Positions 1-64,000 of a stretch of DNA of 64,000 nt are shown piece after piece. The position numbers were made by a program, and so were the translations under genes. How positions within the stretch are numbered: position 1 is the stretch's first letter; the number at the start of each line of letters is the position of its first letter. This stretch comes from a virus, in IMG/VR virus record IMGVR_UViG_3300041411_000129, positions 124,001 to 188,000 of that record; one strand, written 5' to 3'. The notes under the pieces were generated by a model. The model did not search any database. It was not told where the DNA came from and worked only from the letters and a program-made list of their open reading frames with translations.

Positions 1-262
1 TCCGGGCATCCGCGTTACCACCACCGCTCCGCTGCTGGGCTTCGAGCCCGACTTCCTCGAGGCGCTGTCGCGCTCCCTGGACGCAGCTGACATGTCGAGC
101 TACATGACTGCCGAAGGTGGTCTGAACACTCGTCGTCACGTTGGTGGTAGCAACTGGTCGCAGCTGGCAACTTCCGACATCGGCATCAGCCGTCGTCGTG
201 GTTCCGACCGCACCACCGCTGATCGTGGCCGTGGTGGTCTGTTCGACACCATCGACTACTAA
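1..262 (+). CDS. C-terminus of probable phage nuclear shell protein (chimallin-like), 5' partial
   Basis: The window opens inside this gene; reading from base 2 gives 86 residues and a TAA at 260-262. The visible part holds a short ordered stretch (PGIRVTTTAPLLGFEPDFLEAL), then a Gly/Ser/Arg-rich tail ending GLFDTIDY. I assign it by position: in phiKZ the shell protein ChmA (gp54) lies directly upstream of the nvRNAP beta' N-terminal subunit (gp55), and the next gene here is that subunit. Chimallin ends in flexible C-terminal segments that link neighbouring protomers, which suits a low-complexity tail. A strong terminator follows. No shell-domain residue is visible, so this is a synteny inference; another abundant phage protein is possible. 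Confidence 0.5.
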   Translation, partial: PGIRVTTTAPLLGFEPDFLEALSRSLDAADMSSYMTAEGGLNTRRHVGGSNWSQLATSDIGISRRRGSDRTTADRGRGGLFDTIDY

Positions 263-286
263 GTCGGCAGATGCGGTAAACTGACA

Positions 287-312
287 CAGGAGGAGGGGCA
301 ACCCTCCTCCTG
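287..312 (+). terminator. Intrinsic terminator after the partial first gene
   Basis: An 11-bp perfect stem (287-297 with 302-312) closes a GCAA tetraloop and is followed by T-rich sequence. It separates the highly expressed-looking upstream gene from the nvRNAP beta' gene. Confidence 0.85.
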
Positions 313-342
313 TTTCTTTTTTCTTTATCTGCGAGAAGCGCC

Positions 343-1833
343 ATGGATTTGATTAATTACGATATCTACGAGCCACGTCAGCGTTATCCGGGGCGTAAGG
401 GTATCTATCCAGTCATTGAAGACTTCGACCTGATGTTCAAGAACTTGAGCATTAAGCCGATGTTGGCAAACGACCTGGATCTCGAAACAGATGAAGGTAA
501 ACAGCGGTTCAACGATCTGGTCTACACCAAGTACGATGGTGACGTGTTCTCCAACGTGCCGGCGTGTCCATGCCGTAAGACTTCTGGTGGTAGCCGTATT
601 CATGACAACTGTATTCACTGCGGTTATGAAGTACTGCCAATTACAGAGCAAACTATCGAACCTATCGTCTGGGTAAGGGCACCTGACGAAGTTCCTGGGT
701 TCATCAACTTGACAATCTACCGGTTGCTCAAGGCCCGATTCACCAAGTCCTCATTCAGCGTCTTCGACTACATCCTTGATCCAAAGTACCGCCCTCCTAA
801 GCTTAACAGCAAAGAAGAGCGTCTTATTGAAGCGATCGTACCTACTCGTGGGTTGGTCTACTTCCATAAGCACTTCGATGAGATCATGTCCAAGTTGTGC
901 GCAATCAGGCACTTCGTAACAGCGGCCAAAGCTGCTAGCACGATGCGTTTCATTGATATCCACAAACACCTGATCTTCTGCCGCTACATGCCGTTCCCAT
1001 CCAAGATTGGTTTCATCGTCGAAGATGTGGGCGACCGTACGTACGTCGATCCAAAGATGGCACCCGCACTGGATGCGCTCATCTGTCTTGGCAAAGTAGC
1101 ATCGGCCAAGCGCATTTCTCTGTACGATCTTGAATCCCGGATCGCACGGTCAAGCAATAAGCTCTGCACCTATTACTCGGGTAACGAGCATCTCAAGATC
1201 TTTGACAAGAAAGGAGTATTGCGAAAACTGGTTTACGGTGTATCGCCGCACTTTACGTTCCGTACGGTAATCACCTCGAACCACAAACCTCACGATCACG
1301 AGTCTCTCGAGATTCCATGGGGTTCAGCAGTTCTGACGTTTAAGCTCCACATCGCGAACAAGCTACGGAAGGAGAAGTATACTCCTAACGAAATCTTGAC
1401 GCTGGTCTACGATAACGTTCTTCGGACGCACCACCGCATTGAGAAGATCTTCGACGAGCTGATCGCCGAATCTCCAGGCGGTCGAGGGATGATGGCAGGC
1501 TTTACGCGGTTCCCATCGCTTAAGCGTGGTTCTACGCAAGGCTTCTACATCGATACGATCAAACGCGATCCTACCCAATTGAGTACATCCATCTCTGTAT
1601 TGACGCTGGTAGCACCCAACGCCGACTTCGATGGTGACTACATGTCTGGACAATTGGCACTGGATAACGTGACAGCAAGGGCTTTCGAGCGCCTGAAACC
1701 AAGTACTGGGTTCATGGACCTCAAGAAGGTCTTCGGAGTGAGTAACCACGCAAACATACCTGCGCCGGTTATCTCTACAATCAACGCACGTATTGAGGAA
1801 GGAAACGACCTATCAGTACCCATGGGAGATTGA
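343..1833 (+). CDS. RNA polymerase beta' N-terminal subunit (non-virion RNAP, phiKZ gp55-like)
   Basis: The 496-residue product carries the N-terminal half of a split beta' subunit. Residues 75-93 form a zinc site C-x-C-x12-C-x2-C with the spacing of the bacterial beta' zinc-binding domain. The catalytic NADFDGD loop, which holds the Mg-chelating aspartates, lies at 426-432. The C-terminal half of beta' is absent and is supplied by a separate gene (15300-17279 fits). ATG at 343 follows the terminator by 30 bp. In phiKZ relatives the non-virion enzyme transcribes late genes inside the phage nucleus. Being next to the putative shell gene matches phiKZ gp54-gp55, which favours nvRNAP over vRNAP. 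Confidence 0.9.
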   Translation: MDLINYDIYEPRQRYPGRKGIYPVIEDFDLMFKNLSIKPMLANDLDLETDEGKQRFNDLVYTKYDGDVFSNVPACPCRKTSGGSRIHDNCIHCGYEVLPITEQTIEPIVWVRAPDEVPGFINLTIYRLLKARFTKSSFSVFDYILDPKYRPPKLNSKEERLIEAIVPTRGLVYFHKHFDEIMSKLCAIRHFVTAAKAASTMRFIDIHKHLIFCRYMPFPSKIGFIVEDVGDRTYVDPKMAPALDALICLGKVASAKRISLYDLESRIARSSNKLCTYYSGNEHLKIFDKKGVLRKLVYGVSPHFTFRTVITSNHKPHDHESLEIPWGSAVLTFKLHIANKLRKEKYTPNEILTLVYDNVLRTHHRIEKIFDELIAESPGGRGMMAGFTRFPSLKRGSTQGFYIDTIKRDPTQLSTSISVLTLVAPNADFDGDYMSGQLALDNVTARAFERLKPSTGFMDLKKVFGVSNHANIPAPVISTINARIEEGNDLSVPMGD

Positions 1834-1834
1834 C

Positions 1835-2461
1835 ATGGCTTACATCGTAAGTGCTGATGATGACGTAATCCATGCTGCCACTCACGGTATCATGGACAGG
1901 GATGACTTGAGCTTCCTGCGAGATCGCATGGACAGCGCAATGACATCTGCTGGCGGATATGCATCCAGCTTCTTAAAGGCGGCTAGCGACAGGCTGGCTA
2001 ACTTCGATCTCGGTCGTCTGCGGGATCGCGTGAGTGGCCTGCGTGACAGGTTTGGTAAACGGTGGGACGAGGATCGTATCGTTCTTCTGGCAACTCGTGA
2101 AGGGTTGCGTAATGCCAAGCCGAAGATGCGTCGAGCAGCAATGGCCGAACCAAGAACCCGACTTCTCTGGCAACAGGGACGCTTGGAAGGCTATGGCGAG
2201 CTTTACGAAGACGAAGAACCAGGCATGATTGGTCGAGACCATACGCCGTACCGTGAAATCATGAACGGTGCGTACGTTAGTCAAGACATTCCAGATGAAG
2301 ATCACTACGTGACCTACCTTCTGGTACAGGACGAACATGGTGATGAACCATTTACGTTCAATGAGAAAGACATGACCCGTCATGGGACATGGGCAGCTCA
2401 GCGTGGCTTCATCGACGAAGGCAAGCAAGATCCACTCAGCCCGATTGGTAACACACTGTAA
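1835..2461 (+). CDS. Hypothetical protein, 208 aa
   Basis: Not recognised. It starts at the ATG one base after the beta'N stop, so it is probably translated from the same message; a longer reading from 1793 would overlap beta'N by 41 nt and is less likely. The middle (about 40-125) is rich in Arg/Lys and Met, the rest is acidic, and it has no membrane segment or signal peptide. It is closed by a hairpin terminator. Location suggests a nvRNAP-operon accessory gene, but nothing in the sequence proves it. Confidence 0.75.
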   Translation: MAYIVSADDDVIHAATHGIMDRDDLSFLRDRMDSAMTSAGGYASSFLKAASDRLANFDLGRLRDRVSGLRDRFGKRWDEDRIVLLATREGLRNAKPKMRRAAMAEPRTRLLWQQGRLEGYGELYEDEEPGMIGRDHTPYREIMNGAYVSQDIPDEDHYVTYLLVQDEHGDEPFTFNEKDMTRHGTWAAQRGFIDEGKQDPLSPIGNTL

Positions 2462-2468
2462 AACGTAG

Positions 2469-2488
2469 AGCCCGGTGAAAGCCGGGCT
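2469..2488 (+). terminator. Hairpin terminator with TTTATGCC tail
   Basis: Seven-base-pair AGCCCGG/CCGGGCT stem with a short loop, followed by TTTATGCCC and T-rich bases. TATG at 2490-2493 lies 33 bp before the next start codon (see the hairpin-TATG finding). Confidence 0.75.
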
Positions 2489-2522
2489 TTATGCCCTTTA
2501 TTTTTGTCAGGAGTAACGATAC

Positions 2523-3059
2523 ATGTTTCTAGTTAAAGGGATACTCCCTACGGCGCGTGATAAGAACAGCGCATTCACGGAGATACTTCTCGAAGGTTCA
2601 AACTTCGATACGCGTGAGGATATCCTTCCAGAGCTCGGCATTGCCCTCAGTACAATTGATGCACCGATTACTTGGGAAGATGCCCACGGGTACGTAAGTG
2701 TCTTACGTGGGTACGGTAAAGAACTCATCGTGTACTACGTCACCTTTAAGTTCGATACCCATGAATTCGGTGCAGAAGAGTTTGCGTTACTCGATGGACA
2801 TCGGGTAGCCGAAAGGATTGGAATGATAGTTGCAGGGCAGGTAGAGGACGACGACCGGCCAGCAGCTATTTACTTCATGGAGGGGGTGATTCAAGAACTA
2901 AACTTTAAGCCGCATATTGAAGGGGTATGGCGTGACCGATGCTTCGGTGCAGCTTTCTTCATACCCGGTGCAAGACGTGGAAGACCTTTGAAACAACCAC
3001 CTAATGATCCAGGAGCTGAACATGTCGAAACACGTAGGGGAATACACGACCCGCTGTGA
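2523..3059 (+). CDS. Hypothetical protein, 178 aa
   Basis: Not recognised. ATG at 2523 follows CAGGAG. It is an acidic alpha/beta-looking protein with hydrophobic strands near 68-76 and 100-110 and a proline/glycine/arginine-rich end. The last 38 nt overlap the start of the next gene, so the terminal residues may be a late extension past the conserved fold. First gene of a short operon ending at the terminator near 3255. Confidence 0.7.
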   Translation: MFLVKGILPTARDKNSAFTEILLEGSNFDTREDILPELGIALSTIDAPITWEDAHGYVSVLRGYGKELIVYYVTFKFDTHEFGAEEFALLDGHRVAERIGMIVAGQVEDDDRPAAIYFMEGVIQELNFKPHIEGVWRDRCFGAAFFIPGARRGRPLKQPPNDPGAEHVETRRGIHDPL

Positions 3060-3240
3060 AATCGCTTTAGCTATCCTTAGCATGGAAGAGGATAACGCTC
3101 TAACCCATGAGCAAGGGGATGTCCTCGTTGTAGCTACAATGGAAGCCCCAGATGACGCCGTGCTGAATATCTCGTTAGCCGATACAGGTTACCTAGTCAC
3201 ATTCAAGTCCGGTAAGACAACAATAACCGTAGAGCCGTAA
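3022..3240 (+). CDS. Small hypothetical protein, 72 aa
   Basis: Not recognised. I chose ATG 3022 because AGGAG stands eight bases upstream; the in-frame ATG at 3004 lacks such a site. The protein is small and acidic, with beta-strand-like alternation in the second half (LSLADTGYLVTFKSG). It overlaps the upstream gene by 38 nt and is followed closely by a UUCG terminator. Confidence 0.65.
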   Translation: MSKHVGEYTTRCEIALAILSMEEDNALTHEQGDVLVVATMEAPDDAVLNISLADTGYLVTFKSGKTTITVEP

Positions 3241-3254
3241 GCAGCATAAACACG

Positions 3255-3270
3255 GGGAGCTTCGGCTCCC
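3255..3270 (+). terminator. UUCG hairpin terminator
   Basis: GGGAGC-TTCG-GCTCCC followed within 12 nt by CTTC and a T8 run. Confidence 0.85.
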
Positions 3271-3331
3271 TGCTGTCCTACTTCTTTTTTTTGTCCAAAT
3301 AGGATGTCCGATTCTATTAGGCAGATCCGCT

Positions 3332-3757
3332 ATGGCCATTAAAGTAGCAACTCTAGGTAAGGCTGGTTGTGTCGAAGATATTGATCTCAAGATCGATTAC
3401 ATGATGTGCTGTTACTTCTTTTCGAAATACAGCCAGACAACCTACTTCAAAGACAACGTACACTCGCTTACAAAGGTCATACAGCAATACGGCAACGATC
3501 CCTTCGCCATTGCCGAGAAGTTGAAGTCAGACCTCTACAGTTTCCTCTCAGAAGGTTTCAGCAGCGTTACTCTGGAAGTTACTTTGGACACCACAACGGT
3601 GGGTCCAGGTATTTCTTTACTAATCGAGGGAATAGTAAGCGACGGAGACAGCATCGATGTAGAATCACGAAGCATCGGATACGCTCTCACCGCCAAAGAT
3701 TCCATGTTGAAAACAATCCTCAACACCAACAGTGGTACAACACTGTACTCCTCCTAA
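3332..3757 (+). CDS. Hypothetical protein, 141 aa
   Basis: Not recognised. It starts at ATG 3332 soon after the upstream terminator and ends nine bases before the next gene. The N-terminal half is helical with a CC pair near residue 26; the C-terminal half (about 75-130) reads as beta-rich with many Thr/Ser. No catalytic motif, membrane segment or signal is visible. Confidence 0.7.
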   Translation: MAIKVATLGKAGCVEDIDLKIDYMMCCYFFSKYSQTTYFKDNVHSLTKVIQQYGNDPFAIAEKLKSDLYSFLSEGFSSVTLEVTLDTTTVGPGISLLIEGIVSDGDSIDVESRSIGYALTAKDSMLKTILNTNSGTTLYSS

Positions 3758-3766
3758 GGAAGACCC

Positions 3767-4303
3767 ATGTCGTCTGAAATCTCGAAACAAAACGAAGCCA
3801 CCGAAGCCGCAGCTCCTGAAGCAGCTCCACAACCAGTCTTCATGCCAGAAACCCCTGAGCAACTGAAAGCGTTCGTCGCGGCCAGCGTTACCGACCTGCT
3901 GAACATCCCGGAAAACGCTACCCACTTCGCTCGCGTTGTTCTGTCCGGCGCTCTGAGCGCTCTGAACAACCAGGCTCAACTGGCATCCCAACTGGCACTG
4001 CGTCCGGTCCTGACCCGCACTCCGTACGCTGGTTGCCTGCGTGCCGTCATCAGCGCCAACACCGAAGCTGGCGACGAGCCTCTGACCGTCGACATCACCA
4101 CCCGCGCTGCTGGCAGCGAAGAGTGGATCGACTCCGGCATGCCGAACGAAGCTCTGCAAAAGATCGCCAAGCTGGTTCTGTCGCAATCCACCGTGCCGGG
4201 CGATGTCTGGTACATCACCAGCAACCGCGCTGTTGACGCGCAACTGGACGCCGCTGCTGAAGCCCTGCTGAACCAGGCTCAGAACGACGCCGCTCCGGTT
4301 TAA
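3767..4303 (+). CDS. Hypothetical abundant protein, 178 aa, Ala-rich
   Basis: Not recognised. A low-complexity N-terminus rich in Ala, Pro and Glu (residues 1-30) precedes a helical Ala/Leu-rich body. Codon use is strongly skewed to CTG, GCT/GCC, ATC and AAC, unlike the genes beside it and like the inner-head protein at 39006-40346, suggesting very high expression. GGAAG lies upstream of ATG 3767, and a UUCG terminator follows. No domain is visible. Confidence 0.75.
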   Translation: MSSEISKQNEATEAAAPEAAPQPVFMPETPEQLKAFVAASVTDLLNIPENATHFARVVLSGALSALNNQAQLASQLALRPVLTRTPYAGCLRAVISANTEAGDEPLTVDITTRAAGSEEWIDSGMPNEALQKIAKLVLSQSTVPGDVWYITSNRAVDAQLDAAAEALLNQAQNDAAPV

Positions 4304-4317
4304 TTGCCGGCCTGACA

Positions 4318-4333
4318 GGGAGCTTCGGCTCCC
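4318..4333 (+). terminator. UUCG hairpin terminator
   Basis: GGGAGC-TTCG-GCTCCC, extendable by an imperfect GACA/TTGTC base, with the TTTTTT run at 4347-4352 just before the next ATG. Confidence 0.7.
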
Positions 4334-4352
4334 TTGTCTCTAGGAGTTTTTT

Positions 4353-5051
4353 ATGTCCCGTACTGGTCCTCGTGAAAGAAAGCCTGTAATCCGCAACAAG
4401 CCCCGTGAGGATCTTGAGGATAAAGGCTCTGAAGCTTACCGGGCTTATGTTCAGGAAGGTCTTGAGCGAATGGCTAAAGCAGCCACAGAGATCAATGACT
4501 CTACGGCTGAGCGTAAGCGTAAGGTCCCTGAGCAATACTTCGTCAACATCCTTCTGCCGGTTCTGCGTAAGTGGATTCGTCGGGAAGAAGTTGAAATCGG
4601 CCACTACCTGAACGTAGCCGATGGTCTCAACAATGAGATTGAAGTTGTCGATCAGGAAGGCGTGAAACTGTACGATGTGCCCCCATTGTTTGTAGACGTA
4701 CCCACTCGAGTGGCGCGTCATGAACCTGGTGTCAACATCCCAACTATCCACAAGTTGGTTCAGATTCAGGGGATGCACGTTGATAACAACGACATGCGTC
4801 AAGTCTTCACGATCGAGAACGATCTGGTAGACATCTTGGCTCCGCGTGCAGAAGACGCATCCAAGACCCGGTGTCTGGTGATGTTGTGCCACATCTACGA
4901 TCGCTACGAGCTACCTCTTGAGGAACTCGTGGGTGAGAAACTCGCTCCCGTTATTGCAGCGGCCTTGAGGGCTGCTAAAAAGCCCGGTACTAACGCCATT
5001 GCAGAGAGCGGTAATAATGCAAGATCCGACGACGACTTTATCATCGACTAA
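4353..5051 (+). CDS. Hypothetical protein, 232 aa
   Basis: Not recognised. TAGGAG precedes ATG 4353. The N-terminus (1-25) is basic, the body alpha-helical and acidic, and the end is a hydrophilic Gly/Asn/Asp tail. The last 35 nt overlap the nuclease gene, which suggests translational coupling and perhaps a shared DNA-processing role, but no domain supports that. Confidence 0.7.
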   Translation: MSRTGPRERKPVIRNKPREDLEDKGSEAYRAYVQEGLERMAKAATEINDSTAERKRKVPEQYFVNILLPVLRKWIRREEVEIGHYLNVADGLNNEIEVVDQEGVKLYDVPPLFVDVPTRVARHEPGVNIPTIHKLVQIQGMHVDNNDMRQVFTIENDLVDILAPRAEDASKTRCLVMLCHIYDRYELPLEELVGEKLAPVIAAALRAAKKPGTNAIAESGNNARSDDDFIID

Positions 5052-6204
5052 AGGCACCGTCATCAAGGTGGGGCTTAGCCGCCTCACCTACGCTGTCAGA
5101 CAAGCGGGTGACCTACTGATCGCTGTTATCAGCGATGTACACCTCGGACATAACCGGGTTAAGTCTGGAAAGATTGTAGATGTACTGGAGAAGACCTTCC
5201 ATGAAGAGCGGATGAAAGCTCTGGATGTGATCATTATCTCCGGTGATCTGTTTGACAAACGTCTCGCTTATGACAGCGATGACGCGTTCGTGATTACACG
5301 GTGGATGGAACGTTTCCTGAAACTGGCTGCAAAGCACAATGTAGCTATCCGAATCCTTGAAGGTACGCCTAGCCACGATAACAGACAGTCCCGCTGGATG
5401 ATTCAGTACAACGAAATGATCGAGGCTAATGCCGACATCAAGTACTACGAGAACATCGTCATCGATGAACTCATCCCCGGTGGTCCGACTGTCCTGTATA
5501 TTCAGGATGAAGTGAACCACGACGCTAACAAGACCTGGAAGATGGTTCAGGACTTGATGCGGGAGCAAGGCATAGACAAGGTAGACTTTGCCGTTATGCA
5601 CGGCATGTTCACCTATCAGGAGCCTGTACGTAGTATCTCGAGTCACCTTGAGGAACGGTACGAATCAATCGTAGTTCATTTGATCATCATTGGTCACAAT
5701 CACCACCACACGACCAGCGGTAAGATTCGTGTGCCGTCCTCTACTGAAAGACTTAGGTTTAATGAAGAGGATGACAAAGGACATCTACAGTTCTGCTTCT
5801 CCCCAACGGAAGGCGTCTACGATGAGTTCTTTGTGGTCAATGAAGAAGCAACCATCTTCACGACTATCGAGGTAGTAGGTAAGACACTGAACCAAGTGAT
5901 TGCTACCCTCAAGAAATACAACGGCAGTCCAGACGGTAGTTACTTCCGTTTGAAGCTCAGCCGAAACGATGAGGCTTACACAGCCTTAACCCGAATAACC
6001 GTAGAATTCCCGCAGTTTAACATCTCTACCAAAGTAGTGGATGGCGCTGGTGACCTTGACACCGAAGATACTGGACTGATAGTTGAGACCGTGACCCTGA
6101 CATCAATCAGGCCAGACACGCTCATGCAGCTACTCCTTCCACGTCTAGAGGGTACGCCTGATGACATCATGAAGGAGATCGTGAAGGTGCTGGAGAAAGG
6201 CTAA
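5017..6204 (+). CDS. SbcD/Mre11-like metallophosphoesterase nuclease
   Basis: The 395-residue protein has the calcineurin-like phosphoesterase metal motifs in order: SDVHLGH (D40, H42), GDLFD (76-80), a GNHD-equivalent GTPSHD (116-121), HGMF (195-198) and GHNHHH (226-231). These are the Mn-binding sites of SbcD, Mre11 and T4 gp47, exo/endonucleases for DNA ends that normally work with an SbcC/Rad50/gp46 ATPase. The C-terminal 140 residues would form the capping region. I chose ATG 5017; the upstream start at 4999 only lengthens the overlap. No SbcC partner is encoded in this window. The Asn of GNHD is replaced by Ser, which could alter activity. Confidence 0.85.
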   Translation: MQDPTTTLSSTKGTVIKVGLSRLTYAVRQAGDLLIAVISDVHLGHNRVKSGKIVDVLEKTFHEERMKALDVIIISGDLFDKRLAYDSDDAFVITRWMERFLKLAAKHNVAIRILEGTPSHDNRQSRWMIQYNEMIEANADIKYYENIVIDELIPGGPTVLYIQDEVNHDANKTWKMVQDLMREQGIDKVDFAVMHGMFTYQEPVRSISSHLEERYESIVVHLIIIGHNHHHTTSGKIRVPSSTERLRFNEEDDKGHLQFCFSPTEGVYDEFFVVNEEATIFTTIEVVGKTLNQVIATLKKYNGSPDGSYFRLKLSRNDEAYTALTRITVEFPQFNISTKVVDGAGDLDTEDTGLIVETVTLTSIRPDTLMQLLLPRLEGTPDDIMKEIVKVLEKG

Positions 6205-6217
6205 CAGGAATAGATAC

Positions 6218-7075
6218 ATGACCGTTGAGAATATTTCACGAGAGAAGCTGTCCGAAAGAGCCATGGGTCAGTTTCCAATCTCCATTGCTACAAGTCTGGC
6301 AATCGAGTCTCTGGTCGGTATCCTTCCTGAGGCTCCTACGGACTCGCCTGAGATCTTCAAGCGGGACCTGCTACTGATCAACATCCGCACGTTGATTCGT
6401 AACCTGTTGGGCTCTGTAGATAAGGAGGCACGCGCTTTACTCGAAGAGTACACGATGGCTGAAGCCGTCAGTAACGAGATGCGCGTTATTGAGGAGATCA
6501 TCTCAGAGACGTCAGATGGTCGATGTGAAGTAAAGTTCTATCACTGCACGTATGGCGATGTTCCTCGCAAGTACAAGCAAGCTCTGTTGAAAGCTCCGAC
6601 CACAACAGCGCAACACATGTACTGGGCTCAGAAGAATCTGGTGATCAAGAATCTCCTGACTCAATTTGAGAGCGGTTCTCCTATCGAACAGTACACAACC
6701 GACTTCCCTGACTTCAATTACAAGACAGTGCTTCTGACGCATTATCCGATCGACCTGCTACAAAGGTATCGGTTTACCTCGTTAGCGCTCTTAGAATCGC
6801 ACACAGGGGCTATAAAGACACCTCTTATGTGGAACACGAAGTTACTTGGCGGAAAGGAGAATCCGAACCTGCCTTTTGACAAGATGACCTTGCAGATGTT
6901 TGGTGATGGGATTCTATTCAGCCCGATGCCTATCAAGATCCGCAAGCGTGTTCTGGAGCTAGCCGAGACTTACAAATGGACTCCGGCTACCACTAAGGCT
7001 TTGATCATAGATTCCGCTGCGGCTCGTAAAGACCCGGCACTGGAGATGTTGATCAAGGATCTCTATAGTGCGTAA
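6218..7075 (+). CDS. Hypothetical protein, 285 aa
   Basis: Not recognised. ATG 6218 is 13 bp after the nuclease stop and follows CAGGAAT. The first 100 residues are helical; the centre has aromatic-rich segments (LLTHYPIDLLQRYRF near 171-186), and a helical basic C-terminus ends in KDLYSA. Its place between a DNA-end nuclease and an SSB-like gene suggests replication or recombination, but no motif confirms it. Confidence 0.75.
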   Translation: MTVENISREKLSERAMGQFPISIATSLAIESLVGILPEAPTDSPEIFKRDLLLINIRTLIRNLLGSVDKEARALLEEYTMAEAVSNEMRVIEEIISETSDGRCEVKFYHCTYGDVPRKYKQALLKAPTTTAQHMYWAQKNLVIKNLLTQFESGSPIEQYTTDFPDFNYKTVLLTHYPIDLLQRYRFTSLALLESHTGAIKTPLMWNTKLLGGKENPNLPFDKMTLQMFGDGILFSPMPIKIRKRVLELAETYKWTPATTKALIIDSAAARKDPALEMLIKDLYSA

Positions 7076-7139
7076 ATAGTTATGAATAGGGACAATGGAA
7101 TGTCCAGAAACCACATTCATCCTCACTCAGGTGATTTAC

Positions 7140-7940
7140 ATGTCGCAACAACCCGAAAAGAAACGCCGCGAACCGGAAGCCATCGACGACGGTAAACTCC
7201 GTCTGTACGGCGCTCCTCAGAAGGAAGGCGCCCGTCAGACAATGATCCGGGTGAAGCTGGATTCGAACAACAACAACCCGATCATCGAGGTCGACTTCGG
7301 TTACAAGACCGAACCGAAAGCTGGCAAGTCTGAAGGCTTCCCGGTCAAGATCGATACGCCGATGGCGCCGATCCCTTTCCGTACCCTGATGAACCTGATC
7401 ATCCGTGTTGCGAACTACAACGGCGAAGTGTCGTTCGAAGTCGACAACTGGGGCTTCCCATTCATGTGGGATGCGGATCAGCGTAAGAGCGTTCGTGCCA
7501 AAGAGAAGATGATCATCTCTCGCTTCCAAGTGGCCAAACGTGAAGACGGTGTTGTAACCTTCGGCATCACTGCCAAAGGCAAGCCAGACATGGTTCACGA
7601 GTTCAAATCTGACGAATACCACATGATCATGCAAAATGGTCAGCCGGTTGACGTGAAGATCTCTAGCCGTGAAGCAGCGATTGCAACTGCTGAAGCCTGG
7701 CTGGAAGTGTACTACGAGCGCTTCACCAACAAGTGGGAAGAGCCTGAGTACCAGAAGAAGCGTCGTCTGGAAAACATGCAGAAAGCCCAAAATGGCGGCG
7801 GTGGTTACCAGCAACGTAACAACAATGGCGGCGGTGGCGGTGGTAACAACTACCAGCAGCGTCCTCCTCAGCAACAGCAACAGCAGCCATCAGCGCCTCT
7901 GGGCGACGGTAACGGCTTCGACGACGATATCCCTTTCTAG
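7140..7940 (+). CDS. SSB-like single-stranded DNA-binding protein candidate
   Basis: The 266-residue product ends in a Gly/Asn/Gln-rich linker (about 215-255) and the tip GFDDDIPF, the hallmark C-terminal peptide with which bacterial SSB recruits partners. The N-terminal 200 residues are mixed alpha/beta with several aromatic residues, but I cannot see a canonical SSB OB-fold pattern, so it may be an analogue. I chose ATG 7140 with AGGTGAT upstream; the longer reading from 7095 has no ribosome site. It sits directly before the gp68-like RNAP gene and is closed by a long hairpin. Confidence 0.65.
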   Translation: MSQQPEKKRREPEAIDDGKLRLYGAPQKEGARQTMIRVKLDSNNNNPIIEVDFGYKTEPKAGKSEGFPVKIDTPMAPIPFRTLMNLIIRVANYNGEVSFEVDNWGFPFMWDADQRKSVRAKEKMIISRFQVAKREDGVVTFGITAKGKPDMVHEFKSDEYHMIMQNGQPVDVKISSREAAIATAEAWLEVYYERFTNKWEEPEYQKKRRLENMQKAQNGGGGYQQRNNNGGGGGGNNYQQRPPQQQQQQPSAPLGDGNGFDDDIPF

Positions 7941-7962
7941 GGTCTGAGAGCATTTAGCGTTT

Positions 7963-7992
7963 GTGATACAGGGTCTAACAGCCTTGTATCAC
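7963..7992 (+). terminator. Hairpin terminator after the SSB-like gene
   Basis: GTGATACAGGG (7963-7973) pairs with 7982-7992 over 11 bp including one G-U, followed by GGGCTTTATGCC; the T-tract is weak. Confidence 0.6.
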
Positions 7993-8027
7993 GGGCTTTA
8001 TGCCGCCTTAACGTAAAAATACACAGG

Positions 8028-8037
8028 CATACATTAC
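8028..8037 (+). promoter_or_regulatory. Putative early-type promoter box
   Basis: CATACATTAC is one of six intergenic copies of a shared box. It ends 44 nt before the ATG of the gp68-like RNAP gene. Confidence 0.5.
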
Positions 8038-8062
8038 ACTATAGAGCAAGCACCATATAGTG
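8037..8062. promoter_or_regulatory. Inverted repeat CACTATA...TATAGTG in the leader
   Basis: Seven-base arms at 8037-8043 and 8056-8062 lie between the promoter box and ATG 8081. It could be an operator or a 5' leader hairpin. Confidence 0.35.
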
Positions 8063-8080
8063 ACCAAGCGGAGTGTATTG

Positions 8081-9670
8081 ATGGAATTCAGCATCACTGG
8101 ATTTACCAAACGAAGTTTCTCAGCTGTCGCTGTGTCCCACCCTGGTGAAAACGATATCATCATTAATGCTGCGGGTTACGCTAACGCTAAACCGGGTGCA
8201 GTAAAGAACGATGACGAGTTCGGGATGCGCGTCGAGCTGTTCAGCGAGATCAATGATCTCATCAGCCGTTACAGTAAGGGGGATCAACAAAAGCTGTACG
8301 ATTGCTACGCCCGCCTTGACACGGTGCTGGACTCGTACGGTACAGATGTAAAAGCCAGTGAATTCATGGAGTTGCTGCAAGATATCGTTAAAGGTATCTT
8401 CGACATCGTGAAGTTCGAAGATCTGCGTGATTACCTGACCAGTAATAAGAACATCAAGTTCCCCGCAGAACTGGCCGACACTTACGTTACAGCAGATAAG
8501 ATCACTCCGATCTACATGGAGCGTACTTATCTGAAACGGGAATACATCGATCTGGCAGCAGTGGCATTGGGCCTGCGGTGCATGATTCCTGTTTGGGGCG
8601 CCTTCCTTCCAATCGCTATAAAGGAAGAAGGTCCGAAGAAGAAGGAGTACGTTGCGTACAAACTTCTGGAAACCTGCCTGCTCAAAGAGTGTCCTGCATT
8701 CGATCGTCTGGAAACTTACGTTCGGGCAAACACTACCGAGATGGAACACGAGATGGCTATCATCTTCGAGTTCCTGTCATCCGAGGAGATCCCTGTCTTC
8801 CTGATGGCACTGGCATTGATCCGTAAGGTTTCGATCGCCCCGTTGTCCGCAGAGACGGATAAGGATCACTTGATGAAGGTGGTCTTCAACTACGTCTGCG
8901 GTAACAACAACAGACTTCCGGCGGCATTCGGCGGTAACATCCGGTCGAAGATCGATGTGGAAGCAGCAACAGACGACAACAGTTCGGTCTGGTGCTATTA
9001 CAAAATGAAGGAGCAGATCAGTACTGGCGACCTCTGCATCTTCCAGCTGTACATCACCGATTACCTCGAGGCAGCTCGGGCAATCGATCAAGAGATCACT
9101 GACGAACAAACCGAGATGTGCGTAGCCCGCGCGCAGAAGTTGGCACGGTTTGATCCGAACGATGCACAAGTAGCTCTCTGCATCTGGGTTATGTCTACAG
9201 TGGTAGCAGGTTGTGCGATCGAGATGTTCGACCGTAACACTCTGTTCACGGCAATGGGTATTTCCCAGACCGTCCTGTGGAAGTGGGGTTTCCATCAATT
9301 GGCAATCCTACAAACAGCAGCTCCCGTCCAGATGGCAGACGACGAGATGATGACCCCGGTTCCTAGAACCAAGATCAGCGACGAGAACATGAAACAGCTG
9401 GAATACATCTATCCTTACACAATGCCGGAGAGCAAGAAGGATAGTGGTCAATCACCAAACGTTGGGGTACGTGGGGTGGAAGACGCGGCAAATGTATTCT
9501 TTAAGAACGAGTGGGAACCTCAGTGCCCGCGCCAATTGGCAGCGAAGTACGAGCGGACAGACGTTACCCGGCGTCTGCAAGTTTCCAGTGACTTCCGTGA
9601 TGAGCTGGCTGAGTTGTTTATCAAGCTGGACGGTTACGTACGTCACATCCCTATCCCGGTAATGGACTGA
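8081..9670 (+). CDS. Candidate fifth nvRNAP subunit (phiKZ gp68-like)
   Basis: The 529-residue protein has no motif I recognise, but its place between beta'N and beta C and its length match phiKZ gp68 as I remember it (about 520 aa), the non-core subunit of the nvRNAP thought to act in promoter recognition. It is mostly alpha-helical and acidic with scattered Cys and aromatic residues. ATG 8081 has GGAG upstream; GTG at 8060 is possible but lies in the inverted repeat. It has its own early-type promoter box. Identification rests on synteny and length only. Confidence 0.5.
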   Translation: MEFSITGFTKRSFSAVAVSHPGENDIIINAAGYANAKPGAVKNDDEFGMRVELFSEINDLISRYSKGDQQKLYDCYARLDTVLDSYGTDVKASEFMELLQDIVKGIFDIVKFEDLRDYLTSNKNIKFPAELADTYVTADKITPIYMERTYLKREYIDLAAVALGLRCMIPVWGAFLPIAIKEEGPKKKEYVAYKLLETCLLKECPAFDRLETYVRANTTEMEHEMAIIFEFLSSEEIPVFLMALALIRKVSIAPLSAETDKDHLMKVVFNYVCGNNNRLPAAFGGNIRSKIDVEAATDDNSSVWCYYKMKEQISTGDLCIFQLYITDYLEAARAIDQEITDEQTEMCVARAQKLARFDPNDAQVALCIWVMSTVVAGCAIEMFDRNTLFTAMGISQTVLWKWGFHQLAILQTAAPVQMADDEMMTPVPRTKISDENMKQLEYIYPYTMPESKKDSGQSPNVGVRGVEDAANVFFKNEWEPQCPRQLAAKYERTDVTRRLQVSSDFRDELAELFIKLDGYVRHIPIPVMD

Positions 9671-9710
9671 AAAGTTCAATCCCCTAGAGTATTAAGCACA
9701 GGAGTAATTC

Positions 9711-11303
9711 ATGGAACTTGTTAAACTTATCTTCGTGGAAACTGAAGGCAGCGACACTCCAGTCATTCGTCCTTACGAAACCACGCTGAAGAAAGACGAC
9801 CTCGATCTCTTCGCCAAGGCTACCGATGACGGCTCGAACCTGAGCACCATTCGCCTGGCCAAGGTTGTAGCGCCACTCCTCGGTCCATCGAACCGTCGTC
9901 AACACAAGTCCCACATCAGCAATGGTTGGGATACTACTCGGATCATGTTCGGGATGGTTGTTAAGGTGATGAACCGTGACAACGCCAGTACCTACGAATA
10001 TATCGTGGGTTATACCGATCACAGCGAACACGCCCGTCGTGGCGATAACGCGAAGTTCGATGCTGGCATGAAGATGTATTTCAACAACATCACGCGGGTT
10101 CACATGCAGGAATCCCGTCACCGCGATAGCAATATCTGGGTGCCGAAGATCCAAGCGCATGACCAGATCCTGCTTCGCTCCAGCCTGACTGGTTCTGATC
10201 GTGGCACTGCCCGTGGCGGCGATCGTCCAGTTACTCTGCGTCCTACCGACTTGTTCAAACGTGGTGGTGCAGATGCGGCATTCGGTTCGTTCATGCGTGA
10301 TAACGACAGTAATGTCAACAACACCGTTGGTTCGTTCAGCTCGGCAATCCGTGCATCGAACGTTGTCAACAATAGCCAGACCGCTTACGCGGCCCGTAAC
10401 CTGAATGCGTGGATGCAGGCGAGCAACTCGCCTAACGATGCGTACGTCGGTGACGGTAATGATGAAGACACCATCCAGGCAACTTCTGATCGGTTGGCAG
10501 AGAACTCTCTGGAACTCGATCCGTATCTGGAGCGTATCAAGCGCGACACCAACATTCTCCGTGAAGGTTGCATTACTTTCGGCGAACTGATGGACATGAA
10601 CGAAGACTTCGATGAAGATCGTCAGTTGATGTTCGTTCCGTTGGACAAGCGTAAGCGCGGTGGTTTCATCAATAACTCCGCTTGGGGTGAAGATACCAAC
10701 GAGGCGATTGCAGCGACCATCATCGCAAACTCCCTGCCTGGCATTCTGATCAATTCGATGTATTCGTCTGTGTCTGGTCTGGTGCTGAACAGTCGTGCCC
10801 GCTTCGGCGAGTACAAAGTAGTTTGCTCTGAGCCAACTCCGTTTGCTCCAGGTATGTCGGTTAAGGCGAACTGGCCGTACTTCGAAAGTCAGATCGAACA
10901 CGTTCTGATGGAAGAAGTTGGTTGTGGTGGTGCGTTTGAGTTCGAAGCGTACATCGACGCGAACATCGACCAGTTCATCAAGATCCGTATCCGGATGGAC
11001 GGTGGTGAAGAAGCATCGTTCAACTTCCCAGCGTATGCGTCCAGTCTTCTGGCGCCTACTCAGGATAAAGACTTCAAGTCGCTCGATCGGATGTCGAAAG
11101 GCGTTATCGATCTGGCCTCTGGTCTGTCGAACATGCGGATGTCGCGCTCTGGCGTTGGGGCTCGTGAAGACGGCCTGAACACTGGCAGTGAAAGTCGCAT
11201 CAATCTGGCTCCAAGCAGTAAAGAGTCGCGTCCTCGGGATAACGATTACAGAGCCGCTCCAGCAGCAGCCTCTGGCGAACGTAAAGGTGGTAAGGGCTGG
11301 TAA
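9711..11303 (+). CDS. Large hypothetical protein with KGGKGW tail; nuclear-import-factor candidate
   Basis: The 530-residue product starts at ATG 9711 after CAGGAG. It has a structured body and a hydrophilic C-terminal tail (about 475-530) rich in Ser, Arg, Ala and Gly that ends KGGKGW. In phiKZ the gene after gp68 is gp69, described as a shell-associated protein needed for cargo import into the phage nucleus (Imp1/PicA, from memory). Position makes this a candidate counterpart, and a flexible basic tail would be compatible. I see no diagnostic motif. Codon use suggests high expression. A weak hairpin overlaps its stop codon. Confidence 0.45.
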   Translation: MELVKLIFVETEGSDTPVIRPYETTLKKDDLDLFAKATDDGSNLSTIRLAKVVAPLLGPSNRRQHKSHISNGWDTTRIMFGMVVKVMNRDNASTYEYIVGYTDHSEHARRGDNAKFDAGMKMYFNNITRVHMQESRHRDSNIWVPKIQAHDQILLRSSLTGSDRGTARGGDRPVTLRPTDLFKRGGADAAFGSFMRDNDSNVNNTVGSFSSAIRASNVVNNSQTAYAARNLNAWMQASNSPNDAYVGDGNDEDTIQATSDRLAENSLELDPYLERIKRDTNILREGCITFGELMDMNEDFDEDRQLMFVPLDKRKRGGFINNSAWGEDTNEAIAATIIANSLPGILINSMYSSVSGLVLNSRARFGEYKVVCSEPTPFAPGMSVKANWPYFESQIEHVLMEEVGCGGAFEFEAYIDANIDQFIKIRIRMDGGEEASFNFPAYASSLLAPTQDKDFKSLDRMSKGVIDLASGLSNMRMSRSGVGAREDGLNTGSESRINLAPSSKESRPRDNDYRAAPAAASGERKGGKGW

Positions 11304-11310
11304 AGCCCTT
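11292..11310 (+). terminator. Weak hairpin overlapping the stop codon
   Basis: AAGGGCT pairs with AGCCCTT around GGTAA, which includes the stop codon, followed by TTC. It may be an attenuator rather than a full terminator. Confidence 0.4.
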
Positions 11311-11346
11311 TTCACAAACCCCTATTAATGACCACGGGAATTAGTG

Positions 11347-12609
11347 ATGAGTGGAAGTAAGCTCGATCGAATGAATGACTTCAACCGAAAGGTCCTACTT
11401 GACGTAGGGGTTTTCGAAGAAGAAGTAGATGACGGCCATCTGTCCTACCTTAAGGACGGTAAGCCATCTCCAGTGACCCTGAACAAGACTCGTCTGTGCA
11501 TCACCGTACAGCGGATCTTGAAAGAAGGCCTGGGTGAAGAACGTACTGGGTTCCATCCCCTTGCTGAACAGATCACCGAAGGTCCAAGTCCTGTACTGAA
11601 CGCCTTCAAGAACTACGTCGGTGAGCGCATCAAGGCAACGGTTCGCCATATCGGCCTGTCGTTGATGGAACTGGCATCCGACTCCAAGCGCCACAAAGGC
11701 ATGTCTGCCAAGGCTTCCAAGTATCTGACCGCTCTGGCAGGTATTGGTGAAGTCGATGAAAAGACTGTCGATACCATGCGCAAGGTGTTCGATGCTGTCA
11801 GTCAGGTTCCTGAGAAGCACCTGATTACCATTATCCTGAAAGCCAAGACCGACGACGGCAGTCTGCGTCAATCGGTTGTAACCTTCCCGATCATGGATGA
11901 AGCCGATAGCGAAGAAACCGAAACCTTCTTTGGCGTGAAGATGCCACGGAAGACCAAGGACAAAGCGCTGATTGTATCGGTTCTCGAATACATCCTGGGC
12001 GACGAGCCAGCTCGCAAGATGTACACCTCCGGCAGTAAGAATGGCAACTCGCCGTACTTCCACAGCCTGCTGTTGTCCTTCCACAAGCTGGCAACTCGAT
12101 TGAACGACATCCTCACCGTACATGCGCCTAAGTGCCCATCGTTCGAAGAGCTGAAGTTCAATCTGGACTGGAGCGATGAACTCGATAACTTCGACGACTT
12201 CGCCAAGGTTTGCAGCCGAGCAGTTCCTGCTCTGCCGGGTAATACCGGTAAGGAAATCGAAGAAGAACGTTCTGCGTTCGAAGCAAGTGCGAGTGATGTT
12301 GGTGCCGATGATGATCTGCCGTGGAATGAACCTAAAGCCAAACTCACCATCGGTAGCGATGACGAGAAGCGTCCGGCTGCTGGTTCGAGTTTCCGCGACA
12401 CTGTCAACAGCTCTCGTTCGAGCCGTGATCGTGATGATGATCGCTCGGATAGCCGTTCGAATCATGGAAGCTTCCGTGACTTGATGGGCGGTAAGGGTCG
12501 TGACCGCGATCGTGACGATCGTGATAGCCGTCGTGAAAGCCCAAGCTGGCGTTCAGGGCGTGATCGTGATGATCGTGACCGTGGTGGTCGCGGCGGCCGC
12601 GGCTGGTAA
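11347..12609 (+). CDS. Hypothetical protein with long Arg/Asp/Gly (RGG-like) C-terminal tail
   Basis: This 420-residue protein has a helical body (1-310) and a low-complexity tail from about 330 of repeated RD/DR and SR units that ends in RGG repeats and W. Such tails bind nucleic acid or promote condensation in other proteins. The gene follows the import-factor candidate, and both end in G-W, which suggests a common partner. ATG 11347 is chosen; GTG 11344 directly before it is equally close to the upstream GGGAATTAG. A strong terminator follows. No function can be assigned from the body. Confidence 0.6.
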   Translation: MSGSKLDRMNDFNRKVLLDVGVFEEEVDDGHLSYLKDGKPSPVTLNKTRLCITVQRILKEGLGEERTGFHPLAEQITEGPSPVLNAFKNYVGERIKATVRHIGLSLMELASDSKRHKGMSAKASKYLTALAGIGEVDEKTVDTMRKVFDAVSQVPEKHLITIILKAKTDDGSLRQSVVTFPIMDEADSEETETFFGVKMPRKTKDKALIVSVLEYILGDEPARKMYTSGSKNGNSPYFHSLLLSFHKLATRLNDILTVHAPKCPSFEELKFNLDWSDELDNFDDFAKVCSRAVPALPGNTGKEIEEERSAFEASASDVGADDDLPWNEPKAKLTIGSDDEKRPAAGSSFRDTVNSSRSSRDRDDDRSDSRSNHGSFRDLMGGKGRDRDRDDRDSRRESPSWRSGRDRDDRDRGGRGGRGW

Positions 12610-12623
12610 TTAGCGGCATAGAG

Positions 12624-12643
12624 AGGCGGGGACTTCCCCGCCT
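12624..12643 (+). terminator. GC-rich hairpin terminator
   Basis: AGGCGGGG/CCCCGCCT stem with a four-base loop, followed by TATTCTACTTTTCTTTTT. Confidence 0.8.
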
Positions 12644-12665
12644 ATTCTACTTTTCTTTTTGTTCC

Positions 12666-13007
12666 CTAGCTGACATTTAAGCTAGTTCTGTAGATTTGTT
12701 TAAACCGCGCAACCAAGGCCATGTCAGGCACAAGCACATGGTTGATCGTTTCATCAATCTGGTGAATAGAGGAAAACCCGTTAACTCGCATCACCAGATA
12801 ATGATCCTCAAGTGGTACGCCGTTCGCTAAAAGGAACTGTGTTAGGTCAAACCTGTAGAGATATCCAGTCTCAGGAGACACCATCACTTGACGAGTGGTC
12901 TCAGATTCCCTGAAGTAGATGATCAGGGAGTCCACGTACGTCTTATATTCTTGAGTGAGTGTGAAGCTTGAGGGAGACGCTACGATCCACTTGGAAATGC
13001 CAGTCAT
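12666..13007 (-). CDS. Hypothetical protein, 113 aa, lone minus-strand gene
   Basis: Not recognised. This is the only minus-strand gene in the first 20 kb and is placed between two nvRNAP-region operons. The start at 13007 has TAGGTAAAC upstream on its strand. The sequence looks protein-like, with aromatic strands (YKTYVDSLIIYF; LYRFDLTQFLL) and no membrane segment. It diverges from the beta C promoter, so it may be a separately controlled regulator, though no DNA-binding motif is visible. Confidence 0.6.
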   Translation of the reverse strand: MTGISKWIVASPSSFTLTQEYKTYVDSLIIYFRESETTRQVMVSPETGYLYRFDLTQFLLANGVPLEDHYLVMRVNGFSSIHQIDETINHVLVPDMALVARFKQIYRTSLNVS

Positions 13008-13032
13008 GTGTTTACCTATAAAAGTCTTGAGT

Positions 13033-13043
13033 TATACATTACC
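13033..13043 (+). promoter_or_regulatory. Putative early-type promoter box before beta C
   Basis: TATACATTACC, followed by GAAATAGAATCT, nearly repeats the sequence at 47060-47082. It ends 42 nt before ATG 13085. Confidence 0.55.
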
Positions 13044-13084
13044 GAAATAGAATCTCAGCCCAAAGTAATAAGGAGACCGATTGA

Positions 13085-15265
13085 ATGAATCCATTTGATC
13101 CAACCGATCATTTACCTCAAGAGCGCTACACCATTCCACCGGAGATGGTTCCGATCAGTGGTTTAAACTCTCAGTTCAAATGTGTCTCTGGTGCCCGTCA
13201 AGCAATGTTCACCGGTAACCTGTCCCAAGTATTGATCGTGGATGGACGTACCCGTAAACGCCAGCAGACTGGGTTGGAACGCGAGATTGCCAAAGCTACA
13301 TTTAACCATCAGTTCCCTCGTGAAGCTGTGGTATTGGCGATCATCCCACGATTTACATCCCGTAACTTCGGCGATAAATTCCAGATCAACCCGTTCGATC
13401 TGGTGATCTACGAGGATTGGGAAACGAAAGAGCTGGACGTGGTCGAGTTGAGCAAGTTTCACGTAATGCACCAGCATTACGGATTCGAGTTCGAATACGA
13501 TCAGGACGTCTACGACGCCATCGTTAAAGGTAAACGTTTCAAAGCAGGTACAGTCATTGCTCGTTCTCCGGCAGTTACGGATGACGGCGACTACATGTAC
13601 GGCCTGGAAACCAACGTCTGCATGATCTCTGATCCGGCAGGTACTGAAGACGGTGTAAAGATCAGTCAGAGTTATGCCAAGCGTATTCGCTCGACAGGCT
13701 TTGAAAGTCGGATTGCTCGCTTCGGCGGTAGCCATTACCCAATTAACTGGAACGGTAACCTGGAGGAGTACAAACCTATTCCAGACATCGGTGATTTCAT
13801 CCAGTCAAACGGTCTGATCTGCGCCTCACGGCCTTTCGATCCAAAGTACGATCCAGTCTACATGACTCGGACCAAGCTACTTAAACCGCAGTATGGGTTG
13901 GACACACCGCTGTACGGCGTACCTAACGCTCAAGTCGTAGACATCCGAGTCCTTCATAACGATAGGCTGTCTTCCCCGAAACTACCAAAGGAAATGACCA
14001 AACAGTTCCTGAAGTACTACGAGGCCGACCAAGAGTTCTACACCAAGATCGTTAAGACGTGCCTCTGCCGGAAAGGTAACTTCCTGGCTGACGACGTTGC
14101 AATGTCTCCACGTCTGCGCATTCTCCTGTACGAAGCAATCGCACGTAGCGGTGAGCGTCTGCTGGAAGAAGGCATCTGGCCGAAGAGCAAAGCCGACCAA
14201 CTGCGTGTTCGCACGAAGTATCGCGGCGAGATCTTAGATGAGTTCCGTGTGGAAATCATCTACCAGTACAAGACGTCGGTTGGTGAAGGTCCTAAGGTTA
14301 CTGACCAATCTGGTGGTAAAGGTGTTACTTCGGCGGTTGCTCCAGACGAAGACATGCCTACAGACGAGAACGGTATTCGTGCCGACGTGGTGATCTTCTC
14401 GAACTCCACGGTAAACCGTCTGAACAACGGTCGTCAACATACCCAGGTAATCGGTGCTGCTGGCCGGGATATCATCAAACGTGTTCGTAAGTCTTACGGC
14501 TTGCCAGCCTTCGGTCCGATTGATCGGGAAGAAGTCAAACGTGCGGTGACGTCTCAGAACAACATGGCTGTAACCATGAAGAACTTTGCGTACATCATCG
14601 GCTTCTATAAGCTAGTGGCGCCTGCAATGTACGAACGTCTGACGCGTAACGATGTCATTCCGCAAGGGATTCACTTGCAGCATGTAATCGAATGCATCAT
14701 GGACGGCGAAGATCCTCACGGTCTGTTCCTGCAACTCGCATCCTCTGACGAAGTCTACATGGACAAAGTCATCAAGGAGATCGAATCAGGTCCGTACATG
14801 CCAGATCTGACGCCAGTGACCTATCGGAACCTGGCTGGCGATATGGTAACCACCAAGACCAGCATCCTGATCGGTCCTGACTACTACCTGCCTTTGGAGA
14901 AGACGGCTACCGACGGTTCCGGTGTATCGTCCTCCAAGACAAACCACTTCGGTGTTACTGCCCGTCTGACGAATGCTGACAAGTATGCCAGCCCTGGCCG
15001 TGAAACCGTAACCAAATCTACCGGTGAGTCCGAAGCGCGTAACCACGCTCACGCATATGGTGCTGAGCCCCTTGCTCACATCATGGACTTGAACTACAAC
15101 CCGGTGGTCCACAAAGAAGCCTGCATGACGATCCTCACCCACGAGACACCGACCAACATCGAATGTCTTGTTGACCGTGAGAAGTTTAAGCTTGGTGGAC
15201 ATCGTCCGCTGGCTTACGTTCGCCACATGATGGCCGTATCTGGTAAGAATATCTCCAGGGAGTAA
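13085..15265 (+). CDS. RNA polymerase beta C-terminal subunit (nvRNAP, phiKZ gp71-73-like)
   Basis: The 726-residue protein is the C-terminal half of a split beta subunit. DGVKISQS (about 189-196) corresponds to the beta 'edaI-is' region; TDQSGGKGVTS (about 406-416) to the GDK..GRHGnKG active-site lysine region; and ADVVIFSNSTVNRLNNGRQ (about 435-455) to the PvDiilNPlgVPSRMnvGQ region. ATG 13085 follows AAGGAG. It lies 34 bp before beta'C, the same adjacent order as phiKZ gp71-73/gp74, which supports nvRNAP identity. Beta N, phiKZ gp123 in my memory, is not in this window. Confidence 0.88.
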   Translation: MNPFDPTDHLPQERYTIPPEMVPISGLNSQFKCVSGARQAMFTGNLSQVLIVDGRTRKRQQTGLEREIAKATFNHQFPREAVVLAIIPRFTSRNFGDKFQINPFDLVIYEDWETKELDVVELSKFHVMHQHYGFEFEYDQDVYDAIVKGKRFKAGTVIARSPAVTDDGDYMYGLETNVCMISDPAGTEDGVKISQSYAKRIRSTGFESRIARFGGSHYPINWNGNLEEYKPIPDIGDFIQSNGLICASRPFDPKYDPVYMTRTKLLKPQYGLDTPLYGVPNAQVVDIRVLHNDRLSSPKLPKEMTKQFLKYYEADQEFYTKIVKTCLCRKGNFLADDVAMSPRLRILLYEAIARSGERLLEEGIWPKSKADQLRVRTKYRGEILDEFRVEIIYQYKTSVGEGPKVTDQSGGKGVTSAVAPDEDMPTDENGIRADVVIFSNSTVNRLNNGRQHTQVIGAAGRDIIKRVRKSYGLPAFGPIDREEVKRAVTSQNNMAVTMKNFAYIIGFYKLVAPAMYERLTRNDVIPQGIHLQHVIECIMDGEDPHGLFLQLASSDEVYMDKVIKEIESGPYMPDLTPVTYRNLAGDMVTTKTSILIGPDYYLPLEKTATDGSGVSSSKTNHFGVTARLTNADKYASPGRETVTKSTGESEARNHAHAYGAEPLAHIMDLNYNPVVHKEACMTILTHETPTNIECLVDREKFKLGGHRPLAYVRHMMAVSGKNISRE

Positions 15266-15272
15266 TCCCTGG
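15255..15272 (+). other. Hairpin spanning the beta C stop codon
   Basis: CCAGGGA-GTAA-TCCCTGG is a perfect 7-bp stem whose loop contains the TAA stop. No T-tract follows, so it may affect translational coupling to beta'C or RNA stability. Confidence 0.5.
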
Positions 15273-15299
15273 CGGTACAACGTAGGAGCGTGTTAATTA

Positions 15300-17279
15300 A
15301 TGGCAAGACATCGTCGGTTCAGAGCCCGTGACCTGTTCGATACGATGGTACATCTTTGGCCTTGCGCTGAGTACGAGGAATTCATCCTCGAGTTCGACGA
15401 CGGCGACACGATGACCACCACAACAATCAATACCCAGATCTCCCGCAAGCTCTGGTTGCCACACGAGGTATACGACAAACTCGGTATCTTCAAGCGCCAC
15501 CACATCGGTAATGGTTCGCTGTCCAATGAACGCATCCATGAAGTACAGGGTGCGATCACTGAAGACATGTACAACACGTACGGTGAGTTGGGCTTTAACC
15601 GTGAAGAGTTGTGGCGACACAACTATTACGGCACCAACCGTCTGTACAACGAATCCATCGTCGAATATGCGGCGTATGTTCGCGGCAGTAACTCATTTGA
15701 CTTCAGTCATCTGTACGAGTATCCGCCAATCGCTAAGATCCGTACCGAATGCCAGCCTAACAAGCTGTCTATCGAGAAGGCTTACGATGCGGCGAAGTTG
15801 GTTCTGGAACGTGATCCTGCGATTGCTCGTAACGTGATCATCTCCGACCTTCGGGCTGGGCTGCTGAAGATGGAGCAGTTGCTTCAGATCCTCATCGTGC
15901 GGGGCTATAATACCGACATCGATGGGCACGTATACAGCAAACCTATCATGGGCAACTACTTCGCAGGTATTCATGATCCTGCTGAAGCCATGATGGAATC
16001 CACATTGGCCGCTAAGGCTATCATCTTTACCGGAGCGCCGCTCGAACAAACCGAGTATGCAAACCGGAAGATGCAGTTCACTACCCAGCAGGTTGACTTG
16101 CTGGTAATGGCTGACTGTGGATCGACTGAGTACGGAGAGATTGAGATCACCAAGTTCAGGTTCAAAGCCATGGACGGTCTCAACTATCTCGATCCTGATA
16201 CCAACCGGTTGAAACCATTGCGGATGACTGACACTCACCTGATTGGTGAGACACGCAAGTTCCGTCTGGCATTCAACTGTAAGTACCGGCATCACAACAA
16301 CGTCTGCAAAATGTGCTACGGCTTGCTGGCGTATAACGTGCCGTTCGGTGCGAACATCGGTCATATCGCATCTACAATGACCCAATCGGAAGTATCTCAG
16401 GCAGTGTTGAAGGTTAAGCACTCTGAGGCGTCTGCTTCTTCTGATCCGATCATCATTCAAGATGAAGAACGGCCGTACATCCTCCCAGCATCTGAAGGTC
16501 ACCAGATTCGTCTGAACCCAAGACTGGGCGTTAAGGGTATTCCGCTGATGCTTCGCGGTGGTTACTCTCAGGGTGTTCACAACGCATCGAAGCTTCCTGT
16601 ACTGAAACGTACCGATCTGCGCGCTGGCGTTAACATCGCCAAGTTCAGTCAGTTCCGTGAAGTCAGCTTTGAGCTGCCTAGCGAGAACAAGCAGTCGAAC
16701 CGGGTACACGTCACGGTATCCCGTGGCGCTCGCATGTCGAACCTGACTCGTGAATTCCTGGACTACTTCCTGAAGAAAGGCTTCCGAATCGATGATGATG
16801 GTTATTATCGGATTGATCTGAAGGATTGGAACTTCGACCTGCCAGCCTTTGAAATGCCAAACCGCCACGGTAGCATGAAGGACCACGCAGCAGTAGTGGA
16901 AGTAATGATCCGCTCTACTCGTGACTCCAACCAGCGCCACTTGGGTCGGTTGAAGCAATTGAAGGACTATGCAAACCCAACTGAAGCAATGTTGGATACG
17001 CATGAACTGATCGCACTGAAGGTTCCTGTTCACTTCACCCATGTCGCTATTGTGTTGCTGTCTATGATGGTATCCAGTACGAAGTCCGGTGATTACAGGA
17101 TTCCACCTCTTGGCGAACCTACTCGGTTTGCTAAATACGATCACGTAATCAGTGGTCGCTCGATGGGCGCGTTCTTCGCCTATCAGGGTGGTCGTAACCT
17201 GCTCGATACACTTGAGCAGTACATGATCACCGAACGGGAACAACATCTGCTCGATCCATTGCTGATGCCAGGCTGGTAA
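15300..17279 (+). CDS. RNA polymerase beta' C-terminal subunit (nvRNAP, phiKZ gp74-like)
   Basis: The 659-residue product matches the C-terminal half of beta'. C336-x2-C339-Y-G followed by GANIGHIASTMTQSEVSQAVL corresponds to the CxxCYG ... GeavGiiAAQSIGEPGTQLTM stretch of bacterial beta', which includes the bridge-helix-distal region. GAPLEQTEYANRKMQFT and DCGSTEYG mirror the TA.SGYLTRRLVD/DCGT segment. It completes the beta' subunit with 343-1833. TAGGAG precedes ATG 15300. The SIGEPG consensus is highly divergent (STMTQSE), as expected in jumbo-phage enzymes. Confidence 0.88.
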   Translation: MARHRRFRARDLFDTMVHLWPCAEYEEFILEFDDGDTMTTTTINTQISRKLWLPHEVYDKLGIFKRHHIGNGSLSNERIHEVQGAITEDMYNTYGELGFNREELWRHNYYGTNRLYNESIVEYAAYVRGSNSFDFSHLYEYPPIAKIRTECQPNKLSIEKAYDAAKLVLERDPAIARNVIISDLRAGLLKMEQLLQILIVRGYNTDIDGHVYSKPIMGNYFAGIHDPAEAMMESTLAAKAIIFTGAPLEQTEYANRKMQFTTQQVDLLVMADCGSTEYGEIEITKFRFKAMDGLNYLDPDTNRLKPLRMTDTHLIGETRKFRLAFNCKYRHHNNVCKMCYGLLAYNVPFGANIGHIASTMTQSEVSQAVLKVKHSEASASSDPIIIQDEERPYILPASEGHQIRLNPRLGVKGIPLMLRGGYSQGVHNASKLPVLKRTDLRAGVNIAKFSQFREVSFELPSENKQSNRVHVTVSRGARMSNLTREFLDYFLKKGFRIDDDGYYRIDLKDWNFDLPAFEMPNRHGSMKDHAAVVEVMIRSTRDSNQRHLGRLKQLKDYANPTEAMLDTHELIALKVPVHFTHVAIVLLSMMVSSTKSGDYRIPPLGEPTRFAKYDHVISGRSMGAFFAYQGGRNLLDTLEQYMITEREQHLLDPLLMPGW

Positions 17280-17293
17280 CTGACAAACATACT

Positions 17294-17311
17294 GGCGGAG
17301 GAAACTCCGCC
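17294..17311 (+). terminator. GAAA-loop terminator after beta'C
   Basis: GGCGGAG-GAAA-CTCCGCC followed by TTTATGCCCC. The same stem and loop recur at 17771-17788. Confidence 0.75.
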
Positions 17312-17343
17312 TTTATGCCCCACTTTATAAGAAGGAGGCCGTA

Positions 17344-17763
17344 ATGGCTAAGCCGCAATTTGTATCTATACGGTTTGAAGGGGATAGTGCCTCGACTCTC
17401 TTCACCCACGTCGTCTATAAGAAACTACCTGTGAAAGACGATGCGTTACGTTTCTTACACATCGAACGTAAAGGTAACACTAACTTCCTCTTCGATGCCA
17501 CGCGCTTCGTAGACGAGCTTCCAGACTCTCTGGCTATCACTTGGGATCGTGCAGGCGATAGCGCAACATTCACCATTGCCGAGCGTAAGTACGCTATCAG
17601 TATCTACACGGTAATTGATGTTGAGCGGGACAGTCCGTTCTACTTCCTCGATGAACTTCCTGACGGTACATGGCGACTCTGCCACAGCCTTCACTTTATC
17701 CCATGGCACCACGAACACCTGGATACAATCACGATCGAGAAGGTGTCCGTAGAAGTCCAGTAA
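17344..17763 (+). CDS. Hypothetical protein, 139 aa
   Basis: Not recognised. AAGGAGG precedes ATG 17344. It reads as a beta-rich domain with regularly alternating hydrophobic residues and no helical or membrane segment. Terminators with identical stems flank it, making it a single-gene unit between beta'C and the helicase. Confidence 0.7.
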   Translation: MAKPQFVSIRFEGDSASTLFTHVVYKKLPVKDDALRFLHIERKGNTNFLFDATRFVDELPDSLAITWDRAGDSATFTIAERKYAISIYTVIDVERDSPFYFLDELPDGTWRLCHSLHFIPWHHEHLDTITIEKVSVEVQ

Positions 17764-17770
17764 CATCCGA

Positions 17771-17788
17771 GGCGGAGGAAACTCCGCC
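17771..17788 (+). terminator. GAAA-loop terminator
   Basis: GGCGGAG-GAAA-CTCCGCC followed by CTTACCTTTCTTTT. Confidence 0.8.
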
Positions 17789-17813
17789 CTAACTCTTACC
17801 TTTCTTTTGTAGT

Positions 17814-17881
17814 AAGAACTAACTATAGACGTATATCTATTATAGGCGAAGTGTGCCGTAAACGCACTAGGTAGATATTTG
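17814..17881 (+). promoter_or_regulatory. AT-rich leader upstream of the helicase, possible promoter
   Basis: An AT-rich stretch with ACTATAGA (17822-17829), an octamer also found beside the promoter box at 8038-8045, and CTATA...TATAG symmetry lies before the TTG start. The ACATTAC box is absent. Confidence 0.35.
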
Positions 17882-17892
17882 GGGAGAACGTC

Positions 17893-19413
17893 TTGAAGAT
17901 CGACGTCTATAGCCATTCGTTCATGGTCAGTGATTTGAACGAGCGACAGAAGAAAGCCGTCGAACAGTTCTGCAAAACACTCATCCAGCATGAGATGGTT
18001 ATTGAAGACGGCCGTAAGGAGATGGTGGCTGCAAGGGTGTTCGCATCCTCTACCGCTGCCAGACAGTACTACCGCTTCCACATCAACATGAAGGTGGAAT
18101 TCTTCCAGACCCTGAACTACAACTTCATTAAGTCTGATGAATACACGGTCGTTAAACACGATAACACTCCAACGGATCGCTTCAAGGTTGAACATGAAGT
18201 AATCCACTTGTGGCCACCTCGCCATCCACAGCCGGCTATCATTAACCACGTTGTGAATGAGGAAGGTAGCAACAAGGTCGTAACCCTCCAGACCGGTAAG
18301 GGTAAGACGGAGCTGACGAAGCACTGCATGCACCAGCTGGGGCTGCGTACGGCTATCTTCATGAAGGGTGGTTATCTAGACCGTTGGGTGCCTGACCTTG
18401 AGTCATCATTCAAACTGAAGCGTGGTCAACTCCTTGTTGTCCGAGGAAGTCCGGCGCTGAAGGGTCTGATGGAAATGGTGTTGGAGAAGCGTGACATCGG
18501 TAAGGTCATCCTTATCTCCACAAACACCTACGTCAACTACATCAAGGAATTTGAAGCGGAAGGGTACGACTCAGGTTTCCCTATCGCACCGATCGACTTC
18601 TTTGAAATGTGCGGCATCGGTTTCGGTGTACTCGATGAGGGTCACCAGTACCCGCATGCTATCATGAAGTTCTTCGCTTACATGAATATCCACAAGTTCC
18701 TGACCTTGTCTGCAACACTCGACACCAAAGACAAGTTCATGAACAAGATGTACGAGATCATGTACCCGAGGCCTGCTCGATATAACGGGGATTATTACGA
18801 TGCGTTCATTGACGTGTCGGCGATCATCTACCAGTTGAGTAACGCCAAAGCGATTCGATGTAAGGGGTTCGGTGGAGCGTACAGCCACACGGCTTTCGAA
18901 GCCTCAATGATGTTGGCAAAGAACAAGAAGCTTCTTGAGAAGTATCTTGAAATGATTGCGTACTATATCCAGACTGACTTCGTCGATGTGATGGAGAAAG
19001 GACAGAAGGCAATCGTGTTCTGCGCTACCATTAAGCTTTGTACGATACTGACTAAGTTCTTGCAAAAGAAGTTTCCGAAACTACTCGTGGCTCGCTACGT
19101 GTCTGGGGACAAGATGTCTGTGTTGGAGCGCTCAGACATTGGCGTTAGTACAGTACTATCGGCAGGTACTGCGGTAGACATCAAGAACCTCCGTTACAAC
19201 CTGATGACAACAGCAATCGATTCCCAGCAATCGAACGAACAAACCTTGGGGCGTACACGTCTGCTGAAAGACTGGCCTGACATTACTCCACGGTTCCGTT
19301 ACTTCGTTTGCAGCAGCATCGAGAAGCACATGCTCTACCATCGCAATAAGCTTGACTACTTTAAAGGGAAGGTTAAGTCCCACGGTCAAGAGCAATCACC
19401 TTTCTACATTTAA
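17893..19413 (+). CDS. SF2 DNA/RNA helicase (UvsW-type candidate)
   Basis: The 506-residue protein has helicase motif I QTGKGKTE (133-140), motif II DEGH (248-251), motif III LTLSATL (about 270-276) and a motif VI-like QTLGRTRLLKD near 433. This is the superfamily 2 core; phages such as T4 use UvsW of this class to unwind branched DNA and R-loops. DEGH rather than DEAH and a roughly 130-residue N-terminal extension fit the UvsW/ComFA side of the family. The TTG at 17893 is used because GGGGAG lies just upstream and no ATG follows before conserved sequence. It follows beta'C closely, as does gp75 in phiKZ. Confidence 0.85.
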   Translation: MKIDVYSHSFMVSDLNERQKKAVEQFCKTLIQHEMVIEDGRKEMVAARVFASSTAARQYYRFHINMKVEFFQTLNYNFIKSDEYTVVKHDNTPTDRFKVEHEVIHLWPPRHPQPAIINHVVNEEGSNKVVTLQTGKGKTELTKHCMHQLGLRTAIFMKGGYLDRWVPDLESSFKLKRGQLLVVRGSPALKGLMEMVLEKRDIGKVILISTNTYVNYIKEFEAEGYDSGFPIAPIDFFEMCGIGFGVLDEGHQYPHAIMKFFAYMNIHKFLTLSATLDTKDKFMNKMYEIMYPRPARYNGDYYDAFIDVSAIIYQLSNAKAIRCKGFGGAYSHTAFEASMMLAKNKKLLEKYLEMIAYYIQTDFVDVMEKGQKAIVFCATIKLCTILTKFLQKKFPKLLVARYVSGDKMSVLERSDIGVSTVLSAGTAVDIKNLRYNLMTTAIDSQQSNEQTLGRTRLLKDWPDITPRFRYFVCSSIEKHMLYHRNKLDYFKGKVKSHGQEQSPFYI

Positions 19414-19416
19414 GAA

Positions 19417-19434
19417 GCGGGGAGAAATCCCCGC
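19417..19434 (+). terminator. GAAA-loop terminator
   Basis: GCGGGGA-GAAA-TCCCCGC followed by CTTTATG. Confidence 0.75.
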
Positions 19435-19460
19435 CTTTATGTTCCCATTAGGAGGAAAAG

Positions 19461-19661
19461 ATGTCCCTGAATCAACTCACCATGAAAGCAGAATACGTCT
19501 TCGCAGCTATCCCTCATGGGGAGCCTAGTGATGAATCAAAGCTTTATACGATCCACCGCCGAGCGCTAATACGTGGCGATGCCAAGGCTTGGGAAATCGA
19601 TAACGAGGTTATCGCCAAGCGCACCACGTTGGCCGAACATTACTCGCTGGAGGATTACTAA
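19461..19661 (+). CDS. Small hypothetical protein, 66 aa
   Basis: Not recognised. AGGAGG sits ideally before ATG 19461. It is a mixed-charge protein of helical appearance whose stop overlaps the next start (TAATG), so both are translated together. Confidence 0.7.
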   Translation: MSLNQLTMKAEYVFAAIPHGEPSDESKLYTIHRRALIRGDAKAWEIDNEVIAKRTTLAEHYSLEDY

Positions 19662-20089
19662 TGACATTGTTAATGGACCCAAACAGTGGCGAAGAATACG
19701 TTGGTGAACTGCCACTCTCTGATGGCAAGCCAGACTTTAAAGTCCACGTAATCTTCTATCGGTCTTCTCTGGCCGTCTCCCTAATGAATCCAGTTAATGG
19801 GATCATGCTCAGGGACGCTATTAGTCGTAGCCGTGCTGAAGCGCTGTTAAAGCACCTCGAACCACTAAAGGGCGACGCTACTTTGAGTAGCGCGCAGTTT
19901 GCGTATGAGGTTGAGAGAAGGTCCAGCAACTTATTTCACCACATGCGAGCATTCGCAGGTTTCGTAAGTATCGATAAGTCAGCTTACGATGACCCAACGG
20001 TAAGGTTCGAAGAAGCCATGCGTAAATTACCGACGGACCCTAAATGTTGGGACAAGGTTAACGCAATGGTAAACGATATCATTAAGTAA
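19661..20089 (+). CDS. Hypothetical protein, 142 aa
   Basis: Not recognised. It is coupled to the 66-aa gene by a one-base TAATG overlap with CTGGAGG upstream. The N-terminal 60 residues look like a beta-hairpin domain and the rest is helical and acidic, ending in NDIIK. Convergent with the minus-strand block and separated from it by a 13-bp terminator stem. Confidence 0.7.
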   Translation: MTLLMDPNSGEEYVGELPLSDGKPDFKVHVIFYRSSLAVSLMNPVNGIMLRDAISRSRAEALLKHLEPLKGDATLSSAQFAYEVERRSSNLFHHMRAFAGFVSIDKSAYDDPTVRFEEAMRKLPTDPKCWDKVNAMVNDIIK

Positions 20090-20096
20090 CGAACAG

Positions 20097-20127
20097 CATA
20101 AAGCCCGGCATTGAGCCGGGCTTTATG
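20097..20127. terminator. Strong terminator between convergent genes
   Basis: CATAAAGCCCGGC (20097-20109) pairs perfectly with 20115-20127 and is followed on the plus strand by CACTCTTTTTTTT. The same 13-bp stem is used at 48531-48561. Confidence 0.9.
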
Positions 20128-20147
20128 TCACTCTTTTTTTTGCCGTA

Positions 20148-21917
20148 TTACTGGGCGTCAGCGTAGTACAGGATCACGTTCTGACGCTCTTCTTCATTCG
20201 GCACGTAGCGCAGAATGTTGTCGAGCTTGTAGATCTTGGCTTCACGCTGGCGAGTACCAGGTACGCGGGTATGGATCAGCAACGACATCAGGTCTTCGAA
20301 GGTCAGTGCAGCAGACTTCGAGATACCCAGCTGGTTGTAACCACGACGTGCGATTTCCGGCAGGAACAGCAGGGTGTAGTTGGTGTTGACGAAGTCCAGC
20401 AGGATGTTCCAGCCTTCGGTGAAGCCGACGCTGTCACGAGCCATTACTTGACGGATTGCTTTGTACAGCATGACTTGCGCCTTACCGGCGGTATCGTCAG
20501 TCAGGTTCTTGCCGTACTTGGACATGGCGTCCTTGTATTCGTCAAGTTTGGATTTCAGCAGGATGTTGTCCATGGAAGCTTCCGTAGGTGTATCAGCGAG
20601 GGTTTCGAGAATGCGTTGGCCGCTGAACTCTGCGGACAGACCCAGGCGCGCCTTCAGGCTTTCGACCAGGTCTTCCTTCGAGTGTTCGCTTTCGATCTGA
20701 TCCAGCAGAGCCGAGCGCAGTTCGAGGTGAGTCCACTGAGAAGGAGTCTTGCGGTCACGCATGCGGTCTTCGATCAGAACACCGTGTTCGGTAACAGCAG
20801 GCTTCTCGCCGGTCTGTACGAACAGCTTGACAGCTTCGTGAGTCCAGTTGTTCGGCAGGCGGTAACGTTTGTAGAGCTCGTCGTAGATCAGCTCTTCGTC
20901 CATGCCTTTCGGAGTCAGGATCAGACCATCAACCCAGTCAGCCAGTTCACCACCAGTCCAGTTGATCATGCTCTGACTACGACGCAGGTCGATAGGCCAG
21001 CTGCCACGAGCGGTCTTGGTTGGTTGAGCTTTGGTTTCGACGTAGGTCAACAGGGTATCGCGGTCCCAGGCAGCCAGAGCATCAACAGTCAGAACGCCGG
21101 TCAGATCAGCACGCAGACCTTCCAGAGAGGTAGGGTCGAGAGGGGTAGCCTCTTCTTCCTCATCCGGAACAGCTTCGTCTTCTTCGTCAGCCTTGGCGTC
21201 TTCGTCGACTTGAGGCTCTTCGACCTGAACGTCAGGTTCTGGCGCTTCTTCGCCTTCAGGCGGAGTTTGATCTTCCGCTGGAGTTTCGATGAGCGGTAAT
21301 TCATCGACTGGAGTTACGAACTCGGTCAGTCCGCGGTCGTTGACATTTACATCACCGCCGGCAGGAACTCCCGAATCAACTGGAAGCTCGACCACTTCAG
21401 ACAGATCGGTGATCTGAACGGTCACTTCCATTACTGGAGCCGGTTCAACGACATCACCAGCAGCCAAATGAGCGGCCGCAGCAGCGGCTTCTTCAGCTTC
21501 AGTAACTTCAGGTTCTTCGGCGAGAGCAGCTTGTTCGTCTTCTACCGATTCTTCCAGCGGCTGAACTTCTTCGTCAGCCATCAGCAGGCGAACCATTTCA
21601 ACGGTGTTGGCATTACCAGCTTCGTCGAAGAAGTACTGTTTGAAGAGGTCGGTCACTTCAGCATCGAAGTGGTCAGTACCCAGCGAGTCCTGATCGACGC
21701 CGACCAGTTGCGCTTCGATAGCGCCTTTCAGCGAGTCTGCCAGCTCAACACTGTTGTCAGCCGCTGGCTCATCACCTTCAGCAGTGGCTACAGGCTCTTC
21801 AGCGCCTTCCTCAGCAACGATCGGAGCTTCTTGCTCCGGTTGTGCCTGTTCCAGCTGCTCTTCCGCTACAACGGCTTCAGGAGCTTGCTGTTCGGTGTTC
21901 TCGTTATTCTGTTCCAT
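20148..21917 (-). CDS. Large acidic virion-type protein, 589 aa
   Basis: Not recognised. The N-terminal 260 residues are very rich in Glu, Ala, Pro and Val, with almost no basic residues; the C-terminal 330 residues form a helical, charge-balanced domain ending NVILYYADAQ. It is transcribed after the second beta'C and separated by five bases, in the order expected for vRNAP-linked structural genes. An acidic leader is common in proteins packaged in phiKZ heads, so a head protein or vRNAP-associated factor is plausible, without proof. Codon bias suggests strong expression. Confidence 0.65.
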   Translation of the reverse strand: MEQNNENTEQQAPEAVVAEEQLEQAQPEQEAPIVAEEGAEEPVATAEGDEPAADNSVELADSLKGAIEAQLVGVDQDSLGTDHFDAEVTDLFKQYFFDEAGNANTVEMVRLLMADEEVQPLEESVEDEQAALAEEPEVTEAEEAAAAAAHLAAGDVVEPAPVMEVTVQITDLSEVVELPVDSGVPAGGDVNVNDRGLTEFVTPVDELPLIETPAEDQTPPEGEEAPEPDVQVEEPQVDEDAKADEEDEAVPDEEEEATPLDPTSLEGLRADLTGVLTVDALAAWDRDTLLTYVETKAQPTKTARGSWPIDLRRSQSMINWTGGELADWVDGLILTPKGMDEELIYDELYKRYRLPNNWTHEAVKLFVQTGEKPAVTEHGVLIEDRMRDRKTPSQWTHLELRSALLDQIESEHSKEDLVESLKARLGLSAEFSGQRILETLADTPTEASMDNILLKSKLDEYKDAMSKYGKNLTDDTAGKAQVMLYKAIRQVMARDSVGFTEGWNILLDFVNTNYTLLFLPEIARRGYNQLGISKSAALTFEDLMSLLIHTRVPGTRQREAKIYKLDNILRYVPNEEERQNVILYYADAQ

Positions 21918-21922
21918 GGGGT

Positions 21923-23209
21923 TTAGTTCCTAAGGAATGTCTCTAAGAAGAGAGGAGTTGTTTTGAGTTCTTTAGCGTGAGCGGAACCCATCATTACGGC
22001 CATCATCGTGGAAGGGATCTCACCTACCATCGAACCGATGGAATCAGGATAAGCCGACAGCTTGTCACCGAAACACACCTCACAGCAGTCTGTGCGTGGA
22101 GTGATACAGAACGCCGGGCTGAACATAGGGTACATCTTACCCAAGTACTGACCGATGTTTTCGGCAGACAACTTAACCGACTCTTTACCGTCAACGATGG
22201 TGCGGCCAATGAGGTCTTCACTGACTTCGATATCGAGCTGATCGGTAGTACCGCAGAAGCCCTTAACTACACGAGCGTTCTGGAAGATACGACCCATCAA
22301 GTCCACGTCCTCACCAGCGAGTGCGGTCATCGCACCACGGAAGTAAGAACCAGCACGTAGCGAGTTCACCATGTGGGGGAACTTGGTTACGTCCAGACCT
22401 TCTTGAAGAGAAGTAGTAACGAGCGTTGCACGACCACCTTCTTCAAATCCAGCTTCAGGTCCGTGGATCTGGAACATTCGTTTCAAAGCAGTGTTCAAGG
22501 ATTTACGTTTGTACAGGAAGCCTTCAGACGGATCACCCTTGAGGTTATCCGAATAGTCCTTGACCAGAGCATCCTGAATACGCGCTTGGATAACCGGGTC
22601 ATCCAATTGATCCTTATACAGCTCCAGCATTTCCTTCAGGATCTTATCCCGATTAGGAGACGGCTGAAGAGCATGCTCAGTAACGGATGGAACGAACATC
22701 TCGTAACCGGCTATGTCAGACACAGCCTTGCCGAAGCGTAGGTAATGCCGAACGTAGATCACGCCTGGCTTTTCTGGTACTTCGTTATCCACCATCGCAC
22801 CGATGATGAAACGCTCCAGACCACCTAGGTCGATTGGACCTTCAGCGTATTTAAACAGATCACCCCCGGCGTAAACCAGAACACGACTGTTGAATAGCAA
22901 GTCACCCCAAGTACCGTCAGGGAGATCCTTATCCAGATTCTCCACGTCACCAGCCTTGATAGGACCGCAGGAGTCGTGATAGATGTACGGGATCTCGTAA
23001 GGCTTAGCGTCCTGTAGGACCTGCCAGCTCCACTCACCCTTATCGTCCGGTACGTATACCTGAACGTTTTCCTTCGTGTGCTTCAAGCCCCACTTGAGAT
23101 CACCGTTCTTAACGTCGTCGATAACGACGGAGAAGGCACGCAAGATCCACGCTCGATTATAATGGACCTTTGCCTTCATCGATTGGATAAAGAAATCATA
23201 CTTCCGCAT
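21923..23209 (-). CDS. RNA polymerase beta' C-terminal subunit, second copy (virion RNAP candidate, phiKZ gp80-like)
   Basis: The 428-residue product is another split beta' C-terminal half, clearly distinct from 15300-17279. FPHMVNSLRAGSYFRGAMTALAG...DLMGRIFQNARVV and the following FCGTTDQL (about 285-330) correspond to the TAnSGYLTRRLVDVAqDvvv ... DCGT region; CCEVCFGDKLS (about 383-393) to CxxCYG; and IGSMVGEIPSTMMAVMMGS to the GIIAAQSIGEPGTQLTM region. Because the other copy sits beside beta C, this one is best assigned to the enzyme packaged in the virion, which transcribes early genes. It overlaps the upstream 307-aa gene by 14 bp, so the two are co-translated. Confidence 0.82.
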   Translation of the reverse strand: MRKYDFFIQSMKAKVHYNRAWILRAFSVVIDDVKNGDLKWGLKHTKENVQVYVPDDKGEWSWQVLQDAKPYEIPYIYHDSCGPIKAGDVENLDKDLPDGTWGDLLFNSRVLVYAGGDLFKYAEGPIDLGGLERFIIGAMVDNEVPEKPGVIYVRHYLRFGKAVSDIAGYEMFVPSVTEHALQPSPNRDKILKEMLELYKDQLDDPVIQARIQDALVKDYSDNLKGDPSEGFLYKRKSLNTALKRMFQIHGPEAGFEEGGRATLVTTSLQEGLDVTKFPHMVNSLRAGSYFRGAMTALAGEDVDLMGRIFQNARVVKGFCGTTDQLDIEVSEDLIGRTIVDGKESVKLSAENIGQYLGKMYPMFSPAFCITPRTDCCEVCFGDKLSAYPDSIGSMVGEIPSTMMAVMMGSAHAKELKTTPLFLETFLRN

Positions 23210-24119
23210 GTCCAGCTCCGAAGATGGGTTGGTATACGTCGAACAGTTTTAGTTTCACCTGTTCGGCCCGACGACGATCGTCCATCTCGTAGAATAGATC
23301 GTCGAGACAGTTACCGATAGAGATCTTGGCATCCTCGAAGCTCTCGTTAGAGATCACTGCAAGCGAGAAGATGTCATTGATAGCCTCATCCATTGGCTTA
23401 TCGATCAAACGCCCCACAGCCAAGCCGTAGAGTGCTTCCATCGACACACCGAGACCCTCATCGTTACTGCCCATCTCTGCGCCGATCGAGTCTTTGTTAG
23501 TTTTCACCAGACGGGACAATCGTTTGAGTAATTCACCGTCACGAGTGCTAGTGATTTCATTTACGTTGTCAGCGGTGACGGCGGCCTTACATACACGCCT
23601 CACGTTCTTCGTGAAGTTGTCATGGATCTCGAGGATCTGCTCTTGAAGCAGGTCTTCGGAGTAAGTGCCCAATTGTGCCACGAGTTTGATGAACGCTTCA
23701 TCGACATCTTCAGCAGAATCGAGAAGGTCTACAAGGATAGTGGGCGTATCCGTTGGGTCGAAGTTTACGATGATCTCGTAGACCTCAGCCAACATGGCGA
23801 TAGGGATGTCTGGCGACAATTCCACACCGCAAATATTCAGGGACGTTTCAGCTGCAATGCGCAGCACTTCATCGAGACTGGAGACGATCTCCGTCGGATC
23901 GATGTTCTGATCGTTCAACTTAGAGAACAGTAAATCCATCTCGTCGAGATGGCTGGTCGTGTTGGATTTGATCAGGGACTTGTTCAGATTAACGTAGATC
24001 TCTTCAAGCTCTGGAGAGCAGCGATCCCGAGCGAGTGTCCGCACTGATAGTTCTGTGACGAAATCATCGTCGGCCTGCATTGGCTTGTCCATCAAAGCCC
24101 TCCCGGTTAAACCGTACAT
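23196..24119 (-). CDS. Hypothetical virion-region protein, 307 aa
   Basis: Not recognised. An acidic, almost wholly helical protein with two related patches, YGLTGRALMDKPMQADDDF at the N-terminus and YGLAVGRLIDKPMDEAINDIF near 231-251, which suggest an internal duplication. It is first in the minus-strand operon with the second beta'C. Its start is 61 bp from a divergent plus-strand gene. Confidence 0.65.
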   Translation of the reverse strand: MYGLTGRALMDKPMQADDDFVTELSVRTLARDRCSPELEEIYVNLNKSLIKSNTTSHLDEMDLLFSKLNDQNIDPTEIVSSLDEVLRIAAETSLNICGVELSPDIPIAMLAEVYEIIVNFDPTDTPTILVDLLDSAEDVDEAFIKLVAQLGTYSEDLLQEQILEIHDNFTKNVRRVCKAAVTADNVNEITSTRDGELLKRLSRLVKTNKDSIGAEMGSNDEGLGVSMEALYGLAVGRLIDKPMDEAINDIFSLAVISNESFEDAKISIGNCLDDLFYEMDDRRRAEQVKLKLFDVYQPIFGAGHAEV

Positions 24120-24124
24120 TAATA

Positions 24125-24140
24125 GATATAGCTACCCTAT
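24125..24140. promoter_or_regulatory. Possible promoter element in a divergent intergenic region
   Basis: GATATAGCTACCCTAT lies between divergent genes; a near match, GATATAGCT-TCC-GCTAT, occurs at 40414-40430 before another virion gene. It could be a late-class element; two copies are thin evidence. Confidence 0.3.
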
Positions 24141-24180
24141 ATATGGGTTCGCTTAAAGCTTCATACTAGAGAGGTTCAGT

Positions 24181-24660
24181 ATGCGTAATAATAATTCCGA
24201 GCGATTCGTTGCTCACGGAAACTCGATCGAGGCTACTAATGCCGAAGTTGAGAAAGAAGTTCAGGGTTATCAAGACACTCTGGCCGTTAGTCTGAACGCT
24301 GCCATCCAGCCAGTCAAAGACCTCGCAGAGTCCATCAACGTATTGCATGCCGAAGGTCGTCAAGAGGACGTGCCTAAATTGACCGGCTTGGTGAAGATGC
24401 TCGCTCGCGACGCTGACGTGCTGCTGAAGGAAAAGAAAGAGGCTGATCAAGAACTGGAGAAACTCCGGGCTAATCCTCCGACCAAGAAGCGCCATCTGTC
24501 CAACCACCACGCCGGCCTGATGGCGGTGGGTGCTAAATACCTCGGTCTGTCCCAGCGCGCGACGAACACCGTAGGTAACATCCTCGGCGATTACATGGAC
24601 TTGATCGATCCGATCAAATCTAAACCTGCAACCGCAGAACAAAGTGAGGCTGTATCGTGA
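24181..24660 (+). CDS. Coiled-coil hypothetical protein, 159 aa
   Basis: Not recognised. ATG 24181 follows GAGAGG. Residues 15-100 show heptad-like Leu/Val spacing with many Glu/Lys, consistent with a coiled coil, and a His-rich KKRHLSNHHAG patch follows. The stop overlaps the GTG start of the next gene (GTGA), so it is translationally coupled to that virion-type protein. Confidence 0.7.
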   Translation: MRNNNSERFVAHGNSIEATNAEVEKEVQGYQDTLAVSLNAAIQPVKDLAESINVLHAEGRQEDVPKLTGLVKMLARDADVLLKEKKEADQELEKLRANPPTKKRHLSNHHAGLMAVGAKYLGLSQRATNTVGNILGDYMDLIDPIKSKPATAEQSEAVS

Positions 24661-26522
24661 GTGACGAACAGATCGTAGATCAACCTGAAGAAGAACGGCC
24701 GATCGTGCTGGAAGACCAGATCACCAAGCCGGCTGAGTTCAATCCTACTCCTGCCGATGAACCGGTCGATCTTACTCAAGCTGAGTGGGCGTCTATCGAA
24801 GAACTGCCTTCGGGCTTTGCTCACGAACCAGCTCCTGAGCATCCAGCTCAAGAAACCGGCGCTCTCGGCGATCTGTTGGCTGGCATTGCCGCCGATACAG
24901 CTGTACCGGTCAGTGAACAGATCGTGGATCTCTCCGTACCTGTTCCTGAAGCTGAAGCTGCGCCACTGCGCGAAATGGTTGGTGACTTCACGCCGAACAT
25001 GAACGTCAACGATGATCAGGGTATCCTGACCGTCCTGACTGATGTACAACTGGCCAAGTTCTCCCGCGACAACCCTTCCGTGCTGCTGTCCAACTTCTCG
25101 GCCGACGAACTGGACGTCATGTACGACCAGATCGAACGTCAAGTGGCGAACGCTCAGGAAGCTCGTGAAGAGCTCGTGAAGAATGGTGGTGGCGCTGGTC
25201 TTTACGCTGGTCGTACTGACGATGGTGAAGTGATCTACATCACCGCCAACGAAGGTAAGGCGATGGGTGCGATTGAAGACTATCGCAAGACCACCGCTCC
25301 ATTCCGTAACAACGCTGATCTCTTCGGCGATGATGACAGTGAGTGGACCAACCTTCCTAAGGTCGGTGATATTCCGATTGCTCCTGGTCGTCTGGATCAC
25401 GAGAAGTCCAAAGACCCGGTCATGCGTATCCGCGGTCGTCTGGGTATGGCTGTTGAATACACCAACCCGTTCTGGGCGTCTGGCCTGCACATGGTTATCG
25501 AAGGCGCTGGTGCGCTGGAAGAACTCTCTCTGGATCAGAAGATCCTGACTGAGAAAGCCGAAATGGGTCGTGACAGCAGCGGTTACGTTTATAGCGCTTC
25601 GGCACTGTACCTGAACCGTCCTGTGGTTGACTTCGCTCTGAGTCAAGTGCGTAGCACCACTATCGGTACTACTGATCCGCAAGTGCTGAAGAGCCTCTTG
25701 CTGATTACTGATATCGATCCGCTGGCGCTAGCAATGGCTTCTGCCAACATGCCTAACGGCTTCCTGCTGGAACGTCCTTGCTTGGAACAGGTCGGCGGTT
25801 GCGGTTTCGTTACCAAGCGTCAGGTTAACCTGCGCCGTATGCTGATGGTCCGTCGTTCGAAGCTGTCGGACGATCAGGCTCAGTTCATGAGCAAGCGTGC
25901 CGGTACTGTTGACATCAAGACTGTACTCGGCTACCAAGCCAAGATGCGTCCTGAGATCAGCCGTATCGTCAACCTGAAGGGCGGCTTGATTCTGCGCTTC
26001 AAGGTTCCTACCATCGCTGAATACGAGCGTATCGCTTCGGCATGGCTGGACTACATGGACCAACAGTCCCGTAAGGTTGCCGCCAGTAATGCTAACCAGC
26101 AAGAGCGTGAAGCGTTCCTGCTGAAGGCATCCCGCGTCTCCGTTCTGATGGCCTACGGTCACTGGATCGAAGCTGTGCTGGAAACCGATCCTGACGATCT
26201 GGCTGCTGACCCTAAGGTCATGATCGAACGCACTGGTGAAGAAGGTAGTCCTGAGCAGTACCAGTCTGACGTTCAGATGCAGCGTCTGTTGGTATCTCTG
26301 GCTGTCGATCAGGAACTGAGCGATCAGATCATCGAAGAGCTGAGCGAGTTCATCAACCAGATGACCATGTCTACACCGGTTATCCCGAAGATGAAGTGCC
26401 CGAACTGCGGTAAACAGATGCAGGGCGACGATGCGTCGAAGCACCCACACCTTGTAAACCTGAACGCCGTTGAAGTTTTTTTTACCCTACTCCGCCTCAG
26501 AATGCAAAAGCTGTCAAGCTAA
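24657..26522 (+). CDS. Virion-type protein, N-terminal 621 aa (continues after an apparent -1 frameshift)
   Basis: The GTG start overlaps the previous stop. A Pro/Glu/Asp-rich leader (1-120) precedes a charge-balanced domain and a CPNCG knuckle near residue 583. At 26476-26483 the gene meets a run of eight T, reads GTT TTT TTT ACC, and stops 13 codons later with atypical LLRLRMQKLSS. The minus-one frame opens just at the T run and stays open to 27001 with normal phage codon use. The slippery heptamer T-TTT-TTT permits -1 slippage; one extra T in the true sequence would also join the frames. Protein family not recognised; position among head and tail genes suggests a structural role. Confidence 0.75.
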   Translation: MSDEQIVDQPEEERPIVLEDQITKPAEFNPTPADEPVDLTQAEWASIEELPSGFAHEPAPEHPAQETGALGDLLAGIAADTAVPVSEQIVDLSVPVPEAEAAPLREMVGDFTPNMNVNDDQGILTVLTDVQLAKFSRDNPSVLLSNFSADELDVMYDQIERQVANAQEAREELVKNGGGAGLYAGRTDDGEVIYITANEGKAMGAIEDYRKTTAPFRNNADLFGDDDSEWTNLPKVGDIPIAPGRLDHEKSKDPVMRIRGRLGMAVEYTNPFWASGLHMVIEGAGALEELSLDQKILTEKAEMGRDSSGYVYSASALYLNRPVVDFALSQVRSTTIGTTDPQVLKSLLLITDIDPLALAMASANMPNGFLLERPCLEQVGGCGFVTKRQVNLRRMLMVRRSKLSDDQAQFMSKRAGTVDIKTVLGYQAKMRPEISRIVNLKGGLILRFKVPTIAEYERIASAWLDYMDQQSRKVAASNANQQEREAFLLKASRVSVLMAYGHWIEAVLETDPDDLAADPKVMIERTGEEGSPEQYQSDVQMQRLLVSLAVDQELSDQIIEELSEFINQMTMSTPVIPKMKCPNCGKQMQGDDASKHPHLVNLNAVEVFFTLLRLRMQKLSS

Positions 26523-27001
26523 CTCCCAACGGCGAAGTGTATCACCATATCGGTCTCCATGATTTCGGTAAAGAGATTACTCCGTTCACGGAAGGTACTC
26601 CTCTGTATAACCTGATCATGGGTAAGACTGTGAAGGATGACTTCACTTCGCAGCTGATGTTCCTTGAAGCTTACGACGAAACCTTCGGTATCTTCGATCA
26701 CGCTACCTACGACCATAACGATCCAATGTCTATCATCGCGATGCATCCATCCGAGGATATGGTTACTGGGTCACGGTTGGTGTCGTATTCGAGGGAGCTG
26801 ATGGCTTGTCGTATTCCTGAGCTGACCAATAAGCCTATCGATGAGTTGATGCGATTACCCAAGTGGTATTTGGATGATCTGCTCAAAGATGGGCGTAAGG
26901 CGCGGCATCGGGAAGATGCTGAAGTGGAGAAGATGCAAAACGATCTTAAGGCTAGTGCAGAAGCTGCGGCTAATCGTACTCAAGGGAACGAGCAGCCGTA
27001 G
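26474..27001 (+). CDS. C-terminal part of the 24657 gene in the -1 frame
   Basis: This frame has a TGA at 26471-26473 and is then open to the TAA at 26999-27001. After the T run it reads FFYPTPPQNAKAVKLTPNG and continues as a plausible acidic globular domain, ending in a helical polar tail. GTG 26537 is the first possible start, but only weak GGCGAA precedes it, and the residues before it look coding. Joined to the upstream frame the protein is about 780 residues. A separate gene starting at 26537 cannot be excluded. Confidence 0.65.
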   Translation, partial: SFFYPTPPQNAKAVKLTPNGEVYHHIGLHDFGKEITPFTEGTPLYNLIMGKTVKDDFTSQLMFLEAYDETFGIFDHATYDHNDPMSIIAMHPSEDMVTGSRLVSYSRELMACRIPELTNKPIDELMRLPKWYLDDLLKDGRKARHREDAEVEKMQNDLKASAEAAANRTQGNEQP

Positions 27002-27004
27002 ACA

Positions 27005-27038
27005 GCATAAAGGGCGGGGTAATCCCCGCCCTTTATGC
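27005..27038. terminator. 15-bp terminator hairpin between convergent genes
   Basis: Perfect stem 27005-27019 with 27024-27038 around TAAT; the stem begins GCATAAAGGGCGGGG. Confidence 0.85.
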
Positions 27039-27043
27039 CCTTA

Positions 27044-28381
27044 TCAACCTTTCAGCACTGACGCAACGTCTTTGCGATGTTGTGCGATAGCGAGGTTCTC
27101 GACAATAGTCAGTTTTGACTTATTCTCGATGGAGAAGCTATCGACCTTCTTCACGACGACGAGGGTTGCCTTGCAGAGATCGTACGACACCTTGTTACGT
27201 GTATCGGTCAAGAAGCCCATGCACTGACTGATTGCAGTGAAGCCGGTCAGTACAGATGCCAGAGACTTCAGGAACGGTACGAGCTTGTTGGCGTAGACTT
27301 GTTCCAACCCAGGCTTGAGACCTTTGTTGTTGAAGCCCTTAACCTTGGCCAGTACTGGATCGGTGCGACCACGCGCCCAGCTGATAGTGCTACTGATCTC
27401 TTCAGCCCACTTGGTAGGCTTGTATTCGATGATGAGCTTCTTGAAGTCATCTTCTTTGATCTGCGTACGCTCGTTCATCTGACTGCGGTAAGCGCCCTTG
27501 ACGTAGCTGGCGATCGATTCGAACGAAGTCAACTTACCGTTAACGTTCATCTTCTTGGCATCATAACCGTAGTTACGTGCCAGCATGACCAGCGGACCGC
27601 TGGCCATATCGAAGAGTTCCATCTTGGCGATAGCCACGTCAACATCAGCTTCGGTCTCAGCTTTACTCAGTTCGATAAGGAAACTTTCAACAGCCTCAGC
27701 GAATGGAGGAAGCTTGAGTTTGATAACCCCGCAGAGGGTAACCATTTCTGCAAGCTGCTTCTCAGGATCTTCTAGTTGCCGATCCTTGAAGCTATTCCAC
27801 TTACCGTTGATGTTGCGCATTTCGCTGCTGATGGTGCCATCGCGAGTACGACGTGCCATCTGCATGACGTTCGGGTTGTTTGCCAAGATCTTATCGACCT
27901 CAACAATGTACTTCTGGAGTTGACCGAGCTTCTGTTCAAGGTCGTCCACCGCAGCGGTCGCTTGGCCAGCCTGACTCAACCAGTTCCAGAGCTTGGTGAC
28001 CGCATTGATCACGTAAGCCAATACATCGCCCAGCGCGTTCACTACCGCCTCGTAGGCGGTCTTAACGAAGCTCTCAGTGGATACTTCGTAGTTGGTGCGG
28101 CTAGGCTCCTGAGTGAAGCTGTTGATCGGGTAACGATCGATCAACTTACCAAGCACTGGGTAAGTACCAGTCAGTGCTTTGATGTTCTCCATGTCGCTAC
28201 GGCAAACGTATTTACGCTTGACGATGGTTTCGTACGTTTCGAAGACCAGCATCATGTCGTCGAATTCTTTCGCATGGACGGGGTTAGGCGTCTCATCGAT
28301 GATCGCAACAGAGGTTCCTTCGTCGTTCTCAATCTCGGCGGATTCAACCGAGAGGTCGGCTAATGTGATACTGGCATTCAT
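27044..28381 (-). CDS. Inner-head-type protein, divergent paralogue
   Basis: The 445-residue protein has an acidic N-terminus, then EVSTESFV with S-T-E at 101-103 followed by a long amphipathic, Trp-containing helix (VINAVTKLWNWLSQ), and a helical body. This layout (leader, S-x-E, amphipathic helix, body) matches the tandem paralogues at 48584-53864 although the sequence is otherwise divergent. In phiKZ such inner-body proteins (gp93, gp95, gp97 class) are trimmed by the prohead protease after S-x-E and injected with DNA. It is last in the operon with a metalloprotease. Confidence 0.6.
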   Translation of the reverse strand: MNASITLADLSVESAEIENDEGTSVAIIDETPNPVHAKEFDDMMLVFETYETIVKRKYVCRSDMENIKALTGTYPVLGKLIDRYPINSFTQEPSRTNYEVSTESFVKTAYEAVVNALGDVLAYVINAVTKLWNWLSQAGQATAAVDDLEQKLGQLQKYIVEVDKILANNPNVMQMARRTRDGTISSEMRNINGKWNSFKDRQLEDPEKQLAEMVTLCGVIKLKLPPFAEAVESFLIELSKAETEADVDVAIAKMELFDMASGPLVMLARNYGYDAKKMNVNGKLTSFESIASYVKGAYRSQMNERTQIKEDDFKKLIIEYKPTKWAEEISSTISWARGRTDPVLAKVKGFNNKGLKPGLEQVYANKLVPFLKSLASVLTGFTAISQCMGFLTDTRNKVSYDLCKATLVVVKKVDSFSIENKSKLTIVENLAIAQHRKDVASVLKG

Positions 28382-28418
28382 GTTCTCGTCCCTCAGGTCA
28401 TGCAGATGAAAGGTGTAA

Positions 28419-28853
28419 TCAGGCAGCAGCTTCAGCGTCTGCTTTCAAGATGTTCACCGCTTGGGTGATCTTGTACTTGTTGACGCCGCTGGAGGCGTAC
28501 TCAGGCATTACCTTGATCAGCGTAGCGGCGAATGGTGCTTCACCAACCAGCTCATCGATGCAGCAGCCGTATACCAACTGGTAACGACGCGACCACAGCT
28601 GGAAGCCGTACTCGACAGCGCGATCAACGTCGAATGGAGCGACTTCGTTGATCTGGTACATGGTGCTACGAACTTCGCTGACGTTCTGGGTGTAGAAGTC
28701 ACGAACAGCACTGTCTTGCAGAGGAGCGCCCGGCAGGATGACCAGAGTTGCAGCCGCGCAACCCAGGACCGAAGCCAGCAGGTAACGACGATTTTCGATC
28801 TCGGTGCCTTCGGTGAGAGTGGCTACGAGTGCGTTGACTTTAAGTGGGTTCAT
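28419..28853 (-). CDS. Hypothetical protein, 144 aa
   Basis: Not recognised. One Ala/Leu/Val-rich hydrophobic segment (about 25-45, with a Cys) could be a membrane or buried helix. The ATG overlaps the stop of the upstream metalloprotease gene by one base, so the two are translationally coupled. Its strong codon bias suggests a well-expressed virion protein. Confidence 0.65.
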   Translation of the reverse strand: MNPLKVNALVATLTEGTEIENRRYLLASVLGCAAATLVILPGAPLQDSAVRDFYTQNVSEVRSTMYQINEVAPFDVDRAVEYGFQLWSRRYQLVYGCCIDELVGEAPFAATLIKVMPEYASSGVNKYKITQAVNILKADAEAAA

Positions 28854-30166
28854 TAGTTCAATCCTTTCAGGGAAGCGGACAATTCGTACAAACGATTGTT
28901 AGCAAGGTCTTCTTTAAGATCATTGGAAGCATGATCCTGACGAATACCCCGCATCATCTCATAGGTAAACGCGCCGATCTTACGAATCACATCGCCGAAG
29001 CCATGGATCTTCGAAATCTCTTCGTCGATCACCGCAAGGTCTTCAAGAGCAGTGATGCGCGTCTTCTTATCAAGGCTCTGATCCTTGAGTAGAGTAACCA
29101 ACTCGCGGCGAATCATAGCGATCCGCTGCTCTGGCTGCGGATACCTGTCACCGTCCAGAAGGCCAAGACCTGAGGTGAAGATAACGTTGATCGAGAAGGT
29201 CTTAGCAACACTCCAGATCGACGCAATTGCAAAGGCTGCACGTCCGGCTTCGGTCAGTGCTTTAAACGGCAGCCCGACGATCTGAAGACCGTTAGACAGA
29301 AGACCTACCCACTTGGCATCAAAGCCAGAGCGAGCAAACATGCCTTTAGCGCGTTCACGCTTAGCGATAGCGCGAACCAATGGAGCACCCAACATCCATC
29401 GAGCAGCGAACTGATCCGCTACTGTTTCAGCAAGACGCTTGTCATACCAGCGAGTGCCAGCCTTCTCTTGCATCCGAACGACCTGTCCTTGCATTACAAG
29501 GGCGGTGATCTCAGCAGGAGTGGCATCGTCAGGTAGATTCTTCGGGTCCATCGCAGAGAGCTTCAGAGCAGCCTTACCGATAAGAATGCGCTTCTCGAGT
29601 GGAACGTCAGGAGTGATGGCACCAACAACCTCAGCAAGGATGATGTTGGTACGCAGAGTCTCACACATGAACTCGTAGTTAGTCCAAGCATGGGCCAACT
29701 CATGGAAGTACAGAGCTGTGAGTTCTTCAGGTTCAAACAAACCTTCGAACATCGACTTGCTCATCTCCATGTCGTTACGCAGCTTCGTGAAGAAGCCCGT
29801 CACCTTACCCTTCTTCAGATCGACCGTACCTTCCACCAGCTGAACGCCGGTCAGGTTATTGAAGTCGTACTTCTGGATGCGCTTGAGAGCATCGAGGTTG
29901 ATCGGGTTGATAGCGTTTAGGTTGGGGAGATGACATTCGATTCGATACGATTCGAGGAAGTTCAGCTCTTCAACGTAAGTCGCTTCCATCCAGACACCGG
30001 TGGCGTCTTTGGCCAGCATGGTGATCTCAGCTAAGAACTGCCGCACCGCGTGCGGATCGTCTTTGTGAGTCTGAGCTTGAACGAATAGTGCGGTGATTTG
30101 CTTCGGTAATTCGGAGTTCGTTTGGAAAGCAATTGCCTCCAACGACTCACTAATCTTACTGGACAT
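28853..30166 (-). CDS. M48-like zinc metalloprotease in the virion gene block
   Basis: The 437-residue protein contains FHELAHAW with HExxH at 155-159 and, about 88 residues later, AETVADQFA with the E-x3-D pattern (E247, D251) that gives the third zinc ligand in M48 peptidases. This arrangement marks a gluzincin zinc protease. Residues 290-335 are hydrophobic and could touch membrane, as in M48 enzymes. It is the first gene of a minus-strand operon ending in an inner-head-type protein, so it may be packaged and act on host or virion proteins after injection. It differs from the serine-type phiKZ prohead protease. Confidence 0.75.
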   Translation of the reverse strand: MSSKISESLEAIAFQTNSELPKQITALFVQAQTHKDDPHAVRQFLAEITMLAKDATGVWMEATYVEELNFLESYRIECHLPNLNAINPINLDALKRIQKYDFNNLTGVQLVEGTVDLKKGKVTGFFTKLRNDMEMSKSMFEGLFEPEELTALYFHELAHAWTNYEFMCETLRTNIILAEVVGAITPDVPLEKRILIGKAALKLSAMDPKNLPDDATPAEITALVMQGQVVRMQEKAGTRWYDKRLAETVADQFAARWMLGAPLVRAIAKRERAKGMFARSGFDAKWVGLLSNGLQIVGLPFKALTEAGRAAFAIASIWSVAKTFSINVIFTSGLGLLDGDRYPQPEQRIAMIRRELVTLLKDQSLDKKTRITALEDLAVIDEEISKIHGFGDVIRKIGAFTYEMMRGIRQDHASNDLKEDLANNRLYELSASLKGLN

Positions 30167-30273
30167 AAATCGACTCCTGCCCCAGTGGGTATCATAGCAA
30201 TTAGAGTAACGGACAATCGTACAAATTTAATCCCGTGACCAATACTTTACAGGAACGTAGATCCGAGGTAGCA

Positions 30274-32094
30274 ATGAAGAAGTTTCTTACACCACAAGAG
30301 ATCGATGTACATCTCGCACACATTCCAAAAGATCAAATTGTATCGCGTGAATGTAAACATGCGACTTACGTTCGCCATCGTGGTGGCGAGCAGCAAGACT
30401 GCTTGGTGATCAAAGAGTGGGTCACCCTCGCTGATGGTTCACGCTTCCCACGTATCCGTACTGTGGAGAACTATAAGCGTCCGTATTGGGTAACGAAAGA
30501 ACCGTTCCGCACACACCCAGATAAGATTCAGTTCGAAGAGCTGAAACGTCTGGACGTGTTCCGTGTACCGCAGTGCAAACTGCGTCAGGATATCTGCTTC
30601 CGCATCCGTGGACTTCAGCCAAACAACCCAATGAAGGTCTTGGCACGCAGCCCTTATCTGTACGGCCTCGACACAGGCCCTGAAGTCTTCATGAAGCAAA
30701 GCTACGCTGACAAGTGGCCCAATGCATTCATGCCGAACCAAGTCTCTGTAATCGACGCCGAGACCGATGTAAACGGCATTCTTCACGATAAGCTTCAACT
30801 GCCGATTCTTTGGTCGTTGGTTAGCGATGATGAGATCGTCCTCTACGTGAACGATGCGTGGGCTGGCGATATCGACAACTATGCTGAGCAAGTTCACAAA
30901 GAATACCAGCAGGTGATCGGTCAATGGGCTGAGGCCATCCGTAAGAAGATGACCAACAAGAAGTCCGGTGAATGCCCAGAATGGGTAGACATGATCGAGA
31001 AGATCCCTGTTCGCGTTGTGCGTCTGAAGAATGACTTCGACATCACCAAGGCAATGGTTGATCGTCTGCATGAAACACAACCGGACCTCGTTACTGGCTG
31101 GAACGTATTCTTCGATGCTAAATGTATCGAGAACTCTGTTCTGAATGCTGGCTACGATTTGGCTGACATCATGTCCGATCCTCGTGTTCCTTACGAGTAT
31201 CGTGGTGCCCTGCTTCGAGAAGGTCAGGCTGTTAAACGTACTTCGTCTGGGCGTGAGATGCGTCTTGATCCGCAAGAACGTTGGAACGTAATTCTCAATA
31301 CGGCCTCATGGCGCATGCAGGACATGATGCAGCTGTATTGGCAGTTGCGTAAGGCCAAGGGTAAGGAATCTGGTGGTTACGGCTTAGACGCTGTTCTAGA
31401 CCGTCAGTTGTCTGTGGGTAAGCTCAAGTACGATACCGAAGATACTTCGGTTCCGCCTGGGACACTTCACTGGCACATGGACATGCAGCGGAACTACAAG
31501 GTTCGCTACGGCGTGTACAACATCATCGACTCCTTGGCAGTTTGGGCGCTCGACAAGAAGAACCAAGACTTGAGTTCTCAGATCTCATCTCTTGCAGGTC
31601 CACTGGATTACTCCAACTTCAACTCACAGCCGAAGATCAACGTCACTGACATGCTCTTCAGTACGATGAAGAAGCTGGGCAAAGTAATCTGCTCCACATC
31701 CGATCAAATGGCCGACGAGAACGATGCACTTCTCTCCGGTAAGGATGGGTGGATCGTAACCTTCCCAAGCCACATCGTTGCGGATACTGGACTGTTCTTA
31801 TTCGAGGACATGCCAGAGATCAGATCCATGATCCACATGTTCAACGCGGATGCTGACGTGGAAACGACGTATCCGATTTCTGAGATCATTCAGAACCTTT
31901 CCAGTGAGACGACAATTGCAGAACCTTGTCGTGTGATGGGTGTAGGGCGTGAAGCATTGCGTCTTGCAAGTATCAACCTTACTGGTGGTCGAGTGAACGC
32001 GGTCGAGATCGTTGAATCCATCTGCAAGATGCCAATGTTCGACGAGTGGCTGGATCAAGCACTCCTAGACGTCGAAGAGATCAAAGCAGCATAA
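30274..32094 (+). CDS. Family B DNA polymerase, exonuclease/N-terminal half (split)
   Basis: The 606-residue product has the three proofreading motifs of family B: Exo I DAETD (D161, E163), Exo II TGWNVFFD (274-281) and Exo III YNIIDS (415-420). After these an EDMPEIRSMIHMFNADADV segment may correspond to the motif A region (SLYPS-like), but no K..NSLYG motif B or DTDS motif C follows before the stop. The palm and thumb must therefore come from a second gene outside this window. ATG 30274 has GAGG upstream; GTG at 30235 would add 13 residues. It lies alone between minus-strand virion operons and ends in a 15-bp terminator. Confidence 0.85.
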   Translation: MKKFLTPQEIDVHLAHIPKDQIVSRECKHATYVRHRGGEQQDCLVIKEWVTLADGSRFPRIRTVENYKRPYWVTKEPFRTHPDKIQFEELKRLDVFRVPQCKLRQDICFRIRGLQPNNPMKVLARSPYLYGLDTGPEVFMKQSYADKWPNAFMPNQVSVIDAETDVNGILHDKLQLPILWSLVSDDEIVLYVNDAWAGDIDNYAEQVHKEYQQVIGQWAEAIRKKMTNKKSGECPEWVDMIEKIPVRVVRLKNDFDITKAMVDRLHETQPDLVTGWNVFFDAKCIENSVLNAGYDLADIMSDPRVPYEYRGALLREGQAVKRTSSGREMRLDPQERWNVILNTASWRMQDMMQLYWQLRKAKGKESGGYGLDAVLDRQLSVGKLKYDTEDTSVPPGTLHWHMDMQRNYKVRYGVYNIIDSLAVWALDKKNQDLSSQISSLAGPLDYSNFNSQPKINVTDMLFSTMKKLGKVICSTSDQMADENDALLSGKDGWIVTFPSHIVADTGLFLFEDMPEIRSMIHMFNADADVETTYPISEIIQNLSSETTIAEPCRVMGVGREALRLASINLTGGRVNAVEIVESICKMPMFDEWLDQALLDVEEIKAA

Positions 32095-32098
32095 GGAA

Positions 32099-32132
32099 CC
32101 AGCACACTACAGATCGCTCTGTAGTGTGCTGG
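32099..32132. terminator. 15-bp terminator hairpin between convergent genes
   Basis: Perfect stem CCAGCACACTACAGA (32099-32113) with 32118-32132 around TCGC, followed by GGTTTATG. Confidence 0.85.
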
Positions 32133-32135
32133 GGT

Positions 32136-35078
32136 TTATGCCTGCAATGGCTGGTGAAGCTTGAAGTTCACTTCGATAGCGTCAACAACCGAGTACGTGC
32201 CATCGGCCTGAGCTTCCAGTGCCTTAGCAATACACAGACGAGACGAAGCGTCCGACAAGGTGATCACGTCGTAGTCTTTATCAGCACCACCCAACCCAGT
32301 GAGACTAGCGCCGATAACGTCGTTAGCACCGAGGTTGTTGTAGATGTCTGTTTCGATCACGTTACGAGATACACGCTGGTTATCGAGGCCTGCCACCACA
32401 CGAGCAATCGTAGTGACTTCCATCGCATCCCGAAGGTCAGTGTTACCGTACACCTCTTTGCTGACCCAAAGGGTCACTGTCAGAGACTGAGACGTGTGCA
32501 GAGTAACCAACTCACTGTCTTGTACAGTTGCTTCCACGAACTTCAGAGTGTTGCGCGGTTGGAAGAACAAGTCAGTACGTTCGAACAGTTCTTGACGAAC
32601 TGGAGCAAGCACTTCGTTGATCCACTCGTTGAGGATCTGAGGTACTTCCTTCACGTAAGTCAGATCGCCGCCTTTAGTAGCGTAGCGATACACGCCATCG
32701 AACAAGCAGACATCCCACCAGTGAATGACGTTACGCTCCGATTCGTAAATCGGATTGCCATTCTCATCGAGGACTGCATCGTTGATGTAATGCAGGACTG
32801 TCTTGTCGCCATCGGCATTAAGAACGAAGTCGCCCTTCTTGTGCTTGATCTTGAGTTGCTTGACGCCATCAACCACTTCAAAGACCGGCTGCTTGTCAGC
32901 ATCGAACTCGTAGTAGTTCTTATCCCACGTCTGGTAAACAACCTCATCGTAGGTCAGAACTTTACGAAGGCCAGCTAGATCCCGGCAAAGAGCCCACAGA
33001 CCAGTCAGCTCGTCACCAAGTTTCAGGGTCAGCTCTTCGTGATAGATACCGGTCGAATCATCAGGCAGAAGGAAGTCACCCAACACCTGATCAACAGCAG
33101 TGGTCGCCGCACCTTCAACAGTGTAATCGGACACCGACCAGATCAACGAGAACTCGTTAGTCAGGTAAGTAGACAGATTGCGTGCTTCCGGCTCGTACAT
33201 GCTGAAGTTCGACAGGTTTAGCTCATGGTCACCGTTGATGTCCCAGTTACTGTTGAGACGGAACGTATAGATGCGCTCACCGTTCTTAGCGATCTGCACG
33301 CCGTTAACGTAAGCATAGTCACTCTCACCGACAGGTTTGAATGCAAGCTGTACGTGAACCTGATCATCGCGCAGAGCTTGCCATGCGTCGTTAGACGAGC
33401 TGCGTACGGTCAGTAGATAACCCGCATCATCGCGAACGATGGACATGGTGTTGCTCGAGCTCACAGTCAAGCCCAAGGTATCGTTACTGGCAATGAACGA
33501 CTTGATGTCGATCTCTGGAGCGTTCAAGTAGTACGGCCGTACTTCGAAGTTGAAGTTAGCTGTGTCGAGAACGTAGTGCAGCGGAGTCCAGAGGTACGTG
33601 CCATCGGAGACCTTGTTGATCAGCGGATCACCCTTCAACAGATCGATCGCCTTACGGTCAGCATCTTTAACGATCGTCAGCACGCCATCGATATACCGAT
33701 ACAGAGTCTTCGGAGTCACAGTGAAGCGTTGACCATTGTCGATGACTGTTTCGTATTGCAGCAGATCAGCGATAGCGAACTTGGCCGTGATAACAGCGGA
33801 GTCGATACCGGTAGTCGCTACACCCGCTTCGTTCACCGGCATAGCGCGAGTGGCAAGGAAGGTACGTTCGGTGACCACGTCGGTAGGCTTCATCGAGTCA
33901 AAACCCAATTCGTCCAGAGTGGTCTTCATCTGCAAGTCACTGACAGGGATGATCGCATCGCCAACGGCGTTGCTGAGAACACGCTTACGACGCTCTTCAA
34001 ACGTCGGAGCATTAGCACCGCCACTGATTAGATCGGTGGAAACAATGCTGATGGTGTTCATCGTCGACAGCGGAGCTTTGTAGATACCAGCGTCATCGTT
34101 GTCAAGGTCGCTGTAAGTCGCTACAAACGCTTCTGGCGGCAAGCCCGACAAAGACATCGTCATCTCGCCTTTCGTCGTGTATACGTCAACACGGATGTCT
34201 TTCGTGGTGAGGTTGGTGGCGAAGTAAACGTACGGCAGCTCGATCGTCAGTTCGTTGTTCACCAACTTGTACAGAAGCGTTGGGTCAGTCGGGTCGAACG
34301 ATTGAATGCTGTTGGTCGTCTTGATCTCATCCCACCCTTTGGTAGCAGTGTTACGAGAGAACGCCCGGACGTAGTAGAACTTGTCGGTCAGGGTCAGAAC
34401 CTTCTTCAAGGACTTAGCGCCAGACAGACTGTAGGTGTACGACGTCAGCAGCATCTGCTTGATAGGCACATCGACACGAACCATCTCAACAAAGCCACCG
34501 CTGTTTGGATCAACGAGCGTGTTGACGTTCTGAGTCTTGACCTTGTTACCAGAAAGCTTCTGGAGAGGCGATGGACGGCTACCGTCGTAAACCACGTCAA
34601 TACCACCGTTCTTCTTCACGATGAAGTTGATGGCGTATTGGAAGGTAAACGCAGTGTTGTTCACGACGATCCGGGTATGCTTCGGAATCGTCAGGCGCTT
34701 AGTGCCGGTGTTACCGACAGGTACAGCGCTTGCCACGATCTCATCGACCGAGAAGAACCAACTGAACACGCCTTCGGAAGGACTGTCGAACATCCCCTCG
34801 AAGTCTTTGTCGGATAGGTGGTAGAACAGAGTCTCATCATCCACAGCCTGAATCGGATACTGGCGTGTGTTGAGAATCTGGTCTTCCTGAATACCAGCCA
34901 GCGCCAACACCACTGACATTTCCATCAGGTGAGGAAGTGGAGCTGAAGGATTGGTTACAATCGTGCCACCGTCGAGCGCTTCTTCGGTCATCCCCATCAG
35001 CAGAGGAATGATTCGAGTGGGCTCGTACTGCAACTCCGCCATCTCGTTGAGAATGGTGTTGTGATCAATTGTAGTCAT
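32136..35078 (-). CDS. Baseplate wedge protein candidate (gp6/J-like), 980 aa
   Basis: The largest protein in the window is beta-rich. Near residues 350-390 it reads SGGANAPTFEERRKRVLS followed by DAIIPVSDLQ, which resembles the GG.d.Et.eelR.Ril..P motif of baseplate J and T4 gp6-family wedge proteins. The family builds the ring joining tail tube and sheath to the baseplate periphery. It pairs with the minus-strand gene at 35091-36161, 12 bp upstream. Length is larger than gp6 of T4 (660 aa), fitting jumbo myoviruses. The assignment rests on one motif region and context. Confidence 0.5.
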   Translation of the reverse strand: MTTIDHNTILNEMAELQYEPTRIIPLLMGMTEEALDGGTIVTNPSAPLPHLMEMSVVLALAGIQEDQILNTRQYPIQAVDDETLFYHLSDKDFEGMFDSPSEGVFSWFFSVDEIVASAVPVGNTGTKRLTIPKHTRIVVNNTAFTFQYAINFIVKKNGGIDVVYDGSRPSPLQKLSGNKVKTQNVNTLVDPNSGGFVEMVRVDVPIKQMLLTSYTYSLSGAKSLKKVLTLTDKFYYVRAFSRNTATKGWDEIKTTNSIQSFDPTDPTLLYKLVNNELTIELPYVYFATNLTTKDIRVDVYTTKGEMTMSLSGLPPEAFVATYSDLDNDDAGIYKAPLSTMNTISIVSTDLISGGANAPTFEERRKRVLSNAVGDAIIPVSDLQMKTTLDELGFDSMKPTDVVTERTFLATRAMPVNEAGVATTGIDSAVITAKFAIADLLQYETVIDNGQRFTVTPKTLYRYIDGVLTIVKDADRKAIDLLKGDPLINKVSDGTYLWTPLHYVLDTANFNFEVRPYYLNAPEIDIKSFIASNDTLGLTVSSSNTMSIVRDDAGYLLTVRSSSNDAWQALRDDQVHVQLAFKPVGESDYAYVNGVQIAKNGERIYTFRLNSNWDINGDHELNLSNFSMYEPEARNLSTYLTNEFSLIWSVSDYTVEGAATTAVDQVLGDFLLPDDSTGIYHEELTLKLGDELTGLWALCRDLAGLRKVLTYDEVVYQTWDKNYYEFDADKQPVFEVVDGVKQLKIKHKKGDFVLNADGDKTVLHYINDAVLDENGNPIYESERNVIHWWDVCLFDGVYRYATKGGDLTYVKEVPQILNEWINEVLAPVRQELFERTDLFFQPRNTLKFVEATVQDSELVTLHTSQSLTVTLWVSKEVYGNTDLRDAMEVTTIARVVAGLDNQRVSRNVIETDIYNNLGANDVIGASLTGLGGADKDYDVITLSDASSRLCIAKALEAQADGTYSVVDAIEVNFKLHQPLQA

Positions 35079-35090
35079 GAGTACACCTTG

Positions 35091-36161
35091 TTAGAGACCC
35101 TTGGTCAGAGCCTTGTACTGTTCGTTTTCAATCCACCACTGGAGTTCGTTCGTTTCCAGATCGATCCATGGATAGCCGTTGTAGTTTGTCGCAGCGTAGA
35201 AGGCATAAGGCACTTTGGTGTATTTCTGAGTGCGGGTGGAATCTTGCATGCCTTTGTTAGTGCGAGCAATCCGGTAGTTGAATTCGAGCAACTGGATCGG
35301 ATCGTTATACACAGCGCCAACCGATGTAAAGGTTACGGAGAGTTGCTTGTTCTCAAACTCAGCCGCTTCCTCACGGTTAAAGCCGAAGCCTGCACCGATA
35401 GAAAGGTTGGTCGGTACGGAAGCACCGGTGTGGAACCACTGAACAATCTTCTGCCCATTCGTATCCAGTTTGAAGCGTTCAATACGAGTGAAGTAATCCA
35501 TCTCGTTCTGAATGCGTTGACTCGGATGGGGAATGATCGGACCAATCCGAAGATAGGTCATGTACAACAACCAAGTGTGGAACAATGCGAGAACCGCGTT
35601 GCCCTTAAAGTTGTTGAACGTACAGGTCAAGTCAAACCGACCGTTATACTCAGCGATCGAATCGTTCATAATCCAGGTCTCTTTAGCGATACCTTCAGGA
35701 CTACTATAGATGTTGACGCCGATGTCAGGCGGTGAGCTCATGGTCATGATGCTGTTTGTCAGCAATGTGATGTAAGGATTCAGGTTATCCACGAGAGCCG
35801 ATTGTTTGGCTGTCTTGTATGTTGTGGGGTCCAACATCATCCTTACAGCGTATTGATATGACAGAGGGTCTTGCGTCATAAGCGCAGCGAGTTGTCGGAC
35901 GGGCGATATGTTATCGTACGACAGGTTGAGGTTTGGGCGTGTAAACAGCACCAAACCTTGCAACTCTCTATGAAGCGGTAAAGGCGCTAAGTTGGGCAGT
36001 CGGTTGAGTCCGAAGAACATGTCGCTATAGCGGCTGAACTCGGCACCGGCACCCATAGTCCTGGAGATGCTATCAAGTAATGCGTAAGAGTTATCGAGTC
36101 CGCCAGCATCAGCCACGGACTTCATAATCGTGTTATAGAGAAAATCATCTGCTGTGGACAT
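35091..36161 (-). CDS. Tail/baseplate-region protein, 356 aa
   Basis: Not recognised. It lies upstream of, and in one operon with, the gp6/J-like gene. The body is mixed alpha/beta with many aromatic residues (WFHTGASVP; YAATNYNGYPWIDL) and no membrane segment or signal. It starts at ATG 36161 with leader CTGAGGTTTCCCATG, identical to the 15 bases at the start of the inner-head gene at 49771. A structural baseplate component is the most likely role. Confidence 0.6.
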   Translation of the reverse strand: MSTADDFLYNTIMKSVADAGGLDNSYALLDSISRTMGAGAEFSRYSDMFFGLNRLPNLAPLPLHRELQGLVLFTRPNLNLSYDNISPVRQLAALMTQDPLSYQYAVRMMLDPTTYKTAKQSALVDNLNPYITLLTNSIMTMSSPPDIGVNIYSSPEGIAKETWIMNDSIAEYNGRFDLTCTFNNFKGNAVLALFHTWLLYMTYLRIGPIIPHPSQRIQNEMDYFTRIERFKLDTNGQKIVQWFHTGASVPTNLSIGAGFGFNREEAAEFENKQLSVTFTSVGAVYNDPIQLLEFNYRIARTNKGMQDSTRTQKYTKVPYAFYAATNYNGYPWIDLETNELQWWIENEQYKALTKGL

Positions 36162-36297
36162 GGGAAACCTCAGTCTTTCGTTTATTCCTAGAAATACAAA
36201 GAGAAGGGATGCGCCCCTTCACTGAAAACCATCACCATCCCCCATCTAAGCAGGCGGTTTATCCAGCGGCGATAATTGCCTTAGGAGTAAAATAAAG

Positions 36298-37506
36298 ATG
36301 ATTGCTGACATCCTCAAAGCTGCGGGTGCAGTTGCTGGAGGCGCGATCCTTCACGCAACAGCAAAGGCTATCGGCGAGAACGTAGCCACCAAGGTGGTTG
36401 ACACTTCGCTCAACAAAATGGTCGATGTGCTGACTGGCCAGTGGGCAGGCGGCGCAGGCCAGAACTACATCTCCAAAACCCAATCCGTACGTATCGAACC
36501 GTTCACTCTGATCGATGCGCGTGCAGTTCGTCTGCCGTACATGAAAGACGTGATGAACGTCGCTCAACGGCTGTTCACTTCGTACTATCTGCTGTCGGTT
36601 GCTTCCGACAACAAGATCGGCGGCGTGCGAGTTGCGAAGTACCTGGACAAATTTGCACCTGATCGTGACCTCCACGAAGCGACGAAAGAGTTTCTTTCGA
36701 TGGAGTCATATCAATTCGGCTTGCCTTTCGTGGGCGAAGCTGCTGGCTTGGATCGCTACTCGGACTACACCACCGAAGCGAACGATCCAAGCAAAGGTAA
36801 GGAACCGAGCAAACAAGGCGACGGCGCTACCTTCAGCGGCGGCACTGCTCAAACCCTGAAAGATGTCGGCAACCTGGCCGTTGGTCAGATCGTTGATGTG
36901 AAGATTCAGGACGGTCAGAACTCTGCCACCATCCCTGTTTCCATTCGCATGCGCACCATCGGCATGGAACCGGTTACTCTGGTTGAGTTGCTGTCTCTGG
37001 TCGGCGCTGATCAAAGCGTTTCTACCCGGTGGCGTAAGTTCAAGGTCGGCGAACTGACCTTGTGGAAAGACCTGGTTATGGCCCAAGACCGTATCGACGA
37101 TTATCGTCGTGCAGTAGTGGCTGACAAGTCGGGCTACTTCCGCAAAGCGCACAGCCGTCAGAACCGTGGCATCGTTGCCAACCTGCTGACCTCCCGTCCG
37201 TCGATCGGCGACGCTACTTCGGTGTGCATCATCACCAAAGATACGCAGCGTGAAGTCGAAGGTAAGATGAATGGCCGCTTCACTGACTTCGCTACACGTC
37301 AGCAGATGTTTGAAGGCGGTCTGATGATGCTCCTGTTCGTTATCGACCCGGACATGGAAACTCTGACCATCTACACCCGCGACATCGAAGACTACGGTGT
37401 TTACACTATGTCCGATATCAAGTCGGCTGGGCCTTCGAGCGGCAACACCGATCTGTCCGAGATCATGCGTTCCTATCTGGAAGGCAAAGTCCCAGGCCGT
37501 CTGTAA
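36298..37506 (+). CDS. Virion-region protein, 402 aa
   Basis: Not recognised. ATG 36298 follows TAGGAG. The N-terminal 45 residues contain an Ala/Gly-rich segment (LKAAGAVAGGAILHATAKAIG) that could insert in or associate with membrane, or form a packed helix; the remainder is a mixed alpha/beta domain ending SYLEGKVPGRL. First of a three-gene operon (36298-38947). Codon bias indicates high expression, consistent with a structural protein. Confidence 0.65.
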   Translation: MIADILKAAGAVAGGAILHATAKAIGENVATKVVDTSLNKMVDVLTGQWAGGAGQNYISKTQSVRIEPFTLIDARAVRLPYMKDVMNVAQRLFTSYYLLSVASDNKIGGVRVAKYLDKFAPDRDLHEATKEFLSMESYQFGLPFVGEAAGLDRYSDYTTEANDPSKGKEPSKQGDGATFSGGTAQTLKDVGNLAVGQIVDVKIQDGQNSATIPVSIRMRTIGMEPVTLVELLSLVGADQSVSTRWRKFKVGELTLWKDLVMAQDRIDDYRRAVVADKSGYFRKAHSRQNRGIVANLLTSRPSIGDATSVCIITKDTQREVEGKMNGRFTDFATRQQMFEGGLMMLLFVIDPDMETLTIYTRDIEDYGVYTMSDIKSAGPSSGNTDLSEIMRSYLEGKVPGRL

Positions 37507-37532
37507 TCATCACGAAATAAGAGAAGAGTCCA

Positions 37533-38435
37533 ATGGATATCTTAAGCTGGGTTAGTTCCATCCTCCCGACCTTCGGGAAGAAAGACGTGCGTGAGAAGTT
37601 GCGCACCATCTCGAAGAAACTGACGGATATCGTCAAGCCTTCGGTTGAACTGTTTCGTGAAGAGATCAAGGAGCGTCAGCTGAAGTCTGCTTACGGTAAG
37701 TCCTTCTTCAAGGACATCGTCGGCGTTCTTCCATCGCGTCTCCAAGGCGGCGATTCGCCATTCAGCTTCGTGCTGGGCATGGCGATCGACAACGCGGTCA
37801 AGTTGCTCGACCAGCTCGAGCAGTACGTTACCAAGAACATGGGTGAGACCATCCATATTGAAGGTATCACGTACCAGAAGGCGTCGGTCATTCGTTTGAT
37901 CGAGATGCTCGACTTCTTCGCGGACTACTCCAACCGGCATCTGTCCTATCTTGTTGCGTCTGAGACCAACATCGAAGCGTTCGACAAACCGGACGGTAAC
38001 CCGTTCACGCCTTACGCGTTGAAGTATCTTCAGAACAACAAGCTGCCCTACATCCAAATGATGGGGCTGCTGCTGAACGATCCGAAGAAGATCATGACCG
38101 ACATCAACGGCATTCCTGAAGTCATCATGACTGATGCTGGCGTTGGTGAAGTACCGGCTCTGGCCGGCGGTGCGGCTGACCCTCTTCGTCTGGGCGCGTT
38201 CCCGATCGTCACCAGCGTCTTCCACTGGGTAGGTCTACGTAATGTCGATTACGACATCGAGCGTTACGAACTCGCCAAGAAAGAACGTCGCGATATCGAG
38301 ATGCGTCTCGAAACTCTGCGTCAACGCCGTGCTGGTAATCAGGACGCACAAGCCGAAGTCATCATCGCCAACTACGAGCGTGAACTGACTCTGGCCCGCG
38401 CCAAAGTTACCACCATGGAGGAGAAGCTGAGATGA
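37533..38435 (+). CDS. Virion-region protein, 300 aa, C-terminal coiled coil
   Basis: Not recognised. It starts at ATG 37533 with AGAAGAG upstream. The N-terminal 65 residues are basic and helical, and the C-terminal 60 residues (YELAKKERRDIEMRLETLRQ onward) form a clear heptad-repeat coiled coil. The next gene starts in its stop codon (ATGA), implying coupled synthesis of two partner proteins. Confidence 0.65.
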   Translation: MDILSWVSSILPTFGKKDVREKLRTISKKLTDIVKPSVELFREEIKERQLKSAYGKSFFKDIVGVLPSRLQGGDSPFSFVLGMAIDNAVKLLDQLEQYVTKNMGETIHIEGITYQKASVIRLIEMLDFFADYSNRHLSYLVASETNIEAFDKPDGNPFTPYALKYLQNNKLPYIQMMGLLLNDPKKIMTDINGIPEVIMTDAGVGEVPALAGGAADPLRLGAFPIVTSVFHWVGLRNVDYDIERYELAKKERRDIEMRLETLRQRRAGNQDAQAEVIIANYERELTLARAKVTTMEEKLR

Positions 38436-38947
38436 GCAACCTCGTATATACACACCGTGGCTTTCCATGCGTGATGGATATCGAGATTTCCCAAGGGGCT
38501 GTCTACGAAGCCCCTGAGGTCAGCAAGATCTATCGCGATCGCATGCAGGAAACTCGTTCAGGGTTTGAAGTTGAACTCGATCAGGTTGAAATGCTATTAG
38601 GTGAGTGGACTCGTACCGGAGGCTTCTTCGGCCCGGCTCTCGCCCCGCAAGTGCGTCTGAGTGGCTCTGTGCAATCGTTCATCGCCGAGACAGCGCTCTT
38701 CCTGACCAAGCGTATCACCCGCCGCCGCGTCAGCTTCCAAGACCGCGGTATGCTGATGAAGCAAGACATCGCTGTGGCTGTACGCCTCCCAACCTTCACT
38801 GATGACGAGCGTGCGGCATTGACTGAACTCTCTGGTATGAAACCAGAAGTTCTGATCCAGTTCTGGATCACCCGCCTGGGGCTGGACGACCTGTCTTGCT
38901 CCATGCAGTTGTATGTAGGTGACCGTTCAAACTCGGACATGATGTAA
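38432..38947 (+). CDS. Virion-region protein, 171 aa
   Basis: Not recognised. ATG 38432 overlaps the previous stop by four bases. It is a compact alpha/beta protein; the stretch FLTKRITRRRVSFQDRGML (near 90-110) is strongly basic. It probably assembles with the product upstream. A stable hairpin (38963-38981) follows but lacks a T-tract. Confidence 0.6.
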   Translation: MSNLVYTHRGFPCVMDIEISQGAVYEAPEVSKIYRDRMQETRSGFEVELDQVEMLLGEWTRTGGFFGPALAPQVRLSGSVQSFIAETALFLTKRITRRRVSFQDRGMLMKQDIAVAVRLPTFTDDERAALTELSGMKPEVLIQFWITRLGLDDLSCSMQLYVGDRSNSDMM

Positions 38948-38962
38948 TAATGTGCGTATACG

Positions 38963-38981
38963 CCGTCGGTTGCGCACCGAC
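38963..38981 (+). other. Hairpin in the leader of the abundant inner-head gene
   Basis: CGTCGGT pairs with ACCGACG around TGCGC, 25 bp before ATG 39006, without a T-run. It may stabilise or insulate the inner-head mRNA. Confidence 0.5.
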
Positions 38982-39005
38982 GATTAATATCCCTAGGAGT
39001 TTCAC

Positions 39006-40346
39006 ATGAGCAAATCTCTGCACGCATCTCTTCTGGCATACGCCGTTGAATCCGGCGAAGTAGCACCAGAAGAAGTGATCACCCCAGCCGGTGAAGAAGA
39101 AATCACCGTCATCACCGACGAAACCATGTCGGACCTGGAAGAAGCCGTTGCCGAACTGGCCGACGACGTCGAAAAGGTTGAAGACCACGAAGACGGCGCC
39201 GAGAAGGTAATCGAAGCCGTTGAATCCCTGGAAGCCTACGTGGTTCAGTTCGAACGTCTGGGCGAAGCCGGTATCGCGATCAACACCACCGCTGCCAACT
39301 TCGCGCTGCAAGGCATCGTCGCTTCCCTGGAAGGCCGCAACATCCCTGCCGCCGTCTACAGCACCGAAGCCTTCGCTCTGCAAGAGTCGTTCGAAGCTGA
39401 CGACAAAGAAGCCGACAAAGGTCCTGGCCTGCTGGGCAAGGGTAAAGCCCTGCTGACCAAGCTGTGGAACATGCTGAAAGCCGCTGCTGGCGCTGTGAAG
39501 CAAGCCATCATCGACTTCTTCGCCACCATGGGCAAATCCGCTGCCGCCATCAAGGCCGGTGGTGAGAAGCTGAAGCGTGTTGGCGCTACCATCAAAGACA
39601 GCAAGACTGTCTCCCTGAAGGGCGGTTCCTACAGCGCTCTGACCGTCGGCGGTTCCGTCGATCCAGTCAAAGCGATGGCTGACGTTAATAGCGGCTACAA
39701 AACCGCTGTTGTCGACAACATCACCAAGCTGCGCATCGTGGTTAACCCACTGGTGAAAGCTCTGCGCAACCCAACTCCAGGCGGCGTCAAGTCGGCTGCT
39801 GAAGGTATCGACGTCAAGTCGCTGGCTTCCGCAAGCGCATCCCTGCCAGGCGGCTACGTTGCTCACTTCACCGTTGGTTCGGGTGAAGGCGTTGCAGCCC
39901 TGACCGGCACTACCTTCAAGATCGAGAAGACCAAAGGCGGCGAAGGTGCCAAGGACTTCAACGCTCTGTCCGGTGGTGACATCGTCAAGCTGGGTACTGC
40001 TGTTGTTGCCACTGCTGACCTGATGGTCAAAGCCAAGTCCGACGCTGATGCCATCATCAAGTCGAACGACGAGCTGCTGTCGGCCGCTACCACCGCGATC
40101 AACGCTGCCAAGGACGATGAAGCCCAAGGCGCCGCTCGCGAGCTGCTGAAGACCGCTACCAAGCTGATGTCCGTTACCAAAGGCTTCGTACCTACCTACG
40201 TTCGCTACATGGCTACTACTGCCAAGGTTGCGTACAAAGCTGGTATGGCCTCGGCTTCGGCTCACGGCAAGAAAGACAAAGCTGAAGAAGGCGCGGCCGA
40301 CAAAGGCGCTGCTGATCCAAAGCTGCTGAAGAACGATGACAAATAA
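39006..40346 (+). CDS. Abundant inner-head protein with acidic propeptide
   Basis: The 446-residue product begins with a Glu/Asp/Val-rich leader. It has candidate prohead-protease sites S-T-E (119-121) and S-F-E (128-130), a basic amphipathic helix region (LLTKLWNMLKAAAGAVKQAI), an Ala/Lys-rich body and a charged C-terminal tail. This is the layout of phiKZ inner-body proteins, which are cleaved during maturation and ejected with DNA. It has the most biased codon use in the window (CTG, GCC/GCT, AAG, ATC, GTT), so it is probably the most abundant member. TAGGAG precedes ATG 39006. Closed by a UUCG terminator. Confidence 0.7.
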   Translation: MSKSLHASLLAYAVESGEVAPEEVITPAGEEEITVITDETMSDLEEAVAELADDVEKVEDHEDGAEKVIEAVESLEAYVVQFERLGEAGIAINTTAANFALQGIVASLEGRNIPAAVYSTEAFALQESFEADDKEADKGPGLLGKGKALLTKLWNMLKAAAGAVKQAIIDFFATMGKSAAAIKAGGEKLKRVGATIKDSKTVSLKGGSYSALTVGGSVDPVKAMADVNSGYKTAVVDNITKLRIVVNPLVKALRNPTPGGVKSAAEGIDVKSLASASASLPGGYVAHFTVGSGEGVAALTGTTFKIEKTKGGEGAKDFNALSGGDIVKLGTAVVATADLMVKAKSDADAIIKSNDELLSAATTAINAAKDDEAQGAARELLKTATKLMSVTKGFVPTYVRYMATTAKVAYKAGMASASAHGKKDKAEEGAADKGAADPKLLKNDDK

Positions 40347-40379
40347 GCTTAACGGCTTAGACGTCTAACGTTTAGTACG

Positions 40380-40397
40380 GCGGGGCTTCGGCCCCGC
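40380..40397 (+). terminator. UUCG hairpin terminator
   Basis: GCGGGGC-TTCG-GCCCCGC followed by TGTATGCC; T-tract absent. Confidence 0.65.
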
Positions 40398-40413
40398 TGT
40401 ATGCCGCGTTTAT

Positions 40414-40430
40414 GATATAGCTTCCGCTAT
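40414..40430 (+). promoter_or_regulatory. Possible promoter element, copy of the 24125 sequence
   Basis: GATATAGCTTCCGCTAT matches 24125-24140 except for one substitution and one inserted base, 33 nt before ATG 40464. Confidence 0.3.
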
Positions 40431-40463
40431 TAACGCCATCTCTCTGTGCAACGGGTGATAACA

Positions 40464-41771
40464 ATGACACGGTTCTCCGACGAATTCAAACGGTCGATGC
40501 TTGGTGACGGTTCTTTCGAATCCGCCATCGTTGATGAAAGCGATTATCAAGAAACAGGTATTACTCCTGAGCTGGTTATCCAGACTCAAGAAGAACGTGC
40601 AGAGCTGGCTGATGCTCTGGATCAGGTTGATGAAATCGGTGATGACCGTAAAGACATCGACGCTGCCGCTGCTGTAACTGACGCAGTCGTAACTGCTGTC
40701 GCCGCTGCCGAAACCATGCCTGCTGCTGCATCGGAAACCTTCGCTGAAATCGCGAACGTAACCATCGCTTCGGCCGCTCAAGTGTTGGACTGTGAGATGC
40801 CTCGTCTCGAGACTGATCCACACACCGGCGCTATCACTGAAGAATCCATGGAAAGCTTCAGCAGCTGGTTCTCCGGCGCTGCCAAGTCCTTCATGGAAGC
40901 AAGCTCGAACTTCTTCGCCCGTATCGGCCTGGGTATCTCCCGCCTGAACGACAGCTCCCAAGGTCTGACCAAGCGCTGCATGCGCGTTCGTACCGTGATG
41001 GGTGATCGTAAGGGTAACGGTGGTAAGCCGATCAAGCTGAGCTCCGGCGTACAACGTCATCTGGTTCTGGGTGATGGTTACGCTGCTGACCCGATCGCTG
41101 CACTGACTGAGTTCGGTGGCTACAACGTAGCGCTGACCAAAGTCGTCAACGAATACCACAAGCGTCTGGGCGATCTGATCAAGGATCGTATCTTCGCTGC
41201 CGTATCGTCCGGTCAGAAGAACGACATCTTCGTCGACCTGCAAAGCTCCGACCTGCTGGATGACATCGAGAAGATCCTCGCCCGTCAACCAAAGAACCTG
41301 ATGGGTAACCAGGTCTACGCCTTCAATGATCGTCCGATCAACAAGGTGTTGAAGGTAACCCTGCAATCGGGCATGCCGAATGCTATCGACTTGATCCGCC
41401 ACCTCGATGCTCCGAACTCTCTGAGTAACGATGCGATCGTTCCGATGCTGACTGCGCTGGAAGGTTTGATCGCTGAACAGCTGATGGCTCTCGAGAAGAT
41501 GTCCAGCCAGTCCAAGGCTTCGTTCAAGTCTCTGCAAGACGTGATCAAGAAGTTCAATGGCATGGCCGAAGAAGCTGAGATCGCTCAGCTCAAAGCCAAC
41601 GGCGTCGAAGCACCAGTATCCCTCAACTCGATGGAACTGCTGCGCGTCGAGAACCAACTGGTTTCCGAACTCGGCCGCGTCTGCGACCGTCTCGTTGATT
41701 ACCAGCGCGACATGATCGACCGTATCGACTCGTTGTTGACTTTGGTCGAAGAGTCGGTCTTCCAAGACTGA
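40464..41771 (+). CDS. Inner-head-type protein, second in the pair
   Basis: The 435-residue protein has an acidic, Ala-rich leader, EESMESF with S-M-E at 128-130, then an amphipathic helix with FSSWF and KSFMEASSNFFARIG, and a helical body ending in VEESVFQD. Architecture and expression bias match 39006-40346 and the tandem minus-strand set. ATG 40464 is chosen with GGGTGATA upstream; GTG 40446 has no ribosome site. It probably travels into the cell with the genome like other phiKZ inner-body proteins. Confidence 0.6.
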   Translation: MTRFSDEFKRSMLGDGSFESAIVDESDYQETGITPELVIQTQEERAELADALDQVDEIGDDRKDIDAAAAVTDAVVTAVAAAETMPAAASETFAEIANVTIASAAQVLDCEMPRLETDPHTGAITEESMESFSSWFSGAAKSFMEASSNFFARIGLGISRLNDSSQGLTKRCMRVRTVMGDRKGNGGKPIKLSSGVQRHLVLGDGYAADPIAALTEFGGYNVALTKVVNEYHKRLGDLIKDRIFAAVSSGQKNDIFVDLQSSDLLDDIEKILARQPKNLMGNQVYAFNDRPINKVLKVTLQSGMPNAIDLIRHLDAPNSLSNDAIVPMLTALEGLIAEQLMALEKMSSQSKASFKSLQDVIKKFNGMAEEAEIAQLKANGVEAPVSLNSMELLRVENQLVSELGRVCDRLVDYQRDMIDRIDSLLTLVEESVFQD

Positions 41772-41788
41772 TCTCACTGACCTGCGTG

Positions 41789-41808
41789 GGGAGGGGTCAG
41801 CCCCTCCC
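41789..41808 (+). terminator. GC-rich hairpin terminator
   Basis: GGGAGGGG-TCAG-CCCCTCCC followed by TTCGTATGCC. Confidence 0.75.
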
Positions 41809-41839
41809 TTCGTATGCCGCTTATTCAAGGTGCTAGACC

Positions 41840-43603
41840 ATGCCTAAAATCACAGTGGAGCTGGCTTCTAACTACGAGAACACCACACGCCCTGTTGCGA
41901 TGTCGATCGCTCGTGACGTGATGAAGCTTTGCAACATCCCCCAAGATACTCCTCTGTACATGCCGGGTGAGTTCGACCAGATTAATCAGGCTGGTACTAC
42001 TCTTGACGGTGAAGCTAAACTCTCCTTCGGTGGAAACCAGAAGGTGAAAGTAGTCGTCGAAGAAACCCTTCGTAATGAATCGGTCATGCAGCAGGTCATT
42101 AAGCAAAATGAAATGCCTGCGATGTTTGAAGACAGAAGGCTGGGTATCAGTATCCGTCCTGTCTACATGCAGTCTGACCTGACTCTTACCTTCCAGTACA
42201 CTTGCGCTAGCCGTCAGCAAGCCAAGAAGTGGCAGGATGGGTTTGCAGCTCGACGTGCAGAGAACCGTACTTCGACCTCTCATCAGATCGAATACGAGAT
42301 TCCAATTCAAGAAGGTGTGTTGGCGTTGCTTGCGCACTTGCATTCATTGAGGGAGAAGACTGCCGGATATGGCGAGACAGTAGCTGAGTGGTTCAAGTCG
42401 TGTCAAAGACGGCCGTTCCAATTACTCGCTACTCAAGACAAGGACATGAAGAAGTCCATGGTGTCTGTCCCTGAGACTCAGGTACAGATTACTGGGTGGT
42501 GGGATTTCACTGACATTCCAAGAGAGCAGAAGAACGGTGACACCAGTACGTGGGCTATTGAGTTCTCGTACCGCGTCATGTACCACCGCTGCACTCACCT
42601 GTACCTCGTCTATCCGCTGGTGGTTCACCAGTCGCACATCTCTCGGGATTACTTCGACTCCAAACCTCGATTCAGTCTTGAGGACCTTCCTAAGGAAAGC
42701 GCGATCGGTATCCGTGCGCTGGACTACATGGATCATTACGTCGACTCGTTCCCACAACCCGTCGATGGTCTGCGTTACCCAACGTACGACGAATGGATTC
42801 CTGGAAAGAGTCAGCAACCTCCAAAGAGTATTCCTGCTGCCAGTTGGATGCTCTCGCTCGATCCGAAAGATTCTCAGAAGATCGGCAACCTTACTCAACT
42901 ACCTGATATCCGTTTCACCAAAGAGATGGATACGTACTTGCGGGCAAACTACGCAGGGCTGGGTAAACGAGGACAGGCTTCGGTTCTGTTCACGATCTAC
43001 GTCAATGATTCGCCAATGACCGAGTCGTGGATTGAGATTGATAAGGATCTGAACATCCGCGCAACGGCTCCTCTGGATCTACGTCAGCAGTACCATCTAC
43101 GGATGTCATTCCCGACGTACTATCCAAAGTTCACCAAAGACGCTGTAAGGCAAATGCAGCTCAACAGTAATGCCACGCTGCAAGTCTTTCAGTCAATCGT
43201 CCCACGGCTTAACGTGGAGTACGCCAAGGCTATCATGTTGGATGACCAGTATCTCCCGATCGATTACATCGTCTGGTTTTACAAATACCTACAAGATCAC
43301 GGTATCGGTTACAATAATGATGGTGGCGGTAATCAAAACAACGGCGGTGCTTCTGGTGGCGGTCATGTCAACACTGGCACTGGTGTTCCTGGTTACATTG
43401 GTGGACCTGGAGGAAATACCGGAGGTAACGGATCAGACGGCTCTGGAAGTAACGGCCACACCGGTGGTAATATCGGCGGTGGTGGTGTCCGTGATCCCGG
43501 TGTTCCTTATCCGGATGATTGGATTAACGGTGGCGTCTGGACTAAACGAAGCATGAGCGGTGCCCGTTACGTTCAGTTCCTGTATATCGTCCACAAGAAG
43601 TAA
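41840..43603 (+). CDS. Structural protein with Gly/Asn-rich insert, 587 aa
   Basis: Not recognised as a family. The N-terminal 490 residues are beta-rich with many aromatics and prolines, typical of tail or neck proteins. Residues about 493-560 form a Gly/Asn/Ser low-complexity segment (GGGNQNNGG; GGNIGGGGV), then a short end domain with GARYVQFLYIVHKK. Such glycine-rich segments occur in tail fibres and collar proteins. It heads a series of structural genes to 47047 and ends in a terminator. Confidence 0.6.
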   Translation: MPKITVELASNYENTTRPVAMSIARDVMKLCNIPQDTPLYMPGEFDQINQAGTTLDGEAKLSFGGNQKVKVVVEETLRNESVMQQVIKQNEMPAMFEDRRLGISIRPVYMQSDLTLTFQYTCASRQQAKKWQDGFAARRAENRTSTSHQIEYEIPIQEGVLALLAHLHSLREKTAGYGETVAEWFKSCQRRPFQLLATQDKDMKKSMVSVPETQVQITGWWDFTDIPREQKNGDTSTWAIEFSYRVMYHRCTHLYLVYPLVVHQSHISRDYFDSKPRFSLEDLPKESAIGIRALDYMDHYVDSFPQPVDGLRYPTYDEWIPGKSQQPPKSIPAASWMLSLDPKDSQKIGNLTQLPDIRFTKEMDTYLRANYAGLGKRGQASVLFTIYVNDSPMTESWIEIDKDLNIRATAPLDLRQQYHLRMSFPTYYPKFTKDAVRQMQLNSNATLQVFQSIVPRLNVEYAKAIMLDDQYLPIDYIVWFYKYLQDHGIGYNNDGGGNQNNGGASGGGHVNTGTGVPGYIGGPGGNTGGNGSDGSGSNGHTGGNIGGGGVRDPGVPYPDDWINGGVWTKRSMSGARYVQFLYIVHKK

Positions 43604-43614
43604 TCGGTTGAATG

Positions 43615-43637
43615 GAGAGTGGGGTAATCCCACTCTC
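43615..43637 (+). terminator. Hairpin terminator
   Basis: GAGAGTGGG-GTAAT-CCCACTCTC followed by TTTTATTTTG. Confidence 0.85.
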
Positions 43638-43660
43638 TTTTATTTTGTTGGAGGACCATC

Positions 43661-45019
43661 ATGTCGTTTATTGAAATCCCGGACGAAGTTCCGGTAGTGA
43701 AACCGAATCTTAAGATCGCCGATGAACCTTATCGCGGTCAGGTGGTAGAAACCAATAAGCAAAGCTTCTTCTCGCTGGCCACTTTCGGGTCAGGTATGAA
43801 GATGGCTTGCGATTACTACTCAGCCGTCGCAGGGCGCGATAACGCAGCCGCTTCGTATCAAGATGACCTTCCGCCAGTCTTTGGTCAGTACGAGCTTATC
43901 CGTGGCTTTGAGCTGCTCATCACGACACCACTGTCTCACCAGCAGAACAACGAAGGCACTGGTGAATGGGTATCGACTGGTTCGGGTACGGTGTACAGTT
44001 GTATCACTCCGCAGAACGGCGAGATGTTCTTGGCTGACATCGGTAACGGACAGGAAGCATTCTTCCAAGTCAACAACCCGCGTCGTCAGGGCATCTATCC
44101 GGAATCTCCAACCGAGATCGATTTCAAAATCACGCTGCCTGCAACTAAGGAGCTGGTCGAACGACTCAATAAGTTCCGGGTTGTAGAGACCTACTACTTC
44201 CATCGCGAGAACTACCGCAATGGCGTGAAGTGTCTTCTGCGTCGTGAAGAGGTTGATATCACCCGCCGTCTGGTTGATGCGTTCCGCCGACTGGTCCCTC
44301 TGTACTTCCGTGACTTCTTCGCTGATCGCTTCAACACTTTCTTGGTGCCTGGTCAACTCACCAGCACTTACGATCCGAACATCGTACGGTTCATGAAGTC
44401 GATCCTTGGGACTGAGCATCATCACCTGATGAACACGCTCACTGAACTCGGCGTAGCACATGACGTATATTCTAACCAGATTACGTTATTTGATGTAATT
44501 GCTAAGCGTGACTACAACCTCCTGTACAGCGCCTCAAGACATCTTCAGGTCGCACACGTTGAACGCATGCGCCAACACGCTCTCATGCGCTCTATCGTCT
44601 TCAGCGGCGTTAAGCAGATGCTCATCGCGGTGGATGTGGCGAACAGCAACAATAACCCTATCCAGCCTCCAGGCGCTTGGGGTCAATTGCAGGATGGTGG
44701 TGTACGTCAGCCAAACATGCGCTCGATTCTCCCTAATCTGGATCTGACCGATCCTGTCCCTGATGAACCTCCAGTAACTCAGTTGGTCAAGCCTGTCTTG
44801 GTCGATGACTGCTACGTCCTGAGCAAAGAGTTCTACGACGATGCTCCGGGTCAGAGTAAGCTGGAAGTCCTATTAGGGCAGTGCCTGCGTGGTCAGGCTA
44901 TCGATCTGGAAGTGCTGGCTGATATTGCAGACGCCTCCGTCAAGTTCGATAACCTCGAGCGGTTCTATTACACGCCGATCATTCTGGTCCTCATCAAGAT
45001 GGCCTCAGGTGTACTCTAA
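43661..45019 (+). CDS. Structural protein, 452 aa
   Basis: Not recognised. TTGGAGG precedes ATG 43661. The N-terminal 165 residues read as a beta-rich domain with dense aromatic and Gly content; the centre is helical (VDITRRLVDAFRRLVPLYFRDFF), and a Pro-rich linker lies near 340-375. The stop overlaps the next ATG (TAATG), so the three genes 43661-47047 are translated as a unit, perhaps a tail or baseplate subcomplex. Confidence 0.6.
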   Translation: MSFIEIPDEVPVVKPNLKIADEPYRGQVVETNKQSFFSLATFGSGMKMACDYYSAVAGRDNAAASYQDDLPPVFGQYELIRGFELLITTPLSHQQNNEGTGEWVSTGSGTVYSCITPQNGEMFLADIGNGQEAFFQVNNPRRQGIYPESPTEIDFKITLPATKELVERLNKFRVVETYYFHRENYRNGVKCLLRREEVDITRRLVDAFRRLVPLYFRDFFADRFNTFLVPGQLTSTYDPNIVRFMKSILGTEHHHLMNTLTELGVAHDVYSNQITLFDVIAKRDYNLLYSASRHLQVAHVERMRQHALMRSIVFSGVKQMLIAVDVANSNNNPIQPPGAWGQLQDGGVRQPNMRSILPNLDLTDPVPDEPPVTQLVKPVLVDDCYVLSKEFYDDAPGQSKLEVLLGQCLRGQAIDLEVLADIADASVKFDNLERFYYTPIILVLIKMASGVL

Positions 45020-45642
45020 TGAGATCACAACCGATTTCCAAGTCTGCGAACTTCAGGTTCTCAACAGATACGGTACATGACGGAACGGATACTTCGTTCC
45101 TGATCTTCAACAAGCAATGCCTCCATCTGTATGAAATCGACTACAGCCACTTCAAGGCCATGAACGGAATCCTGAACCAGCCTATCGTTGGCCGGTATTC
45201 CGAACGTGAGATGGATAACCTGACCCGTGAGATGGTTCCTACTGCGAGCTGTATCTGGGATATGGTTAAACAGTTTCTGGACGGTGCCCACATTCGGATA
45301 CCGTGTCCAAAGACTGCTGCGTTGATCTACAAGACGATTGCGGCTCACGTCGAGGCTCACCTCACGGCTATGCGGACAATCAAGATGTACGAGGCTCCAG
45401 ACCCCGAGGACTTCCGTGCATTGACAGAGTTCGCTGTTGGCATTCGTCTCAACGCCATGCGTAGCGATGATGACATCGACGGTAAACGCGCTCAAGGTCT
45501 CAACCGTCAGCAACTCCCAGTCCGTGCGTCGTTCAGTCGTCAAACGGTTCAGGAAGATGCTGAGAAGAAACCTGACATTCCAAGAGTGATGCAGAAGATG
45601 GACTGCATCGATCGGTATCTGGAATCGATAAATGGCCGTTGA
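45019..45642 (+). CDS. Structural-operon protein, 207 aa
   Basis: Not recognised. It is mostly helical and basic in its C-terminal third. It overlaps the previous gene by one base and the next by 11, the tightest coupling in the operon, which suggests a chaperone or adaptor made in step with its neighbours. No motif supports a specific role. Confidence 0.6.
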   Translation: MRSQPISKSANFRFSTDTVHDGTDTSFLIFNKQCLHLYEIDYSHFKAMNGILNQPIVGRYSEREMDNLTREMVPTASCIWDMVKQFLDGAHIRIPCPKTAALIYKTIAAHVEAHLTAMRTIKMYEAPDPEDFRALTEFAVGIRLNAMRSDDDIDGKRAQGLNRQQLPVRASFSRQTVQEDAEKKPDIPRVMQKMDCIDRYLESINGR

Positions 45643-47047
45643 GTTAGATTCGTCCCCGATTGCCCAAGAGGTCGCCCTCATCGTTAAGGAAGGTGGTAGT
45701 CCTTACTTCTTGTTCGCAGTGACCATCCATTGCGGCGGTAAAGACATTACCCCTCTCCAAGTGTTGAGGTTTGACGTTGGGCGCAACTACCGTGGCGCTT
45801 ACACGGATGACCTGTCCATCGTGGTGTCACTCGGCACCGGTACATTGATGAATGACATTGGTCCGTATCAAGACGACATCAAGATCACCGTCAACATCTC
45901 CAACGCCGATACAACCGGTACTCAGAAGACCGATCAGGCGGTGATGTCCAGAACGTACGTTGCGTATCTGGGTGATGAGATCCCACGCCCAACTGATACA
46001 GCGTTCAACCCATCGCTGCAAGATACTGAGACGGCTAACCGTAGTTCCCTCAAGAACACGACGTTTGTGTTGGAGATGGCAGCGGTCGGTCAGCTCAGGA
46101 AACAAAGTCTCGGCACGATCGGTAAAGCATGCCCTCCTTACGAGCTCATGCGTACGCTGATGACGAAGGCGTGTCAAGCGTTGAAGTTGGGTAAGGATGA
46201 AGTCATCGACAAGTTCGATATGGCTGATGCCAACAACCTGACAGCGCGTGACCACGTCATCGTTCCGGATAACACTCCTGTCTTGGAGATCCCTGATTAC
46301 ATCCAGAACAAATCTGGTGGGATCTACTCGACAGGTCTTGGGTTCTATATCCAAGGACAGTGTCTGTTCACATGGCCGATGTACGATACAACCCGTCAAG
46401 ATTCCGCTAAACGTGTGTTGCAGGTTGTGATGGCTCCTAGTCGTCACTCTACGATGCTCGATAAGACGTGGAGAGATGGTGGGCGGATGGTCAGCATTTA
46501 CTCGGCTGGTATTTCTAAGATCCTCGATGATTCGTTGGGTCAGTTGAATACCCAAGGTAACGCCGTTCGTTACACCAACGCCAATCAGTTGGTGGACGGT
46601 GGTCCTAAAGTTGCTGGCAACAAGATGGTGGCGTCTCGTACGACCAACAACCAAGAGTTCTCAACCACGGTTGTAGGTAACGGACAGAACCTCGCTAAAG
46701 CCGCTGGATCGAAAGTAACTGATAACGTGTACTTGGAGGCCAGTAAGCTGGCGAAACGTTCAGGTGCGCACATGGTGATCCCTTGGAAGCGAAGTAACCC
46801 AGAGCTTATCACTCCGGGTATGGCTACTGAGATCAACTACGATCACGATGGCGTTATAAGGACAATCGAAGGTACTGTGATTTCATGCTACAGTTCTTAC
46901 GAGCTGGAAGGTCAAGGTATGAACGCAGCACGATGGATGGCTTCATCTGTCGTAACGGTCTTCATTGATCGGAATGATCCTGACTATATCGCTTACCTAC
47001 AAGGTGGCGGTACGATCAGTGCCGTTCCAGAGATCGGTGAGATCTAA
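45632..47047 (+). CDS. Baseplate hub or tail protein candidate, 471 aa
   Basis: The start (ATG 45632) lies inside the previous gene. The protein is beta-rich. Near residues 385-440 it reads VIPWKRSNPELITPGMATEINYDHDGVIRTIEGTVISCYSSYE-like segments, which resemble the OB-like final domain of baseplate hub proteins (gpD/gp27 type) that ends a tail tube. Residues about 90-110 are a Thr/Asn-rich loop. I assign hub only tentatively; no lysozyme domain is present. Confidence 0.4.
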   Translation: MAVELDSSPIAQEVALIVKEGGSPYFLFAVTIHCGGKDITPLQVLRFDVGRNYRGAYTDDLSIVVSLGTGTLMNDIGPYQDDIKITVNISNADTTGTQKTDQAVMSRTYVAYLGDEIPRPTDTAFNPSLQDTETANRSSLKNTTFVLEMAAVGQLRKQSLGTIGKACPPYELMRTLMTKACQALKLGKDEVIDKFDMADANNLTARDHVIVPDNTPVLEIPDYIQNKSGGIYSTGLGFYIQGQCLFTWPMYDTTRQDSAKRVLQVVMAPSRHSTMLDKTWRDGGRMVSIYSAGISKILDDSLGQLNTQGNAVRYTNANQLVDGGPKVAGNKMVASRTTNNQEFSTTVVGNGQNLAKAAGSKVTDNVYLEASKLAKRSGAHMVIPWKRSNPELITPGMATEINYDHDGVIRTIEGTVISCYSSYELEGQGMNAARWMASSVVTVFIDRNDPDYIAYLQGGGTISAVPEIGEI

Positions 47048-47059
47048 CAATCCCATAGT

Positions 47060-47070
47060 CACACATTACC
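47060..47070 (+). promoter_or_regulatory. Putative early-type promoter box
   Basis: CACACATTACC followed by GACGTAGAATCT. It is the best match to the other copies, but a terminator hairpin lies between it and the next gene, and the start codon is 101 nt away. Confidence 0.5.
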
Positions 47071-47087
47071 GACGTAGAATCTAATCA

Positions 47088-47107
47088 CCGGGGGAGTAAT
47101 TCCCCGG
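47088..47107 (+). terminator. Hairpin terminator downstream of a promoter box
   Basis: CCGGGG/CCCCGG stem (6 bp, up to 8 with G-U and A-U) followed by CCTTTTTC. Confidence 0.7.
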
Positions 47108-47170
47108 CCTTTTTCTGCATCGGTAAGAAGGAACCATTTTGAATGCATTCTAATTTCAAGGAATTTAACC

Positions 47171-47911
47171 ATGAATACGACTCTGTCTCCAGACAGACCC
47201 GTAGTTGAGAGGAATACGATACTCAACTTAATTGTCAAAACCTCCGAGGGTAAATCCGAATACGGACTCTTCCTCGTGCTTGAAAGCTTCGATTACAACG
47301 ATGCGCTGGCGGAAGTTCGTATCGACGGCGCTGTGAAGTCTGAAGATGTATTCTCCAAGCTCACACGGCAGCTTGTGGATCGCAAAACGATCCTACCCGT
47401 TGAATCGTACACTTTAGATTTAGGAGAGCGTGGGCGAGCTTGTGGAGCCTTGAAGGATAGCTACCATCATCAGCTCAACGATTGGTCTAGCATGGCCAAG
47501 GTGTTGGTTACTGAAGTTGAGAAGCATCACTTCGACTTCATGGGACCTGAAGGTCTTCTCCATCTGCTCAAAGTACAAAACGGCCCGACGCTTGGACAGG
47601 TCTTCATTGAAATCAAAACGGGGAACTACGAATACACAACGCTGGACATCATCGGACCTGAAGGGGCTGACTACCCTGAAGACTTCAAGAACATGATTCA
47701 GCGGGAGATCACCCAATTCCTCAGAGAGAAGTACAGCGACGTTCCATTCGAGCTTATGGTTAGTATCCGCCAGTCGGATCTGTCCAAAGCTATCGAGGTG
47801 CTACATGTCGTCAGGGCAAGCTCTAATCACAGACATTTTCAAATCGGAGTTACTAAACGATTTAGACGGCCCGATACTGGTGTCGTTAGCAATACAAGCG
47901 TGGCTCACTAA
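47171..47911 (+). CDS. Hypothetical protein, 246 aa
   Basis: Not recognised. CAAGGAA precedes ATG 47171. The first 210 residues look globular and acidic; the last 36 (from about 212) are basic and irregular and overlap the next gene by 107 nt. That tail may be an accidental extension after loss of an original stop. A terminator and early-type promoter box lie upstream. Confidence 0.65.
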   Translation: MNTTLSPDRPVVERNTILNLIVKTSEGKSEYGLFLVLESFDYNDALAEVRIDGAVKSEDVFSKLTRQLVDRKTILPVESYTLDLGERGRACGALKDSYHHQLNDWSSMAKVLVTEVEKHHFDFMGPEGLLHLLKVQNGPTLGQVFIEIKTGNYEYTTLDIIGPEGADYPEDFKNMIQREITQFLREKYSDVPFELMVSIRQSDLSKAIEVLHVVRASSNHRHFQIGVTKRFRRPDTGVVSNTSVAH

Positions 47912-48062
47912 TAACCTTCTGGATGACTTGCTTTACTCGCTTCAACTGAACAGTATCACTTACACTCAAACCGATCAATTCCTTCACTTATACATTCGAG
48001 GACAACGCTTGAAAGTCCCACTCATCAACTTCATGACAGGAGAACGCTATGGCCAAGCGTAG
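47805..48062 (+). CDS. Small hypothetical protein, 85 aa
   Basis: Not recognised. GAGGTG precedes ATG 47805. The sequence is rich in Leu, Asp and Asn (LLNDLDGPILVSLAIQAWL; LLDDLLYSLQL) and looks helical and well folded, more so than the overlapping end of the upstream gene. It overlaps the next gene by 14 nt. Confidence 0.6.
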   Translation: MSSGQALITDIFKSELLNDLDGPILVSLAIQAWLTNNLLDDLLYSLQLNSITYTQTDQFLHLYIRGQRLKVPLINFMTGERYGQA

Positions 48063-48525
48063 AACACCGGACGAGATCTCCAAAGCCAAGGATGACATCA
48101 TCACTACGCTTTCCATCGCAGCGCTCTCTGGAGCCGACAACGCGAAGATCCAACAGATCGCTTATTCACTCATCGATAGAGCGCCGGGAGCTATGAAGAA
48201 AAGCTTCCTACTTCCTTTGTCTCAGAGTGAAGAAGCGCTGGACATCGTTCTGGAGGAGATGTGTTTCCCACAGACCGAGAAGTGGATCGGCACAGCGCGC
48301 ATTAACGATTACGAATACGACATCACCTTGAAGTGGACTGACACTTTGACGTATGTCCAATCGGAAGTCGTCGAACTCATCGCAGCACAATTCCTTCAAC
48401 GTGGTTTCACATCGGGTCGACTTTACCTTCGCTTCACTCATCCTCAATACCGTTTCGAAGATAGCACCAGCGTCTGCATGCAGCACTTCTGTGAGCAAAC
48501 ACAGATGGGCTTGAAAGTTGCCTGA
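48049..48525 (+). CDS. Hypothetical protein, 158 aa
   Basis: Not recognised. AGGAG precedes ATG 48049. Helical first 80 residues, then a beta-rich second half with WIGTARINDYEYDITLKW; three Cys are scattered without a metal-site pattern. Last plus-strand gene before the tandem minus-strand inner-head cluster. Confidence 0.65.
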   Translation: MAKRRTPDEISKAKDDIITTLSIAALSGADNAKIQQIAYSLIDRAPGAMKKSFLLPLSQSEEALDIVLEEMCFPQTEKWIGTARINDYEYDITLKWTDTLTYVQSEVVELIAAQFLQRGFTSGRLYLRFTHPQYRFEDSTSVCMQHFCEQTQMGLKVA

Positions 48526-48530
48526 CACGA

Positions 48531-48561
48531 CATAAAGCCCGGCATTACGCCGGGCTTTATG
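48531..48561. terminator. Strong terminator between convergent genes
   Basis: CATAAAGCCCGGC (48531-48543) pairs perfectly with 48549-48561, identical to the stem at 20097-20127 with a different loop, and is followed by CTCACTC and a T9 run. Confidence 0.9.
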
Positions 48562-48583
48562 CTCACTCTTTTTTTTTGCTGTA

Positions 48584-49771
48584 TTACTCGCCTTTGGAGT
48601 CGTACTGTCGAAGGCTTGCGTTGGCGTGCAGATACGCCGACTGAGCAATACCGCCGACCAACGGCAGCATGGTGCGTGGACCAGTGCCGATGCGGGCCAG
48701 GATCTTGGAAACGATCGCAGGACCTTGCTTAACGCGGGACTTGTCGTAAGTACCGTTAGCGCGCTTCAGATCGCTGATAGCGATCCGCAGATCACGCTTG
48801 GTTTCGTCCATCCACTTAGCAACGTCAGTCAGACCACGAATGATGTCACGGATCTCGCCGAAGCCGCAGACGAAAGTACCTTCAGCGATCTTGGTTTCCG
48901 ATTTGGTAACCTTGATAGCCGCGTTCAGAACGTTGAGGTCGTTATCGCCGGCGGAGACAGTGACTACGTTCAGGCCAGGGAACTCGTAGAACTCGTTCGA
49001 GCCGTTAGGAGTACCTTGTGGCAGATCGGCTTCGCTGACTTCCTGACCGCCTTTCAGCTTGTCAGTAACGGTAGCGCCCAGCTTGGCGTACATCTTGACC
49101 CAATCACCGGCCAGGAGCTTACCAAAGTTGGTAGCAGTATCCAACGCCTGTTTCGGAGTCAGAGTCTTCTGAGTAGTCTGCAAGTAAGCAGCCCACTTAG
49201 GAGCACCATCGAACTTATCTTTCTTCAGAGTGCCAGCAGCCTGGTTCTGACGAGAGATCAAGTTGTCGCGCATTCTGTAAACGGCAGACTCGGTCTTACC
49301 GTAGTTGTTCATCAGACCGGTCAGCATCTCGGCCAGCTTAGCGCAAGCGGCTTTGAAAGCTTCCCACATGCGAGCCAGCAGACCTTTCGACTTACCTTCA
49401 GTTTCCTGACGGTTCTCGAAGCTGGTCTGATGGACGCCGATGGATTCGAACGATGCCGAGAACACCGCATCAGGAACTGGCAGGTCAGCAGCGCGCAGGA
49501 TGTTACCAACGCCCAACTGGTACTGGCGCGCAGTCTTGGCGTTCCAGTTATCGGCCGGTACACGATCCATGAAGTCAGAAACGAACGACTCGAGGGATAC
49601 GGTTACTTCGGCGATGCTTTCAACGTTGCGGCTACCTTCAGCGATTTCGGCATCGCTTACAGCAGCGTCAGATACGCATTCAGCGATCTCGCCAATTACC
49701 ACGTCAGTTGGGTTCTCTTCCAACATCATGGCATCAGCGGCTTGCTGTAGTGGATCGTCGTGTACAATCAT
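48584..49771 (-). CDS. Inner-head-type protein (tandem paralogue 4)
   Basis: The 395-residue protein opens with an acidic leader and has candidate S-F-E sites at 107-109 and 117-119, a GLLARMWEAFKAA amphipathic helix, and a helical body ending YLHANASLRQYDS. The leader reads LRAADLPVPDAVF...SFES, aligning by eye with LMASDLDLPVTMLAPSFES in the 53864 gene. I use ATG 49771 with GAGGTTTCCC upstream rather than the longer 49801 reading, which overlaps the preceding gene. It is the most divergent and last-transcribed of the four tandem copies. Confidence 0.7.
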   Translation of the reverse strand: MIVHDDPLQQAADAMMLEENPTDVVIGEIAECVSDAAVSDAEIAEGSRNVESIAEVTVSLESFVSDFMDRVPADNWNAKTARQYQLGVGNILRAADLPVPDAVFSASFESIGVHQTSFENRQETEGKSKGLLARMWEAFKAACAKLAEMLTGLMNNYGKTESAVYRMRDNLISRQNQAAGTLKKDKFDGAPKWAAYLQTTQKTLTPKQALDTATNFGKLLAGDWVKMYAKLGATVTDKLKGGQEVSEADLPQGTPNGSNEFYEFPGLNVVTVSAGDNDLNVLNAAIKVTKSETKIAEGTFVCGFGEIRDIIRGLTDVAKWMDETKRDLRIAISDLKRANGTYDKSRVKQGPAIVSKILARIGTGPRTMLPLVGGIAQSAYLHANASLRQYDSKGE

Positions 49772-49779
49772 GGGAAACC

Positions 49780-51009
49780 TCAGTTGTAAGCGTTGGCACA
49801 CTCGTCGATGTAACGAATGCTTGCCTTGATGGTTTTGAGGAAGTACGGGGTGGCGTTAATCCAACCCTGTGCTGCCAAGCTGCATGCTTTGTTCAGGGAG
49901 CTGAACGCAGTCCGGAGTACTGCTACATCAGTCTTATCGTTGTGGGCGGTAACGCTCTTGGAGAGTTTGCCGACCTTATCGGTAATGGCTGTGAAAGCAT
50001 TCATCTCACGTTTGAGACTAACGAGGACTTTGAGTCCATCATTACAAACGGTGATGCCTGTTTTCAATTCAGCTACAGAAAGCAGATCAGCTTTCGTATT
50101 GTTCGCTACAGCCGACTGGTTGATCTTGATCTTAGTCCCCATGATCGGATTAGCCCCAGCACCCGGAGTCAATTCCAGATAATGGTTAGGGGTAATATCG
50201 ATCTTGACCGGTTTCATCGCCAGCGACTTCTCAGCGAACTCGGTAACACTCTTACCGACTTTATCCGCATCCAGTCCAGCGACGTTAGTCGGTAGAGGGA
50301 ACTCAACCAAACTCTTCCAGCCACCGCGCCATTCGATCGCGAAGTCTTCGAAGTAAGCGACTGCTTGAACGACGTGACGACTAGGCGGTTCGATACGCGA
50401 ATGTTTGTCCGTAAGATAGGCAGCGACCTTACCTACGTTAACATCTTCGACCGTAGCCTTAGCATCAGCCTTGATTAAGGAAACCTTCTCCGTAACCTTA
50501 TCGAGATAGTTCTCGACAGACTTACCGCTGTCAGTCAGATTCTCCCAGAAGGAAACGAACGCATCGGCGACAGCTTTCATCGCTACATGAAGCCACGTCA
50601 GAATACGACGGATGATGCCGTCCTTCTTCTCAGCGACTTCAGTGCTGTAGTTCCCGTTACTCGCTTCGAACGACGGTACAATCATTGTTGCGGGGATGTA
50701 GATATCCGCGTTAACGAGAATGGCTTCAACCGACAGACGTAGAAGATCAGCGTCGCCTTCATCGAATCCATCCGCGCCACAAGCGGCGATACTCTTATCC
50801 ACCAAATCCGTCAGGTTATCGGACACACCAGCCGCAATGGAGATCTCATCGGAATGACCCTCCACTTCAGCCGCAATATGAGACAGCTTCTCGATATTGC
50901 CGTCAGCCAGATCCGAGGCCTCGATAATGGAATCTTCGAGGCTCAGATGAATGACTGGACGTGGTGTCGACGCTGACTGGGCGAGTCTTTGAAGAATACT
51001 AGCAGTCAT
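49780..51009 (-). CDS. Inner-head-type protein (tandem paralogue 3)
   Basis: The 409-residue product starts MTASILQRLA, almost the start of the 53864 gene, then an acidic leader with IYIPATMIVPSFEAS and S-T-E at 122-124, followed by a basic amphipathic helix (KKDGIIRRILTWLHVAM) and a helical body ending AAQGWINATPYFLKTIKASIRY. The conserved leader and cut site point to processing by the phage prohead protease and packaging in the head. It lies 13 bp downstream of paralogue 2. Confidence 0.75.
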   Translation of the reverse strand: MTASILQRLAQSASTPRPVIHLSLEDSIIEASDLADGNIEKLSHIAAEVEGHSDEISIAAGVSDNLTDLVDKSIAACGADGFDEGDADLLRLSVEAILVNADIYIPATMIVPSFEASNGNYSTEVAEKKDGIIRRILTWLHVAMKAVADAFVSFWENLTDSGKSVENYLDKVTEKVSLIKADAKATVEDVNVGKVAAYLTDKHSRIEPPSRHVVQAVAYFEDFAIEWRGGWKSLVEFPLPTNVAGLDADKVGKSVTEFAEKSLAMKPVKIDITPNHYLELTPGAGANPIMGTKIKINQSAVANNTKADLLSVAELKTGITVCNDGLKVLVSLKREMNAFTAITDKVGKLSKSVTAHNDKTDVAVLRTAFSSLNKACSLAAQGWINATPYFLKTIKASIRYIDECANAYN

Positions 51010-51022
51010 TGTCTGTCACCGG

Positions 51023-52450
51023 TTACTTGGCGTGATCGTAGGTGTTGCCCTGGTTGTTACCGGCAGCATTTGCACGATAGCGCTCAGGACGAACCACTTC
51101 AGGCTCATCTTCTTTGGTATCGCTACCACCAGCGCCACCTTTGATCTTGCTGGCCGACAGGTCGCAATAGCGCATGTTGGCTTTGAGCATCATCAGGAAG
51201 TCAGGAACCGACTTGGTCCAGCCCTGAGACATTACACGGCAACCGCCGAGGATACCGTTGACCCACAGACGCAGCTCAGGATCGATCTTCGCGCCACCCA
51301 TGCTTTCAGCCATCTTCAGACGACCGAGGATGGTATTGCAAGCCTTGACCACTGCGTCAGCGCCTTTGGTCCAGCTGGAAACGTCTTTCTCGATGACCTT
51401 CATGATGTCGAGGGCCTTCAGAGCCAGCGTGCAACCGCTCAGCATTTCAGCGTGCTTCAAGACCTTACCGGTGTGAGCAGCCTTCTCTTTGATGACGGCA
51501 CGTTCCAGTTCGACCTTGGCGCCGTTGAGAGGCCACTTGCTATCTTCGCCAGGGATCAGCTTGATAGTGCTGGTCTCGGAGATCTTGATGTCCTTCAGCT
51601 TGGACATGTCGTTCTTCATCGAACGGTTCAGGTTATCGACCGCCGTATTGAGGAACGTGGTGATCGGACCGACGTCGTTCATGCTCGAAGGCGGCTTGAT
51701 GTCCACCAGATCTTCGAACGCGCCGTGCCAGGCCGAAACGAAGTTCTTGAACAGACCCACGTTGGTCTGAACGATCGCAGCAGGTGGCTTGACCACGCCG
51801 GAAGCGTTCGCGCAATACGCGCCAATGCTCGCACCGAGATTGATGGTGCCTTCTTCGGTCTCGCCTTTGTTCTTGTTGATCTTCGCCAATACAGCGGTGC
51901 CGTATTTGCCGATCGACTTGCTGTTGTTGAACAGACGGTGCCAGAACTTGGCAACCATAGCCATCAGGCTCTTGAACGCTTCAGCTACCCAGCTAAGGAT
52001 ACGGCCGATAACGCCCTTCTTCTTTTCTTCAGCTTCCGTTGAGTAGTCCGAACGGCTAGCGCAGGATTCGAAAGAAGGAACCACGACACCTACTGGAATG
52101 CCCAGGCCGGAGACCTTCAGAACGGCTTCCACCGAGATGAACATCAGTGCAGCACCTTCTTCGGTGATACCGCTGGCGCCGTAGGTTTCGATAGTCTGGT
52201 CGACGATCGCTTCGATAGAGCCGGCTGCTGCCTCAGCTTTATCGATGGAGGCATTCTGCCCATTGATGTCTTCGGAGATAGCATTGATCTCGGCAATGTC
52301 GGCAACGATATCTTGCGACAGTTGTTCGAGTTCTTCACCCTGTACCGGCTCTTCTTCAGGAGCTGGGAGGTTAGCGAAGTCTGGCTGAGCTGGCAGCTCA
52401 GACGATTCAACGCCGTAGTTAGCAAGTTGCTGCAAGATGGATGGAGGCAT
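51023..52450 (-). CDS. Inner-head-type protein (tandem paralogue 2)
   Basis: This 475-residue member starts MPPSILQQLA, has a long acidic leader with GIPVGVVVPSFES and S-T-E at 137-139 in YSTEAEEKKKGVIGRI, then an amphipathic Trp-containing helix and a helical body ending MSQGWTKSVPDFLMMLKANM. I chose ATG 52450 because the conserved MxxSILxxLA start begins there; the longer reading from 52537 runs into the neighbouring gene. Codon bias suggests abundant product. Confidence 0.75.
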   Translation of the reverse strand: MPPSILQQLANYGVESSELPAQPDFANLPAPEEEPVQGEELEQLSQDIVADIAEINAISEDINGQNASIDKAEAAAGSIEAIVDQTIETYGASGITEEGAALMFISVEAVLKVSGLGIPVGVVVPSFESCASRSDYSTEAEEKKKGVIGRILSWVAEAFKSLMAMVAKFWHRLFNNSKSIGKYGTAVLAKINKNKGETEEGTINLGASIGAYCANASGVVKPPAAIVQTNVGLFKNFVSAWHGAFEDLVDIKPPSSMNDVGPITTFLNTAVDNLNRSMKNDMSKLKDIKISETSTIKLIPGEDSKWPLNGAKVELERAVIKEKAAHTGKVLKHAEMLSGCTLALKALDIMKVIEKDVSSWTKGADAVVKACNTILGRLKMAESMGGAKIDPELRLWVNGILGGCRVMSQGWTKSVPDFLMMLKANMRYCDLSASKIKGGAGGSDTKEDEPEVVRPERYRANAAGNNQGNTYDHAK

Positions 52451-52487
52451 GGCTATGTCCTTGGTAATGACGTACGTGAAACGATGA

Positions 52488-53864
52488 TTAAGCGGCTTTG
52501 GAATAGGCCGAGGCGCTGGCGCTGACATAACCGTCAAGTGCAGACTTAACTGCCCAGATAGTTTTGATCAGCTTAGGGGGAAGCATCCCGAGATCGTACA
52601 TAACGTCGACGGCCAGCTTGTAGGCGTCACACGCTTCTTTGATCGCAGTGGTATCTTCGTTGGCTGCCTTCTTCTTGCTGTACAGAGCGTTCAGTTGAGA
52701 GCTCATGTCAAACAGTTTGGTAGCCATGCCGTCGATCTCTTCAGCAGCATCCTGAAGAGGTTTGATGAAATCGCCAACATGGTCAGTCCATGCGGGAACT
52801 GCATCGGTGTAGTCTTGCATATCCTGAGCGCTGAGCGCTGGATACTCACCACCCTCGGCTTCCTTGTGAACCACCATGTTGCTATTGAGGTTCATGGAGT
52901 TGCCTTTACGCTCGCCAGTCAGAACGATGTCGATGTTCTTACTCACGTTGAACTCGACTTCTTTCGCTTGACCGAGTCCGACAGCATTGAGGAGAGCGGT
53001 CAGCACCCGAGGGAGTTCACTTTCCTTCGTCGGCTGTACGCCATTGACGATCGAGCTGACTTTCTTAACCATTTCCAGAACGCGGTCAGCTGAGTGCTTG
53101 CCGAAACCTTTGAGATCCTTGAGAGTCTCAGTAGGCTTCTTAGCCCGACCATCTTGCCCGATGATGAACTTAGGGTCCTTAACAGTAACCTTAGTGCTTG
53201 GAGTAGACGGAGCTGCTTTAGGAGCCGCTTTCGGTTCTTCCTTCTTCGGTTCTGGTTCGGGCTTCTTCGGTGGAGGAGATGTCGGTTTCTCAGCAGGCTT
53301 AGCCGCTGGCTTGACCTCAGACTCTTCCTCCTTCTCAGCCGGCTTCTCTTCAGCAGGCGCGTCGCCGTCAACGGCTGCATCAACCTTCTTCTTCAGAGCT
53401 TCGTTCTTGGCCTGGTCGTTCTTCTTGAACAGACCCAGCTTCTGGAAGAACGCCTTCAGCATTCCCATGAGGGTAGTGAAGGTACGCTTGATCCATGCCC
53501 AGATCTTACCAATGAAGCCCTCGCTCTTCTCCTCAGCTTCCGTTGAGTAGTTCTCAGGAACGCTGGATTCGAAGGACGGAGCAAGCATCGTAACTGGGAG
53601 ATCCAGATCAGACGCCATCAGAACCGACTCCATACAAACACGATAAAGCGCAGCGCGCTCTACGTCCATGGATGGCTTGTCGTTAATGAAGGCGTCACGA
53701 ATGTTCTTCACCGAAGCGAGGGTCGCACGAGCTCGAACAATCTGGGTTTGAAGCACATCCATCTCGTGGAAATCGGATTGCATGTCCACGCTTTCGAAGC
53801 TATAAGCAGCTTCTACTCGCCCGATGTTGTTGTTGGCTAGCTGTTTCAAAATGCTCGCGGTCAT
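52488..53864 (-). CDS. Inner-head-type protein with Pro/Lys/Glu linker (tandem paralogue 1)
   Basis: The 458-residue protein starts MTASILKQLA. The leader has LDLPVTMLAPSFES, and S-T-E lies at 107-109 in YSTEAEEKSEGFIGKI, followed by a Trp-rich amphipathic helix (WAWIKRTF). Unlike its paralogues it then carries a Pro/Lys/Glu/Ala linker of about 60 residues (about 170-230), probably disordered. The helical body ends SALDGYVSASASAYSKAA. It is first transcribed in the four-gene block. ATG 53864 is used; the ORF three codons longer adds nothing conserved. Confidence 0.75.
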   Translation of the reverse strand: MTASILKQLANNNIGRVEAAYSFESVDMQSDFHEMDVLQTQIVRARATLASVKNIRDAFINDKPSMDVERAALYRVCMESVLMASDLDLPVTMLAPSFESSVPENYSTEAEEKSEGFIGKIWAWIKRTFTTLMGMLKAFFQKLGLFKKNDQAKNEALKKKVDAAVDGDAPAEEKPAEKEEESEVKPAAKPAEKPTSPPPKKPEPEPKKEEPKAAPKAAPSTPSTKVTVKDPKFIIGQDGRAKKPTETLKDLKGFGKHSADRVLEMVKKVSSIVNGVQPTKESELPRVLTALLNAVGLGQAKEVEFNVSKNIDIVLTGERKGNSMNLNSNMVVHKEAEGGEYPALSAQDMQDYTDAVPAWTDHVGDFIKPLQDAAEEIDGMATKLFDMSSQLNALYSKKKAANEDTTAIKEACDAYKLAVDVMYDLGMLPPKLIKTIWAVKSALDGYVSASASAYSKAA

Positions 53865-53956
53865 TTTACACACTCGACTAGAGTATTATGCAAAGATCGA
53901 GAAGACCTCGCTCGGCGGATTATTACTTACATAAGATCTCCCTAAAGGAACGATTA

Positions 53957-54304
53957 ATGAAGATTGGATCGGTCCAAGATGTTGAGTTCGAAACCACTCA
54001 ACACGGCAATGTAATCCCTGTTCTGAAGATACAATCTGGAAGAACTAAGTTCGATTACAAACTCCCCAACATTCATGTACTTCAAGAGATGAAGTTGTGG
54101 ATGGCAGACATCGTGATGTTCACTGAGAAAGCCGGTAAGACTTCCTGCAAGGTATTAATGGAGAACCGTCCCATTGATGCTAGTCCTGTCGAACTACCAC
54201 ACACCTGCCAATCGTGTGGAGAAGAACTCCACATCTATCTAGAACGGCGACTGATCGTCAAGTGCGTTAATCAGTCTGGATGTAAGGCTCAGAATGTAGG
54301 ATGA
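53957..54304 (+). CDS. NAD+-dependent DNA ligase OB-fold/zinc-finger fragment
   Basis: The 115-residue protein resembles only the middle of LigA. Residues 5-70 have an OB-like strand pattern with HGNVIPVLKIQSGRTKFDYKL and a later DIVMFTEKAG, like the GRTGvlTPvA ... GDtVvveRAG of ligase. Residues 84-109 form C-x2-C-x15-C-x5-C followed by AQ, matching the LigA tetracysteine finger and CPAQ end. No adenylation domain (KxDG), HhH or BRCT part is present here. ATG 53957 follows AAGGAACG; 53888 lacks a site. It may partner a split ligase elsewhere or be a stand-alone DNA-binding protein. Confidence 0.6.
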   Translation: MKIGSVQDVEFETTQHGNVIPVLKIQSGRTKFDYKLPNIHVLQEMKLWMADIVMFTEKAGKTSCKVLMENRPIDASPVELPHTCQSCGEELHIYLERRLIVKCVNQSGCKAQNVG

Positions 54305-54308
54305 CGCT

Positions 54309-54761
54309 ATGCTACTGGATGTCAAAGGCGACATGTTCAAACGCGCCCCAAAGGGATCGTTAGTCGGCATTCCCGTTAATACCGTCGGAGTAGGCGGGAA
54401 GGGTCTGGCGTGTCTAATGAAGCTGCGTTGGCCAGAGGCGTACAAGAAGTATTGCAAAGATTGTAGACGCGGTAGGATCGCATCAGGAGAGCTCTGCGTG
54501 TATGACGTAGGGGACTATCGTCTCGCTATGCTACCAACTAAGTACTACTGGGGTAATCCTTCCGATAAAGGCCTGATCACAATCACGGCTAAAAGACTCC
54601 TTGCCTACATGGAAGGTACGTTCGAGGAAGATTGCTACATCCCTCAACTCGGATGTGGTGATAAGACTGGAACGTTGGATTATGAAGTTGATGTTCGCCC
54701 TATCCTCGAAGAAGTGTTTGGCGAGGCTGGCGAAACCATTCACGTATTCGATTGGAGCTGA
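54309..54761 (+). CDS. Macro-domain protein (ADP-ribose binding/hydrolase, DarG/TARG1-like)
   Basis: The 150-residue protein is a single macro domain. NTVGVGGKGLA (24-34) matches the ADP-ribose diphosphate-binding loop VNTVNCVGVMGKGIA of the DarG/TARG1 class, and PQLGCGDKTGTLDY (112-125) matches the second, distal-ribose loop. These domains remove ADP-ribose from proteins or DNA. A phage copy could reverse DarT-type DNA ADP-ribosylation or other NAD-based host defence; that use is inference. It starts five bases after the ligase-fragment gene, so the two are one operon. Confidence 0.85.
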   Translation: MLLDVKGDMFKRAPKGSLVGIPVNTVGVGGKGLACLMKLRWPEAYKKYCKDCRRGRIASGELCVYDVGDYRLAMLPTKYYWGNPSDKGLITITAKRLLAYMEGTFEEDCYIPQLGCGDKTGTLDYEVDVRPILEEVFGEAGETIHVFDWS

Positions 54762-54764
54762 CAG

Positions 54765-55019
54765 ATGTTCAAAGAGCTGGATGCGAAGATACAGCAAGAT
54801 CTGGTTGCGTTAGGCAAAGAGATCTGGGCTGAGTTTAATATCGATGTACCTGCGCCTGTTGAGGTGTATATCTCACGAGTTGATCAATACCTCAGTCGCC
54901 TACACACTCGGACTCCTCCTGAATTCGAGGTAACTGTAGATGCGGATGGTACATTCACCGTTTATACCCCAGTGAGTAAACCCGTATGTCCTCTAACGAT
55001 AGTAGCAACCCGCCGGTAA
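54765..55019 (+). CDS. Small hypothetical protein, 84 aa
   Basis: Not recognised. It starts four bases after the macro-domain stop. A helical N-terminus is followed by a short beta-rich end (FEVTVDADGTFTVYTPV). It is part of the ligase-fragment/macro operon and overlaps the next gene by 34 nt if that gene starts at 54986. Confidence 0.6.
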   Translation: MFKELDAKIQQDLVALGKEIWAEFNIDVPAPVEVYISRVDQYLSRLHTRTPPEFEVTVDADGTFTVYTPVSKPVCPLTIVATRR

Positions 55020-55390
55020 GAACCATGGCTTTCGAGAGCGCTCAGATCGAACGCATCGAAGCGTGGTTGATCGGTGAAGGCTGGACTGTTAATCGCTTCG
55101 ATTATAGCCTGACACCTTCCTGTGCTGAAGTGAACTACCGCGCCAAGACATTCCGTTCGAACATCAGCAGCGCCTATTACTGTGCGCAAGTGTTTGAGCG
55201 CGTTGAGAACAACCTCAAGACAAAAGGAGTAACAACCGTTGGAGGATACATGTACGTCTTCAGTGGAGGAGAAACCCACCGTCGGCATGATGGCGGGGAT
55301 TTGTATCAACATAAAGCGCTATCTATCCACCCGGTGGAGTTACCGCGTGCGAAGCCTAAGGCTATTGATGAGCTGATATACCCGGCGTAA
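54986..55390 (+). CDS. Hypothetical protein, 134 aa (or 121 aa)
   Basis: Not recognised. Two starts are possible: ATG 54986, overlapping the previous gene by 34 nt, or ATG 55025 just after it with GGTAAG upstream. The protein is mixed alpha/beta with a Gly-rich turn (YMYVFSGGETHRRHDGG). Last gene of the operon, closed by a GCCCGGC hairpin. Confidence 0.6.
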   Translation: MSSNDSSNPPVRTMAFESAQIERIEAWLIGEGWTVNRFDYSLTPSCAEVNYRAKTFRSNISSAYYCAQVFERVENNLKTKGVTTVGGYMYVFSGGETHRRHDGGDLYQHKALSIHPVELPRAKPKAIDELIYPA

Positions 55391-55402
55391 GCGGCATACA
55401 TC

Positions 55403-55421
55403 GCCCGGCCTTGAGCCGGGC
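55403..55421 (+). terminator. Hairpin terminator with TTTATGC tail
   Basis: GCCCGGC pairs with GCCGGGC, followed by TTTATGCTGC; no long T-tract. Confidence 0.7.
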
Positions 55422-55455
55422 TTTATGCTGCAATCGTAGTCAAAGAATTTACAGT

Positions 55456-55466
55456 CACACATTGCC
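55456..55466 (+). promoter_or_regulatory. Putative early-type promoter box
   Basis: CACACATTGCC, preceded by CAGT as in other copies, ends 43 nt before ATG 55509. Confidence 0.5.
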
Positions 55467-55508
55467 GGAGTACATAAACCAACTGATCAACGAAACTGGA
55501 GATCAATC

Positions 55509-55604
55509 ATGGCAAACTTTGCCCGTGCTGTAGCCGTCGGTGTAACCGTCGTCGTAGTATCGCAAATCATCCTTCGCCAGCTTTCCAAGCGCGGCTACAT
55601 CTAA
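55509..55604 (+). CDS. Membrane microprotein, 31 aa
   Basis: MANFARAVAVGVTVVVVSQI continues to LSKRGYI. It has one hydrophobic segment (about 6-22) with a basic C-terminal end, so it is probably a single-pass inner-membrane peptide. A promoter box and GGAGATCAATC ribosome region stand upstream. Function unknown. Confidence 0.55.
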   Translation: MANFARAVAVGVTVVVVSQIILRQLSKRGYI

Positions 55605-55635
55605 CCCCAATTCTAACGACCGAGGAGGTCTAATC

Positions 55636-55755
55636 ATGAAACAGAAACCACGCGAAATCCGAATCTACTTCCGCGGTCAAGTCGCCCTCGATATTCGAGA
55701 CAGACTCATCTTGGCGCAAATCACCACCCCGGTAAAGACTAAGGATTCGAAATGA
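55636..55755 (+). CDS. Basic microprotein, 39 aa
   Basis: An ideal GAGGAGG precedes ATG 55636. The 39 residues are basic (MKQKPREIRIYFRGQ...) and end TKDSK. The next ATG overlaps the stop (ATGA). Not recognised; the strong ribosome site and coupling support translation. Confidence 0.55.
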   Translation: MKQKPREIRIYFRGQVALDIRDRLILAQITTPVKTKDSK

Positions 55756-55880
55756 AACAGTTTAAACTCGTACTGGCTGGCATGATTCTGAGCATTGGCA
55801 TTTCGACTGCTTACTCTTCAGGTATCTTCGATGAAGCTGGTCAGTACAAGGCGCAACACGCAGCATTCGCAGCGCAGTAA
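55752..55880 (+). CDS. Microprotein with signal-like N-terminus, 42 aa
   Basis: MKQFKLVLAGMILSIGISTA is a basic start plus hydrophobic core, like a signal peptide or anchor, ahead of a short polar tail ending AAFAAQ. It is coupled to the 39-aa gene by ATGA. A small envelope-targeted peptide is likely; the role is unknown. Confidence 0.55.
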   Translation: MKQFKLVLAGMILSIGISTAYSSGIFDEAGQYKAQHAAFAAQ

Positions 55881-55906
55881 TTTATTGCAATCTAAAAAGA
55901 TTGACT

Positions 55907-55917
55907 GACACATTACT
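55907..55917 (+). promoter_or_regulatory. Putative early-type promoter box
   Basis: GACACATTACT followed by AACGTAGTCAT, 52 nt before ATG 55969. Confidence 0.45.
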
Positions 55918-55968
55918 AACGTAGTCATGCGCTGACTTTTGATACCCACTGTCCGTGGAGGACGCCCC

Positions 55969-56295
55969 ATGAATTTCCAAACCGTAGCAGACATCATAAT
56001 CTGCTTACTCTTCATCTACTTCGCGACCGTTAGAACCCGCGTGGTCTGGAAGCATTTGAAGGATCGTAACGCCGTCACAGTTGCCCGCATCTACGGCTGC
56101 TGTTGTGTTGCGATTGGTTGGAACGGAACGATCTCTCGATACGTTAAAGTAACTCTACCGATACTCGGTGTGATGCTCTACGGATCATGGACTTTCCAGT
56201 TGATCGGTACTCTCAGCTTCTTAGCTGTTGAGCAAGCGATCGCACTTGTTGTAGCCGTTTCAATTTATCTCGCTGCACGTTTCGTAACACGCTGA
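55969..56295 (+). CDS. Membrane protein, 108 aa
   Basis: About three hydrophobic segments (7-22, 60-78, 84-104) with a CCC cluster near 44-46 predict an inner-membrane protein. I use ATG 55969; its leader GTCCGTGGAGGAC is the same 13 bases as before the next membrane gene. Family not recognised. Superinfection control or host-envelope modification would be typical for such small early genes, but this is guesswork. Confidence 0.65.
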   Translation: MNFQTVADIIICLLFIYFATVRTRVVWKHLKDRNAVTVARIYGCCCVAIGWNGTISRYVKVTLPILGVMLYGSWTFQLIGTLSFLAVEQAIALVVAVSIYLAARFVTR

Positions 56296-56349
56296 ACCCA
56301 AACCCTAACGTAACACCCTTTGTAATTAACGTCCGTGGAGGACAAACAA

Positions 56350-56703
56350 ATGCTCGATATCATCTTCACTATCCCTGTAGCAATCGTGTTCATGCTCATC
56401 ACTCTGATGGCTGGTTACGTCATTGGCAAACTGAAAGAAGACGAACGCTGGGAAGAAGTCGCTATGGCTTTCTGCACTATGGGTGACTGGGGTCTCAAGA
56501 CTCACTTCACTCGCCGTCTGATGCTTTTGCTGAACATCGTCATCTCCATCATCTGGATCTACTACATCGACACTCCAGTCTTCGTAGCGTTCTGCATGAC
56601 TATCATCGTAGCTTCCCACATCGCAGCCTACATCCTGAACACTCGTTGCGGTATTCCATACCCAGACAAAGATGCAGTGAAAGTGATGTTCCTTAAGAAG
56701 TAA
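56350..56703 (+). CDS. Membrane protein, 117 aa
   Basis: Three hydrophobic helices (3-25, 57-73, 76-95) separated by a charged cytosolic-type loop (KLKEDERWEEV). The leader has the same GTCCGTGGAGGAC as the previous gene; ATG 56350 is preferred to GTG 56335, which lies in that leader. Not recognised; possibly a paired partner of the 108-aa membrane protein. Confidence 0.65.
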   Translation: MLDIIFTIPVAIVFMLITLMAGYVIGKLKEDERWEEVAMAFCTMGDWGLKTHFTRRLMLLLNIVISIIWIYYIDTPVFVAFCMTIIVASHIAAYILNTRCGIPYPDKDAVKVMFLKK

Positions 56704-56714
56704 GTAACGATATG

Positions 56715-56737
56715 TGAGGGTGGCCCAGCCACCCTCA
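56715..56737 (+). terminator. Strong terminator
   Basis: TGAGGGTGGC-CCA-GCCACCCTCA followed by ATTGTTAATC and a T10 run. Confidence 0.9.
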
Positions 56738-56770
56738 TTGTTAATCTTTTTTTTTTGGTCGAGGTGTGGG

Positions 56771-57817
56771 ATGCCTAGTAAAAGCAAGAAGCAATATGAT
56801 CTCATGAAGATCGCTTCGTATAACAAAGAGTTTGCCGAGAAACGCCACATCGATCAGGATGCTGCGCGTGAATGGCATAAGGCTGATAAGGAGATGGAGA
56901 AGAAGGATAAAGACTTCTACAAGAACCTCCCCGATCATGCTGAAGATAAGAAAAAGAAGAAGCCTGCTAAGAAGCGTACCAGTCAGCGCCGTAAGCGCGA
57001 GAAGGGTGAAGCTCATGAGAAGGCTGGCGATGCTTCGATGGAAGGTGTCGTATCGTCTATCTTGGATCTCTTTCGATCCAGCCAGACTATCGATGACATT
57101 CCAGACGCTGTTAGTGATAGCGTCATCCAAAAGCTTTCCGCCGATCCAAATGCATTGGCCGGGATGGAACTGCGCACTGGTCCTGTCGATGTACGTGGGG
57201 TCAATACTCACTTCCTGCTGAAGACCTGGTCGAACAACTGGCTATCGGATGTTGAGGCTCACGCCAAGGCAATCGATGCGTTCTACAAGAAGTTCATTCC
57301 TGCGCGTGCTGCGTACGGTAATGCGCTGAAGAAGATCTACGATCAGTGCGAGAAGATGTCTCCTAGTGAAGCGCTGGCTTACGCCAAGCCTCGCGTCAAC
57401 ATGGAGAAGATCAAACTCGGTCGTATGGACCTCCCTGACCTGAAGAACTTCGCGGTTGATTTCAAACGCGATGGTCATGGCTACAAGCTTACCCTCGGTA
57501 CTCCGGGTAAAGGTCCTGATTCGATGGAAGCCCTCAGCGAAGGCGCTATCCGTAAAGTCGTATCCATCCTCGGCATTCTCCTTCGCGGTTACGACTACGA
57601 AGATGAAGACGACTACGGTTGGTATCTTGACGATACGGACGAAGCCAAGTTCTGGATGCGTAACTTCCCGGATGAAGATGAAATCACCGGTGAGTTGCTC
57701 AGCCTGTTCCCGTGCGCTGGCGACTGGTACGAGTTTGCTTATGATGACGTTCTCGACATGGCGATCGAGAAGATGTACCTTGGTCTGAAAGGCCTGGTCA
57801 TGAAGTCCATCAAGTAA
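56771..57817 (+). CDS. Inner-head-like protein with basic N-terminus, 348 aa
   Basis: The first 80 residues are extremely basic ([19 protein letters not shown] around 61-79). DASMEGVV follows with a candidate S-M-E cut at 89-91, then an amphipathic helix and a helical body with acidic clusters ([10 protein letters not shown]). The S-x-E plus helix layout recalls the inner-head set, but the leader is basic, not acidic, so it could instead bind DNA until cleaved. I start at ATG 56771 behind GAGGTG; the longer 56714 reading crosses the terminator. Placed away from the other virion genes. Confidence 0.55.
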
Positions 57818-57823
57818 CATAAG

Positions 57824-57841
57824 GCCCGGCTTCGGCCGGGC
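57824..57841 (+). terminator. UUCG hairpin terminator
   Basis: GCCCGGC-TTCG-GCCGGGC followed by TCTATGCC. Confidence 0.7.
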
Positions 57842-57866
57842 TCTATGCCGTCAACTAATTTACGGT

Positions 57867-57877
57867 CACACATTACC
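57867..57877 (+). promoter_or_regulatory. Putative early-type promoter box
   Basis: CACACATTACC, preceded by GGT, ends 41 nt before ATG 57918. Confidence 0.5.
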
Positions 57878-57917
57878 CACTCGTCACTTAACCATTAATC
57901 AAGATCGGAGTTACCGC

Positions 57918-58310
57918 ATGAAACCTTTGAAACAAGCAATCTATTCTTCGCGTTCGGCTGATAAGTTCGTAGTTCGTCTTCCAGACGGCATGCGTGAAAA
58001 GATCGCTGATGTTGCTCGTGGTCACCACCGCAGCATGAACTCTGAAATCATCGCACGACTCGAAGCGTCGTTGATGGCTGAAGGGCACATTGATGTGGAA
58101 GAGGGTGAACTGGAAGCATTGCCACCTGAAGGTTGGATGCCGGGTATTGGTCAATTTGTTTATAAGAAAGCCGGTGGTAAGAAAATCTACGGAACCATCA
58201 AAGCAATTTATATCAACGAGCTGGGTGAGATGTCAGCCAAGGTCACTAACGATCTACTGGGCAACTTCACCGAAATGCTGAAGCTCTTACGTCCTGTCAT
58301 CCTGAAGTAA
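57918..58310 (+). CDS. Arc/MetJ-type ribbon-helix-helix DNA-binding protein
   Basis: Residues about 15-52 read [19 protein letters not shown] then [14 protein letters not shown], the strand-helix-helix pattern of Arc and phage Mnt repressors, with the NSEII turn typical of the family. RHH proteins bind short inverted repeats as dimers. The C-terminal 75 residues are an extra domain of mixed alpha/beta type. CGGAG precedes ATG 57918. A perfect 11-bp inverted repeat lies just downstream (58325-58370), a possible operator. Likely an early transcription regulator. Confidence 0.8.
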
Positions 58311-58324
58311 TTCGTTACTAGATA

Positions 58325-58370
58325 GACTCATGGTTTGTATTCCCCTATCAAGAGAATCGAACCATGAGTC
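58325..58370. promoter_or_regulatory. 11-bp inverted repeat enclosing the next start codon
   Basis: GACTCATGGTT (58325-58335) and AACCATGAGTC (58360-58370) are perfect arms around a 24-nt centre. The right arm contains the ATG of the following gene, so the RNA hairpin would hide it; as DNA it could be an operator for the upstream RHH protein. Confidence 0.65.
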
Positions 58371-58681
58371 TTAAAGCCCGCGACTTCTTCAACATCTACT
58401 GGATGCACCCGATCCCAGGTGTGTACATCAGCTTTGAAGAATCCACCGAAGCCGCTGAGCCGCCTGAGCCGAATCAAGTTCCTACGCACAGCGTAGAAGT
58501 TCTGGTCGACGTGTGCGGTATGCAGCGCCAGCTGTCTGGCTCCATGGCGGTATCGTGGAGTGAGGCTGAATTCGCTAAGCACAACTCGGCTGACTTCACG
58601 AACATCGTGAACAACGCCATCAGCGATAAACTCCTCCCGTACGTGAAGATCGTCGGCAGCGTGACTATCGCCAAATTGTAA
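58364..58681 (+). CDS. Hypothetical protein, 105 aa
   Basis: Not recognised. Its ATG lies in the right arm of an 11-bp inverted repeat; only CAAGAGAATC in the loop resembles a ribosome site, so translation may be controlled by structure. The protein is acidic with a Pro/Glu-rich linker near 25-35 and a beta-like end (VKIVGSVTIAKL). Confidence 0.65.
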   Translation: MSLKARDFFNIYWMHPIPGVYISFEESTEAAEPPEPNQVPTHSVEVLVDVCGMQRQLSGSMAVSWSEAEFAKHNSADFTNIVNNAISDKLLPYVKIVGSVTIAKL

Positions 58682-58697
58682 TTGCAGCAAACATGAC

Positions 58698-58715
58698 GCC
58701 CCACTTCGGTGGGGC
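58698..58715 (+). terminator. UUCG hairpin terminator
   Basis: GCCCCAC-TTCG-GTGGGGC followed by TTTGTGTTCTTTCTTTTT. Confidence 0.85.
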
Positions 58716-58749
58716 TTTGTGTTCTTTCTTTTTATTAAGGGGCGGCCAA

Positions 58750-59199
58750 ATGTCCACAATCCACGTTAAAGATGTCAAACGCATCAAAGGTCCTAATGTC
58801 GAATCATTAGACCGATTTGTTATCGCAGGTCAGGCTCCTATCAGGGTTACTATCCTACCAGGCCTTGATCTCATCATAGATGGCGACAAAGAACTGTGTG
58901 CGGAAGATGTATCCGGTTTCGTAACCGTTCACTTCAATCGTGACAGTCAAGGAATCGGTATCGGCACTATCTATTTCAGGCTGGAATCTCGTTACTACAG
59001 CTGTCCTGAAACCAAATCCCTGCTGCACGGACCAACACTCTGCAAACTCATCGCAGAGTATCTCCATCGTAACTTCAAGGTGGATATAGGTCTTGGCTAT
59101 CTAGTCGAAGACTGGAAGGTCGGCGGTCGTATCTCCGCCCGTGGTCATTCCGATGGCCGTGGCGACATCCTTTACTATACTGGCAATCGTTGCAAATAG
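58750..59199 (+). CDS. Hypothetical protein, 149 aa
   Basis: Not recognised. GGGGCGG precedes ATG 58750; the longer reading from 58693 runs through the terminator. It is mixed alpha/beta, with a Gly/Arg-rich C-terminus. It ends nine bases before the thymidylate synthase start, so the two are likely co-expressed. Confidence 0.65.
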   Translation: MSTIHVKDVKRIKGPNVESLDRFVIAGQAPIRVTILPGLDLIIDGDKELCAEDVSGFVTVHFNRDSQGIGIGTIYFRLESRYYSCPETKSLLHGPTLCKLIAEYLHRNFKVDIGLGYLVEDWKVGGRISARGHSDGRGDILYYTGNRCK

Positions 59200-59208
59200 G
59201 AGTTGTAC

Positions 59209-60852
59209 ATGTTTCTGAATGAAGTGGATCAAATCCAACACAACCTCTACTCCAAGCTCATGGAACAGGGTTATCTGAAAGGCGACCGGACAGGTGTAGG
59301 CACCCTCATGCTGCCGGGTCTGGTAATGAACTACGATATCAGCGATAAACGTATCCCGCTGCCGTCGACCAAAGAAGTCTTCAACAAGTCGTGGGGCATC
59401 GAGAACCTGATGTTCATCTCGGGTTCCAGCAACATCAAGTTCCTGAAAGACAACAACGTGTCGATCTGGGATAACTGGTTCATGCCAGGCACTGCGGTTT
59501 ACGACGAACCGAAGCGCGTTCCTTACACTCTGGATGAACGCATTCAAGTCGCTGTGGACACGGGTCATCGTCAGGCGATCCTCGATCACGTTACTGCGTT
59601 CAAGCTCAATTCGAAAAGCATCGGCAGTGGCTGCATCGTTGTTCAAGACGAGAACGGCGATCTGGTGGAGTTCTTCAATCTTACTTTCACGTATTACGGT
59701 GAGCTGATTGGATATCTCGATGGTCTCGGAATTCCAACCCATAATGAAAATGGTGGTGGTAAGCCGGTCGGCATTCAGACTCGTCTGAAACGTGTTGCGA
59801 AGAATCAGTCTGCTTGCTGGGAAGCTATCAACGCTATCGTCTTCAACTTCGGTGATGAAGTCGCCGCAGGCGATAAGCCGTACAAGGTCGTTGTCTTCCA
59901 TAACGGCAAGTTTGTTGACGTCGAGATCAGTCAGAAGAAAGTCGCAGCTATTCAGGCTGTGATGGATACCTTTGATATTCCGAAGTATCCTCTGTTGGAA
60001 GCTGATATCGGTCAGGGTAGCTACGGCGTTCAGTGGCGGCGGTGGCAGGATACGCAGATTGTTGACTGCATGTATGACGACGCTACATTCAAGCAGTACG
60101 AAGCTCAGGGCTACACGTTCAAGGGTAATCTGGATTACGGCCCGGATGAAGATCGCATGAAGTGTGTCTTCCATCGCGATATCGACCAGTTGCAGAACTG
60201 CATCGATATGTTGCGCAAGAACCCTGACGATCGCCGCATGATCGTTAACGCATGGAACCCAGGTCGTACATGGCAAGCTGCTTTGCCTCCGTGCCATCTG
60301 TACTTCCAGTTCATCAGCTATCCGAAGACTGCCGGTCAGATCCTCGACGATCTCGAGAAAGCGGGCATGCTGCAAAGCCTGCGTCAAGCGATCTCCGAAG
60401 ATTACGGCACTCACGTAATCGAAACTGTTCAAAGCTTCGAGAAGAAGTACGAAGAAGATGAAGAGTTCTACGGTTACGTGAAGCGTTTCTGTGAGCATGC
60501 GGTAGTAGGCGTTAATCCACGCCTCATATCCACGCTGATGGTAATGCGCTCCAACGACTACGCTCTGGGCATGCCGTTCAACGTAGCGCAGTATGCGGCC
60601 TTGACGCACATGGTTGCACACGTCACCGGCCACGATACTGACCGTCTGATCGTTGTAGGTGGTGATTGCCACCTGTACGTGAATCAGCTGGAAGGTATCA
60701 GCAAACAGTTGGCGCGTACTTCTACGGAAGAGAGTGATCCTCGGTTCATTATCAAACGTAAGATCGCCGAGATTGATGACTTCACTTTCGAAGACTTCAA
60801 AATCGAAGGCTATCTGCCGCAGCCAAACATCCCAATGCCTGTCGCGGTGTAA
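59209..60852 (+). CDS. thyA: Thymidylate synthase (ThyA type) with large insertion
   Basis: Makes dTMP from dUMP with methylene-tetrahydrofolate. The family signatures are present: RTGVGT (27-32), ADIGQGSYGVQWRRW (265-279), DRRMIVNAWNP, the catalytic LPPCH (C362), RSNDYALGMPFN (about 447-458) and GGDCHLYVNQ. The protein is 547 residues against about 265 for bacterial ThyA. Most of the excess is a block of about 170 residues between WDNW and the YGVQW motif, and a smaller insert precedes RSNDY. The insert has no intein splice motif. AGGAG precedes ATG 59209. It probably feeds phage DNA synthesis. Confidence 0.92.
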   Translation: MFLNEVDQIQHNLYSKLMEQGYLKGDRTGVGTLMLPGLVMNYDISDKRIPLPSTKEVFNKSWGIENLMFISGSSNIKFLKDNNVSIWDNWFMPGTAVYDEPKRVPYTLDERIQVAVDTGHRQAILDHVTAFKLNSKSIGSGCIVVQDENGDLVEFFNLTFTYYGELIGYLDGLGIPTHNENGGGKPVGIQTRLKRVAKNQSACWEAINAIVFNFGDEVAAGDKPYKVVVFHNGKFVDVEISQKKVAAIQAVMDTFDIPKYPLLEADIGQGSYGVQWRRWQDTQIVDCMYDDATFKQYEAQGYTFKGNLDYGPDEDRMKCVFHRDIDQLQNCIDMLRKNPDDRRMIVNAWNPGRTWQAALPPCHLYFQFISYPKTAGQILDDLEKAGMLQSLRQAISEDYGTHVIETVQSFEKKYEEDEEFYGYVKRFCEHAVVGVNPRLISTLMVMRSNDYALGMPFNVAQYAALTHMVAHVTGHDTDRLIVVGGDCHLYVNQLEGISKQLARTSTEESDPRFIIKRKIAEIDDFTFEDFKIEGYLPQPNIPMPVAV

Positions 60853-60865
60853 TGGAGTAAGGTCC

Positions 60866-61243
60866 ATGATTCGTTATCGTGAGTATTGGCCGGCCTTCTT
60901 CGATATAGCTCGAGAGCCGGTTGTAGGTGAGGTCGAAACGCTCGATGAACTGCTCGAAGTACCTTTCATTAAGGAAAAGGCAGAATGCGCAGGTGATCAA
61001 GTTAAGTTCGCGCTGAGCCTGCATGACACCCACGGTCACTTGATGCGCTGTACAAGTGATGATAAGTGGTGGGTTGTAGCAACGTTCTTCTACGACACCA
61101 AGCCTGAACCTACAGACAAGCTCCCACTCTGGGTAGCGCCTGACGTAGTGCAGGTAGCGCCGTATGTCGAGAAAGAATATCCAGATCCTGTTCCACTGGA
61201 TGATCTCCTCGCAAGCGGCGCCGTCAAGAAGACTGTACGCTGA
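60866..61243 (+). CDS. Hypothetical protein, 125 aa
   Basis: Not recognised. ATG 60866 follows GGAGTAAGG and lies 13 bp after thyA; the longer reading from 60734 overlaps thyA. Acidic, Trp/Tyr-rich in places (DDKWWVVATFFYD) and mixed alpha/beta. Its TGA overlaps the apparent CTG start of the next small gene. Confidence 0.65.
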   Translation: MIRYREYWPAFFDIAREPVVGEVETLDELLEVPFIKEKAECAGDQVKFALSLHDTHGHLMRCTSDDKWWVVATFFYDTKPEPTDKLPLWVAPDVVQVAPYVEKEYPDPVPLDDLLASGAVKKTVR

Positions 61244-61434
61244 GCGGTAAAGCACCGCATCCTATCGATGACCCTGAGATAAGGTTTAAAGCCAAACTCT
61301 TAGGGTTCACCGATGAAGCTCTCGAATCCATACGCGACTCACAACTGAAAGCTTGTCTAGCATGTCAGCTAGTCGGGAAGAGGAAGTGTGTTCGCGTATG
61401 TCAAGCGATGCGGAATAGGAACGAACTCGAATGA
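61240..61434 (+). CDS. Cys-rich small protein, 64 aa, apparent CTG start
   Basis: A frame open from 61204 reads LSGKAPHPIDDPEIRFKAK and ends QAMRNRNELE, stopping at TGA 61432-61434, which overlaps the next gene as ATGA. It has no ATG, GTG or TTG before residue 57. The CTG at 61240 overlaps the upstream TGA (CTGA), a coupling position normally held by ATGA. C39-x2-C42 and C50-x3-C54 could bind zinc. Alternatives are an ATA/ATC start or -1 readthrough from the 125-aa gene. Translation is inferred from coding quality and gene spacing. Confidence 0.5.
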   Translation: MSGKAPHPIDDPEIRFKAKLLGFTDEALESIRDSQLKACLACQLVGKRKCVRVCQAMRNRNELE

Positions 61435-61814
61435 ACCTCCAACCACACCACACCCTTGATGCAATGGCTTTCTATAAGCGGCACAAAGAGCTACATGATC
61501 AAGGCGCACCATCCTTCACCTTCGACTCTATCACTAACTTAGCCCAACCAGGTAAGGTTGTGTATGAGTCACCACTCTTCCAGCCGGAAGCGGTTGTAGA
61601 CGGTCGTTACGAAGCTTATTACAAAGCTGACATCGAACTGTCAGAACGCAGCGCTACATTTATAGCTGCAAATCCAAACGCATCATTCATCGAAACACTC
61701 TTCTTTCTCATTTACGGAGTAACAATCCATGACCAAGCAAACCCCTCAGACGCCAGTGGACACAATCAGCCTGTCGGAGAAATTCCGACTAACCCTTATT
61801 CCAAACTCGACTGA
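61431..61814 (+). CDS. Hypothetical protein, 127 aa
   Basis: Not recognised. It begins in the stop of the Cys-rich frame (ATGA). The first 100 residues look globular; the last 28 (after YGVTIHDQ) overlap the next gene by 86 nt and read as low-complexity polar sequence, possibly an extension beyond the original end. Confidence 0.6.
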   Translation: MNLQPHHTLDAMAFYKRHKELHDQGAPSFTFDSITNLAQPGKVVYESPLFQPEAVVDGRYEAYYKADIELSERSATFIAANPNASFIETLFFLIYGVTIHDQANPSDASGHNQPVGEIPTNPYSKLD

Positions 61815-62196
61815 TATCCCAGTCGCTCACGTAGCCAGCATCACCACTATCGAAGAGCTGGACGAAGACCGTACTGAAGTAATCAACACTTATCCAGTAC
61901 AAGCGGCCTTCACCGTCGATCAAATGAAAGACGGCGCCTGGGTTCAACTGCAAGAAGCTGACTTCACTGAAAGCATGTACGCTGAACTGAAGCCGCTGGT
62001 TGAAGCTGAACACAAACGTGGCTGCGAACTCAATGGCACTGCGTTCGATCAACGCATGATCCATGAATACGTTCACGTCCCGATCATCGGTCACCGCAAG
62101 CACGCTGCTGCGCTGCTCGCAAGCCTGAGCGGTAAGACCAAGATCTTCACCGACTCTCCGCTCGAGCAAACTGAATACAAGCAAGGCGATAAGTAA
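61729..62196 (+). CDS. Hypothetical protein, 155 aa
   Basis: Not recognised. CGGAG precedes ATG 61729, which lies inside the previous gene. A Thr/Pro-rich N-terminus leads into an acidic helical domain with several His (MIHEYVHVPIIGHRKHAAALL near 118-140). Strong terminator follows. Codon use suggests fair expression. Confidence 0.65.
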   Translation: MTKQTPQTPVDTISLSEKFRLTLIPNSTDIPVAHVASITTIEELDEDRTEVINTYPVQAAFTVDQMKDGAWVQLQEADFTESMYAELKPLVEAEHKRGCELNGTAFDQRMIHEYVHVPIIGHRKHAAALLASLSGKTKIFTDSPLEQTEYKQGDK

Positions 62197-62214
62197 AGTT
62201 ATCGCAACACAGTG

Positions 62215-62234
62215 CGCCGGGGCTTTCCCCGGCG
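62215..62234 (+). terminator. GC-rich hairpin terminator
   Basis: CGCCGGGG-CTTT-CCCCGGCG followed by TAACTATCAACCTTTTTT. Confidence 0.85.
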
Positions 62235-62292
62235 TAACTATCAACCTTTTTTGCTAACCTTATAGAACCAATTTCTTATCAGGAGTGTCATC

Positions 62293-62502
62293 ATGTTGCG
62301 AGCGTTTCTTTTCTTGGCTATCGGTGTTATTGCAGGCGCAGCTACACAAGTGGTAATCCACAAACACCCCGTTCAACTTAACGGCGCCGCTAAAGCAATG
62401 GCCGACTGCGTTGAGAAGGATAGCATCGGTGTAATCAGTCCTGCCGAACTCAACAACGTTTATAAGCTGTGCTGGAATCACGCGACTTTAACTAAGCGAT
62501 AA
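62293..62502 (+). CDS. Small envelope protein with signal-anchor, 69 aa
   Basis: CAGGAG precedes ATG 62293. MLRAFLFLAIGVIAGAATQV is a signal-peptide-like or anchor helix; the remaining 45 residues contain two Cys (C47 and C60 by my count) that could form a disulfide in the periplasm. Not otherwise recognised. Confidence 0.65.
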   Translation: MLRAFLFLAIGVIAGAATQVVIHKHPVQLNGAAKAMADCVEKDSIGVISPAELNNVYKLCWNHATLTKR

Positions 62503-62512
62503 GGATACTTCA

Positions 62513-63124
62513 ATGCGTTACGGACAAGAGCCACAAGTACTTGGGGAATTCCCTATCGATCTGGTTAAGGCTAAGGTCGAGATGTGTTTCGTGCAGTATC
62601 TCCCTATCTTCATCCCAGGTATGCGGAGTATTGAAATCCCCGTTAACCTGGACTGGATTCGCCCACTGGTCAGACAGATCGAATGGGACGCCGCCACTGA
62701 ACATGTTTACGTATCGGTGAAGCACCTATTCGTTACTCCAGACAACATGGGTAATCGCCCTGGCTGGCATTCGGATGGCTTCGGTACAGATGACCTCAAT
62801 TATATCTGGACTGACCACTTCCCAACCGAGTTCTCTATTCAGGACTTCGAGTTGAGTGAAGATCACCATCTGTCGTTGATCGAACTTGAACAGCAGGTTA
62901 AGCCTGAGAGCATCCGCACTTACGGCGAGAACAAACTGGTACGACTGGATAAATACAACATCCATCGTCCGCCAGTGCAGGACAAATCTGGATTCCGTAC
63001 TTTCGTGAAGATCTCGGTCTCCAAAGAACGGTACAACCTGCAAGGCAACGCGCACAATCACCTGATTGATTACGATTGGGAAATGAAACCTCGTGACGCT
63101 GTGCGCAATCCTACTTCGGCATGA
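62513..63124 (+). CDS. 2-oxoglutarate/Fe(II) oxygenase-like protein, 203 aa
   Basis: The HxD...H iron triad can be read as H86 and D88 in PGWHSDGF and H151 in NIHRPP; R162 in GFRTFVKIS sits where the 2-oxoglutarate-binding Arg is found. The spacing (H-x-D, then about 63 residues, H, then 11, R) fits the double-stranded beta-helix fold. Such enzymes hydroxylate nucleobases, proteins or metabolites; the substrate here is unknown. The GATAAGGA before ATG 62513 is a fair ribosome site. Motif evidence only. Confidence 0.55.
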   Translation: MRYGQEPQVLGEFPIDLVKAKVEMCFVQYLPIFIPGMRSIEIPVNLDWIRPLVRQIEWDAATEHVYVSVKHLFVTPDNMGNRPGWHSDGFGTDDLNYIWTDHFPTEFSIQDFELSEDHHLSLIELEQQVKPESIRTYGENKLVRLDKYNIHRPPVQDKSGFRTFVKISVSKERYNLQGNAHNHLIDYDWEMKPRDAVRNPTSA

Positions 63125-63357
63125 GTAAGACAGCTCAACGAAATCGCCAGCTTTACGCCTACGGATACAGAGTCGGACTCGGTAAAGAGAAGTTCGATTG
63201 GACTAGACGTGCGCGTAAGGTGGGGTGGGAAGCATTCGATCGCGGCAAGGCTGCTGGTAAAGCAGAGAAGCTTCGACGCCAACAGCTTAATGCTAATCCA
63301 TGGCTTGACTTCAAACGGTGGGTTAAACGCGTCTTCCGTAACTTGATAAAACGATAA
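63121..63357 (+). CDS. Small basic protein, 78 aa
   Basis: Not recognised. ATGA overlap with the oxygenase-like gene. It has many Arg and Lys residues and few acidic ones, predicted helical, ending KRVFRNLIKR; nucleic acid binding is plausible. Followed by a terminator. Confidence 0.65.
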   Translation: MSKTAQRNRQLYAYGYRVGLGKEKFDWTRRARKVGWEAFDRGKAAGKAEKLRRQQLNANPWLDFKRWVKRVFRNLIKR

Positions 63358-63365
63358 CAGCATAC

Positions 63366-63385
63366 AGCCGGGGCAATCCCCGGCT
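63366..63385 (+). terminator. GC-rich hairpin terminator
   Basis: AGCCGGGG-CAAT-CCCCGGCT followed by TTGTG; the T-tract is short. Confidence 0.7.
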
Positions 63386-63405
63386 TTGTGTCAGGAGAGT
63401 TCGCA

Positions 63406-63516
63406 ATGACTAAACTGCAAATGGTTCTGGCTGTTCCAGTAGGTATCGCTGTACTGATGGGTATCGGTCATGCTGCTATCTGGATTCATGAAATGATTCG
63501 GGCAGGTTGGCTATGA
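63406..63516 (+). CDS. Single-pass membrane microprotein, 36 aa
   Basis: AGGAG precedes ATG 63406. MTKLQMVLAVPVGIAVLMGI is one hydrophobic helix followed by a short amphipathic tail (WIHEMIRAGWL). The stop overlaps the next start (ATGA). Function unknown. Confidence 0.6.
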   Translation: MTKLQMVLAVPVGIAVLMGIGHAAIWIHEMIRAGWL

Positions 63517-63788
63517 CAGCTGCTACAGAAATCTGGACTAAACCAGAGGACCTAACGGATGCACACAAGGCGCTTAGAGCAGTCATGCGCTGGCGGTGTC
63601 TTGAAGTGCTTCCGGATGGGTGTATGAAAGCTGTCGATGAGATCACCGGCGTTCTGTCCAACTTCACCCCTGCTGTTATTACTCTGCAAGGGTTGGAGAT
63701 TGGCGATGCTATTGAAGTACGGGAAGGAGCTACCCGTAATCTCGATGTGGTTATTCTTTACAAAAGCGGAGTGAAGTATGAGTCTTGA
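63513..63788 (+). CDS. Hypothetical protein, 91 aa
   Basis: Not recognised. ATG 63513 overlaps the membrane microprotein stop; the TTG at 63507 is unneeded. A helical half with RWRCLEVLPDGCM precedes a beta-like second half. It overlaps the following gene by 11 nt. Confidence 0.65.
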   Translation: MTAATEIWTKPEDLTDAHKALRAVMRWRCLEVLPDGCMKAVDEITGVLSNFTPAVITLQGLEIGDAIEVREGATRNLDVVILYKSGVKYES

Positions 63789-64000
63789 CCTAGCGATCTA
63801 TGACGGCAACGATCTGGAACAAGCCTGTATCATCAACTTCACGAACGATGGTTTCCAGGAATTAGTTACTCTCGGTCTTGGGCAGGTTCCTCACTGTACC
63901 GCTAATGATGGCAACCGCGTCATCGACCTCCAGATCTTCCGCCCTAAGGTCGTGAGTATTCTGGAGCAACGTAAGATCCCGAACAATCAAACCCGTGAAA
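63778..64000 (+). CDS. Hypothetical protein, 3' partial
   Basis: ATG 63778 lies inside the previous gene with CGGAGTG upstream. The 74 visible residues start MSLDLAIYDGNDLEQACIIN and run off the window. No family recognised. Confidence 0.6.
   Translation, partial: MSLDLAIYDGNDLEQACIINFTNDGFQELVTLGLGQVPHCTANDGNRVIDLQIFRPKVVSILEQRKIPNNQTRE

Follow-up and report, generated by a model that had tools for sequence, protein, structure and literature searches.

The left part of the stretch of DNA analysed here can be identified with high confidence: it is the core block for nucleus and transcription in an uncultivated chimallivirus that is divergent from those known. This stretch of 64,000 nucleotides (the window) is G000:124001-188000, G000 being the 253,921-base virus record IMGVR_UViG_3300041411_000129; coordinates without that prefix are window positions. 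Chimalliviruses share a core gene block of conserved order (PMC10299810). Fourteen families occur here in the order seen in phiKZ, PhiPA3 and pPa_SNUABM_DT01 (DT01), and it is this agreement that identifies the locus as the core block of a divergent chimallivirus. Megablast of the window's first 20 kb against phages gives 0 matches, which places the phage far from isolates at the DNA level; the block of shell, import, RNA-handling and polymerase genes holds its order even at a protein identity to known phages of about 20-35%, and adds a deep branch to nucleus-forming phages. As a locus it is an ordinary though very divergent core block. Its less expected parts are an agreement between the last residues of two shell-associated proteins, PicA and ChmC, and a predicted activity for the gp67-family protein.

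Gene order, shell protein and polymerase

The genes of the block are as follows (E-values are those of the family or structure matches named).

1-262, plus strand: C-terminal 86 residues of the shell protein ChmA (chimallin), in an open ORF (2-262) with an RGG/G-rich tail; assigned by families and fold
343-1833, plus strand: N-terminal beta' subunit of the non-virion RNA polymerase (nvRNAP), phiKZ gp55 orthologue; 7ogp_A 2.9e-68, phrog_2987, phiKZ genome match
1838-2461, plus strand: phiKZ gp59 family, core-block protein; phrog_3254 3.7e-30, syntenic in related contigs
2523-3059, plus strand: lineage-specific ORF, no family match in PHROG and Pfam searches
3332-3757, plus strand: phiKZ gp62 family; phrog_3294 2e-20, synteny
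3767-4303, plus strand: lineage-specific ORF, no match in family searches
4353-5051, plus strand: phiKZ gp64 family; phrog_5171 2.2e-8, synteny
5047-6204, plus strand: SbcD-like nuclease (phiKZ gp65); phrog_100 2.7e-40, Metallophos Pfam
6218-7075, plus strand: phiKZ gp66 family; phrog_3229 3.3e-80
7140-7940, plus strand: phiKZ gp67/PhiPA3 gp61 family; phrog_3284, predicted Whirly/PUR-like domain, Gly/Asn/Gln linker, tip DDDIPF
8081-9670, plus strand: fifth nvRNAP subunit, phiKZ gp68 orthologue; 7ogp_B 1.2e-39 over 1-516, phrog_3209
9711-11303, plus strand: PicA/Imp1 orthologue (phiKZ gp69, PhiPA3 gp63), by analogy an import factor; phrog_3141 1.9e-57, tblastn, alignment, position
11344-12609, plus strand: ChmC/Imp6 orthologue (phiKZ gp70, PhiPA3 gp64), by analogy an RNA-binding shell protein; phrog_3520 9.1e-50, tblastn, alignment, position
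12666-13007, minus strand: small conserved gene inside the block; phrog_3455 1.6e-15, a possible baseplate wedge protein according to the Moabite annotation
13085-15265, plus strand: unsplit nvRNAP beta (phiKZ gp71-73); 7ogp_C 4.4e-111
15300-17279, plus strand: C-terminal beta' subunit of nvRNAP (phiKZ gp74); 7ogp_D 1.1e-73
17893-19413, plus strand: SF2 helicase closing the block (phiKZ gp75); phrog_16 1.2e-24, synteny

The order from ChmA to the helicase is also kept in the reference phages and IMG/VR contigs searched. An earlier note on this DNA had laid out a phiKZ-like series (gp54, gp55, gp68, gp69, gp70, gp71-73, gp74); all of the ORFs it named are present, including 8060/8081-9670, 9711-11303, 11344-12609, 13085-15265 and 15300-17279, and the series is borne out by family, genome and synteny matches. 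The genes between 1838 and 7940, which it passed over, are part of the same conserved cluster. The two lineage-specific ORFs, 2523-3059 and 3767-4303, are candidates for nucleus functions.

The gene cut by the left edge had been proposed to encode the phage nucleus shell, to be checked by leftward extension and structural comparison with chimallin. Extension completes chmA as G000:122244-124262, 672 aa, with a GTG start behind AGGAG. The protein matches PHROG 4795, "nuclear shell protein" (1.3e-34), and Pfam Chimallin_Phikzvirus (PF25677; 5.9e-10, above the cut-off), and a PDB sequence search gives a weak match to PhiPA3 PhuN. A structure predicted with 24 aligned relatives as input has a mean pLDDT of 70.6 and disorder at residues 1-76 and 624-671, and the full gene product folds as chimallin: the top structural matches are all nine of the nine solved chimallin chains (E 1.3e-27 to 2.5e-21; TM 0.74-0.81 by target length), the next-best structure standing at E 0.04. 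The gene identities, the gene order and the chimallin fold are thus established here. A family B DNA polymerase gene, divergent, lies upstream of chmA at G000:117769-119898, as in phiKZ gp50, and the ~480 bases just upstream of chmA (G000:121768-122243) are without an evident gene, possibly a regulatory leader. Elsewhere in the genome a PhuZ tubulin homologue (G000:111817-112830) is ~26% identical to phiKZ PhuZ.

All five subunits of the phiKZ non-virion RNA polymerase (gp55, gp68, gp71, gp73 and gp74) are represented, with gp71 and gp73 fused in one frame. Comparison with chains A-D of the solved phiKZ enzyme (7ogp) gives E-values of 1e-39 to 4e-111, which exclude chance as the cause; these include the gp68 alignment proposed in the earlier note. 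The 343-1833 product, aligned to 7ogp_A, carries the Zn/Cys cluster CPCR..CIHCGYE and the catalytic motif NADFDGD. The beta gene, split in phiKZ (NC_004629 gp71-gp73), runs through one frame in this phage, as it does in several other relatives.

Two alternative readings of the locus can be given hardly any weight. Nucleus-less jumbo phages with multisubunit RNA polymerases, such as PBS1/AR9, carry the same polymerase genes (PMC10299810), and the left gene might then be something else, but a phage of that kind is refuted by the PHROG 4795, Pfam chimallin and fold matches of that gene. Two further points count against it: the block contains PicA and ChmC, which are reported to belong to the core gene set of phages that encode a shell (picA is found together with chmA in this genome), and the polymerase fits phiKZ much better than it fits the 7s00/7s01 chains of related phage RNAPs. 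It is likewise most improbable that the genes encode the virion-packaged enzyme, which is related to the non-virion one and shares its split beta/beta' type: in the complete phiKZ genome the only matches of the beta and beta' genes are gp55, continued at gp56.1, gp71 plus gp73, and gp74; the locus includes a gp68-type subunit as in the solved non-virion enzyme; and a weak, separate beta'-like match (G000:106872-107159) is consistent with a second set, of virion type, elsewhere. The matches to the virion enzyme that the earlier note had named as contrary evidence are therefore not found, and its non-virion assignment stands.

Matching last residues of PicA and ChmC

The two large proteins between the gp68 and beta genes had been described as unknown, with nucleus or transcription functions guessed for them. 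The guess of a nucleus function is right; the label of unknown is not, as the families were named PicA/Imp1 and ChmC/Imp6 in the literature of 2024-2025 and the question was already answered. The 9711-11303 gene sits in the PicA position, between the gp68 and gp70 orthologues, and its assignment draws on tblastn against 86 phages; in tblastn the ChmC gene finds PhiPA3 gp064 at 3e-21. PDB sequence searches with PicA and ChmC profiles give no convincing match. We take ChmC to be the PhiPA3 gp64/phiKZ gp70 protein, an equation put together from several papers. PicA/Imp1 is a protein import factor, essential in Goslar (PMC11087766; PMC12908238); that it directs protein import is documented only in phiKZ and Goslar (PMC11087766). 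The shell protein ChmC/Imp6 binds RNA (PMC12908238), and its gene lies beside the polymerase genes. In PhiPA3, gp61, gp63 and gp64 are all found at the nuclear shell (PMC10643120).

Most genomes have one picA (28 of 30 searched genomes or records are single-copy). Well away from the core block, this genome carries a second member of the PicA family, which is divergent (G000:241138-242481, 447 aa; 4.3e-23 with a profile of 17 PicA sequences, phrog_3141 4.3e-26), whose product is without the tail. It is also present in the close relative 3300006051_000001, and another extra copy occurs in 3300048861_000178.

Here the disordered tail of PicA ends GKGW and the RD/RG-rich tail of ChmC ends GRGW. 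The initial observation was that both proteins end GW in this phage, LL in PhiPA3, L in phiKZ and with an aromatic residue in DT01; the rule noticed on these four phages was tested afterwards on 47 distinct contigs with picA and chmC both complete. Across phages the last residue of the two is identical as W/W, F/F, L/L, I/I or V/V. There are 28 matches in the 47 contigs, against 6.5 +/- 3.6 expected when both ends are simulated to evolve independently on the PicA+ChmC tree at fitted rates (P=2.5e-4; P=0.0025 at half and P=0.04 at a quarter of the fitted end-residue rate). Clustering at 70% PicA identity leaves 17/34 matches, against 4.4 expected by shuffling, and clustering at 40% leaves 7/20, against 1.75 (P=4e-4); clusters without the four discovery groups still give 5/17, against 1.4 (P=0.005). 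An independent-pairs sign test on the tree, underpowered with its few contrasts, gives P=0.25. Five additional Pseudomonas phages yield three exact pairs and two L/I pairs. The match is only approximate in DT01 (F/Y) and in 201phi2-1, Phabio and Viktualia (L/I), and the enterobacterial and Vibrio members sampled (e.g. L084, L091, L094-L096, L098) do not follow the rule.

The tails of PicA and ChmC are probably co-adapted to one shared partner, as the pattern of their ends suggests: the same free last residue in both proteins is what would be expected if both enter one co-evolving pocket. That they share a docking site is a tentative proposal from sequence statistics, with a probability a little under one half. 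Its fuller form, held with the same near-even confidence, is a one-residue C-terminal docking signal (W, F, L, I or V) that would vary jointly in the two proteins between phages and let both enter a single pocket of one shell partner: a "plug", specific to the species, linking import with RNA export. Indirect support comes from the literature. Docking by chain ends is an established habit of this shell, since the extreme C-terminus of chimallin docks on the neighbouring subunit (PMC9365700). A C-terminally sfGFP-tagged PicA did not rescue a knock-down, from which its authors concluded that the C terminus matters (PMC11087766), and PhiPA3 ChmB pull-downs contained both gp63 and gp64.

The match might also arise with no shared partner, through 3' end exchange, protease avoidance or common composition, and we regard this as a substantial possibility, short of even. 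picA and chmC lie side by side, frequently with an overlap of a few codons, and both encode tails of low complexity. Nor is the GW end confined to nucleus proteins: it is found in five genes of this genome, among them that of the head maturation protease. Against such origins, the end codons of the two genes differ synonymously (CTA/CTG for L, GTA/GTG for V, TTT/TTC for F), so that the match is not copied DNA; agreement is confined to position -1, the residues before the end not agreeing; and gp67, beta'C and the other neighbours have no such end match, PicA/ChmC being the only stand-out in 90 pairs among the 14 block families.

A general "GW" tag for nucleus proteins was considered and rejected, one GW gene being the head maturation protease and the GW end of beta'C not being retained in the sister clade L063. 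The GW ends number 5 in 260 called genes, where ~0.2 are expected; besides PicA and ChmC they belong to G000:84980-85786, G000:113785-114108 and 15300-17279 of the window. The tip of ChmA matches the PicA or ChmC end at most weakly. As the shared partner ChmB was rejected: it is not found outside the phiKZ group, yet the tail rule holds there. In G000 neither phiKZ gp2 nor a two-sequence profile finds a ChmB match, the same searches being positive in PhiPA3, PA1C and 201phi2-1, and ChmB is likewise not detectable in several other phages obeying the rule.

A shared docking site, if causal for the match, would make the tail ends a direct handle on the attachment of import and RNA handling to the shell, which is listed as an open question in reviews (PMC12908238). 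No mention of the match was found in the literature surveyed, which leaves aside the primary ChmC and Imp1 papers, where it may be described.

The gp67-family protein

The start of the gp67-family gene is placed at 7140 (MSQQP) in preference to 7095 because the open frame of the relative L018 begins just upstream of MSQQP. Members of the family have a domain of ~190 residues, a Gly/Asn/Gln-rich linker and an end that is mostly DDD[IV]P[FLMW]; the acidic hydrophobic tip after the Gly-rich linker is present in nearly all alignment rows, and most members have an equivalent or degenerate tip. Bacterial single-strand-binding proteins have this layout. The domain is predicted with pLDDT mostly 85-98, and its best PDB fold matches are MRP1/MRP2, WHY1 and PUR-alpha, all weak (E 0.01-0.06, none <1e-3). 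These proteins all bind single-stranded nucleic acid and share a fold type. Against a viral structure library the only confident matches are to uncharacterised phage proteins, and profile comparison shows no relation to ChmC. The model and the layout together lead us to predict that the gp67-family protein binds single-stranded nucleic acid.

It might serve only as a replicative single-strand-binding protein with no role at the shell, a possible reading but a doubtful one: the SSB-like layout and tip and the weak Whirly/PUR/MRP fold matches are in keeping with it, but in PhiPA3 the family member gp61 is located at the nuclear shell and appears in the RecA/ChmA proximity-labelling lists (PMC10643120). 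The authors of that work give gp61 no predicted function, and the prediction of nucleic acid binding thus supplies a testable activity for a shell-associated protein. Imp3, according to a review (PMC12908238) among the shell proteins found in PMC10643120, may by elimination be the gp67 family.

The infection functions of the block proteins are read across from studied relatives (PMC11087766, PMC10643120, PMC12908238, PMC13282480), as is the formation of a nucleus in infected cells. By analogy, chimallin would build a shell around the phage DNA, within which the five-subunit non-virion RNA polymerase would transcribe; PicA on the shell would admit selected proteins, and ChmC on the shell would bind phage RNA and probably aid its exit. 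The gp67-family protein, shell-associated in PhiPA3, would be a binder of single-stranded nucleic acid. PicA and ChmC would probably dock by their disordered tails in one co-evolving pocket on ChmA or another core shell protein.

Comparison with known systems

The solved chimallins of 201phi2-1 (gp105), Goslar and PhiPA3 (PDB 7sqq, 7sqt, 8fne) share with the ChmA described here the common predicted fold, the disordered N tail and the C-terminal segment, at ~17% identity in structural alignment; ChmA here differs in a longer, R- and E-rich N tail of ~75 residues and in an RG-rich C tail. The phiKZ gp50-gp75 and PhiPA3 gp53-gp68 regions contain same-order orthologues of ChmA, gp55, 59, 62, 64, 65, 66, 67, 68, PicA, ChmC, beta, beta' and the helicase, most phiKZ orthologues being 18-32% identical to the proteins found here and the two parts of beta 30-40%. 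Unlike those phages, this one has an unsplit beta, lacks an HNH gene in the gp56 position, shows no ChmB homologue anywhere in the genome by the searches made and has PicA and ChmC tails that end W/W rather than L/L. DT01 (MW735835) has the same order gene for gene, down to the minus-strand gene that separates ChmC from beta, and gives the best PicA and ChmC matches in the phage collection; identity to it is 24-34% in ChmA, gp67, PicA and ChmC, and its PicA and ChmC end F/Y where those here end W/W. The IMG/VR contigs 3300006051_000001 and 3300041405_000133, partial at 188 and 130 kb, are 95-100% identical in ChmA, PicA and ChmC and belong to the same species or genus.

Follow-up and report, generated by a model that had tools for sequence, protein, structure and literature searches.

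Does the run of eight thymines at positions 26476-26483 of this DNA interrupt a single gene, separate two genes, or make ribosomes change frame? The window, by which we mean the whole stretch of 64,000 nucleotides analysed, belongs to a virus record of 253,921 bases. An ORF encoding 621 aa (24657-26522, + strand) starts there with a GTG at 24657, overlapping the stop of a 159 aa gene (24181-24660, +) that belongs to the same transcription unit and occupies the position of phiKZ gp78 homologues. Across the T run this frame 0 reads GAA-GTT-TTT-TTT-ACC...AGC-TAA, with GTT-TTT-TTT at 26475-26483, and it stops at 26520-26522, the 13th codon past the Phe pair and 39 nt beyond the T8. The -1 frame has a TGA at 26471-26473 and is then open from 26474 to 27001 (175 codons), with the translation SFFYPTPPQNAK. 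An earlier note, made from the sequence alone, had described the T8, the frame-0 stop, the -1 TGA and the 175-codon -1 frame, and every coordinate in it is correct. The T8 includes the heptamer T_TTT_TTT (26477-26483, +). Counted from there, the -1 extension (26483-27001, +) runs for 172 codons past the slip to a TAG stop, and the two frames overlap at 26484-26522 (+), a segment made of 12 frame-0 sense codons with their stop, and of the first -1 codons.

We propose that the gene at 24657 would encode two proteins sharing a single start. Most ribosomes would read across the T run without leaving frame 0 and terminate after 12 further codons, yielding the 621 aa product, while a fraction would shift back by one base at TTT-TTT (26477-26483) and read on to 27001, yielding a fusion protein of some 780 aa whose C-terminal domain is helical. 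The whole reading, in which one gene makes a short and a long form of a tail assembly chaperone (TAC) by -1 slippage, is in our estimate the best explanation, with a probability of about 0.8. Taken alone, a programmed -1 ribosomal frameshift at the T run, real and conserved, is very probable; both the occurrence and the rate of slippage we infer from sequence.

The frame-0 protein belongs to the family of phiKZ gp77, PhiPA3 gp74, 201phi2-1 gp136 and EL ORF47 (phrog_4585), and the -1 ORF to that of PhiPA3 gp73 and phiKZ 76.4 (phrog_12109, which matches 49 of 49 -1 tails). A Pfam search with the frame-0 protein gave no match, and no function was matched to the -1 domain. No close DNA relative of the window was found in the phage collection. 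In the records of relatives, the two ORFs stand as separate, mostly hypothetical genes, so that the long product appears either as two unrelated genes or not annotated whatsoever; one frame-0 protein carries the label ‘putative baseplate hub assembly protein’, given for its similarity to T4 gp26. The phiKZ pair, gp77 and 76.4 (Chimalliviridae), is directly homologous, and the phiKZ-like relatives examined share its arrangement, but it is annotated as two separate hypothetical proteins, unlike the frameshift pair proposed here.

To follow the arrangement among phiKZ-like phages (Chimalliviridae) and environmental contigs, 97 records were assembled: 27 annotated phages, the window, and 69 IMG/VR loci. 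Aligned together, the full set of 28 proteins diverged too much to serve as scan query, and subsets were used instead. Dropping loci that shared 85% identity or more near the site left 63 distinct sites; the loci span at least 16 named Chimalliviridae genera. At all 63 sites, the same two ORFs meet in a -1 relation at the same Phe-Phe codons, and the -1 frame is open from the slip for 149 to 180 codons (median 166). The comparison with related phages that the earlier note had called for thus supports its proposal of T-TTT-TTT as a -1 frameshift site. At one locus (L091:2501-4078), two stop codons were seen inside the frame-0 stretch, reflecting either a broken gene or a joined match.

This conservation leaves next to no credence for a sequencing or assembly error, the other possibility raised in the earlier note, in which one T would have been lost from a gene consisting of a single long frame: homopolymer runs are error-prone and a T9 would join the frames, but the T run is 5, 6, 7, 8 or 9 long among the phages and the relation is always -1, at 63 distinct sites including many complete isolate genomes, and both the T8 and the frames recur unchanged in a near-identical relative found in another metagenome (IMGVR 3300006051).

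The slip codons themselves are conserved. The codon pair begins with TTT at 61 of the 63 sites and with CTT at the other two, as compared to 34% TTT among Phe codons elsewhere in the same genes. The full heptamer T_TTT_TTN is present at 53 sites; at the other 10, the run is a T5 or T6 preceded by G, A or C. At these 10 sites, tandem slippage is imperfect, with a non-T before TTT or with CTT as first codon. Where CTT comes first, the TTT that follows it would still be able to re-pair one base back. Seven loci (L097-L102 and L104) have the site CTT_TTT_A (T5) and the motif LFI replacing FF. Their -1 ORF is nevertheless open for about 180 codons, and therefore it may be enough for a single Phe tRNA to slip.

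Coding constraint in the overlap points in the same direction as the codons. Not one -1 stop occurs in 1044 overlap codons, as against an upstream -1 stop density of 7.5%; the corresponding log10 P of about -35 treats the sites as independent, which in fact they are not, so that such probabilities are rough and indicative only. Synonymous change falls from about 5 codons before the site and through the overlap. Synonymous identity, computed in five groups of relatives, is up near the site and still raised in most of the overlap. Among ten DT01-like loci, the top 7-codon window out of 347 begins 2 codons before the slip, with a synonymous identity of 0.95 versus 0.57. Downstream RNA structure was considered as a stimulator, and gave no consistent signal (mean z of -0.36 directly past the site).

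Could the two ORFs simply be separate genes with a short overlap, the second starting alone or by reinitiation? Public records annotate them so, and the window has a GTG at 26537 from which the earlier note had envisaged a distinct start. This GTG has no Shine-Dalgarno sequence, and the start position is not conserved among relatives. In 26 of 49 aligned tails, there is no ATG, GTG or TTG ahead of the conserved FG motif (tail residues 28-29); 12 of the 49 have no ATG ahead of the conserved Tyr64, and one lacks ATG altogether. Within the first 60 codons, 3 of 49 tails have a start codon accompanied by a Shine-Dalgarno core, versus 21 of 28 frame-0 starts. Two separate genes would also leave both the T run and the synonymous constraint unexplained, and we consider this arrangement highly improbable. 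As to the annotations, the second gene's starts differ widely, lying 8 to 85 codons past the site, or upstream of it in Erwinia phage Simmy50 (L016), where the annotated -1 ORF (2736-3284) begins with an ATG that precedes the slip site by 28 codons. The Simmy50 case, too, indicates that annotators lacked a consistent start to choose.

The frames could also be joined one step earlier, if RNA polymerase slipped on the T run and the phage's own enzyme made mixed mRNAs. The site is indeed a run of T, and these phages have genes for multisubunit RNA polymerases. Against this, the T5 runs followed by C or A in Noxifer, PA1C and the L097 group are short for transcript slippage, and what the constraint preserves is not a long homopolymer but the codon boundaries, with TTT as the first codon. 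We regard polymerase slippage as very doubtful, and as a shade more doubtful its extension, in which the multisubunit RNA polymerase of nucleus-forming phages would set the ratio of chaperone forms at transcription.

If a programmed ribosomal frameshift thus joins the two ORFs, what would the products do? The predicted model of the frame-0 protein has a pLDDT of 80. A Foldseek search with it returned its own family first, and then several T4-like baseplate hub assembly proteins (E 1.7e-5 to 4e-4, probability 1.00, TMt about 0.5-0.6), for instance ‘Baseplate hub assembly protein, bacteriophage T4-like’ (E 1.7e-5, probability 1.00, TMt 0.53); the comparison with solved structures gave no match. 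At the sequence level, profile PF12322 aligns to the window protein over profile positions 173-206 with 10.5 bits and E 0.057, below the 24.5-bit cut-off. The region concerned is KMKCPNCGK...VEVFFTLL; nowhere else in the genome record does PF12322 give an echo, and no second gp26/51-type gene was found in that record. Direct profile alignment with T4 gp26 and gp51 is weak and consists mostly of the cysteine knuckle.

This knuckle, a CPxC motif within KMKCPNCGK (26388-26412, +), lies some 25 residues upstream of the slip codons. Its C581 and C584, together with C375 and C382, are nearly invariant, and the four residues could bind zinc. The earlier note had pointed out that the third frame reads SECKSCQ after the knuckle, which is correct, and had suggested that it could complete a zinc ribbon, which is not supported, as frame 0 already contains each of the four nearly invariant cysteines. 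Within the window, the third frame stays open over no more than 32 codons (26464-26562), is not conserved, and is not needed for a zinc site.

T4 gp26 and gp51 both belong to PF12322. The end of gp26 is ...IKCPECGKTHAHVIRGLKEFFELL, and its FF aligns with the position of the slip codons, whereas gp51 has a C-terminal extension past the equivalent point. Genes 26 and 51 have reportedly been named, by Vladimirov et al. in 2022, as the TAC-N and TAC-NC of T4-like phages. The likeness to our locus lies in the predicted frame-0 fold, in a CPxC knuckle with, after it, a helix that ends in FF, and in a short form that ends just past FF next to a long form with a C-terminal extension. The frame-0 protein would then be a large and divergent relative of gp26 and gp51. 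Unlike in T4, where two paralogous genes are found, there is here one gene with a -1 slip, the frame-0 proteins are 496-720 aa long versus 208, and the Pfam cut-off is missed. A short and a long form sharing their N-terminal part are present here at the sequence level only.

The lambda proteins gpG and gpGT offer a second comparison; Xu, Hendrix and Duda are said to have described this frameshift as conserved among tail genes in 2004. As in lambda, a single gene would slip by -1 near its end, and a minor long form would carry an added domain. The slippery site is T-rich here, unlike that of lambda, and the gene is not adjacent to the tape measure gene.

Poly-T -1 sites have been described in TAC-N genes of myophages (PMC12846349). 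In the TAC locus of Vandenendeviridae and Andersonviridae, exemplified by phage Adele and likewise from myophages, the -1 site GTTTTT is invariant and the ORF downstream of it has been misannotated as a hypothetical gene of its own; these are other phage families than ours (PMC12846349). According to work as cited in PMC10885494, some T4-like phages have one short and one long gene replacing the frameshift. Because of the fold match, the gp26-like C-terminus, the gp51 extension and the reports in PMC10885494 and PMC12846349, we would assign the short product (24657-26522) as TAC-N, and the long one, in which 26483-27001 would supply TAC-C, as TAC-NC. Judged on the predicted model and on sequence, a chaperone function of the two products is likely.

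The explanation that survives best beside it is that the frameshift is real and the pair serves elsewhere, for instance as a baseplate or other assembly factor. The weak sequence similarity to gp26 and gp51 would agree with this, as would a protein far larger than known TAC-N proteins and a tape measure gene that is not adjacent. Indeed, the transcription unit ends in a hairpin followed by convergent genes, and there is no ORF above 980 aa in the window; the neighbourhood of TAC and tape measure genes is usual, not universal. Against such a role are the fold match to T4-like gp26-type proteins, the gp26-like C-terminal end, and a short and long architecture ending at the same FF, and we find it unlikely. 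In the record of 201phi2-1, gp138 and gp139 are marked as found by mass spectrometry and gp135-137 are not, a weak hint that fits a chaperone missing from the finished virion. The earlier note had spoken of a virion-type gene joined across the T run; we retain the frameshift gene, and prefer a tail assembly chaperone to a virion protein as the better reading.

The mechanism of -1 frameshifting is itself already known. We found no report of it for the phiKZ gp77 family in the literature searched, the jumbo-phage coverage of Vladimirov et al. 2022 lying outside that search, and within the same literature a frameshift across Chimalliviridae appears to be unreported. With a TAC pair at this locus, phiKZ-like jumbo phages, sampled here in at least 16 named genera, would gain a candidate tail assembly chaperone. 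Public annotation of relatives would be corrected, the downstream ‘hypothetical protein’ becoming the C-terminal domain of a frameshift fusion. The one-gene route by slippage and the two-gene route of T4 26/51, both leading to a short and a long chaperone, would be linked.

Directly 3' of the -1 stop, a near-perfect hairpin of 15 bp (27005-27038, +; -31 kcal/mol) is probably a bidirectional terminator between convergent genes, and the transcription unit would end with the -1 ORF, because this probable terminator directly follows its stop. The LucasX record has an annotated terminator at the equivalent place.

Two further regions of the window were noted. A 310 aa ORF (32046-32978, +) shares 49 nt with the DNA polymerase gene, to which it stands in the -1 frame; this ORF is probably spurious, as it has no PHROG match and is mostly antisense to a 980 aa gene (32136-35078). 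Several genes for RNA polymerase beta and beta' subunits are present at 13085-17279 (+) and 21923-23209 (-), split as in phiKZ-like phages.
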